From assembly GCA_036925085.1 (NCBI GenBank), contig JAUPFP010000077.1:186001-250000 (forward strand): 64,000 bases of DNA. Reading direction: 5' to 3'. The notes under the pieces were generated by a model, which ran no database searches, had not been told where the DNA came from, and saw only the letters and a list, made by a program, of their open reading frames with translations. Source of the stretch: Brachycybe producta (taxonomy: Eukaryota > Arthropoda > Diplopoda > Playtdesmida > Andrognathidae). Numbering within the stretch: position 1 is the stretch's first letter; every line of letters starts with the position of its first letter. Of the stretch, positions 1 to 64,000 are shown piece after piece. The translations under genes and the position numbers were made by a program.

Positions 1-940
1 CTTCTTCGACTTCGACTTCGACTTCTTCGACTTCTTCGACTTCTTCGACTTCTTCGACTTCGACTTCGACTTCTTCGACTTCGACTTCTTCGACTTCGAC
101 TTCTTCGACTTCGAATTCTTCGACTTCGAATTCTTCGACTTCGAATTCTTCGACTTCTTCGACTACTTCGACTACTTCGACTTCTTCGACTACTTCGACT
201 TCGACTACTTCGACTTCTTCGACTTCGACTTCGACTTCTTCGACTTTAACCTCGACTTCTTCGACTACTTCGACTTCGACTACTTCGACTTCGACTACTT
301 CGACTTCGACTTCGACTTCGACTTCGACTTCTTCGACTTCTTCGACTTCTTCGACTTCTTCGACTTCTTCGACTTCTTCGACTTCTTCGACTTCTTCGAC
401 TTCGACTTCTTCGACTTCGACTTCTTCGACTTCGACTTCTTCGACTTCGACTTCTTCGACTTCGACTTCTTCGACTTCGACTTCTTCGACTTCGACTTCT
501 TCGACTTCGACTTCTTCGACTTCGACTTCTTCGACTTCGACTTCTTCGACTTCGACTTCTTCGACTTCGACTTCTTCGGCTTCGACTTCTTCGGCTTCGA
601 CTTCTTCGGCTTCGACTTCTTCGACTTCGACTTCGACTTCTTCGACTTCGACTTCGATTTGGACTTCTTCGACTTCGACTTCGACTTCTTCGACTTTTTC
701 GACTTCGACTTCGACTTCTTCGACTTCGACTTCGACTTCTTCGACTTCGACTTCTTCGACTTCGACTTCTTCGACTTCGACTTCTTCGACTTCGACTTCT
801 TCGACTTCGACTTCTTCGACTTCGACTTCTTCGACTTCGACTTCTTCGACTTCGACTTTGACTTCTTCGACTTCGACTTCGACTTCTTCGACTTCGACTT
901 CTTCGACTTCGACTTCTTCGACTTCGACTTCTTCGACTTC

Positions 941-1374
941 GAATTCTTCGACTTCGAATTCTTCGACTTCTTCGACTACTTCGACTTCTTCGACTACTTC
1001 GACTTCGACTACTTCGACTTCGACTTCTTCGACTTCGACTTCGACTTCTTCGACTTCTTCGACTTCGACTTCGACTTCTTCGACTTCGACTTCTTCGACT
1101 TCTTCGACTTCGACTTCGACTTCTTCGACTTCGACTTCTTCGACTTCGACTTCTTCGACTTCGACTTCTTCGACTTCGAATTCTTCGACTTCGAATTCTT
1201 CGACTTCGAATTCTTCGACTTCTTCGACTACTTCGACTACTTCGACTTCTTCGACTACTTCGACTTCGACTACTTCGACTTCTTCGACTTCGACTTCGAC
1301 TTCTTCGACTTCGACCTCGACTTCTTCGACTACTTCGACTTCGACTACTTCGACTTCGACTACTTCGACATCGA
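941..1374. repeat. GAATTC/TAC-rich variant block (type example)
   Basis: GAATTC units stand next to many units in which TTC has become TAC, and the block closes with CTCGAC near 1316 and three spaced TAC units. The same block occurs at about 2878-3072, 6389-6830, 8329-8490, 11038-11420, 13759-14175, 17709-18045, 19204-19620, 23169-23505, 26690-27125, 28768-29090, 36663-36985, 38380-38700, 46231-46550, 51513-51825 and 58084-58395. It is the most diverged and most easily recognised part of the period. Confidence 0.87.
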
Positions 1375-2575
1375 CTTCGACTTCGACTTCGACTTCTTCG
1401 ACTTTTTCGACTTCTTCGACTTCTTCGACTTCTTCGACTTCGACTTCTTCGACTTCGACTTCTTCGACTTCGACTTCTTCGACTTCGACTTCTTCGACTT
1501 CGACTTCTTCGACTTCGACTTCTTCGACTTCGACTTCTTCGACTTCGACTTCTTCGACTTCGACTTCTTCGACTTCGACTTCGACTTCTTCGACTTCGAC
1601 TTCTTCGGCTTCGACTTCTTCGACTTCGACTTCGACTTCTTCGGCTTCGACTTCTTCGACTTCGACTTCGACTTCTTCGACTTCGACTTGGACTTCTTCG
1701 ACTTCGACTTCTTCGACTTTTTCGACTTCGACTTCGACTTCTTCGACTTCGACTTCGACTTCTTCGACTTCGACTTCTTCGACTTCGACTTCTTCGACTT
1801 CGACTTCTTCGACTTCGACTTCTTCGACTTCGACTTCGACTTCTTCGACTTCGACTTCTTCGACTTCGACTTCTTCGACTACGACTTCTTCGACTTCGAC
1901 TTCTTTGACTTCGACTTCTTCGACTTCGACTTCTTCGACTTCGACTTCTTCGACTTCGACTTCTTCGACTTCGACTTCGACTTCGACTTCTTCGACTTCG
2001 ACTTCGACTTCGACTTCGACTTCTTCGACTTCTTCGACTTCTTCGACTTCTTCGACTTCGACTTCTTCGACTTCGACTTCTTCGACTTCGACTTCTTCGA
2101 CTTCGACTTCTTCGACTTCGACTTCTTCGACTTCGACTTCTTCGACTTCGACTTCTTCGACTTCGACTTCTTCGACTTCGACTTATTCGGCTTCGACTTC
2201 TTCGACTTTGACTTCGACTTCTTCGGCTTCGACTTCTTCGACTTCGACTTCGACTTCTTCGACTTCGACTTCGATTTGGACTTCTTCGACTTCGACTTCG
2301 ACTTCTTCGACTTTTTCGACTTCGACTTCGACTTCTTCGACTTCGACTTCGACTTCTTCGACTTCGACTTCTTCGACTTCGACTTCTTCGACTTCGACTT
2401 CTTCGACTTCGACTTCTTCGACTTCGACTTCGACTTCTTCGACTTCGACTTCTTCGACTTCGACTTCTTCGACTTCGACTTCTGCGTCTTCGACTTCTTC
2501 GACTTCGACTTCAACTTCTTCGACTTCGACTTCTTCGACTTCGACTTCTTCGACTACGACTTCTTCGACTACGAC

Positions 2576-2648
2576 TTCTTCGACTTCGACTTCGACTTCG
2601 ACTTCGACTTCGACTTCGACTTCGACTTCGACTTCGACTTCGACTTCT
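2576..2648. repeat. Pure 6-mer run (TTCGAC), about 12 units
   Basis: Here the 9-mer unit is absent and TTCGAC repeats about 12 times without interruption. It is one of the longest pure hexamer runs in the window. Such runs recur at one fixed place in the period, usually just after the GCTTCATC landmark, for example at about 3752-3806, 7737-7795, 9277-9335, 15020-15090 and 20480-20550. Confidence 0.85.
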
Positions 2649-3502
2649 TCGACTTCTTCGACTTCTTCGACTTCGACTTCTTCGACTTCGACTTCTTCGA
2701 CTTCGACTTCTTCGACTTCGACTTCTTCGACTTCTTCGACTTCTTCGACTTCGACTTCTTCGACTTCGACTTCTTCGACTTCGACTTCTTCGACTTCGAC
2801 TTCTTCGACTTCGACTTCTTCGACTTCGACTTCGACTTCTTCGACTTCGACTTCTTCGACTTCGACTTCTTCGACTTCGAATTCTTCGACTTCGAATTCT
2901 TCGACTTCTTCGACTACTTCGACTACTTCGACTTCTTCGACTACTTCGACTTCGACTACTTCGACTTCGACTACTTCGACTTCTTCGACTTCGACTTCGA
3001 CTTCTTCGACTTCGACCTCGACTTCTTCGACTACTTCGACTTCGACTACTTCGACTTCGACTACTTCGACTTCGACTTCGACTTCGACTTCGACTTCTTC
3101 GACTTCTTCGACTTCTTCGACTTCTTCGACTTCGACTTCTTCGACTTCGACTTCTTCGACTTCGACTTCTTCGACTTCGACTTCTTCGACTTCTTCGACT
3201 TCGACTTCTTCGACTTCGACTTCTTCGACTTCGACTTCTTCGACTTCGACTTCTTCGGCTTCGACTTCTTCGGCTTCGACTTCTTCGACTTCGACTTCTT
3301 CGGCTTCGACTTCTTCGACTTCGACTTCGACTTCTTCGACTTCGACTTCGATTTGGACTTCTTCGACTTCGACTTCGACTTCTTCGACTTTTTCGACTTC
3401 GACTTCGACTTCTTCGACTTCGACTTCGACTTCTTCGACTTCGACTTCTTCGACTTCGACTTCTTCGACTTCGACTTCTTCGACTTCGACTTCTTCGACT
3501 TC

Positions 3503-3513
3503 GACTTTTCGAC
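3503..3513. other. Single-base deletion that breaks triplet phase
   Basis: The sequence reads GACTTTTCGAC where the repeat predicts GACTTCTTCGAC, so one base is missing. Every other length change I could follow is a multiple of three. Reading frames to the left and right of this point are therefore shifted by one, and I found no second shift from here to 64000. It could be a real deletion or a consensus error of the assembly. Confidence 0.85.
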
Positions 3514-4230
3514 TTCGACTTCGACTTCTTCGACTTCGACTTCTTCGACTTCGACTTCTTCGACTTCGACTTCTGCGTCTTCGACTTCTTCGACTTCGAC
3601 TTCAACTTCTTCGACTTCTTCGACTTCGACTTCTTCGACTTCGACTTCTTCGACTACGACTTCTTCGACTTCGACTTCTTCGACTTCGACTTCTTCGACT
3701 TCGACTTCTTCGACTTCGACTTCTTCGACTTCGACTTCTTCGGCTTCATCTTCGACTTCGACTTCGACTTCGACTTCGACTTCGACTTCGACTTCGACTT
3801 CGACTTCTTCGACTTCTTCGACTTCGACTTCGACTTCTTCGACTTCGACTTCTTCGACTTCGACTTCTTCGACTTCGACTTCTTCGACTTCGACTTCTTC
3901 GACTTCTTCGACTTCTTCGACTTCGACTTCTGCGTCTTCGACTTCTTCGACTTCGACTTCGACTTCTTCGACTTCGACTTCGACTTCTTCGACTTCGACT
4001 TCTTCGACTTCGACTTCTTCGACTTCGACTTCTTCGACTTCGACTTCGACTTCTTCGACTTCGTCTTCTTCGACTTCTTCGACTTCGACTTCTTCGACTT
4101 CGACTTCGACTTCGACTTCGACTTCTTCGACTTCGACTTCGACTTCTTCGACTTCGACTTCGACTTCTTCGACTTCTTCGACTTCGACTTCTTCGACTTC
4201 TTCGACTTCGACTTCGACTTCTTCGACTAC

Positions 4231-4254
4231 TTAGACTTCTTTGACTACTTAGAC
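4231..4254. repeat. Diagnostic TTAGAC cassette (first of 17)
   Basis: Two TTAGAC units flank TTC, TTTGAC and TAC. The same 24-bp combination starts at 4231, 9733, 9934, 16723, 22183, 25525, 27886, 32767, 35806, 37498, 42364, 45373, 50629, 54625, 57151, 61312 and 63541. The copies at 54625, 61312 and 63541 have three TTAGAC units instead of two. Such a rare set of four linked changes can only be shared by descent, so it is the best phase marker for the HOR. In the plus-strand Ser/Thr frame each TTAGAC gives a TAG. Confidence 0.93.
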
Positions 4255-5100
4255 TTCTTCGACTACTTCGACTTCTTCGACTTCTTCGACTTCTTCGACT
4301 TCGAATTCTTCGACTTCTTCGACTACTTCGACTTCTTCGACTACTTCGACTTCGACTTCTTCGACTACTTCGACTTCGACTTCTTCGACTACTTCGACTT
4401 CGACTTCTTCGACTTCGACTTCGACTTCTTCGACTTCGAATTCGACTTCTTCGACTTCGACTTCTTCGACTTCGAATTCGACTTCTTCGACTACTTCGAC
4501 TTCTTCGACTTCTTCGACTACTTCGACTTCGACTACTTCGACTTCGACTACTTCGACTTCGACTTCTTCGACTTCGACTTCGACTTCGACTTCTTCGACT
4601 TCTTCGAATACTTCGACTTCGACTACTTCGACTTCAACTTCTTCGACTTCGACTTCGACTTCTTCGACTTCGACTTCTTCGACTTCGACTTCTTCGACTT
4701 CGACTTCTTCGACTTCGACTTCTTCGACTTCGACTTCTTCGACTTCGACTTCTTCGACTTCGACTTTTTCGACTTCGACTTCTTCGACTTCGACTTCGAC
4801 TTCTTCGACTTCGACATCGACTTCTTCGACTTCGACTTCGACTTCTTCGACTTCGACTTCGACTACTTCGACTTAGACTTCTTCGACTTCGACTTCGACT
4901 TCTTCGACTACTTCGACTTCGACTACTTCGACTTCGACTACTTCGACTTCGACTTCTTCGACTTCGACTTCGACTTCGACTTCTTCGACTACTTCGACTT
5001 CGACTACTTCGACTTCGACTTCTTCGACTTCGACTTCTTCGACTTCGACTTCGACTTCGACTTCTTCGACTTCTTCGAATACTTCGACTTCGACTACTTC

Positions 5101-5751
5101 GACTTCAACTTCTTCTACTTCGACTTCGACTTCTTCGACTTCGACTTCTTCGACTTCGACTTCTTCGACTTCGACTTCTTCGACTTCGACTTCTTCGACT
5201 TCGACTTCTTCGACTTCGACTTCTTCGACTTCGACTTCTTCGACTTCGACTTCTTCGACTTCGACTTCTTCGACTTCGACTTCGACTTCTTCGACTTCGA
5301 CTTCGACTTCTTCGACTTCGACTTCGACTTCTTCGACTTCGACTTCGACTTCTTCGACTTCGACTTCTTCGACTTCGACTTCTTCGACTTCGACTTCTTC
5401 GATTTCGACTTCTTCGACTTCGACTTCTTCGACTTCGACTTCGACTTCTTCGACTTCGACTTCTTCGACTTCGACTTCTTCGACTTCGACTTCTTCGACT
5501 TCGACTTCTTCGACTTCGACTTCTTCGACTTCGACTTCTTCGACTTCGACTTCTTCGACTTCGACTTCTTCGACTTCGACTTCTTCGACTTCGACTTCTT
5601 CGACTTCGACTTCTTCGACTTCGACTTCTTCGACTTCGACTTCTTCGACTTCGACTTCTTCGACTTCGACTTCTTCGACTTCGACTTCTTCGACTTCGAC
5701 TTCTTCGACTTCGACTTCTTCGACTTCGACTTCTTCGACTTCGACTACTTC
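5101..5751. repeat. Local tandem duplication, copy 1 (651 bp)
   Basis: The copy starts at TTCAACTTCTTCTAC and holds a run of 15-mers, four spaced 21-mers and a rare GATTTCGAC at 5401. The same order, including the rare TTCTAC and GATTTCGAC, returns exactly 651 bp downstream. Confidence 0.88.
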
Positions 5752-6402
5752 GACTTCAACTTCTTCTACTTCGACTTCGACTTCTTCGACTTCGACTTCT
5801 TCGACTTCGACTTCTTCGACTTCGACTTCTTCGACTTCGACTTCTTCGACTTCGACTTCTTCGACTTCGACTTCTTCGACTTCGACTTCTTCGACTTCGA
5901 CTTCTTCGACTTCGACTTCTTCGACTTCGACTTCGACTTCTTCGACTTCGACTTCGACTTCTTCGACTTCGACTTCGACTTCTTCGACTTCGACTTCGAC
6001 TTCTTCGACTTCGACTTCTTCGACTTCGACTTCTTCGACTTCGACTTCTTCGATTTCGACTTCTTCGACTTCGACTTCTTCGACTTCGACTTCGACTTCT
6101 TCGACTTCGACTTCTTCGACTTCGACTTCTTCGACTTCGACTTCTTCGACTTCGACTTCTTCGACTTCGACTTCTTCGACTTCGACTTCTTCGACTTCGA
6201 CTTCTTCGACTTCGACTTCTTCGACTTCGACTTCTTCGACTTCGACTTCTTCGACTTCGACTTCTTCGACTTCGACTTCTTCGACTTCGACTTCTTCGAC
6301 TTTGACTTCTTCGACTTCGACTTCGACTTCGACTTCTTCGACTTCGACTTCTTCGACTTCGACTTCTTCGACTTCGACTTCTTCGACTTCGAATTCTTCG
6401 AC
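5752..6402. repeat. Local tandem duplication, copy 2 (651 bp)
   Basis: This is the second copy of the preceding 651 bp, with TTCAACTTCTTCTAC at 5755 and GATTTCGAC at 6052. The shift of both rare markers is the same (651 bp). The right boundary is approximate because it lies within near-uniform 15-mer repeats and the TTTGAC at 6300 is private to this copy. Confidence 0.82.
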
Positions 6403-9400
6403 TTCTTCGACTACTTCGACTTCTTCGACTACTTCGACTTCGACTACTTCGACTTCGACTTCTTCGACTTCGACTTCGACTTCTTCGACTTCTTTGACTT
6501 CGACTTCGACTTCTTCGACTTCGACTTCTTCGACTTCTTCGACTTCGACTTCGACTTCTTCGACTTCGACTTCTTCGACTTCGACTTCTTCGACTTCGAC
6601 TTCTTCGACTTCGAATTCTTCGACTTCGAATTCTTCGACTTCGAATTCTTCGACTTCTTCGACTACTTCGACTACTTCGACTTCTTCGACTACTTCGACT
6701 TCGACTACTTCGACTTCTTCGACTTCGACTTCGACTTCTTCGACTTCGACCTCGACTTCTTCGACTACTTCGACTTCGACTACTTCGACTTCGACTACTT
6801 CGACTTCGACTACTTCGACTTCGACTTCGACTTCGACTTCGACTTCTTCGACTTCTTCGACTTCTTCGACTTCTTCGACTTCGACTTCTTCGACTTCGAC
6901 TTCTTCGACTTCGACTTCTTCGACTTCGACTTCTTCGACTTCGACTTCTCCGACTTCGACTTCTCCGACTTCGACTTCTTCGACTTCGACTTCTTCGACT
7001 TCGACTTCTTCGACTTCGACTTCTTCGACTTCGACTTCTTCGACTTCGACTTCTTCGACTTCGACTTCTTCGACTTCGACTTCTTCGACTTCGACTTCTT
7101 CGGCTTCGACTTCTTCGACTTCGACTTCTTCGACTTCGACTTCTTCGACTTCGACTTCTTCGGCTTCGACTTCTTCGACTTCGACTTCTTCGGCTTCGAC
7201 TTCTTCGACTTCGACTTCGACTTCTTCGACTTCGACTTCGATTTGGACTTCTTCGACTTCGACTTCGACTTCTTCGACTTCGACTTCGACTTCTTCGACT
7301 TTTTCGACTTCGACTTCGACTTCTTCGACTTCGACTTCGACTTCTTCGACTTCGACTTCTTCGACTTCGACTTCTTCGACTTCGACTTCTTCGACTTCGA
7401 CTTCTTCGACTTCGACTTCTTCGACTTCGACTTCTTCGACTTCGACTTCTTCGACTTCGACTTCTTCGACTTCGACTTCTTCGACTTCGACTTCTTCGAC
7501 TTCGACTTCTTCGACTTCGACTTCTTCGACTTCGACTTCTTCGACTTCGACTTCTTCGACTTCGACTTCTGCGTCTTCGACTTCTTCGACTTCGACTTCG
7601 ACTTCTTCGACTTCGACTTCTTCGACTTCGACTTCTTCGACTACGACTTCTTCGACTTCGACTTCTTCGACTTCGACTTCTTCGACTTCGACTTCTTCGA
7701 CTTCGACTTCTTCGACTTCGACTTCTTCGGCTTCATCTTCGACTTCGACTTCGACTTCGACTTCGACTTCGACTTCGACTTCGACTTCGACTTCTTCGAC
7801 TTCTTCGACTTCTTCGACTTCGACTTCTTCGACTTCGACTTCTTCGACTTCGACTTCGACTTCTTCGACTTCGACTTCTTCGACTTCGACTTCTTCGACT
7901 TCGACTTCTTCGACTTCGACTTCTTCGACTTCGACTTCTTCGACTTCGACTTCTTCGACTTCGACTTCTTCGACTTCGACTTCTTCGACTTCGACTTCTT
8001 CGACTTCGACTTTGACTTCTTCGACTTCGACTTCGACTTCGACTTCTTCGACTTCGACTTCTTCGACTTCGACTTCTTCGACTTAGAATTCTTCGACTTC
8101 TTCGACTACTTCGACTTCTTCGACTACTTCGACTTCGACTACTTCGACTTCGACTTCTTCGAATTCGACTTCGACTTCTTCGACTTCTTCGACTTCGACT
8201 TCGACTTCTTCGACTTCGATTTCTTCGACTTCTTCGACTTCGACTTCGACTTCTTCGACTTCGACTTCTTCGACTTCGACTTCTTCGACTTCGACTTCTT
8301 CGACTTCGACTTCTTCGACTTCGAATTCTTCGACTTCTTCGACTACTTCGACTACTTCGACTTCTTCGACTACTTCGACTTCGACTACTTCGACTTCTTC
8401 GACTTCGACTTCGACTTCTTCGACTTCGACCTCGACTTCTTCGACTACTTCGACTTCGACTACTTCGACTTCGACTACTTCGACTTCGACTTCGACTTCT
8501 TCGACTTCTTCGACTTCGACTTCTTCGACTTCGACTTCTTCGACTTCGACTTCTTCGACTTCGACTTCTTCGACTTCGACTTCTTCGACTTCGACTTCTT
8601 CGACTTCGACTTCTTCGACTTCGACTTCTTCGACTTCAACTTCTTCGACTTCGACTTCTTCGACTTCGACTTCTTCGGCTTCGACTTCTTCTACTTCGAC
8701 TTCTTCGGCTTCGACTTCTTCGACTTCGACTTCGACTTCTTCGACTTCGACTTCGATTTGGACTTCTTCGACTTCGACTTCGACTTCTTCGACTTTTTCG
8801 ACTTCGACTTCGACTTCTTCGACTTCGACTTCGACTTCTTCGACTTCGACTTCTTCGACTTCGACTTCTTCGACTTCGACTTCTTCGACTTCGACTTCTT
8901 CGACTTCGACTTCTTCGACTTCGACTTCTTCGACTTCGACTTCTTCGACTTCGACTTCTTCGACTTCGACTTCTTCGACTTCGACTTCTTCGACTTCGAC
9001 TTCTTCGACTTCGACTTCTTCGACTTCGACTTCTTCGACTTCGACTTCGACTTCTTCGACTTCGACTTCTTCGACTTCGACTTCTGCGTCTTCGACTTCT
9101 TCGACTTCGACTTCAACTTCTTCGACTTCTTCGACTTCGACTTCTTCGACTTCGACTTCTTCGACTACGACTTCTTCGACTTCGACTTCTTCGACTTCGA
9201 CTTCTTCGACTTCGACTTCTTCGACTTCGACTTCTTCGACTTCGACTTCTTCGACTTCGACTTCTTCGGCTTCATCTTCGACTTCGACTTCGACTTCGAC
9301 TTCGACTTCGACTTCGACTTCGACTTCGACTTCTTCGACTTCTTCGACTTCGACTTCGACTTCTTCGACTTCGACTTCTTCGACTTCGACTTCTTCGACT

Positions 9401-9732
9401 TCGACTTCTTCGACTTCGACTTCTTTGACTTCTTCGACTTCTTCGACTTCGACTTCTGCGTCTTCGACTTCTTCGACTTCGACTTCGACTTCTTCGACTT
9501 CGACTTCGACTTCTTCGACTTCGACTTCTTCGACTTCGACTTCGACTTCTTCGACTTCGTCTTCTTCGACTTCTTCGACTTCGACTTCTTCGACTTCGAC
9601 TTCGACTTCGACTTCGACTTCTTCGACTTCGACTTCGACTTCTTCGACTTCGACTTCGACTTCTTCGACTTCTTCGACTTCGACTTCTTCGACTTCGACT
9701 TCGACTTCTTCGACTTCGACTTCTTCGACTAC

Positions 9733-9957
9733 TTAGACTTCTTTGACTACTTAGACTTCTTCGACTACTTCGACTTCTTCGACTTCTTCGACTTCTTCGA
9801 CTTCGACTTCGACTTCGACTTCGACTTCTTCGACTTCGACTTCGACTTCTTCGACTTCGACTTCGACTTCTTCGACTTCTTCGACTTCTTCGACTTCGAC
9901 TTCGACTTCTTCGACTTCGACTTCTTCGACTACTTAGACTTCTTTGACTACTTAGAC
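9733..9957. repeat. Two TTAGAC cassettes 201 bp apart
   Basis: Cassettes at 9733-9756 and 9934-9957 enclose only about 177 bp of plain 6-mer and 9-mer units. Elsewhere the cassettes are 1.7-6.8 kb apart. The simplest reading is a short tandem duplication of the period end, including the cassette. Confidence 0.85.
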
Positions 9958-11599
9958 TTCTTCGACTACTTCGACTTCTTCGACTACTTCGACTTCGACT
10001 TCTTCGACTACTTCGACTTCGACTTCTTCGACTACTTCGACTTCGACTTCTTCGACTTCGACTTCGACTTCTTCGACTTCGAATTCGACTTCTTCGACTT
10101 CGACTTCTTCGACTTCGACTTCTTCGACTTCGACTTCGACTTCTTCGACTACTTCGACTTCTTCGACTTCTTCGACTACTTCGACTTCGACTACTTCGAC
10201 TTAGACTTCTTCGACTTCGACTTCGACTTCTTCGACTACTTCGACTTCGACTACTTCGACTTCGACTACTTCGACTTCGACTACTTCGACTTCGACTTCT
10301 TCGACTTCGACTTCGACTTCGACTTCTTCGACTTCTTCGAATACTTCGACTTCGACTACTTCGACTTCAACTTCTTCGACTTCGACTTCGACTTCTTCGA
10401 CTTCGACTTCTTCGACTTCGACTTCTTCGACTTCGACTTCTTCGACTTCGACTTCTTCGACTTCGACTTCTTCGACTTCGACTTCTTCGACTTCGACTTC
10501 GACTTCTTCGACTTCGACATCGACTTCTTCGACTTCGACTTCTGCATCTTCGACTTCTTCGACTTCGACTTCAACTTCTTCGACTTCGACTTCTTCGACT
10601 TCGACTTCTTCGACTACGACTTCTTCGACTTCGACTTCGACTTCTTCGACTTCGACTTCTTCGACTTCGACTTCTTCGGCTTCATCTTCGACTTCGACTT
10701 CGACTTCGACTTCGACTTCTTCGACTTCGACTTCTTCGACTTCGACTTTGACTTCTTCGACTTCGACTTCGACTTCGACTTCTTCGACTTCGACTTCTTC
10801 GACTTCGACTTCTTCGACTTCTTCGACTTCTTCGACTTCGACTTCTTCGACTTCAACTTCTTCGACTTCGACTTCTTCGACTTCGACTTCTTCGACTTCG
10901 ACTTCTTCGACTTCGACTTCTTCGACTTCGACTTCTTCGACTTCGACTTCTTCGACTTCGACTTTGACTTCTTCGACTTCGACTTTGACTTCGACTTCTT
11001 CGACTTCGACTTCTTCGACTTCGACTTCTTCGACTTCGAATTCTTCGACTTCTTCGACTACTTCGACTTCTTCGACTACTTCGACTTCGACTACTTCGAC
11101 TTCGACTTCTTCGACTTCGACTTCGACTTCTTCGACTTCTTCGACTTCGACTTCGACTTCTTCGACTTCGACTTCTTCGACTTCTTCGACTTCGACTTCG
11201 ACTTCTTCGACTTCGACTTCTTCGACTTCGAATTCTTCGTCTTCGAATTCTTCGACTTCTTCGACTACTTCGACTACTTCGACTTCTTCGACTACTTCGA
11301 CTTCGACTACTTCGACTTCTTCGACTTCGACTTCGACTTCTTCGACTTCGACCTCGACTTCTTCGACTACTTCGACTTCGACTACTTCGACTTCGACTAC
11401 TTCGACTTCGACTACTTCGACTTCGACTTCGACTTCGACTTCTTCGACTTCTTCGACTTCTTCGACTTCGACTTCTTCGACTTCGACTTCTTCGACTTCG
11501 ACTTCTTCGACTTCGACTTCTTCGACTTCGACTTCTTCGACTTCGACTTCTTCGACTTCGACTTCTTCGACTTCGACTTCTTCGACTTCGACTTCTTCG

Positions 11600-12150
11600 A
11601 CTTCGACTTCTTCGGCTTCGACTTCTTCGACTTCGACTTCTTCGGCTTCGACTTCTTCGACTTCGACTTCGACTTCTTCGACTTCGACTTCGATTTGGAC
11701 TTCTTCGACTTCGACTTCGACTTCTTCGACTTTTTCGACTTCGACTTCGACTTCTTCGACTTCGACTTCGACTTCTTCGACTTCGACTTCTTCGACTTCG
11801 ACTTCTTCGACTTCGACTTCTTCGACTTCGACTTCTTCGACTTCGACTTCTTCGACTTCGACTTCTTCGACTTCGACTTCTTCGACTTCGACTTCTTCGA
11901 CTTCGACTTCGACTTCTTCGACTTCGACTTCTTCGACTTCGACTTCTTCGACTTCGACTTCTGCGTCTTCGACTTCTTCGACTTCGACTTCAACTTCTTC
12001 GACTTCTTCGACTTCGACTTCTTCGACTACGACTTCTTCGACTTCGACTTCTTCGACTTCGACTTCTTCGACTTCGACTTCTTCGACTTCGACTTCTTCG
12101 ACTTCGACTTCTTCGGCTTCATCTTCGACTTCGACTTCGACTTCGACTTC
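11600..12150. repeat. Local duplication around GATTTGGAC, copy 1
   Basis: TTCGGC pair, GATTTGGAC (11692), TTTTTCGAC, 15-mer run, TGCGTC (about 11963), TACGAC and GCTTCATC (about 12119) form one block. The same order follows directly after it, shifted by about 576 bp. Boundaries are approximate. Confidence 0.78.
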
Positions 12151-12720
12151 GACTTCTTCGACTTCGACTTCTTCGACTTCGACTTCTTCGGCTTCGACTT
12201 CTTCGACTTCGACTTCTTCGGCTTCGACTTCTTCGACTTCGACTTCGACTTCTTCGACTTCGACTTCGATTTGGACTTCTTCGACTTCGACTTCGACTTC
12301 TTCGACTTTTTCGACTTCGACTTCGACTTCTTCGACTTCGACTTCTTCGACTTCGACTTCTTCGACTTCGACTTCTTCGACTTCGACTTCTTCGACTTCG
12401 ACTTCTTCGACTTCGACTTCTTCGACTTCGACTTCTTCGACTTCGACTTCGACTTCTTCGACTTCGACTTCTTCGACTTCGACTTCTTCGACTTCGACTT
12501 CTGCGTCTTCGACTTCTTCGACTTCGACTTCAACTTCTTCGACTTCTTCGACTTCGACTTCTTCGACTTCGACTTCTTCGACTACGACTTCTTCGACTTC
12601 GACTTCTTCGACTTCGACTTCTTCGACTTCGACTTCTTCGACTTCGACTTCTTCGACTTCGACTTCTTCGGCTTCATCTTCGACTTCGACTTCGACTTCG
12701 ACTTCAACTTCGACTTCGAC
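12151..12720. repeat. Local duplication around GATTTGGAC, copy 2
   Basis: This block repeats the preceding one: TTCGGC pair, GATTTGGAC (12268), TTTTTCGAC, TGCGTC (about 12503), TACGAC and GCTTCATC (about 12669). The joint lies in a short 6-mer run, a likely site of misaligned exchange. Confidence 0.78.
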
Positions 12721-13699
12721 TTCTTCGACTTCTTCGACTTCGACTTCGACTTCTTCGACTTCGACTTCTTCGACTTCGACTTCTTCGACTTCGACTTCTT
12801 CGACTTCGACTTCTTCGACTTCGACTTCTTCGACTTCTTCGACTTCTTCGACTTCTTCGACTTCGACTTCTGCGTCTTCGACTTCTTCGACTTCGACTTC
12901 GACTTCTTCGACTTCGACTTCGACTTCGACTTCTTCGACTTCGACTTCTTCGACTTCGACTTCGACTTCTTCGACTACTTCGACTTCTTCGACTTCTTCG
13001 ACTACTTCGACTTCGACTACTTCGACTTAGACTTCTTCGACTTCGACTTCGACTTCTTCGACTACTTCGACTTCGACTACTTCGACTTCGACTACTTCGA
13101 CTTCGACTTCTTCGACTTCGACTTCGACTTCTTCGACTTCTTCGAATACTTCGACTTCGACTACTTCGACTTCAACTTCTTCGACTTCGACTTCGACTTC
13201 TTCGACTTCGACTTCTTCGACTTCGACTTCTTCGACTTCGACTTCTTCGACTTCGACTTCTTCGACTTCGACTTCTTCGACTTCGACTTCTTCGACTTCG
13301 ACTTCGACTTCTTCGACTTCGACATCGACTTCTTCGACTTCGACTTCTGCGTCTTCGACTTCTTCGACTTCGACTTCAACTTCTTCGACTTCGACTTCTT
13401 CGACTTCGACTTCTTCGACTACGACTTCTTCGACTTCGACTTCTTCGACTTCGACTTCTTCGACTTCGACTTCTTCGACTTCGACTTCTTCGACTTCGAC
13501 TTCTTCGGCTTCATCTTCGACTTCGACTTCGACTTCGACTTCGACTTCGACTTCGACTTCGACTTCGACTTCTTCGACTTCTTCGACTTCTTCGACTTCT
13601 TCGACTTCTTCGACTTCTTCGACTTCTTCGACTTCGACTTCTTCGACTTCGACTTCTTCGACTTCGACTTTGACTTCTTCGACTTCGACTTCGACTTCG

Positions 13700-16600
13700 A
13701 CTTCTTCGACTTCGACTTCTTCGACTTCGACTTCTTCGACTTCGACTTCTTCGACTTCGAATTCTTCGACTTCTTCGACTACTTCGACTTCTTCGACTAC
13801 TTCGACTTCGACTACTTCGACTTCGACTTCTTCGACTTCGACTTCGACTTCTTCGACTTCTTCGACTTCGACTTCGACTTCTTCGACTTCGACTTCTTCG
13901 ACTTCTTCGACTTCGACTTCGACTTCTTCGACTTCGACTTCTTCGACTTCGACTTCTTCGACTTCGACTTCTTCGACTTCGAATTCTTCGACTTCGAATT
14001 CTTCGACTTCTTCGACTACTTCGACTACTTCGACTTCTTCGACTACTTCGACTTCGACTACTTCGACTTCGACTACTTCGACTTCTTCGACTTCGACTTC
14101 GACTTCTTCGACTTCGACCTCGACTTCTTCGACTACTTCGACTTCGACTACTTCGACTTCGACTACTTCGACTTCGACTTCTTCGACTTCGACTTCGACT
14201 TCGACTTCGACTTCGACTTCGACTTCTTCGACTTCTTCGACTTCTTCGACTTCTTCGACTTCGACTTCTTCGACTTCGACTTCTTCGACTTCGACTTCTT
14301 CGACTTCGACTTCTTCGACTTCGACTTCTTCGACTTCGACTTCTTCGACTTCGACTTCTTCGACTTCGACTTCTTCGACTTCGACTTCTTCGACTTCGAC
14401 TTCTTCGACTTCGACTTCTTCGACTTCGACTTCTTCGACTTCGACTTCTTCGACTTCGACTTCTTCGACTTCGACTTCTTCGACTTCGACTTCTTCGGCT
14501 TCGACTTCTTCGACTTCGACTTCTTCGGCTTCGACTTCTTCGACTTCGACTTCGACTTCTTCGACTTCGACTTCGATTTGGACTTCTTCGACTTCGACTT
14601 CGACTTCTTCGACTTTTTCGACTTCGACTTCGACTTCTTCGACTTCGACTTCGACTTCTTCGACTTCGACTTCTTCGACTTCGACTTCTTCGACTTCGAC
14701 TTCTTCGACTTCGACTTCTTCGACTTCGACTTCTTCGACTTCGACTTCTTCGACTTCGACTTCTTCGACTTCGACTTCGACTTCTTCGACTTCGACTTCT
14801 TCGACTTCGACTGCTGCGTCTTCGACTTCTTCGACTTCGACTTCAACTTCTTCGACTTCTTCGACTTCGACTTCTTCGACTTCGACTTCTTCGACTTCGA
14901 CTTCTTCGACTACGACTTCTTCGACTTCGACTTCTTCGACTTCGACTTCTTCGACTTCGACTTCTTCGACTTCGACTTCTTCGACTTCGACTTCTTCGAC
15001 TTCGACTTCTTCGGCTTCATCTTCGACTTCGACTTCGACTTCGACTTCGACTTCGACTTCGACTTCGACTTCGACTTCGACTTCGACTTCTTCGACTTCT
15101 TCGACTTCGACTTCGACTTCTTCGACTTCGACTTCTTCGACTTCGACTTCTTCGACTTCGACTTCTTCGACTTCGACTTCTTCGACTTCGACTTCTTCGA
15201 CTTCTTCGACTTCGACTTCTGCGTCTTCGACTTCTTCGACTTCGACTTCGACTTCTTCGACTTCGACTTCGACTTCTTCGACTTCGACTTCTTCGACTTC
15301 GACTTCGACTTCTTCGACTTCGTCTTCTTCGACTTCTTCGACTTCGACTTCTTCGACTTCGACTTCGACTTCGACTTCGACTTCTTCGACTTCGACTTCG
15401 ACTTCTTCGACTTCGACTTCGACTTCTTCGACTTCTTCGACTTCGACTTCTTCGACTTCGACTTCGACTTCTTCGACTTCGACTTCTTCGACTACTTCGA
15501 CTTCGACTACTTCGACTTCGACTACTTCGACTTCGACTTCTTCGACTTCGACTTCGACTTCGACTTCTTCGACTTCTTCGAATACTTCGACTTCGACTAC
15601 TTCGACTTCAACTTCTTCGACTTCGACTTCGACTTCTTCGACTTCGACTTCTTCGACTTCGACTTCTTCGACTTCGACTTCTTCGACTTCGACTTCGACT
15701 TCTTCGACTTCTTCGAATACTTCGACTTCGACTACTTCGACTTCAACTTCTTCGACTTCGACTTCGACTTCTTCGACTTCGACTTCTTCGACTTCGACTT
15801 CGATTTGGACTTCTTCGACTTCGACTTCGACTTCTTCGACTTTTTCGACTTCGACTTCGACTTCTTCGACTTCGACTTCGACTTCTTCGACTTCGACTTC
15901 TTCGACTTCGACTTCTTCGACTTCGACTTCTTCGACTTCGACTTCTTCGACTTCGACTTCTTCGACTTCGACTTCGACTTCTTCGACTTCGACTTCTTCG
16001 ACTTCGACTTCTTCGACTTCGACTTCTGCGTCTTCGACTTCTTCGACTTCGACTTCAACTTCTTCGACTTCGACTTCTTCGACTTCGACTTCTTCGACTA
16101 CGACTTCTTCGACTTCGACTTCTTCGACTTCGACTTCTTCGACATCGACTTCTTCGACTTCGACTTCTTCGACTTCGACTTCTTCGGCTTCATCTTCGAC
16201 TTCGACTTCGACTTCGACTTCGACTTCGACTTCGACTTCTTCGACTTCTTCGACTTCTTCGACTTCTTCGACTTCGACTTCTTCGACTTCGACTTCTTCG
16301 ACTTCGACTTCTTCGACTTCTTCGACTTCTTCGACTTCTTCGACTTCGACTTCTTCGACTTCTTCGACTTCGACTTCTTCGACTTCGACTTCTTCGACTT
16401 CGACTTCGACTTCTTCGACTTCGACTTCTGCGTCTTCGACTTCTTCGACTTCGACTTCGACTTCTTCGACTTCGACTTCGACTTCTTCGACTTCGACTTC
16501 TTCGACTTCGACTTCGACTTCTTCGACTTCGTCTTCTTCGACTTCTTCGACTTCGACTTCTTCGACTTCGACTTCGACTTCGACTTCGACTTCGACTTCG

Positions 16601-19200
16601 ACTTCGACTTCTTCGACTTCGACTTCGACTTCTTCGACTTCGACTTCGACTTCTTCGACTTCTTCGACTTCGACTTCTTCGACTTCGACTTCGACTTCTT
16701 CGACTTCGACTTCTTCGACTACTTAGACTTCTTTGACTACTTAGACTTCTTCGACTACTTCGACTTCTTCGACTTCTTCGACTTCGAATTCTTCGACTTC
16801 TTCGACTACTTCGACTTCTTCGACTACTTCGACTTCGACTTCTTCGACTACTTCGACTTCGACTTCTTCGACTACTTCGACTTCGACTTCTTCGACTTCG
16901 ACTTCGACTTCTTCGACTTCGAATTCGACTTCTTCGACTTCGACTTCTTCGACTACTTCGACTTCTTCGACTTCTTCGACTACTTCTACTTCGACTACTT
17001 CGACTTAGACTTCTTCGACTTCGACTTCGACTTCCTCGACTACTTCGACTTCGACTACTTCGACTTCGACTACTTCGACTTCGACTTCTTTGACTTCGAC
17101 TTCGACTTCGACTTCTTCGACTTCTTCGAATACTTCGACTTCGACTACTTCGACTTCAACTTCTTCGACTTCGACTTCGACTTCTTCGACTTCGACTTCT
17201 TCGACTTCGACTTCTTCGACTTCGACTTCTTCGACTTCGACTTCTTCGACTTCGACTTCTTCGACTTCGACTTCTTCGACTTCGACTTCTTCGACTTCGA
17301 CTTCTTCGACTTCGACTTCTTCGACTTCGACTTCGACTTCTTCGACTTCGACTTCGACTTCTTCGACTTCGACTTCGACTTCTTCGACTTCGACTTCGAC
17401 TTCTTCGACTTCGACTTCTTCGACTTCGACTTCTTCGACTTCGACTTCTTCGACTTCGACCTCGACTTCTTCGACTTCGACTTCTTCGACTTCGACTTCT
17501 TCGACTTCGACTTCTTCGACTTCGACTTCTTCGACTTCGACTTCTTCGACTTCGACTTCTTCGACTTCTTCGAATACTTCGACTTCGACTACTTCGACTT
17601 CAACTTCTTCGACTTCGACTTCGACTTCTTCGACTTCGACTTCTTCGACTTTGACTTCTTCGACTTCGACTTCGACTTCGACTTCTTCGACTTCGACTTC
17701 TTCGACTTCGAATTCTTCGACTTCTTCGACTACTTCGACTTCTTCGACTACTTCGACTTCGACTACTTCGACTTCGACTTCTTCGACTTCGACTTCTTCG
17801 ACTTCGACTTCTTCGACTTCGACTTCTTCGACTTCGAATTCTTCGACTTCGAATTCTTCGACTTCTTCGACTACTTCGACTACTTCGACTTCTTCGACTA
17901 CTTCGACTTCGACTACTTCGACTTCGACTACTTCGACTTCGACTACTTCGACTTCTTCGACTTCGACTTCGACTTCTTCGACTTCGACCTCGACTTCTTC
18001 GACTACTTCGACTTCGACTACTTCGACTTCGACTACTTCGACTTCGACTTCGACTTCTTCGACTTCTTCGACTTCTTCGACTTCTTCGACTTCTTCGACT
18101 TCTTCGACTTCGACTTCTTCGACTTCGACTTCTTCGACTTCGACTTCTTCGACTTCGACTTCTTCGACTTCGACTTCTTCGACTTCGACTTCTTCGACTT
18201 CGACTTCTTCGACTTCGCCTTCTTCGACTTCGACTTCTTCGGCTTCGACTTCTTCGACTTCGACTTCTTCGGCTTCGACTTCTTCGACTTCGACTTCGAC
18301 TTCTTCGACTTCGACTTCGATTTGGACTTCTTCGACTTCGACTTCGACTTCTTCGACTTTTTCGACTTCGACTTCGACTTCTTCGACTTCGACTTCGACT
18401 TCTTCGACTTCGACTTCTTCGACTTCGACTTCTTCGACTTCGACTTCTTCGACTTCGACTTCTTCGACTTCGACTTCTTCGACTTCGACTTCGACTTCTT
18501 CGACTTCGACTTCTTCGACTTCGACTTCTTCGACTTCGACTTCTGCGTCTTCGACTTCTTCGACTTCGACTTCAACTTCTTCGACTTCTTCGACTTCGAC
18601 TTCTTCGACTTCGACTTCTTCGACTACGACTTCTTCGACTTCGACTTCTTCGACTTCGACTTCTTCGACTTCGACTTCTTCGACTTCGACTTCTTCGGCT
18701 TCATCTTCGACTTCGACTTCGACTTCGACTTCGACTTCGACTTCTTCGACTTCGACTTCTGCGTCTTCGACTTCTTCGACTTCGACTTCAACTTCTTCGA
18801 CTTCTTGGACTTCGACTTGTTCGACTTCGACTTCTTCGACTTCGACTTCTTCGACTTCGACTTCTTCGACTTCGACTTCGACTTCTTCGACTTCGACTTC
18901 TTCGACTTCTTCGACTTCTTCGACTTCTTCGACTTCTTCGACTTCGACTTCTTCGACTTCTTCGACTTCGACTTCTTCGACTTCGACTTCTTCGACTTCG
19001 ACTTCTTCGACTTCGACTTCTTCGACTTCGACTTCTTCGACTTCTTCGACTTCGACTTCTTCGACTTCGACTTCTTCGACTTCGACTTCTTCGACTTCGA
19101 CTTCTTCGACTTCGACTTCTTCGACTTCGACTTCTTCGACTTCGACTTCTTCGACTTCGACTTCTTCGACTTCGACTTCTTCGACTTCGACTTCTTCGAC
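13700..19200. repeat. Large tandem duplication, copy A (about 5.45 kb)
   Basis: The order and spacing of all landmarks from the GAATTC at 13759 to the 15-mer run ending near 19200 return about 5.45-5.46 kb downstream. The shift is 5445 bp on the left and 5460 bp from about 14.58 kb on, so copy B has one more 15-mer in the run before the TTCGGC units. A substitution at 14813 (TGC for TTC just before TGCGTC) is private to this copy. The end lies in a featureless 15-mer run, so boundaries are good to about 100 bp. Confidence 0.9.
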
Positions 19201-22200
19201 TTCGAATTCTTCGACTTCTTCGACTACTTCGACTTCTTCGACTACTTCGACTTCGACTACTTCGACTTCGACTTCTTCGACTTCGACTTCGACTTCTTCG
19301 ACTTCTTCGACTTCGACTTCGACTTCTTCGACTTCGACTTCTTCGACTTCTTCGACTTCGACTTCGACTTCTTCGACTTCGACTTCTTCGACTTCGACTT
19401 CTTCGACTTCGACTTCTTCGACTTCGAATTCTTCGACTTCGAATTCTTCGACTTCTTCGACTACTTCGACTACTTCGACTTCTTCGACTACTTCGACTTC
19501 GACTACTTCGACTTCGACTACTTCGACTTCTTCGACTTCGACTTCGACTTCTTCGACTTCGACCTCGACTTCTTCGACTACTTCGACTTCGACTACTTCG
19601 ACTTCGACTACTTCGACTTCGACTTCTTCGACTTCGACTTCGACTTCGACTTCGACTTCGACTTCGACTTCTTCGACTTCTTCGACTTCTTCGACTTCTT
19701 CGACTTCGACTTCTTCGACTTCGACTTCTTCGACTTCGACTTCTTCGACTTCGACTTCTTCGACTTCGACTTCTTCGACTTCGACTTCTTCGACTTCGAC
19801 TTCTTCGACTTCGACTTCTTCGACTTCGACTTCTTCGACTTCGACTTCTTCGACTTCGACTTCTTCGACTTCGACTTCTTCGACTTCGACTTCTTCGACT
19901 TCGACTTCTTCGACTTCGACTTCTTCGACTTCGACTTCTTCGACTTCGACTTCTTCGGCTTCGACTTCTTCGACTTCGACTTCTTCGGCTTCGACTTCTT
20001 CGACTTCGACTTCGACTTCTTCGACTTCGACTTCGATTTGGACTTCTTCGACTTCGACTTCGACTTCTTCGACTTTTTCGACTTCGACTTCGACTTCTTC
20101 GACTTCGACTTCGACTTCTTCGACTTCGACTTCTTCGACTTCGACTTCTTCGACTTCGACTTCTTCGACTTCGACTTCTTCGACTTCGACTTCTTCGACT
20201 TCGACTTCTTCGACTTCGACTTCTTCGACTTCGACTTCGACTTCTTCGACTTCGACTTCTTCGACTTCGACTTCTGCGTCTTCGACTTCTTCGACTTCGA
20301 CTTCAACTTCTTCGACTTCTTCGACTTCGACTTCTTCGACTTCGACTTCTTCGACTTCGACTTCTTCGACTACGACTTCTTCGACTTCGACTTCTTCGAC
20401 TTCGACTTCTTCGACTTCGACTTCTTCGACTTCGACTTCTTCGACTTCGACTTCTTCGACTTCGACTTCTTCGGCTTCATCTTCGACTTCGACTTCGACT
20501 TCGACTTCGACTTCGACTTCGACTTCGACTTCGACTTCGACTTCGACTTCTTCGACTTCTTCGACTTCGACTTCGACTTCTTCGACTTCGACTTCTTCGA
20601 CTTCGACTTCTTCGACTTCGACTTCTTCGACTTCGACTTCTTCGACTTCGACTTCTTCGACTTCTTCGACTTCGACTTCTGCGTCTTCGACTTCTTCGAC
20701 TTCGACTTCGACTTCTTCGACTTCGACTTCGACTTCTTCGACTTCGACTTCTTCGACTTCGACTTCGACTTCTTCGACTTCGTCTTCTTCGACTTCTTCG
20801 ACTTCGACTTCTTCGACTTCGACTTCGACTTCGACTTCGACTTCTTCGACTTCGACTTCGACTTCTTCGACTTCGACTTCGACTTCTTCGACTTCTTCGA
20901 CTTCGACTTCTTCGACTTCGACTTCGACTTCTTCGACTTCGACTTCTTCGACTACTTCGACTTCGACTACTTCGACTTCGACTACTTCGACTTCGACTTC
21001 TTCGACTTCGACTTCGACTTCGACTTCTTCGACTTCTTCGAATACTTCGACTTCGACTACTTCGACTTCAACTTCTTCGACTTCGACTTCGACTTCTTCG
21101 ACTTCGACTTCTTCGACTTCGACTTCTTCGACTTCGACTTCTTCGACTTCGACTTCGACTTCTTCGACTTCTTCGAATACTTCGACTTCGACTACTTCGA
21201 CTTCAACTTCTTCGACTTCGACTTCGACTTCTTCGACTTCGACTTCTTCGACTTCGACTTCGATTTGGACTTCTTCGACTTCGACTTCGACTTCTTCGAC
21301 TTTTTCGACTTCGACTTCGACTTCTTCGACTTCGACTTCGACTTCTTCGACTTCGACTTCTTCGACTTCGACTTCTTCGACTTCGACTTCTTCGACTTCG
21401 ACTTCTTCGACTTCGACTTCTTCGACTTCGACTTCGACTTCTTCGACTTCGACTTCTTCGACTTCGACTTCTTCGACTTCGACTTCTGCGTCTTCGACTT
21501 CTTCGACTTCGACTTCAACTTCTTCGACTTCGACTTCTTCGACTTCGACTTCTTCGACTACGACTTCTTCGACTTCGACTTCTTCGACTTCGACTTCTTC
21601 GACATCGACTTCTTCGACTTCGACTTCTTCGACTTCGACTTCTTCGGCTTCATCTTCGACTTCGACTTCGACTTCGACTTCGACTTCGACTTCGACTTCT
21701 TCGACTTCTTCGACTTCTTCGACTTCTTCGACTTCGACTTCTTCGACTTCGACTTCTTCGACTTCGACTTCTTCGACTTCTTCGACTTCTTCGACTTCTT
21801 CGACTTCGACTTCTTCGACTTCTTCGACTTCGACTTCTTCGACTTCGACTTCTTCGACTTCGACTTCGACTTCTTCGACTTCGACTTCTGCGTCTTCGAC
21901 TTCTTCGACTTCGACTTCGACTTCTTCGACTTCGACTTCGACTTCTTCGACTTCGACTTCTTCGACTTCGACTTCGACTTCTTCGACTTCGTCTTCTTCG
22001 ACTTCTTCGACTTCGACTTCTTCGACTTCGACTTCGACTTCGACTTCGACTTCGACTTCGACTTCGACTTCTTCGACTTCGACTTCGACTTCTTCGACTT
22101 CGACTTCGACTTCTTCGACTTCTTCGACTTCGACTTCTTCGACTTCGACTTCGACTTCTTCGACTTCGACTTCTTCGACTACTTAGACTTCTTTGACTAC

Positions 22201-22206
22201 TTAGAC
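16747..22206. repeat. HOR segment, cassette to cassette, 5460 bp
   Basis: This is exactly one period of the 5.46-kb duplication, read from one cassette to the next. It contains the post-cassette GAATTC near 16787, GAATTCGAC near 16920, a rare TTCCTCGAC near 17032, TTAGAC near 17005, TTTGAC near 17090, GAATAC near 17570, the GAATTC/TAC block at about 17709-18045, CTCGAC near 17989 and GATTTGGAC at 18319. A second GAATTC/TAC block follows at about 19204-19620, and the segment closes with TTCGTC near 20783 and 21990. Confidence 0.87.
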
Positions 22207-24660
22207 TTCTTCGACTACTTCGACTTCTTCGACTTCTTCGACTTCGAATTCTTCGACTTCTTCGACTACTTCGACTTCTTCGACTACTTCGACTTCGACT
22301 TCTTCGACTACTTCGACTTCGACTTCTTCGACTACTTCGACTTCGACTTCTTCGACTTCGACTTCGACTTCTTCGACTTCGAATTCGACTTCTTCGACTT
22401 CGACTTCTTCGACTACTTCGACTTCTTCGACTTCTTCGACTACTTCTACTTCGACTACTTCGACTTAGACTTCTTCGACTTCGACTTCGACTTCCTCGAC
22501 TACTTCGACTTCGACTACTTCGACTTCGACTACTTCGACTTCGACTTCTTTGACTTCGACTTCGACTTCGACTTCTTCGACTTCTTCGAATACTTCGACT
22601 TCGACTACTTCGACTTCAACTTCTTCGACTTCGACTTCGACTTCTTCGACTTCGACTTCTTCGACTTCGACTTCTTCGACTTCGACTTCTTCGACTTCGA
22701 CTTCTTCGACTTCGACTTCTTCGACTTCGACTTCTTCGACTTCGACTTCTTCGACTTCGACTTCTTCGACTTCGACTTCTTCGACTTCGACTTCGACTTC
22801 TTCGACTTCGACTTCGACTTCTTCGACTTCGACTTCGACTTCTTCGACTTCGACTTCGACTTCTTCGACTTCGACTTCTTCGACTTCGACTTCTTCGACT
22901 TCGACTTCTTCGACTTCGACCTCGACTTCTTCGACTTCGACTTCTTCGACTTCGACTTCTTCGACTTCGACTTCTTCGACTTCGACTTCTTCGACTTCGA
23001 CTTCTTCGACTTCGACTTCTTCGACTTCTTCGAATACTTCGACTTCGACTACTTCGACTTCAACTTCTTCGACTTCGACTTCGACTTCTTCGACTTCGAC
23101 TTCTTCGACTTTGACTTCTTCGACTTCGACTTCGACTTCGACTTCTTCGACTTCGACTTCTTCGACTTCGAATTCTTCGACTTCTTCGACTACTTCGACT
23201 TCTTCGACTACTTCGACTTCGACTACTTCGACTTCGACTTCTTCGACTTCGACTTCTTCGACTTCGACTTCTTCGACTTCGACTTCTTCGACTTCGAATT
23301 CTTCGACTTCGAATTCTTCGACTTCTTCGACTACTTCGACTACTTCGACTTCTTCGACTACTTCGACTTCGACTACTTCGACTTCGACTACTTCGACTTC
23401 GACTACTTCGACTTCTTCGACTTCGACTTCGACTTCTTCGACTTCGACCTCGACTTCTTCGACTACTTCGACTTCGACTACTTCGACTTCGACTACTTCG
23501 ACTTCGACTTCGACTTCTTCGACTTCTTCGACTTCTTCGACTTCTTCGACTTCTTCGACTTCTTCGACTTCGACTTCTTCGACTTCGACTTCTTCGACTT
23601 CGACTTCTTCGACTTCGACTTCTTCGACTTCGACTTCTTCGACTTCGACTTCTTCGACTTCGACTTCTTCGACTTCGCCTTCTTCGACTTCGACTTCTTC
23701 GGCTTCGACTTCTTCGACTTCGACTTCTTCGGCTTCGACTTCTTCGACTTCGACTTCGACTTCTTCGACTTCGACTTCGATTTGGACTTCTTCGACTTCG
23801 ACTTCGACTTCTTCGACTTTTTCGACTTCGACTTCGACTTCTTCGACTTCGACTTCGACTTCTTCGACTTCGACTTCTTCGACTTCGACTTCTTCGACTT
23901 CGACTTCTTCGACTTCGACTTCTTCGACTTCGACTTCTTCGACTTCGACTTCGACTTCTTCGACTTCGACTTCTTCGACTTCGACTTCTTCGACTTCGAC
24001 TTCTGCGTCTTCGACTTCTTCGACTTCGACTTCAACTTCTTCGACTTCTTCGACTTCGACTTCTTCGACTTCGACTTCTTCGACTACGACTTCTTCGACT
24101 TCGACTTCTTCGACTTCGACTTCTTCGACTTCGACTTCTTCGACTTCGACTTCTTCGGCTTCATCTTCGACTTCGACTTCGACTTCGACTTCGACTTCGA
24201 CTTCTTCGACTTCGACTTCTGCGTCTTCGACTTCTTCGACTTCGACTTCAACTTCTTCGACTTCTTGGACTTCGACTTGTTCGACTTCGACTTCTTCGAC
24301 TTCGACTTCTTCGACTTCGACTTCTTCGACTTCGACTTCGACTTCTTCGACTTCGACTTCTTCGACTTCTTCGACTTCTTCGACTTCTTCGACTTCTTCG
24401 ACTTCGACTTCTTCGACTTCTTCGACTTCGACTTCTTCGACTTCGACTTCTTCGACTTCGACTTCTTCGACTTCGACTTCTTCGACTTCGACTTCTTCGA
24501 CTTCTTCGACTTCGACTTCTTCGACTTCGACTTCTTCGACTTCGACTTCTTCGACTTCGACTTCTTCGACTTCGACTTCTTCGACTTCGACTTCTTCGAC
24601 TTCGACTTCTTCGACTTCGACTTCTTCGACTTCGACTTCTTCGACTTCGACTTCTTCGAC
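19201..24660. repeat. Large tandem duplication, copy B (about 5.46 kb)
   Basis: This copy matches copy A in landmark order: GAATTC at 19204, GATTTGGAC at 20035 and 21262, the cassette at 22183, TTAGAC near 22465, GAATAC near 22588 and 23033, and GATTTGGAC at 23779. Even the rare TTGGAC-TTCGAC-TTG pair near 18805 has its twin near 24265. Lines 18901-19200 and 24361-24660 look identical. Divergence is so low that the event must be recent, or the two copies are being homogenised. Confidence 0.9.
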
Positions 24661-25548
24661 TTCGACTTCTTCGACTTCGACTTCTTCGACTTCGACTTCT
24701 TCGACTTCGACTTCTTCGACTTCGACTTCTTCGACTTCGACTTCTTCGACTTCGACTTCTTCGACTTCGACTTCTTCGACTTCGACTTCGACTTCTTCGA
24801 CTTCGACTTCTTCGACTTCGACTTCTTCGACTTCGACTTCTGCGTCTTCGACTTCTTCGACTTCGACTTCAACTTCTTCGACTTCTTCGACTTCGACTTC
24901 TTCGACTTCGACTTCTTCGACTACGACTTCTTCGACTTCGACTTCTTCGACTTCGACTTCTTCGACTTCGACTTCTTCGACTTCGACTTCTTCGACTTCG
25001 ACTTCTCCGGCTTCATCTTCGACTTCGACTTCGACTTCGACTTCGACTTCGACTTCGACTTCTTCGACTTCTTCGACTTCTTCGACTTCGACTTCGACTT
25101 CTTCGACTTCGACTTCTTCGACTTCGACTTCTTCGACTTCGACTTCTTCGACTTCGACTTCTTCGACTTCGACTTCTTCGACTTCGACTTCTTCGACTTC
25201 GACTTCTTCGACTTCTTCGACTTCTTCGACTTCGACTTCTTCGACTTCGACTTCTGCGTCTTCGACTTCTTCGACTTCGACTTCGACTTCTTCGACTTCG
25301 ACTTCGACTTCTTCGACTTCGACTTCTTCGACTTCGTCTTCTTCGACTTCTTCGACTTCGACTTCTTCGACTTCGACTTCGACATCGACTTCGACTTCTT
25401 CGACTTCGACTTCGACTTCTTCGACTTCGACTTCGACTTCTTCGACTTCTTCGACTTCGACTTCTTCGACTTCGACTTCTTCGACTTCGACTTCGACTTC
25501 TTCGACTTCGACTTCTTCGACTACTTAGACTTCTTTGACTACTTAGAC
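22207..25548. repeat. HOR segment, cassette to cassette, 3342 bp
   Basis: The first 2.45 kb repeats the start of the previous segment with a constant 5460-bp shift. Beyond about 24665 it lacks the second GAATTC/TAC block and instead runs through 15-mers into TGCGTC (about 24841), TACGAC, an unusual TCCGGCTTCATC near 25005, a 6-mer run, TGCGTC near 25257 and TTCGTC near 25336. It is a shorter, simpler form of the period. Confidence 0.85.
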
Positions 25549-27909
25549 TTCTTCGACTACTTCGACTTCTTCGACTTCTTCGACTTCTTCGACTTCTTCG
25601 ACTTCGAATTCTTCGACTTCTTCGACTACTTCGACTTCTTCGACTACTTCGACTTCGACTTCTTCGACTACTTCGACTTCGTCTTCTTCGACTACTTCGA
25701 CTTCGACTTCTTCGACTTCGACTTCGACTTCTTCGACTTCGAATTCGACTTCTTCGACTTCGACTTCTTCGACTTCGACTTCGACTTCTTCGACTACTTC
25801 GACTTCTTCGACTTCTTCGACTACTTCGACTTCGACTACTTCGACTTAGACTTCTTCGACTTCGACTTCGACTTCTTCGACTACTTCGACTTCGACTACT
25901 TCGACTTCGACTACTTCGACTTCGACTTCTTCGACTTCGACTTCGACTTCGACTTCTTCGACTTCTTCGAATACTTCGACTTCGACTACTTCGACTTCAA
26001 CTTCTTCGACTTCGACTTCGACTTCTTCGACTTCGACTTCTTCGACTTCGACTTCTTCGACTTCGACTTCTTCGACTTCGACTTCTTCGACTTCGACTTC
26101 TTCGACTTCGACTTCTTCGACTTCGTCTTCGACTTCTTCGACTTCGACATCGACTTCTTCGACTTCGACTTCTGCGTCTTCGACTTCTTCGACTTCGACT
26201 TCAACTTCTTCGACTTCGACTTCTTCGACTTCGACTTCTTCGACTACGACTTCTTCGACTTCGACTTCTTCGACTTCGACTTCTTCGACTTCGACTTCTT
26301 CGACTTCGACTTCTTCGACTTCGACTTCTTCGGCTTCATCTTCGACTTCGACTTCGACTTCGACTTCGACTTCGACTTCGACTTCGACTTCTTCGACTTC
26401 TTCGACTTCTTCGACTTCGACTTCTTCGACTTCGACTTCTTCGACTTCGACTTCTTCGACTTCGACTTCTTCGACTTCGACTTCTTCGACTTCGACTTCT
26501 TCGACTTCGACTTCTTCGACTTCTTCGACTTCTTCGACTTCTTCGACTTCGACTTCTTCGACTTCGACTTCTTCGACTTCGACTTCTTCGACTTCGACTT
26601 TGACTTTTTCGACTTCGACTTCGACTTCGACTTCTTCGACTTCGACTTCTTCGACTTCGACTTCTTCGACTTCGACTTCTTCGACTTCGAATTCTTCGAC
26701 TTCTTCGACTACTTCGACTTCTTCGACTACTTCGACTTCGACTACTTCGACTTCGACTTCTTCGACTTCGACTTCGACTTCTTCGACTTCTTCGACTTCT
26801 TCGACTTCGACTTCGACTTCTTCGACTTCGACTTCTTCGACTTCGACTTCTTCGACTTCTTCGACTTCGACTTCGACTTCTTCGACTTCGACTTCTTCGA
26901 CTTCGACTTCTTCGACTTCGACTTCTTCGACTTCGAATTCTTCGACTTCGAATTCTTCGACTTCTTCGACTACTTCGACTACTTCGACTTCTTCGACTAC
27001 TTCGACTTCGACTACTTCGACTTCGACTACTTCGACTTCTTCGACTTCGACTTCGACTTCTTCGACTTCGACCTCGACTTCTTCGACTACTTCGACTTCG
27101 ACTACTTTGACTTCGACTACTTCGACTTCGACTTCTTCGACTTCGACTTCGACTTCGACTTCTTCGACTTCTTCGACTTCTTCGACTTCTTCGACTTCGA
27201 CTTCTTCGACTTCGACTTCTTCGACTTCGACTTCTTCGACTTCGACTTCTTCGACTTCGACTTCTTCGACTTCGACTTCTTCGACTTCGACTTCTTCGAC
27301 TTCGACTTCTTCGACTTCGACTTCTTCGACTTCGACTTCTTCGACTTCGACTTCTTCGACTTCGACTTCTTCGACTTCGACTTCTTCGGCTTCGACTTCT
27401 TCGACTTCGACTTCTTCGGCTTCGACTTCTTCGACTTCGACTTCGACTTCGACTTCGATTTGGACTTCTTCGACTTCGACTTCGACTTCTTCAACTTTTT
27501 CGACTTCGACTTCGACTTCTTCGACTTCGACTTCGACTTCTTCGACTTCGACTTCTTCGACTTCGACTTCTTCGACTTCGACTTCTTCGACTTCGACTTC
27601 TTCGACTTCGACTTCTTCGACTTCGACTTCTTCGACTTCGACTTCTTCGACTTCGACTTCTTCGACTTCGACTTCTTCGACTTCGACTTCTTCGACTTCG
27701 ACTTCTTCGACTTCGACTTCTTCGACTTCGACTTCTTCGACTTCGACTACTTCGACTTCGACTTCTTCGACTTCGACTTCGACTTCTTCGACTTCTTCGA
27801 CTTCTTCGACTTCGACTTCTTCGACTTCGACTTCGACTTCTTCGACTTCGACTTCGACTTCTTCGACTTCGACTTCTTCGACTACTTAGACTTCTTTGAC
27901 TACTTAGAC
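25549..27909. repeat. HOR segment, cassette to cassette, 2361 bp
   Basis: The segment holds GAATTC near 25607, a TTCGTC variant near 25679, GAATTCGAC near 25740, TTAGAC near 25847, GAATAC near 25970, TGCGTC near 26172, GCTTCATC near 26334, TTTGAC near 26598, the GAATTC/TAC block at about 26690-27125, CTCGAC near 27071, TTCGGC units near 27387 and 27417, and GATTTGGAC at 27457. A long 15-mer run (about 27540-27750) then leads straight to the cassette. The usual TGCGTC, TACGAC and GCTTCATC steps are missing from the end. Confidence 0.85.
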
Positions 27910-30900
27910 TTCTTCGACTACTTCGACTTCTTCGACTTCTTCGACTTCGAATTCTTCGACTTCTTCGACTACTTCGACTTCTTCGACTACTTCGACTTCG
28001 ACTTCTTCGACTACTTCGACTTCGACTTCTTCGACTACTTCGACTTCGACTTCTTCGACTACTTCGACTTCGACTTCTTCGACTTCGACTTCGACTTCTT
28101 CGACTTCGAATTCGACTTCTTCGACTTCGACTTCGACTTCTTCGACTACTTCGACTTCTTCGACTTCTTCGACTACTTCGACTTCGACTACTTCGACTTA
28201 GACTTCTTCGACTTCGACTTCGACTTCTTCGACTACTTCGACTTCGACTACTTCGACTTCGACTACTTCGACTTCGACTTCTTCGACTTCGACTTCGACT
28301 TCGACTTCTTCGACTTCTTCGACTTCTTCGAATACTTCGACTTCGACTACTTCGACTTCAACTTCTTCGACTTCGACTTCGACTTCTTCGACTTCGACTT
28401 CTTCGACTTCGACTTCTTCGACTTCGACTTCTTCGACTTCGACTTCTTCGACTTAGACTTCTTCGACTTCGACTTCTTCGACTTCGACTTCGACTTCTTC
28501 GACTTCGACTTCGACTTCTTCGACTTCGACTTCGACTTCTTCGACTTCGACTTCGACTTCTTCGACTTCGACTTCTTCGACTTCGACTTCTTCGACTTCG
28601 ACTTCGACTTCTTCGACTTCGACTTCTTCGACTTCGACTTCTTCGACTTCGACTTCTTCGACTTCGACTTCTTCGACTTCGACTTCTTCGACTTCGACTT
28701 CTTCGACTTTGACTTCTTCGACTTCGACTTCGACTTCGACTTCTTCGACTTCGACTTCTTCGACTTCGAATTCTTCGACTTCTTCGACTACTTCGACTTC
28801 TTCGACTACTTCGACTTCGACTACTTCGACTTCGACTTCTTCGACTTCGACTTCTTCGACTTCGACTTCTTCGACTTCGACTTCTTCGACTTCGAATTCT
28901 TCGACTTCGAATTCTTCGACTTCTTCGACTACTTCGACTACTTCGACTTCTTCGACTACTTCGACTTCGACTACTTCGACTTCTTCGACTTCGACTTCGA
29001 CTTCTTCGACTTCGACCTCGACTTCTTCGACTACTTCGACTTCGACTACTTCGACTTCGACTACTTCGACTTCGACTACTTCGACTTCGACTTCGACTTC
29101 TTCGACTTCTTCGACTTCTTCGACTTCTTCGACTTCTTCGACTTCGACTTCTTCGACTTCGACTTCTTCGACTTCGACTTCTTCGACTTCGACTTCTTCG
29201 ACTTCGACTTCTTCGACTTCGACTTCTTCGACTTCGACTTCTTCGACTTCGACTTCTTCGACTTCGACTTCTTCGACTTCGACTTCTTCGACTTTGACTT
29301 CTTCGACTTCGACTTCTTCGACTTCGACTTCTTCGACTTCGACTTCTTCGGCTTCGACTTCTTCGACTTCGACTTCTTCGGCTTCGACTTCTTCGACTTC
29401 GACTTCGACTTCTTCGACTTCGACTTCGATTTGGACTTCTTCGACTTCGACTTCGACTTCTTCGACTTTTTCGACTTCGACTTCGACTTCTTCGACTTCG
29501 ACTTCGACTTCTTCGACTTCTTCGACTTCGACTTCTTCGACTTCTTCGACTTCGACTTCTTCGACTTCGACTTCTTCGACTTCGACTTCTTCGACTTCGA
29601 CTTCTTCGACTTCGACTTCTTCGACTTCGACTTCGACTTCTTCGACTTCGACTTCTTCGACTTCGACTTCTTCGACTTCGACTTCTGCGTCTTCGACTTC
29701 TTCGACTTTGACTTCAACTTCTTCGACTTCTTCGACTTCGACTTCTTCGACTTCGACTTCTTCGACTTCGACTTCTGCGTCTTCGACTTCTTCGACTTTG
29801 ACTTCAACTTCTTCGACTTCTTCGACTTCGACTTCTTCGACTTCGACTTCTTCGACTTCGACTTCTTCGACTTCGACTTCTTCGACTTCGACTTCTTCGG
29901 CTTCATCTTCGACTTCGACTTCGACTTCGACTTCGACTTCGACTTCTTCGACTTCGACTTCTTCGACTTCGACTTCTGCGTCTTCGACTTCTTCGACTTC
30001 GACTTCAACTTCTTCGACTTCTTGGACTTCGACTTGTTCGACTTCTTCGACTTCGACTTCTTCGACTTCGACTTCTTCGACTTCGACTTCTTCGACTTCG
30101 ACTTCTTCGACTTCGACTTCTTCGACTTCGACTTCTTCGACTTCGACTTCGACTTCTTCGACTTCGACTTCTTCGACTTCTTCGACTTCTTCGACTTCTT
30201 CGACTTCTTCGACTTCTTCGACTTCGACTTCTTCGACTTCGACTTCTTCGACTTCGACTTCTTCGACTTCGACTTCTTCGACTTCGACTTCTTCGACTTC
30301 GACTTCTTCGACTTCGACTTCTTCGACTTCGACTTCTTCGACTTCGACTTCTTCGACTTCGACTTCTTCGACTTCGACTTCTTCGACTTCGACTTCTTCG
30401 ACTTCGACTTCTTCGACTTCGACTTCTTCGACTTCGACTTCTTCGACTTCGACTTCTTCGACTTCGACTTCTTCGACTTCGACTTCTTCGGCTTCGACTT
30501 CTTCGACTTCGACTTCTTCGGCTTCGACTTCTTCGACTTCGACTTCGACTTCTTCGACTTCGACTTCGATTTGGACTTCTTCAACTTCGACTTCGACTTC
30601 TTCGACTTTTTCGACTTCGACTTCGACTTCTTCGACTTCGACTTCGACTTCTTCGACTTCGACTTCTTCGACTTCGACTTCTTCGACTTCGACTTCTTCG
30701 ACTTCGACTTCTTCGACTTCGACTTCTTCGACTTCGACTTCTTCGACTTCGACTTCTTCGACTTCGACTTCTTCGACTTCGACTTCTTCGACTTCGACTT
30801 CTTCGACTTCGACTTCTTCGACTTCGACTTCTTCGACTTCGACTTCGACTTCTTCGACTTCGACTTCTTCGACTTCGACTTCTGCGTCTTCGACTTCTTC

Positions 30901-32790
30901 GACTTCGACTTCAACTTCTTCGACTTCTTCGACTTCGACTTCTTCGACTTCGACTTCTTCGACTACGACTTCTTCGACTTCGACTTCTTCGACTTCGACT
31001 TCTTCGACTTCGACTTCTTCGACTTCGACTTCTTCGACTTCGACTTCGACTTCTTCGACTTCGACTTCTTCGACTTCGACTTCTGCGTCTTCGACTTCTT
31101 CGACTTCGACTTCAACTTCTTCGACTTCTTCGACTTCGACTTCTTCGACTTCGACTTCTTCGACTACGACTTCTTCGACTTCGACTTCTTCGACTTCAAC
31201 TTCTTCGACTTCGACTTTTTCGACTTCGACTTCTTCGACTTCGACTTCTTCGGCTTCATCTTCGACTTCGACTTCGACTTCGACTTCGACTTCGACTTCG
31301 ACTTCTTCGACTTCTTCGACTTCTTCGACTTCTTCGACTTCGACTTCGACTTCTTCGACTTCGACTTCTTCGACTTCGACTTCTTCGACTTCGACTTCTT
31401 CGACTTCGACTTCTTCGACTTCGACTTCTTCGACTTCGACTTCTTCGACTTCGACTTCTTCGACTTCTTCGACTTCGACTTCTGCGTCTTCGACTTCTTC
31501 GACTTCGACTTCTTCGACTTCGACTTCGACTTCTTCGACTTCGACTTCTTCGACTTCGACTTCGACTTCTTCGACTTCGTCTTCTTCGACTTCTTCGACT
31601 TCGACTTCTTCGACTTCGACTTCGACTTCGACTTCGACTTCTTCGACTTCGACTTCGACTTCTTCGACTTCGACTTCGACTTCTTCGACTTCTTCGACTT
31701 CGACTTCTTCGACTTCGACTTCTTCGACTTCGACTTTGACTTCTTCGACTTCGACTTCTTCGACTACTTCGACTTCGACTACTTCGACTTCGACTACTTC
31801 GACTTCGACTTCTTCGACTTCGACTTCGACTTCGACTTCTTCGACTTTTTCGACTTCGACTTCGACTTCTTCGACTTCGACTTCGACTTCTTCGACTTCG
31901 ACTTCTTCGACTTCTTCGACTTCGACTTCTTCGACTTCGACTTCTTCGACTTCGACTTCTTCGACTTCGACTTCTTCGACTTCGACTTCTTCGACTTCGA
32001 CTTCTTCGACTTCGACTTCTGCGTCTTCGACTTCTTCGACTTCGACTTCAACTTCTCCGACTTCGACTTCTTCGACTTCGACTTCTTCGACTACGACTTC
32101 TTCGACTTCGACTTCTTCGACTTCGACTTCTTCGACTTCGACTTCTTCGACTTCGACTTCTTCGACTTCGACTTCTTCGGCTTCATCTTCGACTTCGACT
32201 TCGACTTCGACTTCGACTTCGACTTCGACTTCTTCGACTTCTTCGACTTCTTCGACTTCTTCGACTTCTTCGACTTCGACTTCTTCGACTTCGACTTCTT
32301 CGACTTCGACTTCTTCGACTTCGACTTCTTCGACTTCGACTTCTTCGACTTCTTCGACTTCTTCGACTTCTTCGACTTCTTCGACTTCGACTTCTTCGAC
32401 TTCTTCGACTTCGACTTCTTCGACTTCGACTTCTTCGACTTCTTCGACTTCGACTTCTTCGACTTCGACTTCGACTTCTTCGACTTCGACTTCTGCGTCT
32501 TCGACTTCTTCGACTTCGACTTCGACTTCTTCGACTTCGACTTCGACTTCTTCGACTTCGACTTCTTCGACTTCGACTTCGACTTCTTCGACTTCGTCTT
32601 CTTCGACTTCTTCGACTTCGACTTCGACTTCGACTTCGACTTCGACTTCGACTTCTTCGACTTCGACTTCGACTTCTTCGACTTCGACTTCGACTTCTTC
32701 GACTTCTTCGACTTCGACTTCTTCGACTTCGACTTCGACTTCTTCGACTTCGACTTCTTCGCCTACTTAGACTTCTTTGACTACTTAGAC
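27910..32790. repeat. HOR segment, cassette to cassette, 4881 bp
   Basis: It holds GAATTC near 27950, GAATTCGAC near 28107, TTAGAC near 28198 and a second near 28453, GAATAC near 28330, TTTGAC near 28707, the GAATTC/TAC block at about 28768-29090, GATTTGGAC at 29428 and 30568, and the TTGGAC/TTG pair near 30025. It ends with TTCGTC near 32595, then TTCGCC just before the cassette. That GCC is shared only with the ends at about 42360, 50623 and 57145, so these four ends descend from one. Confidence 0.87.
29685..29850. repeat. Doubled TGCGTC-TTTGAC-TTCAAC motif, 90-bp period
   Basis: TGCGTC, TTTGAC and TTCAAC recur in the same order at 90-bp spacing (first GCGT at 29687 and 29777). The same doubled motif is seen near 39299/39389 and 47702/47792, and with 75-bp spacing near 47126/47201. 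Confidence 0.85.
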
Positions 32791-35700
32791 TTCTTCGACT
32801 ACTTCGACTTCTTCGACTTCTTCGACTTCTTCGACTTCGAATTCTTCGACTTCTTCGACTACTTCGACTTCTTCGACTACTTCGACTTCGACTTCTTCGA
32901 CTACTTCGACTTCGACTTCTTCGACTACTTCGACTTCGACTTCTTCGACTTCGACTTCGACTTCTTCGACTTCGAATTCGACTTCTTCGACTTCGACTTC
33001 GACTTCTTCGACTACTTCGACTTCTTCGACTTCTTCGACTACTTCGACTTCGACTACTTCGACTTAGACTTCTTCGACTACTTCGACTTCGACTACTTCG
33101 ACTTCGACTACTTCGACTTCGACTTCTTCGACTTCGACTTCGACTTCGACTTCTTCGACTTCTTCGAATACTTCGACTTCGACTACTTCGACTTCAACTT
33201 CTTCGACTTCGACTTCGACTTCTTCGACTTCGACTTCTTCGACTTCGACTTCTTCGACTTCGACTTCTTCGACTTCGACTTCTTCGACTTCGACTTCTTC
33301 GACTTCGACTTCTTCGACTTCGACTTCTTCGACTTCGACTTCTTCGACTTCGACTTCTTCGACTTCGACTTCGACTTCTTCGACTTCGACTTCTTCGACT
33401 TCGACTTCTGCGTCTTCGACTTCTTCGACTTCGACTTCAACTTCTTCGACTTCTTCGACTTCGACTTCTTCGACTTCGACTTCTTCGACTACGACTTCTT
33501 CGACTTCGACTTCTTCGACTTCGACTTCTTCGACTTCTTCGACTTCGACTTCTTCGACTTCGACTTCTTCGGCTTCATCTTCGACTTCGACTTCGACTTC
33601 GACTTCGACTTCGACTTCGACTTCTTCGACTTCTTCGACTTCGACTTCGACTTCGACTTCTTCGACTTCTTCGAATACTTCGACTTCGACTACTTCGACT
33701 TCAACTTCTTCGACTTCGACTTCGACTTCTTCGACTTCGACTTCTTCGACTTCGACTTCTTCGACTTCGACTTCTTCGACTTCGACTTCTTCGACTTCGA
33801 CTTCTTCGACTTCGACTTCTTCGACTTCGACTTCTTCGACTTCGACTTCTTCGACTTCGACTTCGACTTCTTCGACTTCGACTTCTTCGACTTCGACTTC
33901 TGCGTCTTCGACTTCTTCGACGTCGACTTCAACTTCTTCGACTTCTTCGACTTCGACTTCTTCGACTTCGACTTCTTCGACTACGACTTCTTCGACTTCG
34001 ACTTCTTCGACTTCGACTTCTTCGACTTCTTCGACTTCGACTTCTTCGACTTCGACTTCTTCGGCTTCATCTTCGACTTCGACTTCGACTTCGACTTCGA
34101 CTTCGACTTCGACTTCTTCGACTTCTTCGACTTCGACTTCGACTTCTTCGACTTCGACTTCTTCGACTTCGACTTCTTCGACTTCGACTTCTTCGACTTC
34201 GACTTCTTCGACTTCTTCGACTTCTTCGACTTCGACTTCTGCGTCTTCGACTTCTTCGACTTCGACTTCGACTTCTTCGACTTCGACTTCTTCGACTTCG
34301 ACTTCTTCGACTTCGACTTCGACTTCTTCGACTTCGTCTTCTTCGACTTCTTCGACTTCGACTTCTTCGACTTCGACTTCGACTTCGACTTCGACTTCTT
34401 CGACTTCGACTTCGACTTCTTCGACTTCGACTTCGACTTCTTCGACTTCTTCGACTTCGACTTCTTCGACTTCGACTTCGACTTCTTCGACTTCGACTTC
34501 TTCGACTACTTCGACTTCGACTACTTCGACTTCGACTACTTCGACTTCGACTTCTTCGACTTCGACTTCGACTTCGACTTCTTCGACTTCTTCGAATACT
34601 TCGACTTCGACTACTTCGACTTCAACTTCTTCGACTTCGACTTCGACTTCTTCGACTTCGACTTCTTCGACTTCGACTTCTTCGACTTCGACTTCTTCGA
34701 CTTCGACTTCGACTTCGACTTCTTCGACTTCTTCGAATACTTCGACTTCGACTACTTCGACTTCAACTTCTTCGACTTCGACTTCGACTTCTTCGACTTC
34801 GACTTCTTCGACTTCGACTTCGATTTGGACTTCTTCGACTTCGACTTCGACTTCTTCGACTTTTTCGACTTCGACTTCGACTTCTTCGACTTCGACTTCG
34901 ACTTCGACTTCTTCGACTTCGACTTCTTCGACTTCGACTTCTTCGACTTCGACTTCTTCGACTTCGACTTCTTCGACTTCGACTTCTTCGACTTCGACTT
35001 CTTCGACTTCGACTTCTTCGACTTCGACTTCTTCGACTTCGACTTCTTCGACTTCGACTTCGACTTCTTCGACTTCGACTTCTTCGACTTCGACTTCTTC
35101 GACTTCGACTTCTTCGACTTCGACTTCTGCGTCTTCGACTTCTTCGACTTCGACTTCAACTTCTTCGACTTCGACTTCTTCGACTTCGACTTCTTCGACT
35201 ACGACTTCTTCGACTTCGACTTCTTCGACTTCGACTTCTTCGACTTCGACTTCTTCGACTTCGACTTCTTCGACTTCGACTTCTTCGACTTCGACTTCTT
35301 CGGCTTCATCTTCGACTTCGACTTCGACTTCGACTTCGACTTCGACTTCGACTTCTTCGACTTCTTCGACTTCTTCGACTTCGACTTCTTCGACTTCGAC
35401 TTCTTCGACTTCGACTTCTTCGACTTCGACTTCTTCGACTTCGACTTCTTCGACTTCTTCGACTTCTTCGACTTCTTCGACTTCGACTTCTTCGACTTCT
35501 TCGACTTCGACTTCTTCGACTTCGACTTCTTCGACTTCTTCGACTTCGACTTCTTCGACTTCGACTTCGACTTCTTCGACTTCGACTTCTTCGACTTCGA
35601 CTTCGACTTCTTCGACTTCGTCTTCTTCGACTTCTTCGACTTCGACTTCTTCGACTTCGACTTCGACTTCGACTTCGACTTCGACTTCGACTTCTTCGAC

Positions 35701-35829
35701 TTCGACTTCGACTTCTTCGACTTCGACTTCGACTTCTTCGACTTCTTCGACTTCGACTTCTTCGACTTCGACTTCGACTTCTTCGACTTCGACTTCTTCG
35801 ACTACTTAGACTTCTTTGACTACTTAGAC
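32791..35829. repeat. HOR segment, cassette to cassette, 3039 bp
   Basis: This segment carries three GAATAC landmarks (about 33168, 33675 and 34597, plus one near 34733), because the GAATAC-TTCAAC start of the period has been repeated about every 500-900 bp. It has TGCGTC near 33409, 33901 and 35128, GCTTCATC near 33574, 34066 and 35304, and GATTTGGAC at 34822. The GAATTC/TAC block with CTCGAC is absent. Its twin is 42388-45396. Confidence 0.85.
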
Positions 35830-37521
35830 TTCTTCGACTACTTCGACTTCTTCGACTTCTTCGACTTCGAATTCTTCGACTTCTTCGACTACTTCGACTT
35901 CTTCGACTACTTCGACTTCGACTTCTTCGACTACTTCGACTTCGACTTCTTCGACTACTTCGACTTCGACTTCTTCGACTTCGACTTCGACTTCTTCGAC
36001 TTCGAATTCGACTTCTTCGACTTCGACTTCGACTTCTTCGACTACTTCGACTTCTTCGACTTCTTCGACTACTTCGACTTCGACTACTTCGACTTAGACT
36101 TCTTCGACTTCGACTTCGACTTCTTCGACTACTTCGACTTCGACTACTTCGACTTCGACTACTTCGACTTCGACTTCTTCGACTTCGACTTCGACTTCGA
36201 CTTCTTCGACTTCTTCGACTTCTTCGAATACTTCGACTTCGACTACTTCGACTTCAACTTCTTCGACTTCGACTTCGACTTCTTCGACTTCGACTTCTTC
36301 GACTTCGACTTCTTCGACTTCGACTTCTTCGACTTCGACTTCTTCGACTTAGACTTCTTCGACTTCGACTTCTTCGACTTCGACTTCGACTTCTTCGACT
36401 TCGACTTCGACTTCTTCGACTTCGACTTCGACTTCTTCGACTTCGACTTCGACTTCTTCGACTTCGACTTCTTCGACTTCGACTTCTTCGACTTCGACTT
36501 CGACTTCTTCGACTTCGACTTCTTCGACTTCGACTTCTTCGACTTCGACTTCTTCGACTTCGACTTCTTCGACTTCGACTTCTTCGACTTCGACTTCTTC
36601 GACTTCGACTTCTTCGACTTCGACTTCGACTTCGACTTCTTCGACTTCGACTTCTTCGACTTCGAATTCTTCGACTTCTTCGACTACTTCTACTTCTTCG
36701 ACTACTTCGACTTCGACTACTTCGACTTCGACTTCTTCGACTTCGACTTCTTCGACTTCGACTTCTTCGACTTCGACTTCTTCGACTTCGAATTCTTCGA
36801 CTTCGAATTCTTCGACTTCTTCGACTACTTCGACTACTTCGACTTCTTCGACTACTTCGACTTCGACTACTTCGACTTCTTCGACTTCGACTTCGACTTC
36901 TTCGACTTCGACCTCGACTTCTTCGACTACTTCGACTTCGACTACTTCGACTTCGACTACTTCGACTTCGACTACTTCGACTTCGACTTCGACTTCTTCG
37001 ACTTCTTCGACTTCTTCGACTTCTTCGACTTCTTCGACTTCGACTTCTTCGACTTCGACTTCTTCGACTTCGACTTCTTCGACTTCGACTTCTTCGACTT
37101 CGACTTCTTCGACTTCGACTTCTTCGACTTCGACTTCTTCGACTTCGACTTCTTCGACTTCGACTTCTTCGACTTCGACTTCTTCGACTTCGACTTCTTC
37201 GACTTCGACTTCTTCGACTTCGACTTCTTCGACTTCGACTTCTTCGACTTCGACTTCTTCGACTTCGACTTCTTCGACTTCGACTTCTTCGACTTCGACT
37301 TCTTCGACTTCGACTTCTTCGACTTCGACTTCTTCGACTTCGACTTCTTCGACTTCGACTACTTCGACTTCGACTTCTTCGACTTCGACTTCGACTTCTT
37401 CGACTTCTTCGACTTCTTCGACTTCGACTTCTTCGACTTCGACTTCGACTTCTTCGACTTCGACTTCGACTTCTTCGACTTCGACTTCTTCGACTACTTA
37501 GACTTCTTTGACTACTTAGAC
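35830..37521. repeat. HOR segment, cassette to cassette, 1692 bp
   Basis: This is a short form. The normal start (GAATTC, GAATTCGAC, TTAGAC, GAATAC) and the GAATTC/TAC block with CTCGAC (about 36663-36985) lead into a long 15-mer run (about 37040-37350) and then the cassette. TTCGGC, GATTTGGAC, TGCGTC and GCTTCATC are all missing, as if about 2-3 kb were looped out between two 15-mer runs. Its end matches that of 25549-27909. Confidence 0.85.
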
Positions 37522-40500
37522 TTCTTCGACTACTTCGACTTCTTCGACTTCTTCGACTTCGAATTCTTCGACTTCTTCGACTACTTCGACTTCTTCGACT
37601 ACTTCGACTTCGACTTCTTCGACTACTTCGACTTCGACTTCTTCGACTACTTCGACTTCGACTTCTTCGACTACTTCGACTTCGACTTCTTCGACTTCGA
37701 CTTCGACTTCTTCGACTTCGAATTCGACTTCTTCGACTTCGACTTCGACTTCTTCGACTACTTCGACTTCTTCGACTTCTTCGACTACTTCGACTTCGAC
37801 TACTTCGACTTAGACTTCTTCGACTTCGACTTCGACTTCTTCGACTACTTCGACTTCGACTACTTCGACTTCGACTACTTCGACTTCGACTTCTTCGACT
37901 TCGACTTCGACTTCGACTTCTTCGACTTCTTCGACTTCTTCGAATACTTCGACTTCGACTACTTCGACTTCAACTTCTTCGACTTCGACTTCGACTTCTT
38001 CGACTTCGACTTCTTCGACTTCGACTTCTTCGACTTCGACTTCTTCGACTTCGACTTCTTCGACTTAGACTTCTTCGACTTCGACTTCTTCGACTTCGAC
38101 TTCGACTTCTTCGACTTCGACTTCGACTTCTTCGACTTCGACTTCGACTTCTTCGACTTCGACTTCGACTTCTTCGACTTCGACTTCTTCGACTTCGACT
38201 TCTTCGACTTCGACTTCGACTTCTTCGACTTCGACTTCTTCGACTTCGACTTCTTCGACTTCGACTTCTTCGACTTCGACTTCTTCGACTTCGACTTCTT
38301 CGACTTCGACTTCTTCGACTTTGACTTCTTCGACTTCGACTTCGACTTCGACTTCTTCGACTTCGACTTCTTCGACTTCGAATTCTTCGACTTCTTCGAC
38401 TACTTCGACTTCTTCGACTACTTCGACTTCGACTACTTCGACTTCGACTTCTTCGACTTCGACTTCTTCGACTTCGACTTCTTCGACTTCGACTTCTTCG
38501 ACTTCGAATTCTTCGACTTCGAATTCTTCGACTTCTTCGACTACTTCGACTACTTCGACTTCTTCGACTACTTCGACTTCGACTACTTCGACTTCTTCGA
38601 CTTCGACTTCGACTTCTTCGACTTCGACCTCGACTTCTTCGACTACTTCGACTTCGACTACTTCGACTTCGACTACTTCGACTTCGACTACTTCGACTTC
38701 GACTTCGACTTCTTCGACTTCTTCGACTTCTTCGACTTCTTCGACTTCTTCGACTTCGACTTCTTCGACTTCGACTTCTTCGACTTCGACTTCTTCGACT
38801 TCGACTTCTTCGACTTCGACTTCTTCGACTTCGACTTCTTCGACTTCGACTTCTTCGACTTCGACTTCTTCGACTTCGACTTCTTCGACTTCGACTTCTT
38901 CGACTTTGACTTCTTCGACTTCGACTTCTTCGACTTCGACTTCTTCGACTTCGACTTCTTCGGCTTCGACTTCTTCGACTTCGACTTCTTCGGCTTCGAC
39001 TTCTTCGACTTCGACTTCGACTTCTTCGACTTCGACTTCGATTTGGACTTCTTCGACTTCGACTTCGACTTCTTCGACTTTTTCGACTTCGACTTCGACT
39101 TCTTCGACTTCGACTTCGACTTCTTCGACTTCTTCGACTTCGACTTCTTCGACTTCTTCGACTTCGACTTCTTCGACTTCGACTTCTTCGACTTCGACTT
39201 CTTCGACTTCGACTTCTTCGACTTCGACTTCTTCGACTTCGACTTCGACTTCTTCGACTTCGACTTCTTCGACTTCGACTTCTTCGACTTCGACTTCTGC
39301 GTCTTCGACTTCTTCGACTTTGACTTCAACTTCTTCGACTTCTTCGACTTCGACTTCTTCGACTTCGACTTCTTCGACTTCGACTTCTGCGTCTTCGACT
39401 TCTTCGACTTTGACTTCAACTTCTTCGACTTCTTCGACTTCGACTTCTTCGACTTCGACTTCTTCGACTTCGACTTCTTCGACTTCGACTTCTTCGACTT
39501 CGACTTCTTCGGCTTCATCTTCGACTTCGACTTCGACTTCGACTTCGACTTCGACTTCTTCGACTTCGACTTCTTCGACTTCGACTTCTGCGTCTTCGAC
39601 TTCTTCGACTTCGACTTCAACTTCTTCGACTTCTTGGACTTCGACTTGTTCGACTTCTTCGACTTCGACTTCTTCGACTTCGACTTCTTCGACTTCGACT
39701 TCTTCGACTTCGACTTCTTCGACTTCGACTTCTTCGACTTCGACTTCTTCGACTTCGACTTCGACTTCTTCGACTTCGACTTCTTCGACTTCTTCGACTT
39801 CTTCGACTTCTTCGACTTCTTCGACTTCTTCGACTTCGACTTCTTCGACTTCGACTTCTTCGACTTCGACTTCTTCGACTTCGACTTCTTCGACTTCGAC
39901 TTCTTCGACTTCGACTTCTTCGACTTCGACTTCTTCGACTTCGACTTCTTCGACTTCGACTTCTTCGACTTCGACTTCTTCGACTTCGACTTCTTCGACT
40001 TCGACTTCTTCGACTTCGACTTCTTCGACTTCGACTTCTTCGACTTCGACTTCTTCGACTTCGACTTCTTCGACTTCGACTTCTTCGACTTCGACTTCTT
40101 CGGCTTCGACTTCTTCGACTTCGACTTCTTCGGCTTCGACTTCTTCGACTTCGACTTCGACTTCTTCGACTTCGACTTCGATTTGGACTTCTTCAACTTC
40201 GACTTCGACTTCTTCGACTTTTTCGACTTCGACTTCGACTTCTTCGACTTCGACTTCGACTTCTTCGACTTCGACTTCTTCGACTTCGACTTCTTCGACT
40301 TCGACTTCTTCGACTTCGACTTCTTCGACTTCGACTTCTTCGACTTCGACTTCTTCGACTTCGACTTCTTCGACTTCGACTTCTTCGACTTCGACTTCTT
40401 CGACTTCGACTTCTTCGACTTCGACTTCTTCGACTTCGACTTCTTCGACTTCGACTTCGACTTCTTCGACTTCGACTTCTTCGACTTCGACTTCTGCGTC

Positions 40501-42387
40501 TTCGACTTCTTCGACTTCGACTTCAACTTCTTCGACTTCTTCGACTTCGACTTCTTCGACTTCGACTTCTTCGACTACGACTTCTTCGACTTCGACTTCT
40601 TCGACTTCGACTTCTTCGACTTCGACTTCTTCGACTTCGACTTCTTCGACTTCGACTTCGACTTCTTCGACTTCGACTTCTTCGACTTCGACTTCTGCGT
40701 CTTCGACTTCTTCGACTTCGACTTCAACTTCTTCGACTTCTTCGACTTCGACTTCTTAGACTTCGACTTCTTCGACTACGACTTCTTCGACTTCGACTTC
40801 TTCGACTTCAACTTCTTCGACTTCGACTTCTTCGACTTCGACTTCTTCGACTTCGACTTCTTCGGCTTCATCTTCGACTTCGACTTCGACTTCGACTTCG
40901 ACTTCGACTTCGACTTCTTCGACTTCTTCGACTTCTTCGACTTCTTCGACTTCGACTTCGACTTCTTCGACTTCGACTTCTTCGACTTCGACTTCTTCGA
41001 CTTCGACTTCTTCGACTTCGACTTCTTCGACTTCGACTTCTTCGACTTCGACTTCTTCGACTTCGACTTCTTCGACTTCTTCGACTTCGACTTCTGCGTC
41101 TTCGACTTCTTCGACTTCGACTTCTTCGACTTCGACTTCGACTTCTTCGACTTCGACTTCTTCGACTTCGACTTCGACTTCTTCGACTTCGTCTTCTTCG
41201 ACTTCTTCGACTTCGACTTCTTCGACTTCGACTTCGACTTCGACTTCGACTTCTTCGACTTCGACTTCGACTTCTTCGACTTCGACTTCGACTTCTTCGA
41301 CTTCTTCGACTTCGACTTCTTCGACTTCGACTTTGACTTCTTCGACTTCGACTTCTTCGACTACTTCGACTTCGACTACTTCGACTTCGACTACTTCGAC
41401 TTCGACTTCTTCGACTTCGACTTCGACTTCGACTTCTTCGACTTTTTCGACTTCGACTTCGACTTCTTCGACTTCGACTTCGACTTCTTCGACTTCGACT
41501 TCTTCGACTTCTTCGACTTCGACTTCTTCGACTTCGACTTCTTCGACTTCGACTTCTTCGACTTCGACTTCTTCGACTTCGACTTCTTCGACTTCGACTT
41601 CTTCGACTTCGACTTCTGCGTCTTCGACTTCTTCGACTTCGACTTCAACTTCTCCGACTTCGACTTCTTCGACTTCGACTTCTTCGACTACGACTTCTTC
41701 GACTTCGACTTCTTCGACTTCGACTTCTTCGACTTCGACTTCTTCGACTTCGACTTCTTCGACTTCGACTTCTTCGGCTTCATCTTCGACTTCGACTTCG
41801 ACTTCGACTTCGACTTCGACTTCGACTTCTTCGACTTCTTCGACTTCTTCGACTTCTTCGACTTCTTCGACTTCGACTTCTTCGACTTCGACTTCTTCGA
41901 CTTCGACTTCTTCGACTTCGACTTCTTCGACTTCGACTTCTTCGACTTCTTCGACTTCTTCGACTTCTTCGACTTCTTCGACTTCGACTTCTTCGACTTC
42001 TTCGACTTCGACTTCTTCGACTTCGACTTCTTCGACTTCTTCGACTTCGACTTCTTCGACTTCGACTTCGACTTCTTCGACTTCGACTTCTGCGTCTTCG
42101 ACTTCTTCGACTTCGACTTCGACTTCTTCGACTTCGACTTCGACTTCTTCGACTTCGACTTCTTCGACTTCGACTTCGACTTCTTCGACTTCGTCTTCTT
42201 CGACTTCTTCGACTTCGACTTCGACTTCGACTTCGACTTCGACTTCGACTTCTTCGACTTCGACTTCGACTTCTTCGACTTCGACTTCGACTTCTTCGAC
42301 TTCTTCGACTTCGACTTCTTCGACTTCGACTTCGACTTCTTCGACTTCGACTTCTTCGCCTACTTAGACTTCTTTGACTACTTAGAC
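37522..42387. repeat. HOR segment, cassette to cassette, 4866 bp
   Basis: This is the twin of 27910-32790, 15 bp shorter. The GATTTGGAC landmarks are at 39040 and 40180, the TTGGAC/TTG pair near 39637, and TTCTCCGAC near 41652. The TTAGAC at 40756 is private to it. Confidence 0.87.
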
Positions 42388-45300
42388 TTCTTCGACTACT
42401 TCGACTTCTTCGACTTCTTCGACTTCTTCGACTTCGAATTCTTCGACTTCTTCGACTACTTCGACTTCTTCGACTACTTCGACTTCGACTTCTTCGACTA
42501 CTTCGACTTCGACTTCTTCGACTACTTCGACTTCGACTTCTTCGACTTCGACTTCGACTTCTTCGACTTCGAATTCGACTTCTTCGACTTCGACTTCGAC
42601 TTCTTCGACTACTTCGACTTCTTCGACTTCTTCGACTACTTCGACTTCGACTACTTCGACTTAGACTTCTTCGACTACTTCGACTTCGACTACTTCGACT
42701 TCGACTACTTCGACTTCGACTTCTTCGACTTCGACTTCGACTTCGACTTCTTCGACTTCTTCGAATACTTCGACTTCGACTACTTCGACTTCAACTTCTT
42801 CGACTTCGACTTCGACTTCTTCGACTTCGACTTCTTCGACTTCGACTTCTTCGACTTCGACTTCTTCGACTTCGACTTCTTCGACTTCGACTTCTTCGAC
42901 TTCGACTTCTTCGACTTCGACTTCTTCGACTTCGACTTCTTCGACTTCGACTTCGACTTCTTCGACTTCGACTTCTTCGACTTCGACTTCTGCGTCTTCG
43001 ACTTCTTCGACTTCGACTTCAACTTCTTCGACTTCTTCGACTTCGACTTCTTCGACTTCGACTTCTTCGACTACGACTTCTTCGACTTCGACTTCTTCGA
43101 CTTCGACTTCTTCGACTTCTTCGACTTCGACTTCTTCGACTTCGACTTCTTCGGCTTCATCTTCGACTTCGACTTCGACTTCGACTTCGACTTCGACTTC
43201 GACTTCTTCGACTTCTTCGACTTCGACTTCGACTTCGACTTCTTCGACTTCTTCGAATACTTCGACTTCGACTACTTCGACTTCAACTTCTTCGACTTCG
43301 ACTTCGACTTCTTCGACTTCGACTTCTTCGACTTCGACTTCTTCGACTTCGACTTCTTCGACTTCGACTTCTTCGACTTCGACTTCTTCGACTTCGACTT
43401 CTTCGACTTCGACTTCTTCGACTTCGACTTCTTCGACTTCGACTTCGACTTCTTCGACTTCGACTTCTTCGACTTCGACTTCTGCGTCTTCGACTTCTTC
43501 GACGTCGACTTCAACTTCTTCGACTTCTTCGACTTCGACTTCTTCGACTTCGACTTCTTCGACTACGACTTCTTCGACTTCGACTTCTTCGACTTCGACT
43601 TCTTCGACTTCTTCGACTTCGACTTCTTCGACTTCGACTTCTTCGGCTTCATCTTCGACTTCGACTTCGACTTCGACTTCGACTTCGACTTCGACTTCTT
43701 CGACTTCTTCGACTTCGACTTCGACTTCTTCGACTTCGACTTCTTCGACTTCGACTTCTTCGACTTCGACTTCTTCGACTTCGACTTCTTCGACTTCTTC
43801 GACTTCTTCGACTTCGACTTCTGCGTCTTCGACTTCTTCGACTTCGACTTCGACTTCTTCGACTTCGACTTCTTCGACTTCGACTTCTTCGACTTCGACT
43901 TCGACTTCTTCGACTTCGTCTTCTTCGACTTCTTCGACTTCGACTTCTTCGACTTCGACTTCGACTTCGACTTCGACTTCTTCGACTTCGACTTCGACTT
44001 CTTCGACTTCGACTTCGACTTCTTCGACTTCTTCGACTTCGACTTCTTCGACTTCGACTTCGACTTCTTCGACTTCGACTTCTTCGACTACTTCGACTTC
44101 GACTACTTCGACTTCGACTACTTCGACTTCGACTTCTTCGACTTCGACTTCGACTTCGACTTCTTCGACTTCTTCGAATACTTCGACTTCGACTACTTCG
44201 ACTTCAACTTCTTCGACTTCGACTTCGACTTCTTCGACTTCGACTTCTTCGACTTCGACTTCTTCGACTTCGACTTCTTCGACTTCGACTTCGACTTCGA
44301 CTTCTTCGACTTCTTCGAATACTTCGACTTCGACTACTTCGACTTCAACTTCTTCGACTTCGACTTCGACTTCTTCGACTTCGACTTCTTCGACTTCGAC
44401 TTCGATTTGGACTTCTTCGACTTCGACTTCGACTTCTTCGACTTTTTCGACTTCGACTTCGACTTCTTCGACTTCGACTTCGACTTCGACTTCTTCGACT
44501 TCGACTTCTTCGACTTCGACTTCTTCGACTTCGACTTCTTCGACTTCGACTTCTTCGACTTCGACTTCTTCGACTTCGACTTCTTCGACTTCGACTTCTT
44601 CGACTTCGACTTCTTCGACTTCGACTTCGACTTCTTCGACTTCGACTTCTTCGACTTCGACTTCTTCGACTTCGACTTCTTCGACTTCGACTTCTGCGTC
44701 TTCGACTTCTTCGACTTCGACTTCAACTTCTTCGACTTCGACTTCTTCGACTTCGACTTCTTCGACTACGACTTCTTCGACTTCGACTTCTTCGACTTCG
44801 ACTTCTTCGACTTCGACTTCTTCGACTTCGACTTCTTCGACTTCGACTTCTTCGACTTCGACTTCTTCGGCTTCATCTTCGACTTCGACTTCGACTTCGA
44901 CTTCGACTTCGACTTCGACTTCTTCGACTTCTTCGACTTCTTCGACTTCGACTTCTTCGACTTCGACTTCTTCGACTTCGACTTCTTCGACTTCGACTTC
45001 TTCGACTTCGACTTCTTCGACTTCTTCGACTTCTTCGACTTCTTCGACTTCGACTTCTTCGACTTCTTCGACTTCGACTTCTTCGACTTCGACTTCTTCG
45101 ACTTCTTCGACTTCGACTTCTTCGACTTCGACTTCGACTTCTTCGACTTCGACTTCTTCGACTTCGACTTCGACTTCTTCGACTTCGTCTTCTTCGACTT
45201 CTTCGACTTCGACTTCTTCGACTTCGACTTCGACTTCGACTTCGACTTCGACTTCGACTTCTTCGACTTCGACTTCGACTTCTTCGACTTCGACTTCGAC

Positions 45301-45396
45301 TTCTTCGACTTCTTCGACTTCGACTTCTTCGACTTCGACTTCGACTTCTTCGACTTCGACTTCTTCGACTACTTAGACTTCTTTGACTACTTAGAC
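42388..45396. repeat. HOR segment, cassette to cassette, 3009 bp
   Basis: This is the twin of 32791-35829, 30 bp shorter. The same repeated GAATAC-TTCAAC starts are seen near 42765, 43257, 44179 and 44318, with GATTTGGAC at 44404. The rare GACGTCGAC near 43502 matches the one near 33920. Confidence 0.86.
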
Positions 45397-46829
45397 TTCT
45401 TCGACTACTTCGACTTCTTCGACTTCTTCGACTTCGAATTCTTCGACTTCTTCGACTACTTCGACTTCTTCGACTACTTCGACTTCGACTTCTTCGACTA
45501 CTTCGACTTCGACTTCTTCGACTACTTCGACTTCGACTTCTTCGACTTCGACTTCGACTTCTTCGACTTCGAATTCGACTTCTTCGACTTCGACTTCGAC
45601 TTCTTCGACTACTTCGACTTCTTCGACTTCTTCGACTACTTCGACTTCGACTACTTCGACTTAGACTTCTTCGACTTCGACTTCGACTTCTTCGACTACT
45701 TCGACTTCGACTACTTCGACTTCGACTACTTCGACTTCGACTTCTTCGACTTCGACTTCGACTTCGACTTCTTCGACTTCTTCGACTTCTTCGAATACTT
45801 CGACTTCGACTACTTCGACTTCAACTTCTTCGACTTCGACTTCGACTTCTTCGACTTCGACTTCTTCGACTTCGACTTCTTCGACTTCGACTTCTTCGAC
45901 TTCGACTTCTTCGACTTAGACTTCTTCGACTTCGACTTCTTCGACTTCGACTTCGACTTCTTCGACTTCGACTTCGACTTCTTCGACTTCGACTTCGACT
46001 TCTTCGACTTCGACTTCGACTTCTTCGACTTCGACTTCTTCGACTTCGACTTCTTCGACTTCGACTTCGACTTCTTCGACTTCGACTTCTTCGACTTCGA
46101 CTTCTTCGACTTCGACTTCTTCGACTTCGACTTCTTCGACTTCGACTTCTTCGACTTCGACTTCTTCGACTTCGACTTCTTCGACTTCGACTTCGACTTC
46201 GACTTCTTCGACTTCGACTTCTTCGACTTCGAATTCTTCGACTTCTTCGACTACTTCTACTTCTTCGACTACTTCGACTTCGACTACTTCGACTTCGACT
46301 TCTTCGACTTCGACTTCTTCGACTTCGACTTCTTCGACTTCGACTTCTTCGACTTCGAATTCTTCGACTTCGAATTCTTCGACTTCTTCGACTACTTCGA
46401 CTACTTCGACTTCTTCGACTACTTCGACTTCGACTACTTCGACTTCTTCGACTTCGACTTCGACTTCTTCGACTTCGACCTCGACTTCTTCGACTACTTC
46501 GACTTCGACTACTTCGACTTCGACTACTTCGACTTCGACTACTTCGACTTCGACTTCGACTTCTTCGACTTCTTCGACTTCTTCGACTTCTTCGACTTCT
46601 TCGACTTCGACTTCTTCGACTTCGACTTCTTCGACTTCGACTTCTTCGACTTCGACTTCTTCGACTTCGACTTCTTCGACTTCGACTTCTTCGACTTCGA
46701 CTTCTTCGACTTCGACTTCTTCGACTTCGACTTCTTCGACTTCGACTTCTTCGACTTTGACTTCTTCGACTTCGACTTCTTCGACTTCGACTTCTTCGAC
46801 TTCGACTTCTTCGGCTTCGACTTCTTCGA

Positions 46830-47390
46830 CTTCGACTTCTTCGGCTTCGACTTCTTCGACTTCGACTTCGACTTCTTCGACTTCGACTTCGATTTGGACT
46901 TCTTCGACTTCGACTTCGACTTCTTCGACTTTTTCGACTTCGACTTCGACTTCTTCGACTTCGACTTCGACTTCTTCGACTTCGACTTCTTCGACTTCTT
47001 CGACTTCGACTTCTTCGACTTCGACTTCTTCGACTTCGACTTCTTCGACTTCGACTTCTTCGACTTCGACTTCGACTTCTTCGACTTCGACTTCTTCGAC
47101 TTCGACTTCTTCGACTTCGACTTCTGCGTCTTCGACTTCTTCGACTTTGACTTCAACTTCTTCGACTTCTTCGACTTCGACTTCTTCGACTTCGACTTCT
47201 GCGTCTTCGACTTCTTCGACTTTGACTTCAACTTCTTCGACTTCTTCGACTTCGACTTCTTCGACTTCGACTTCTTCGACTTCGACTTCTTCGACTTCGA
47301 CTTCTTCGACTTCGACTTCTTCGACTTCGACTTCTTCGGCTTCGACTTCTTCGACTTCGACTTCTTCGGCTTCGACTTCTTCGACTTCGA
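46830..47390. repeat. Local duplication around GATTTGGAC, copy 1 (561-bp shift)
   Basis: TTCGGC units, GATTTGGAC (46891), TTTTTCGAC, then two TGCGTC-TTTGAC-TTCAAC motifs (about 47126 and 47201, 75 bp apart) form one block that is followed at once by a second, similar block. The equivalent places near 29.4 kb and 39.0 kb have only one block. Boundaries are approximate. Confidence 0.8.
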
Positions 47391-47950
47391 CTTCGACTTC
47401 TTCGACTTCGACTTCTTCGACTTCGACTTCGACTTCTTCGACTTCGACTTCGATTTGGACTTCTTCGACTTCGACTTCGACTTCTTCGACTTTTTCGACT
47501 TCGACTTCGACTTCTTCGACTTCGACTTCGACTTCTTCGACTTCGACTTCTTCGACTTCGACTTCTTCGACTTCTTCGACTTCGACTTCTTCGACTTCGA
47601 CTTCTTCGACTTCGACTTCTTCGACTTCGACTTCTTCGACTTCGACTTCGACTTCTTCGACTTCGACTTCTTCGACTTCGACTTCTTCGACTTCGACTTC
47701 TGCGTCTTCGACTTCTTCGACTTTGACTTCAACTTCTTCGACTTCTTCGACTTCGACTTCTTCGACTTCGACTTCTTCGACTTCGACTTCTGCGTCTTCG
47801 ACTTCTTCGACTTTGACTTCAACTTCTTCGACTTCTTCGACTTCGACTTCTTCGACTTCGACTTCTTCGACTTCGACTTCTTGGACTTCGACTTCTTCGA
47901 CTTCGACTTCTTCGGCTTCATCTTCGACTTCGACTTCGACTTCGACTTCG
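47391..47950. repeat. Local duplication around GATTTGGAC, copy 2 (561-bp shift)
   Basis: GATTTGGAC at 47452, TTTTTCGAC and two TGCGTC-TTTGAC-TTCAAC motifs (about 47702 and 47792, 90 bp apart) repeat the preceding block. The block ends with a private TTGGAC near 47881 and GCTTCATC near 47916. Confidence 0.8.
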
Positions 47951-50652
47951 ACTTCGACTTCTTCGACTTCGACTTCTTCGACTTCGACTTCAACTTCTTC
48001 GACTTCTTGGACTTCGACTTGTTCGACTTCTTCGACTTCGAATTCTTCGACTTCGACTTCTTCGACTTCGACTTCTTCGACTTCGACTTCTTCGACTTCG
48101 ACTTCTTCGACTTCGACTTCGACTTCTTCGACTTCGACTTCTTCGACTTCTTCGACTTCTTCGACTTCTTCGACTTCGACTTCTTCGACTTCGACTTCTT
48201 CGACTTCGACTTCTTCGACTTCGACTTCTTCGACTTCGACTTCTTCGACTTCGACTTCTTCGACTTCGACTTCTTCGACTTCGACTTCTTCGACTTCGAC
48301 TTCTTCGACTTCGACTTCTTCGACTTCGACTTCTTCGACTTCGACTTCTTCGACTTCGACTTCTTCGACTTCGACTTCTTCGACTTCGACTTCTTCGACT
48401 TCGACTTCTTCGACTTCGACTTCTTCGACTTCGACTTCTTCGACTTCGACTTCTTCGGCTTCGACTTCTTCGACTTCGACTTCTTCGGCTTCGACTTCTT
48501 CGACTTCGACTTCGACTTCTTCGACTTCGACTTCGATTTGGACTTCTTCAACTTCGACTTCGACTTCTTCGACTTTTTCGACTTCGACTTCGACTTCTTC
48601 GACTTCGACTTCGACTTCTTCGACTTCGACTTCTTCGACTTCGACTTCTTCGACTTCGACTTCTTCGACTTCGACTTCTTCGACTTCGACTTCTTCGACT
48701 TCGACTTCTTCGACTTCGACTTCTTCGACTTCGACTTCTTCGACTTCGACTTCTTCGACTTCGACTTCTTCGACTTCGACTTCTTCGACTTCGACTTCTT
48801 CGACTTCGACTTCTTCGACTTCGACTTCGACTTCTTCGACTTCGACTTCTTCGACTTCGACTTCTGCGTCTTCGACTTCTTCGACTTCGACTTCAACTTC
48901 TTCGACTTCTTCGACTTCGACTTCTTCGACTTCGACTTCTTCGACTACGACTTCTTCGACTTCGACTTCTTCGACTTCAACTTCTTCGACTTCGACTTCT
49001 TCGACTTCGACTTCTTCGACTTCGACTTCGACTTCTTCGACTTCGACTTCTTCGACTTCGACTTCTGCGTCTTCGACTTCTTCGACTTCGACTTCAACTT
49101 CTTCGACTTCTTCGACTTCGACTTCTTCGACTTCGACTTCTTCGACTACGACTTCTTCGACTTCGACTTCTTCGACTTCAACTTCTTCGACTTCGACTTC
49201 TTCGACTTCGACTTCTTCGACTTCGACTTCTTCGGCTTCATCTTCGACTTCGACTTCGACTTCGACTTCGACTTCGACTTCGACTTCTTCGACTTCTTCG
49301 ACTTCTTCGACTTCGACTTCGACTTCTTCGACTTCGACTTCTTCGACTTCGACTTCTTCGACTTCGACTTCTTCGACTTCGACTTCTTCGACTTCTTCGA
49401 CTTCGACTTCTGCGTCTTCGACTTCTTCGACTTCGACTTCTTCGACTTCGACTTCGACTTCTTCGACTTCGACTTCTTCGACTTCGACTTCTTCGACTTC
49501 GACTTCGACTTCTTCGACTTCGTCTTCTTCGACTTCTTCGACTTCGACTTCTTCGACTTCGACTTCGACTTCGACTTCGACTTCTTCGACTTCGACTTCG
49601 ACTTCTTCGACTTCGACTTCGACTTCTTCGACTTCTTCGACTTCGACTTCTTCGACTTCGACTTCGACTTCTTCGACTTCGACTTCTTCGACTACTTCGA
49701 CTTCGACTACTTCGACTTCGACTACTTCGACTTCGACTTCTTCGACTTCGACTTCGACTTCGACTTCTTCGACTTTTTCGACTTCGACTTCGACTTCTTC
49801 GACTTCGACTTCGACTTCTTCGACTTCGACTTCTTCGACTTCTTCGACTTCGACTTCTTCGACTTCGACTTCTTCGACTTCGACTTCTTCGACTTCGACT
49901 TCTTCGACTTCGACTTCTTCGACTTCGACTTCTGCGTCTTCGACTTCTTCGACTTCGACTTCAACTTCTCCGACTTCGACTTCTTCGACTTCGACTTCTT
50001 CGACTACGACTTCTTCGACTTCGACTTCTTCGACTTCGACTTCTTCGACTTCGACTTCTTCGACTTCGACTTCTTCGACTTCGACTTCTTCGGCTTCATC
50101 TTCGACTTCGACTTCGACTTCGACTTCGACTTCGACTTCGACTTCTTCGACTTCTTCGACTTCTTCGACTTCTTCGACTTCTTCGACTTCGACTTCTTCG
50201 ACTTCGACTTCTTCGACTTCGACTTCTTCGACTTCGACTTCTTCGACTTCGACTTCTTCGACTTCTTCGACTTCTTCGACTTCTTCGACTTCTTCGACTT
50301 CGACTTCTTCGACTTCTTCGACTTCGACTTCTTCGACTTCGACTTCTTCGACTTCTTCGACTTCGACTTCTTCGACTTCGACTTCGACTTCTTCGACTTC
50401 GACTTCTGCGTCTTCGACTTCTTCGACTTCGACTTCGACTTCTTCGACTTCGACTTCGACTTCTTCGACTTCGACTTCTTCGACTTCGACTTCGACTTCT
50501 TCGACTTCGTCTTCTTCGACTTCTTCGACTTCGACTTCTTCGACTTCGACTTCGACTTCGACTTCGACTTCGACTTCGACTTCTTCGACTTCGACTTCGA
50601 CTTCTTCGACTTCGACTTCTTCGCCTACTTAGACTTCTTTGACTACTTAGAC

Positions 50653-53600
50653 TTCTTCGACTACTTCGACTTCTTCGACTTCTTCGACTTCTTCGACTTC
50701 GAATTCTTCGACTTCTTCGACTACTTCGACTTCTTCGACTACTTCGACTTCGACTTCTTCGACTACTTCGACTTCGACTTCTTCGACTACTTCGACTTCG
50801 ACTTCTTCGACTTCGACTTCGACTTCTTCGACTTCGAATTCGACTTCTTCGACTTCGACTTCGACTTCTTCGACTACTTCGACTTCTTCGACTTCTTCGA
50901 CTACTTCGACTTCGACTACTTCGACTTAGACTTCTTCGACTTCGACTTCGACTTCTTCGACTACTTCGACTTCGACTACTTCGACTTCGACTACTTCGAC
51001 TTCGACTTCTTCGACTTCGACTTCGACTTCGACTTCTTCGACTTCTTCGAATACTTCGACTTCGACTACTTCGACTTCAACTTCTTCGACTTCGACTTCG
51101 ACTTCTTCGACTTCGACTTCTTCGACTTCGACTTCTTCGACTTCGACTTCTTCGACTTCGACTTCTTCGACTTCGACTTCTTCGACTTCGACTTCTTCGA
51201 CTTCGACTTCTTCGACTTCGACTTCTTCGACTTCGACTTCTTCGACTTCGACTTCTTCGACTTCGACTTCGACTTCTTCGACTTCGACTTCGACTTCTTC
51301 GACTTCGACTTCGACTTCTTCGACTTCGACTTCGACTTCTTCGACTTCGACTTCTTCGACTTCGACTTCTTCGACTTCGACTTCTTCGACTTCTTCGACT
51401 TCGACTTCTTCGACTTCGACTTCTTCGACTTCGACTTCTTCGACTTCTTCGACTTCGACTTCTTCGACTTTGACTTCTTCGACTTCGACTTCGACTTCGA
51501 CTTCTTCGACTTCGAATTCTTCGACTTCTTCGACTACTTCGACTTCTTCGACTACTTCGACTTCGACTACTTCGACTTCGACTTCTTCGACTTCGACTTC
51601 TTCGACTTCGACTTCTTCGACTTCGACTTCTTCGACTTCGAATTCTTCGACTTCGAATTCTTCGACTTCTTCGACTACTTCGACTACTTCGACTTCTTCG
51701 ACTACTTCGACTTCGACTACTTCGACTTCTTCGACTTCGACTTCGACTTTGACTTCTTCGACTTCGACCTCGACTTCTTCGACTACTTCGACTTCGACTA
51801 CTTCGACTTCGACTACTTCGACTTCGACTTCGACTTCTTCGACTTCTTCGACTTCTTCGACTTCTTCGACTTCTTCGACTTCGACTTCTTCGACTTCGAC
51901 TTCTTCGACTTCGACTTCTTCGACTTCGACTTCTTCGACTTCGACTTCTTCGACTTCGACTTCTTCGACTTCGACTTCTTCGACTTCGACTTCTTCGACT
52001 TCGACTTCTTCGACTTCGACTTCTTCGACTTCGACTTCTTCGGCTTCGACTTCTTCAACTTCGACTTCTTTGGCTTCGACTTCTTCGACTTCGACTTCGA
52101 CTTCTTCGACTTCGACTTCGATTTGGACTTCTTCGACTTCGACTTCGACTTCTTCGACTTTTTCGACTTCGACTTCGACTTCTTCGACTTTGACTTCGAC
52201 TTCTTCGACTTCGACTTCTTCGACTTCGACTTCTTCGACTTCGACTTCTTCGACTTCGACTTCTTCGACTTCGACTTCTTCGACTTCGACTTCTTCGACT
52301 TCGACTTCGACTTCTTCGACTTCGACTTCTTCGACTTCGACTTCTTCGACTTCGACTTCTGCGTCTTCGACTTCTTCGACTTCGACTTCAACTTCTTCGA
52401 CTTCTTCGACTTCGACTTCTTCGACTTCGACTTCTTCGACTACGACTTCTTCGACTTCGACTTCTTCGACTTCGACTTCTTCGACTTCGACTTCTTCGAC
52501 TTCGACTTCTTCGGCTTCATCTTCGACTTCGACTTCGACTTCGACTTCGACTTCGACTTCTTCGACTTCGACTTCTTCGACTTCGACTTCTTCGACTTCG
52601 ACTTCTGCGTCTTCGACTTCTTCGACTTCGACTTCAACTTCTTCGACTTCTTGGACTTCGACTTGTTCGACTTCGACTTCTTCGACTTCGACTTCTTCGA
52701 CTTCGACTTCTTCGACTTCGACTTCTTCGACTTCGACTTCTTCGACTTCGACTTCGACTTCGACTTCTTCGACTTCGACTTCTTCGACTTCTTCGACTTC
52801 TTCGACTTCTTCGACTTCTTCGACTTCGACTTCTTCGACTTCGACTTCTTCGACTTCGACTTCTTCGACTTCGACTTCTTCGACTTCGACTTCTTCGACT
52901 TCGACTTCTTCGACTTCGACTTCTTCGACTTCGACTTCTTCGACTTCGACTTCTTCGACTTCGACTTCTTCGACTTCGACTTCTTCGACTTCGACTTCTT
53001 CGACTTCGACTTCTTCGACTTCGACTTCTTCGACTTCGACTTCTTCGACTTCGACTTCTTCGACTTCGACTTCTTCGACTTCTTCGACTTCTTCGACTTC
53101 TTCGACTTCTTCGACTTCTTCGACTTCTTCGACTTCGACTTCTTCGACTTCTTCGACTTCTTCGACTTCGACTTCTTCCACTTCGACTTCTTCGACTTCG
53201 ACTTCTTCGACTTCGACTTCTTCGACTTGGACTTCTTCGACTTCGACTTCTTCCACTTCGACTTCTTCGACTTCGACTTCTTCGACTTCGACTTCTTCGA
53301 CTTCGACTTCGACTTCTTCGACTTCGACTTCGACTTCTTCGACTTCGACTTCGACTTCTTCGACTTCGACTTCGACTTCTTCGACTTCTTCGACTTCGAC
53401 TTCTTCGACTTCGACTTCTTCGACTTCTTCGACTTCGACTTCTTCGACTTCGACTTCTTCGACTTCGACTTCTTCGACTTCGACTTCTTCCACTTCGACT
53501 TCTTCGACTTCGACTTCTTCGACTTCGACTTCTTCGACTTCTTCGACTTCTTCGACTTCGACTTCTTCGACTTCTTCGACTTCTTCGACTTCGACTTCTT

Positions 53601-54666
53601 CGACTTCTTCGACTTCGACTTCTTCAACTTCTTCGACTTCGACTTCTTCGACTTCGACTTCTTCGACTTCGACTTCTTCGACTTCGACTTCTTCGACTTC
53701 GACTTCTTCGACTTCGACTTCTTCGACTTCGACTTTTTCGACTTCGACTTCTTCCACTTCGACTTCTTCGACTTCGACTTCTTCGACTTCGACTTCTTCG
53801 ACTTCGACTTTGACTTCGACTTCTTCGGCTTCGACTTCTTCGACTTCAACTTCGACTTCTTCGACTTCGACTTCTTCGACTTCGACTTCTTCGACTTCGA
53901 CTTCTTCGACTTCGACTTCGACTTCTTCGACTTTGACTTCTTCGACTTCGACTTCGACTTCAACTTCTTCGACTACTACGACTTCTTCGACTTCTTTGAC
54001 TACTTCGACTTCGACTACTTCGACTTCGACTTCTTCGACTTCGACTTCGACTTCTTCGACTACTTCGACTTTGACTACTTCGACTTCGACTTCTTCGACT
54101 TCGACTTCGACTTCGACTTCTTCCACTTCGACTTCGACTTCTTCGACTTCGACTTCGACTTCTTCGACTTCTTCGACTTCTTCGACTTCGACTTCGACTT
54201 CGACTTCGACTTCGACTTCGGCTTCGACTTCTTCGACTTCGACTTCTTCGACTTCGACTTCTTCGACTTCGACTTCTTCGACTTCGACTTCTTCGACTTC
54301 GACTTCTTCGACTTCGACTTCTTCGACTTCGACTTCTTCGACTTCGACTTCTTCGACTTCTTCGACTTCGACTTCGACTTCTTCGACTTCGACTTCTTCG
54401 ACTTCGACTTCTTCGACTTTGACTTCTTCGACTTCTTCGACTTCTTCGACTTCGACTTCTTCGATTTCGACTTCTGCGTCTTCGACTTCTTCGACTTCGA
54501 CTTCGACTTCTTCGACTTCGACTTCGACTTCTTCGACTTCGACTTCGACTTCTTCGACTTCGACTTCTTCGACTTCTTCAACTTCTTCGACTTCTTCGAC
54601 TTCGACTTCGACTTCTTCGACTACTTAGACTTCTTTGACTACTTAGACTTCTTTGACTACTTAGAC
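50653..54666. repeat. Right-family HOR segment with tripled cassette, about 4.0 kb
   Basis: The start is normal: GAATTC near 50701, GAATTCGAC near 50837, TTAGAC near 50926, GAATAC near 51050, TTTGAC near 51470, the GAATTC/TAC block near 51513-51825, and GATTTGGAC at 52120. From about 53070 a different order appears: a 9-mer run, repeated TTCCAC units (about 53178, 53251, 53490, 53753), TTGGAC near 53228, TACTACGAC near 53970 and TTTGAC pairs. A TTCGGC lies inside the 6-mer run near 54218. It ends in a cassette with three TTAGAC units (54625-54666). Confidence 0.85.
53070..53133. repeat. Pure 9-mer run (TTCTTCGAC), about 7 units
   Basis: The 9-mer repeats about seven times without a 6-mer between. 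The same place in related copies carries about twice as many units (55308-55440, 59693-59823, 61975-62120), so run length is variable between copies. Confidence 0.85.
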
Positions 54667-57174
54667 TTCTTCGACTACTTCGACTTCTTCGACTACTTCG
54701 ACTTCTTCGACTTCTTCGACTTCGACTTCTTCGACTTCGACTTCTTCGGCTTCATCTTCGACTTCGACTTCGACTTCTTCGACTTCGACTTCTTCGACTT
54801 CGACTTCTTCGACTTCGACTTCTGCGTCTTCGACTTCTTCGACTTCGACTTCAACTTCTTCGACTTCTTGGACTTCGACTTGTTCGACTTCGACTTCTTC
54901 GACTTCGACTTCTTCGACTTCGACTTCTTCGACTTCGACTTCTTCGACTTCGACTTCTTCGACTTCGACTTCGACTTCGACTTCTTCGACTTCGACTTCT
55001 TCGACTTCTTCGACTTCTTCGACTTCTTCGACTTCTTCGACTTCGACTTCTTCGACTTCGACTTCTTCGACTTCGACTTCTTCGACTTCGACTTCTTCGA
55101 CTTCGACTTCTTCGACTTCGACTTCTTCGACTTCGACTTCTTCGACTTCGACTTCTTCGACTTCGACTTCTTCGACTTCGACTTCTTCGACTTCGACTTC
55201 TTCGACTTCGACTTCTTCGACTTCGACTTCTTCGACTTCGACTTCTTCGACTTCGACTTCTTCGACTTCGACTTCTTCGACTTCGACTTCTTCGACTTCG
55301 ACTTCTTCGACTTCTTCGACTTCTTCGACTTCTTCGACTTCTTCGACTTCTTCGACTTCTTCGACTTCTTCGACTTCTTCGACTTCTTCGACTTCTTCGA
55401 CTTCTTCGACTTCTTCGACTTCTTCGACTTCTTCGACTTCGACTTCTTCGACTTCGACTTCTTCGACTTCTTCGACTTCTTCGACTTCGACTTCTTCGAC
55501 TTCTTCGACTTCGACTTCTTCCACTTCGACTTCTTCGACTTCGACTTCTTCGACTTCGACTTCTTCGACTTGGACTTCTTCGACTTCGACTTCTTCCACT
55601 TCGACTTCTTCGACTTCGACTTCTTCGACTTCGACTTCTTCGACTTCGACTTCGACTTCTTCGACTTCGACTTCGACTTCTTCGACTTCGACTTCGACTT
55701 CTTCGACTTCGACTTCGACTTCTTCGACTTCTTCGACTTCGACTTCTTCGACTTCGACTTCTTCGACTTCTTCGACTTCGACTTCTTCGACTTCGACTTC
55801 TTCGACTTCGACTTCTTCCACTTCGACTTCTTCGACTTCGACTTCTTCGACTTCGACTTCTTCGACTTCTTCGACTTCTTCGACTTCGACTTCTTCGACT
55901 TCTTCGACTTCGACTTCTGCGTCTTCGACTTCTTCGACTTCGACTTCTTCGACTTCGACTTCGACTTCTTCGACTTCGACTTCTTCGACTTCGACTTCGA
56001 CTTCTTCGACTTCGTCTTCTTCGACTTCTTCGACTTCGACTTCTTCGACTTCGACTTCGACTTCGACTTCGACTTCTTCGACTTCGACTTCGACTTCTTC
56101 GACTTCGACTTCGACTTCTTCGACTTCTTCGACTTCGACTTCTTCGACTTCGACTTCGACTTCTTCGACTTCGACTTCTTCGACTACTTCGACTTCGACT
56201 ACTTCGACTTCGACTACTTCGACTTCGACTTCTTCGACTTCGACTTCGACTTCGACTTCTTCGACTTTTTCGACTTCGACTTCGACTTCTTCGACTTCGA
56301 CTTCGACTTCTTCGACTTCGACTTCTTCGACTTCTTCGACTTCGACTTCTTCGACTTCGACTTCTTCGACTTCGACTTCTTCGACTTCGACTTCTTCGAC
56401 TTCGACTTCTTCGACTTCGACTTCTTCGACTTCGACTTCTGCGTCTTCGACTTCTTCGACTTCGACTTCAACTTTTCCGACTTCGACTTCTTCGACTTCG
56501 ACTTCTTCGACTACGACTTCTTCGACTTCGACTTCTTCGACTTCGACTTCTTCGACTTCGACTTCTTCGACTTCGACTTCTTCGACTTCGACTTCTTCGG
56601 CTTCATCTTCGACTTCGACTTCGACTTCGACTTCGACTTCGACTTCGACTTCTTCGACTTCTTCGACTTCTTCGACTTCTTCGACTTCTTCGACTTCGAC
56701 TTCTTCGACTTCGACTTCTTCGACTTCGACTTCTTCGACTTCGACTTCTTCGACTTCGACTTCTTCGACTTCGACTTCTTCGACTTCTTCGACTTCTTCG
56801 ACTTCTTCGACTTCTTCGACTTCGACTTCTTCGACTTCTTCGACTTCGACTTCTTCGACTTCGACTTCTTCGACTTCTTCGACTTCGACTTCTTCGACTT
56901 CGACTTCGACTTCTTCGACTTCGACTTCTGCGTCTTCGACTTCTTCGACTTCGACTTCGACTTCTTCGACTTCGACTTCGACTTCTTCGACTTCGACTTC
57001 TTCGACTTCGACTTCGACTTCTTCGACTTCGTCTTCTTCGACTTCTTCGACTTCGACTTCTTCGACTTCGACTTCGACTTCGACTTCGACTTCGACTTCG
57101 ACTTCTTCGACTTCGACTTCGACTTCTTCGACTTCGACTTCTTCGCCTACTTAGACTTCTTTGACTACTTAGAC
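54667..57174. repeat. Mosaic HOR segment: right-family start, left-family end, about 2.5 kb
   Basis: The first 1.2 kb has right-family marks: GCTTCATC near 54752, TGCGTC near 54822, the TTGGAC/TTG pair near 54870, a long 9-mer run, and TTCCAC near 55520, 55590 and 55818. From about 55900 it switches to the order of about 49.4-50.65 kb: TGCGTC, TTCGTC, TTTTTCGAC near 56265, TTTTCCGAC near 56473 (for TTCTCCGAC), and TTCGCC before a double cassette at 57151. The switch lies in plain 9-mer and 15-mer repeats near 55850-55910. Confidence 0.83.
55308..55440. repeat. Pure 9-mer run (TTCTTCGAC), about 14-15 units
   Basis: An unbroken run of the 9-mer, without the 6-mer that usually alternates with it. 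It sits just before the TTCCAC-bearing units, the same place as the shorter run at 53070-53133. Confidence 0.87.
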
Positions 57175-60100
57175 TTCTTCGACTACTTCGACTTCTTCGA
57201 CTTCTTCGACTTCTTCGACTTCGAATTCTTCGACTTCTTCGACTACTTCGACTTCTTCGACTACTTCGACTTCGACTTCTTCGACTACTTCGACTTCGAC
57301 TTCTTCGACTACTTCGACTTCGACTTCTTCGACTTCGACTTCGACTTCTTCGACTTCGAATTCGACTTCTTCGACTTCGACTTCGACTTCTTCGACTACT
57401 TCGACTTCTTCGACTTCTTCGACTACTTCGACTTCGACTACTTTGACTTAGACTTCTTCGACTTAGACTTCTTCGACTTCGACTTCGACTTCTTCGACTA
57501 CTTCGACTTCGACTACTTCGACTTCGACTACTTCGACTTCGACTTCTTCGACTTCGACTTCGACTTCGACTTCTTCGACTTCTTCGAATACTTCGACTTC
57601 GACTACTTCGACTTCAACTTCTTCGACTTCGACTTCGACTTCTTCGACTTCGACTTCTTCGACTTCGACTTCTTCGACTTCGACTTCTTCGACTTCGACT
57701 TCTTCGACTTCGACTTCTTCGACTTCGACTTCTTCGACTTCGACTTCTTCGACTTCGACTTCTTCGACTTCGACTTCTTCGACTTCGACTTCGACTTCTT
57801 CGACTTCGACTTCGACTTCTTCGACTTCGACTTCGACTTCTTCGACTTCGACTTCGACTTCTTCGACTTCGACTTCGACTTCTTCGACTTCGACTTCGAC
57901 TTCTTCGACTTCGACTTCTTCGACTTCGACTTCTTCGACTTCGACTTCTTCGACTTCTTCGACTTCGACTTCTTCGACTTCGACTTCTTCGACTTCGACT
58001 TCTTCGACTTCGACTTCTTCGACTTCGACTTCTTCGACTTTGACTTCTTCGACTTCGACTTCGACTTCGACTTCTTCGACTTCGAATTCTTCGACTTCTT
58101 CGACTACTTCGACTTCTTCGACTACTTCGACTTCGACTACTTCGACTTCGACTTCTTCGACTTCGACTTCTTCGACTTCGACTTCTTCGACTTCGACTTC
58201 TTCGACTTCGAATTCTTCGACTTCGAATTCTTCGACTTCTTCGACTACTTCGACTACTTCGACTTCTTCGATTACTTCGACTTCGACTACTTCGACTTCT
58301 TCGACTTCGACTTCGACTTCGACTTCTTCGACTTCGACCTCGACTTCTTCGACTACTTCGACTTCGACTACTTCGACTTCGACTACTTCGACTTCGACTT
58401 CGACTTCTTCGACTTCTTCGACTTCTTCGACTTCTTCGACTTCTTCGACTTCGACTTCTTCGACTTCGACTTCTTCGACTTCGACTTCTTCGACTTCGAC
58501 TTCTTCGACTTCGACTTCTTCGACTTCGACTTCTTCGACTTCGACTTCTTCGACTTCGACTTCTTCGACTTCGACTTCTTCGACTTCGACTTCTTCGACT
58601 TCGACTTCTTCGGCTTCGACTTCTTCAACTTCGACTTCTTTGGCTTCGACTTCTTCGACTTCGACTTCGACTTCTTCGACTTCGACTTCGATTTGGACTT
58701 CTTCGACTTCGACTTCGACTTCTTCGACTTTTTCGACTTCGACTTCGACTTCTTCGACTTTGACTTCGACTTCTTCGACTTCGACTTCTTCGACTTCGAC
58801 TTCTTCGACTTCGACTTCTTCGACTTCGACTTCTTCGACTTCGACTTCTTCGACTTCGACTTCTTCGACTTCGACTTCTTCGACTTCGACTTCGACTTCT
58901 TCGACTTCGACTTCTTCGACTTCGACTTCTTCGACTTCGACTTCTGCGTCTTCGACTTCTTCGACTTCGACTTCAACTTCTTCGACTTCTTCGACTTCGA
59001 CTTCTTCGACTTCGACTTCTTCGACTACGACTTCTTCGACTTCGACTTCTTCGACTTCGACTTCTTCGACTTCGACTTCTTCGACTTCGACTTCTTCGGC
59101 TTCATCTTCGACTTCGACTTCGACTTCGACTTCGACTTCGACTTCTTCGACTTCTTCGACTTCGACTTCTTCGACTTCGACTTCTTCGACTTCGACTTCT
59201 GCGTCTTCGACTTCTTCGACTTCGACTTCAACTTCTTCGACTTCTTGGACTTCGACTTGTTCGACTTCGACTTCTTCGACTTCGACTTCTTCGACTTCGA
59301 CTTCTTCGACTTCGACTTCTTCGACTTCGACTTCTTCGACTTCGACTTCGACTTCGACTTCTTCGACTTCGACTTCTTCGACTTCTTCGACTTCTTCGAC
59401 TTCTTCGACTTCTTCGACTTCGACTTCTTCGACTTCGACTTCTTCGACTTCGACTTCTTCGACTTCGACTTCTTCGACTTCGACTTCTTCGACTTCGACT
59501 TCTTCGACTTCGACTTCTTCGACTTCGACTTCTTCGACTTCGACTTCTTCGACTTCGACTTCTTCGACTTCGACTTCTTCGACTTCGACTTCTTCGACTT
59601 CGACTTCTTCGACTTCGACTTCTTCGACTTCGACTTCTTCGACTTCGACTTCTTCGACTTCGACTTCTTCGACTTCGACTTCTTCGACTTCGACTTCTTC
59701 GACTTCTTCGACTTCTTCGACTTCTTCGACTTCTTCGACTTCTTCGACTTCTTCGACTTCTTCGACTTCTTCGACTTCTTCGACTTCTTCGACTTCTTCG
59801 ACTTCTTCGACTTCTTCGACTTCGACTTCTTCGACTTCGACTTCTTCGACTTCTTCGACTTCGACTTCTTCGACTTCTTCGACTTCGACTTCTTCCACTT
59901 CGACTTCTTCGACTTCGACTTCTTCGACTTCGACTTCTTCGACTTGGACTTCTTCGACTTCGACTTCTTCCACTTCGACTTCTTCGACTTCGACTTCTTC
60001 GACTTCGACTTCTTCGACTTCGACTTCGACTTCTTCGACTTCGACTTCGACTTCTTCGACTTCGACTTCGACTTCTTCGACTTCGACTTCGACTTCTTCG

Positions 60101-61353
60101 ACTTCTTCGACTTCGACTTCTTCGACTTCGACTTCTTCGACTTCTTCGACTTCGACTTCTTCGACTTCGACTTCTTCGACTTCGACTTCTTCCACTTCGA
60201 CTTCTTCGACTTCGACTTCTTCGACTTCGACTTCTTCGACTTCTTCGACTTCTTCGACTTCGACTTCTTCGACTTCTTCGACTTCTTCGACTTCGACTTC
60301 TTCGACTTCTTCGACTTCGACTTCTTCAACTTCTTCGACTTCGACTTCTTCGACTTCGACTTCTTCGACTTCGACTTCTTCGACTTCGACTTCTTCGACT
60401 TCGACTTCTTCGACTTCGACTTTTTCGACTTCGACTTCTTCCACTTCGACTTCTTCGACTTCGACTTCTTCGACTTCGACTTCTTCGACTTCGACTTTGA
60501 CTTCGACTTCTTCGACTTCGACTTCTTCGACTTCAACTTCGACTTCTTCGACTTCGACTTCTTCGACTTCGACTTCTTCGACTTCGACTTCTTCGACTTC
60601 GACTTCGACTTCTTCGACTTTGACTTCTTCGACTTCGACTTCGACTTCAACTTCTTCGACTACTACGACTTCTTCGACTTCTTTGACTACTTCGACTTCG
60701 ACTACTTCGACTTCGACTTCTTCGACTTCGACTTCGACTTCTTCGACTACTTCGACTTTGACTACTTCGACTTCGACTTCTTCGACTTCGACTTCGACTT
60801 CGACTTCTTCCACTTCGACTTCGACTTCTTCGACTTCGACTTCGACTTCTTCGACTTCTTCGACTTCTTCGACTTCGACTTCGACTTCGACTTCGACTTC
60901 GACTTCGGCTTCGACTTCTTCGACTTCGACTTCTTCGACTTCGACTTCTTCGACTTCGACTTCTTCGACTTCGACTTCTTCGACTTCGACTTCTTCGACT
61001 TCGACTTCTTCGACTTCGACTTCTTCGACTTCGACTTCTTCGACTTCTTCGACTTCGACTTCGACTTCTTCGACTTCGACTTCTTCGACTTCGACTTCTT
61101 CGACTTTGACTTCTTCGACTTCTTCGACTTCTTCGACTTCGACTTCTTCGATTTCGACTTCTGCGTCTTCGACTTCTTCGACTTCGACTTCGACTTCTTC
61201 GACTTCGACTTCGACTTCTTCGACTTCGACTTCGACTTCTTCGACTTCGACTTCTTCGACTTCTTCAACTTCTTCGACTTCTTCGACTTCGACTTCGACT
61301 TCTTCGACTACTTAGACTTCTTTGACTACTTAGACTTCTTTGACTACTTAGAC
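57175..61353. repeat. Right-family HOR segment with tripled cassette, about 4.2 kb
   Basis: This is a near copy of 50653-54666, about 165 bp longer. Matching marks include TTTGAC at about 58040 (51470 in the other copy), GATTTGGAC at 58690, the TTCAAC-TTTGGC pair near 58626, TACTACGAC near 60657, TTCGGC in the 6-mer run near 60904 and the tripled cassette at 61312. Private changes include a doubled TTAGAC near 57448/57466, GATTAC near 58270 and a longer 9-mer run. Confidence 0.87.
59693..59823. repeat. Pure 9-mer run (TTCTTCGAC), about 14 units
   Basis: An unbroken 9-mer run at the same place in the period as those at 53070, 55308 and 61975. It accounts for part of the extra length of this HOR copy over 50653-54666. 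Confidence 0.86.
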
Positions 61354-63582
61354 TTCTTCGACTACTTCGACTTCTTCGACTACTTCGACTTCTTCGACTT
61401 CTTCGACTTCGACTTCTTCGACTTCGACTTCTTCGGCTTCATCTTCGACTTCGACTTCGACTTCTTCGACTTCGACTTCTTCGACTTCGACTTCTTCGAC
61501 TTCGACTTCTGCGTCTTCGACTTCTTCGACTTCGACTTCAACTTCTTCGACTTCTTGGACTTCGACTTGTTCGACTTCGACTTCTTCGACTTCGACTTCT
61601 TCGACTTCGACTTCTTCGACTTCGACTTCTTCGACTTCGACTTCGACTTCGACTTCTTCGACTTCGACTTCTTCGACTTCTTCGACTTCTTCGACTTCTT
61701 CGACTTCTTCGACTTCGACTTCTTCGACTTCGACTTCTTCGACTTCGACTTCTTCGACTTCGACTTCTTCGACTTCGACTTCTTCGACTTCGACTTCTTC
61801 GACTTCGACTTCTTCGACTTCGACTTCTTCGACTTCGACTTCTTCGACTTCGACTTCTTCGACTTCGACTTCTTCGACTTCGACTTCTTCGACTTCGACT
61901 TCTTCGACTTCGACTTCTTCGACTTCGACTTCTTCGACTTCGACTTCTTCGACTTCGACTTCTTCGACTTCGACTTCTTCGACTTCTTCGACTTCTTCGA
62001 CTTCTTCGACTTCTTCGACTTCTTCGACTTCTTCGACTTCTTCGACTTCTTCGACTTCTTCGACTTCTTCGACTTCTTCGACTTCTTCGACTTCTTCGAC
62101 TTCTTCGACTTCTTCGACTTCGACTTCTTCGACTTCGACTTCTTCGACTTCTTCGACTTCGACTTCTTCGACTTCTTCGACTTCGACTTCTTCATCTTCG
62201 ACTTCTTCGACTTCGACTTCTTCGACTTCGACTTCTTCGACTTGGACTTCTTCGACTTCGACTTCTTCCACTTCGACTTCTTCGACTTCGACTTCTTCGA
62301 CTTCGACTTCTTCGACTTCGACTTCGACTTCTTCGACTTCGACTTCGACTTCTTCGACTTCGACTTCGACTTCTTCGACTTCGACTTCGACTTCTTCGAC
62401 TTCTTCGACTTCGACTTCTTCGACTTCGACTTCTTCGACTTCTTCGACTTCTTCGACTTCGACTTCTTCGACTTCGACTTCTTCGACTTCGACTTCTTCC
62501 ACTTCGACTTCTTCGACTTCGACTTCTTCGACTTCGACTTCTTCGACTTCTTCGACTTCTTCGACTTCGACTTCTTCGACTTCTTCGACTTCTTCGACTT
62601 CGACTTCTTCGACTTCTTCGACTTCGACTTCTTCGACTTCTTCGACTTCGACTTCTTCGACTTCGACTTCTTCGACTTCGACTTCTTCGACTTCGACTTC
62701 TTCGACTTCGACTTCTTCGACTTCGACTTCTTCGACTTCGACTTCTTCGACTTCGACTTCTTCCACTTCGACTTCTTCGACTTCGACTTCTTCGACTTCG
62801 ACTTCTTCGACTTCGACTTCGACTTCTTCGACTTTGACTTCTTCGACTTCGACTTCGACTTCAACTTCTTCGACTACTACGACTTCTTCGACTTCTTTGA
62901 CTACTTCGACTTCGACTACTTCGACTTCGACTTCTTCGACTTCGACTTCGACTTCTTCGACTACTTCGACTTTGACTACTTCGACTTCGACTTCTTCGAC
63001 TTCGACTTCGACTTCGACTTCTTCCACTTCGACTTCGACTTCTTCGACTTCGACTTCGACTTCTTCGACTTCTTCGACTTCTTCGACTTCGACTTCGACT
63101 TCGACTTCGACTTCGACTTCGGCTTCGACTTCTTCGACTTCGACTTCTTCGACTTCGACTTCTTCGACTTCGACTTCTTCGACTTCGACTTCTTCGACTT
63201 CGACTTCTTCGACTTCGACTTCTTCGACTTCGACTTCTTCGACTTCGACTTCTTCGACTTCTTCGACTTCGACTTCGACTTCTTCGACTTCGACTTCTTC
63301 GACTTCGACTTCTTCGACTTTGACTTCTTCGACTTCTTCGACTTCTTCGACTTCGACTTCTTCGACTTCGACTTCTTCGATTTCGACTTCTGCGTCTTCG
63401 ACTTCTTCGACTTCGACTTCGACTTCTTCGACTTCGACTTCGACTTCTTCGACTTCGACTTCGACTTCTTCGACTTCGACTTCTTCGACTTCTTCAACTT
63501 CTTCGACTTCTTCGACTTCGACTTCGACTTCTTCGACTACTTAGACTTCTTTGACTACTTAGACTTCTTTGACTACTTAGAC
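61354..63582. repeat. Right-family HOR segment lacking its first half, about 2.2 kb
   Basis: It starts like 54667 (GCTTCATC near 61438, TGCGTC near 61512, TTGGAC/TTG pair near 61556, long 9-mer run, TTCATC near 62194, TTCCAC near 62268). It then stays in the right family to its end (TTCCAC near 62498, 62761 and 63025, TACTACGAC near 62871, TTCGGC in the 6-mer run near 63117, TTCAAC near 63495). It ends in a tripled cassette at 63541-63582. The GAATTC/TAC block, CTCGAC and GATTTGGAC are absent. Confidence 0.85.
61975..62120. repeat. Pure 9-mer run (TTCTTCGAC), about 16 units
   Basis: This is the longest unbroken 9-mer run I see in the window. Compared with about 7 units at 53070-53133 it suggests slippage expansion toward the right end. 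Confidence 0.86.
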
Positions 63583-64000
63583 TTCTTCGACTACTTCGAC
63601 TTCTTCGACTACTTCAACTTCTTCGACTTCTTCGACTTCGAATTCTTCGACTTCTTCGACTACTTCGACTTCTTCGACTACTTCGACTACTTCGACTTCG
63701 ACTTCTTCGACTACTTCGACTTCGACTTCTTCGACTACTTCGACTTCTTCGACTACTTCGACTTCGACTTCTTCAACTTCGACTTCGACTTCTTCGACTT
63801 CGACTTCGACTTCTTCGACTTCGACTTCTTCGACTTCGACTTCTTCGACTTCGACTTCTTCGACTTCGACTTCTTCGACTTCGACTTCTTCGACTTCGAC
63901 TTCGACTTCTTCGACTTTGACTTCTTCGACTTCGACTTCGACTTCAACTTCTTCGACTTCGAATTCTTCGACTTCGAATTCTTCGACTTCTTCGACTACT
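63583..64000. repeat. Start of the next HOR segment, cut by window end
   Basis: GAATTC near 63641 and TAC-rich units follow the cassette as usual, but the normal GAATTCGAC, TTAGAC and GAATAC steps are skipped. Instead TTCAAC (about 63775), a short 15-mer run, TTTGAC near 63916 and two GAATTC sites (about 63961 and 63976) follow within 400 bp. The segment runs off the window. Confidence 0.8.

Follow-up and report, generated by a model that had tools for sequence, protein, structure and literature searches.

The array and its units

Can DNA built of units of 6 and 9 bp hold an order of variants over kilobases, and does it evolve by exchange of blocks as well as by slippage? This question is raised by a 64,000-nucleotide stretch of the Brachycybe producta genome, here called the window. 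We hold with high confidence that it belongs to a presumably non-coding satellite, probably a single locus, shaped by 15-bp slips and by the tandem duplication of kilobase blocks.

The window had been described as made of 6- and 9-bp units, and a single array of this kind is borne out both by TRF, which reported a 15-bp-period tandem repeat at 10-63990 with 4,220.7 copies, and by the 8,414 unit tokens counted (4,149 of 6 bp, 4,129 of 9 bp and 136 longer). We counted 7,812 copies of TTCGAC and none of its reverse complement, GTCGAA, so that all units lie on one strand (Table 1). A long head-to-tail array of a short unit, extending past both window ends, is satellite DNA.

Table 1. Features of the window, with positions counted from its first nucleotide
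Feature	Position	Strand	Basis or remark
Satellite array, TTCGAC (6 bp) and TTCTTCGAC (9 bp) units, dominant dimer 15 bp	1..64000	+	
Sole triplet-register break of the window, TTCGACTTTTCGAC	3500..3513	+	T run; base error possible
5.46-kb tandem duplication, first copy	13690..19203	+	exact-match pieces and copy alignment
5.46-kb tandem duplication, second copy	19135..24663	+	exact-match pieces and copy alignment
9.6-kb tandem duplication, first copy	27526..37188	+	exact-match pieces and copy alignment
9.6-kb tandem duplication, second copy	37138..46755	+	exact-match pieces and copy alignment
Older, partly rearranged pair, 49411-57223 vs 55918-63976	49411..63976	+	offset 6.5-6.75 kb
TTAGAC cassettes, 57 TTAGAC in 18 clusters	4231..63582	+	
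TTAGAC cluster starts, first nine	4231, 9733, 13027, 16723, 22183, 25525, 27886, 32767, 35806		
TTAGAC cluster starts, last nine	37498, 40756, 42364, 45373, 50629, 54625, 57151, 61312, 63541		

Extent of the array and its neighbor

Across 295 Mb, TTCGAC 30-mers gave 9,645 forward and 3 reverse matches; in the 16 pieces sampled, their density was 17-36 per kb. The segments C77:1-256.5 kb and C74 from ~629 kb to its end, if filled throughout, would account for about all of these matches. By extrapolation from the ~210 kb that were read, which lie outside C77:10-86, 96-106, and 116-126 kb and outside the greater part of C74:670-750 kb, the array probably forms a single locus of ~390 kb. Both the end of contig C74 and the start of C77 fall within the array. 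In the final 4.7 kb of C74, the register is broken 78 times and the sequence looks unpolished; the piece holding this end, with 81 register breaks, of which 78 follow its base 5,300, was left out of the triplet counts.

On C77, the array adjoins a TTCAAC satellite, one base apart in its unit, which carries kilobase block duplications too (2,612 bp at 2,603 in the C77 piece, compared to 2,933 bp at 3,414 in a TTCGAC piece of C74). Different from the TTCGAC array, the TTCAAC satellite is found on both strands genome-wide (56,236 30-mer matches; the backward reading of TTCAAC gives this tandem repeat again, only shifted in phase, and is thus no valid control) and is more diverged, with 26.9% variant triplets compared to 6.5%. 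The 9-bp unit AACTTCTTCAAC is absent from the 83.5 kb of TTCAAC satellite examined. The TTCGAC array may derive from the TTCAAC satellite, or descent may have run the other way. Among the other sequences searched in this genome, arrays of the TTAGG 5-mer had 7,853 matches and (TTTAGGG)4 and (TTAGGG)4 none, a pattern pointing to an arthropod, and searches with the 5.8S and COX1 families led to the rDNA and to a mitochondrial contig reading TGA as Trp.

Recurring order of the variant units

According to the preliminary description, about twenty variant landmarks recur in a fixed order between TTAGAC cassettes. The number was not confirmed, as we counted 14 variant triplet types with TAC set aside, and the recurring order is confirmed: the entropy of the next landmark given one previous landmark was 2.146 bits, compared to 3.315 ± 0.016 bits in 200 shuffles. 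Given two previous landmarks, it was 1.268 bits (2.231 in shuffles); given three, the value of 0.746 lies above the 0.572 of the shuffles, which we attribute to sparse contexts.

The longest exact off-diagonal match measures 4,389 bp at an offset of 5,460. When matching was done at the unit level with offsets of at least 1 kb, 18 matches of at least 600 bp were found, the longest being 4,374 bp, whereas the longest match did not exceed 150 bp in unit shuffles (10 runs) and was 792 bp in order-8 Markov strings (5 runs). A separate list of exact matches passed over starts that occur more than 12 times and so lacks some pairs. Thus, the window contains diagonals far beyond those of shuffled unit strings. 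Furthermore, 27 collinear landmark chains exceeded the null maximum (top score 374.4 versus 76.8) and together covered 96% of the window. Their null, in which landmark labels were permuted in pairs over 30 runs, is a simple one that still yields chains scoring up to 77. For the offsets, labels were permuted over the landmark positions in 100 runs; block relatedness lies outside both models.

With ±30 bp smoothing, the strongest offset peaks were at 9,585 (2.6 times the null mean) and 5,430 (2.2 times), both above the permutation maximum (926), and five weaker peaks, at 29.2, 14.8, 28.6, 11.2, and 6.7 kb, also exceeded it. The diagonals predicted at 5.46 and 9.6 kb were therefore recovered, but those predicted at 3.0 and 4.9 kb reached only 1.2 times the null mean each, below the permutation maximum. 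Low-scoring single chains at 2.9-3.0 kb (82.9) and at 4.66-4.77 kb (83.8) are above the chain threshold of 76.8.

For the most part, the order of landmarks is a local property. The single landmark 30-mer that was probed genome-wide had 34 matches, all on the + strand within C77:166406-254145, and different landmark strings were seen in the other parts of the array that were sampled. TTAGAC and the TTA-TTT-TTA cassette are found beyond the territory of the window too.

Block duplication and slippage

In both the 5.46-kb and the 9.6-kb pair, two adjacent copies are more than 99.9% identical once 15-bp indels are set aside. The former is made of exact pieces of 807, 567, and 4,389 bp at offsets 5445, 5460, and 5460, and within the limits given in Table 1, its copies differ by a single substitution (14812) and a single 15-bp indel. 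The latter comprises exact pieces of 3,618, 501, 1,659, 1,824, and 2,277 bp at offsets 9612, 9612, 9597, 9582, and 9567, and its copies, again within the limits of Table 1, differ by two substitutions (31144 and 31216) and three 15-bp indels. Since these young pairs together show four 15-bp indels beside three substitutions, slippage acts as well as block duplication. The older pair consists of a chain of 81 landmarks (score 258.9) with 38 triplet differences and many indels.

The locus had been presented as a higher-order repeat, and in the broad sense of the term, with ordered variant units recurring over kilobases, it is one. A strict higher-order repeat, in which one multimer of constant length is repeated many times, was not found in the window: TTAGAC clusters (cassettes joined within 1.2 kb) start at spacings of 1.6-5.5 kb with no common period. 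The context TAC-TTA-GAC-TTC-TTT-GAC, usual for these clusters, is missing at 13027 and 40756. Since the 3.0- and 4.9-kb diagonals do not stand out and a constant period is missing, the array is a nested block duplication, that is, an irregular higher-order repeat. The order conserved between the TTAGAC cassettes would also agree with a regular higher-order repeat having one multimeric unit in the style of alpha satellite, but the variable cassette spacing and the weak 3.0- and 4.9-kb offsets speak against it, and the top two offsets arise from two separate two-copy duplications, so that we regard such regularity as very improbable.

That slippage and point mutation alone have produced the array, the long diagonals being chance matches of a low-complexity sequence, is scarcely conceivable. 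Gains and losses of 15 bp are indeed present, and the number of 150-bp matches in order-8 Markov strings (2,904-6,673) comes near the real 6,682. However, one exact match holds 98 variant triplets, and in a slippage-only simulation (6 runs), exact matches with at least five variants reached 0-120 bp, compared to the real 4,374 bp. Adding 1% block events (6 runs) raised them to 402-1,917 bp, still below the real value. The rates of these simulations were chosen and not fitted, and it is on this unfitted basis that slippage as the sole process is rejected. Together with the near-identical two-copy duplications, the failure of slippage alone upholds the earlier claim that exchange of kilobase blocks takes part in the evolution of this DNA. 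We consider it unlikely that the two young duplications are assembly artefacts, namely, false duplications within a repeat. The array spans the end of C74 and the start of C77, which indicates that assembly is hard here, the C74 end is dense in register breaks of 1-2 bases, and the young copies differ at just 2 and 5 places. Against this, the register is broken only once in the 64 kb of the window, and older, more diverged block pairs occur both in it and in other satellite pieces; therefore, block duplication is likely a real process, even should one of the pairs prove false.

The open reading frame

One frame stays open for 20,596 triplets up to the end of the window, and translation of its portion past 3508 would give a Phe-Asp repeat protein. 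One could suppose that this register is kept free of stops because the array is, or recently was, translated into a giant Phe-Asp repeat protein, with a depletion of double changes as the trace of translation. In agreement with such a gene, no stop is seen among 66,743 triplets read in register in 15 pieces, the register of the window is broken a single time, and double changes are rarer within one triplet (5 cells, 3 types) than across neighboring triplets (222 cells, 18 types). The TTCAAC satellite differs in this respect, with 487 cells of 20 types within triplets and 645 cells of 23 types across them. However, by the genetic code, neither TTC nor GAC can turn into a stop by one substitution, and all triplets but 5 are TTC, GAC, or one step off. 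Moreover, the rate of TTT/TTA/TTG predicts ~19 TAT and ~20 TAA/TAG alongside the 1,623 TAC, and 2 and 0, respectively, were seen; therefore, depletion affects the silent change to about the same degree as the stops. The window is rich in changes to Cys, Gly, and Val (72, 86, and 94), 16 register breaks occur in the 15 pieces, some of them possibly base errors, and two of these breaks are common to both copies of a duplicated block. Given the register breaks and the resistance of the motif to stops, a giant gene is very unlikely, to the point that we give it hardly any credence, and the very long open reading frame is best explained as a side effect of the motif. Automated gene prediction could therefore call a spurious protein of more than 20,000 residues at this locus.

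Known satellites and proposed history

In alpha-satellite higher-order repeats, ordered variants of a 171-bp monomer are amplified in blocks as regular multimers and form separate territories. The array shares with them block-amplified ordered variants and territories and differs in its 6-9 bp units and irregular blocks. A multi-kilobase higher-order repeat of short units had been called unusual, a view that is not supported, as PMC2588610 gives higher-order repeats of 3,360, 3,600, and 5,630 bp for human GAATG pentamer arrays, and PMC4022460 names units of 3.6 kb (DYZ1) and 1.77 kb (HSat2). The same kind of structure, short-unit variants in multi-kilobase higher-order repeats, is thus already known from human satellite DNA (satellite III/DYZ1 and HSat2), for whose "simple sequence" arrays a domain structure is also reported (PMC2588610, PMC4022460). 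The array is not a member of human satellites II/III, whose unit is the CATTC pentamer: its unit is TTCGAC/TTCTTCGAC, it has no regular higher-order length, and it lies in a nonhuman genome. Higher-order structure in insect arrays is described in PMC11917152 for satellites of the Drosophila ananassae subgroup, with monomers of 99-411 bp. Among the literature matches listed, no title deals with a TTCGAC or TTCAAC satellite.

We favor the reading that a TTCGAC variant arose, perhaps within the widespread TTCAAC hexamer satellite, and was amplified to ~390 kb. Point mutations in single units would have given the landmarks, now seen as variants. Small slips in unit number, mostly of 15 bp as observed between the young copies, then accompanied the tandem duplication of kilobase blocks of up to 9.6 kb, whose copies are present in the window. 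Unequal exchange, or some comparable event of recombination or repair, would have made these copies. Overlapping and repeated duplications of this sort would leave a conserved landmark order that has no fixed period, and sections of the array would turn into territories with differing landmark strings. The young copies still display the steps, and the array is a clean natural record of two scales of exchange acting on very simple DNA, namely, slips of 15 bp and tandem duplications of 5-10 kb.

Composition and extent of the array

The window corresponds to C77:186001-250000 in a genome that comprises 295.3 Mb in 442 contigs, and the whole window is a single tandem array on one strand (TRF: one array at 10-63990, period 15). 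The 6-bp TTCGAC and the 9-bp TTCTTCGAC units are similar in number (4,149 versus 4,129 of 8,414 tokens, variants included), the reverse motif GTCGAA does not occur in the window, the GC content is flat (0.457 to 0.467), and the triplet register contains only 17 kinds of triplet, each being TTC, GAC or one step away.

In contig C77, the array was found in the sampled pieces at 1 to 10, 86 to 96 and 106 to 116 kb and runs gapless from 126 to about 256.5 kb, where it yields to a TTCAAC satellite. In contig C74, it starts near 629 kb and was found at 630 to 650, 660 to 670 and 700 to 710 kb as well as over the final 10 kb, which end at 760,440. A gag fragment of a retrotransposon (PF03732, E 1.1e-05, in 1 of 8 scanned frames) adjoins the starting edge, with about 0.8 kb of degenerate mixed TTCAAC/TTTGAC/TTCGGC units between the fragment and the homogeneous array. 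A 30-mer probe of the TTCGAC array gave 9,645 forward and 3 reverse matches genome-wide, at 17 to 36 per kb in the sampled pieces. Since the C77 and C74 stretches, which would total about 388 kb if the array fills them, cover nearly all of these matches at the sampled densities, we infer that the array is one locus. The last 4.7 kb of C74 (piece L039, 5300-10000), unlike the remaining array, carry 78 register breaks, which look like base errors, probably in unpolished contig-end sequence.

Elsewhere in the genome, TTAGG repeats are present, which give it an arthropod look. The 5.8S rDNA copies (40 scored) on contigs C57, C82, C153 and C155 and on piece L029 are spaced at about 21 to 52 kb, and repeated segments, a few hundred base pairs long, lie upstream of 5.8S. 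COX1-like copies lie on the large contigs C1 (at 12.70 Mb) and C17 (at 3.3 to 4.0 Mb), in pieces L037 and L038, and are likely nuclear copies of mitochondrial DNA, the mitochondrial-type contig being C442.

Landmark order and duplicated blocks

With TTC, GAC and TAC set aside, the window holds 816 landmarks (variant triplets) of 14 types, fewer than the approximately twenty of the preliminary description. Knowing one landmark narrows down the one that follows more than it does in shuffles (entropy of 2.146 versus 3.315 bits); with three preceding landmarks known, predictability in the real string falls below that in shuffles, which we take as a sparse-context effect. The longest exact off-diagonal match spans 4,389 bp at offset 5,460 and holds 98 variant triplets, and a second one spans 3,618 bp at offset 9,612 and holds 76, whereas exact matches reach at most 150 bp in unit shuffles (n = 10) and 792 bp in order-8 Markov strings (n = 5). 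Only the long matches are informative, because the order-8 Markov strings approach the real number of 150-bp matches. Furthermore, 27 collinear chains, together spanning 96% of the window, score above the maximum of 30 null runs. The landmark order in the window is real.

In the broad sense, the window is a higher-order repeat (HOR). Many landmark strings between TTAGAC cassettes, which are spaced at 1.6 to 5.5 kb, share a grammar (cassette, GAA-AAC, GAA-GAA-CTC, GGC-GGC-GAT-TTG-TTT, TGC-GTC-AAC, GGC-ATC, TGC-GTC) whose modules are variously lost, doubled or fused. Among the four diagonals predicted at the outset, those at 9.6 and 5.46 kb lie above the maximum of 100 label permutations, whereas those at 3.0 and 4.9 kb reach 1.2 times the null mean; one weak chain near 2.9 to 3.0 kb and one near 4.7 kb clear the chain threshold. 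Five weaker offsets that had not been predicted (29.2, 14.8, 28.6, 11.2 and 6.7 kb) are also above the permutation maximum. Each of the two strong offsets corresponds to one tandem duplication.

Coordinates of the array features and of the neighboring satellite (copy differences counted inside the block limits given)
Feature	Location	Description
5.46-kb tandem duplication	window 13690-19203 with 19135-24663	copies differ by 1 substitution and one 15-bp indel
9.6-kb tandem duplication	window 27526-37188 with 37138-46755	copies differ by 2 substitutions and three 15-bp indels
Third, more diverged pair	window 49411-57223 with 55918-63976	38 triplet differences, many indels
Left edge of array	L024 8500-10000 (C74:628.5-630 kb)	gag fragment, then mixed units, then homogeneous array
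TTCAAC satellite	L017 6531 onward, L018-L023, L034, L035 (C77:256.5-695.7 kb, sampled; contig end 695,745)	

Differences between copies show unit slips and substitutions at work in the array. In forward simulation, these two processes alone (6 runs) fail to produce long variant-bearing matches, giving 0 to 120 bp, and the addition of 1% events of 20 to 1,300 units (6 runs) gives 402 to 1,917 bp; the real match, 4,374 bp, is above both settings. Block duplication is thus needed under these simulation settings, in agreement with the exchange of kilobase blocks proposed besides slippage. The blocks may have been duplicated through unequal exchange between sister chromatids, through copying during replication, or in some other way. 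Identical frame-breaking indels occur in both copies of duplicated blocks in two pieces of the array (L013, 2472/3631, offset 1,159; L028, 424/7565, offset 7,141), as though they had been passed on when the block was copied.

Genome-wide, the 34 matches of one landmark 30-mer all fall within C77:166406-254145, and other landmark strings occupy the sampled parts of C77:1-136 kb, C77:146 to about 166 kb and C74. Exact matches of at least 90 bp with the window contain at most 1 variant in C74, 2 in C77:1-10 kb, 4 in the sampled parts of C77:86-136 kb and 5 in C77:136-166 kb. The separation of these territories is incomplete, because TTAGAC occurs in all 15 pieces and TTA-TTT-TTA and TGC-GTC-AAC also occur at C77:86-96 kb.

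Open frame and double changes

One frame is stop-free for 20,596 triplets up to the window end and, after a register break at 3508, reads Phe/Asp for about 20,160 triplets (3508-64000, + strand), so that a gene finder could report it as a gene. The open frame is best explained by the motif, since neither TTC nor GAC becomes a stop codon by one step and only 5 of 66,743 in-register triplets in the 15 pieces are further off. If TAT and TAA/TAG arose as often as TTT, TTA and TTG do, about 19 and about 20 of them would be expected beside 1,623 TAC; 2 and 0 were observed, and thus depletion affects the silent change about as much as the stops. Register breaks number 16 in the 15 pieces, two of them shared by the two copies of a duplicated block; given the appearance of the C74 end, some of the 16 may also be base errors.

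In the 15 pieces, a triplet with two changes is about 44 times rarer, counted in cells (which are non-independent owing to amplification), than two changes split between neighboring triplets (5 versus 222 cells, 3 versus 18 types). In the TTCAAC satellite, by contrast, the figures are closer, at 487 versus 645 cells and 20 versus 23 types. A TTCAAC 30-mer has 56,236 matches genome-wide, on both strands, and in the neighboring TTCAAC satellite blocks of 2,612 bp (offset 2,603) and 2,905 bp (offset 3,237) are duplicated. The shortage in the TTCGAC array stays odd. We think, as a hypothesis, that 3-bp unit steps could make variant triplets neighbors and yet create no double change within either of them.

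Comparison with known satellites

Multi-kilobase HORs on very short units are not as unusual as initially supposed. Human "simple sequence" GAATG arrays were described in 2008 with HORs of 3,360, 3,600 and 5,630 bp (PMC2588610), DYZ1 and HSat2 units of 3.6 and 1.77 kb are cited (PMC4022460), and Drosophila HORs have monomers of 99 to 411 bp (PMC11917152). Since the human examples had already been reported, the Brachycybe producta array is a further case of a known kind, a short-unit satellite with multi-kilobase HORs.
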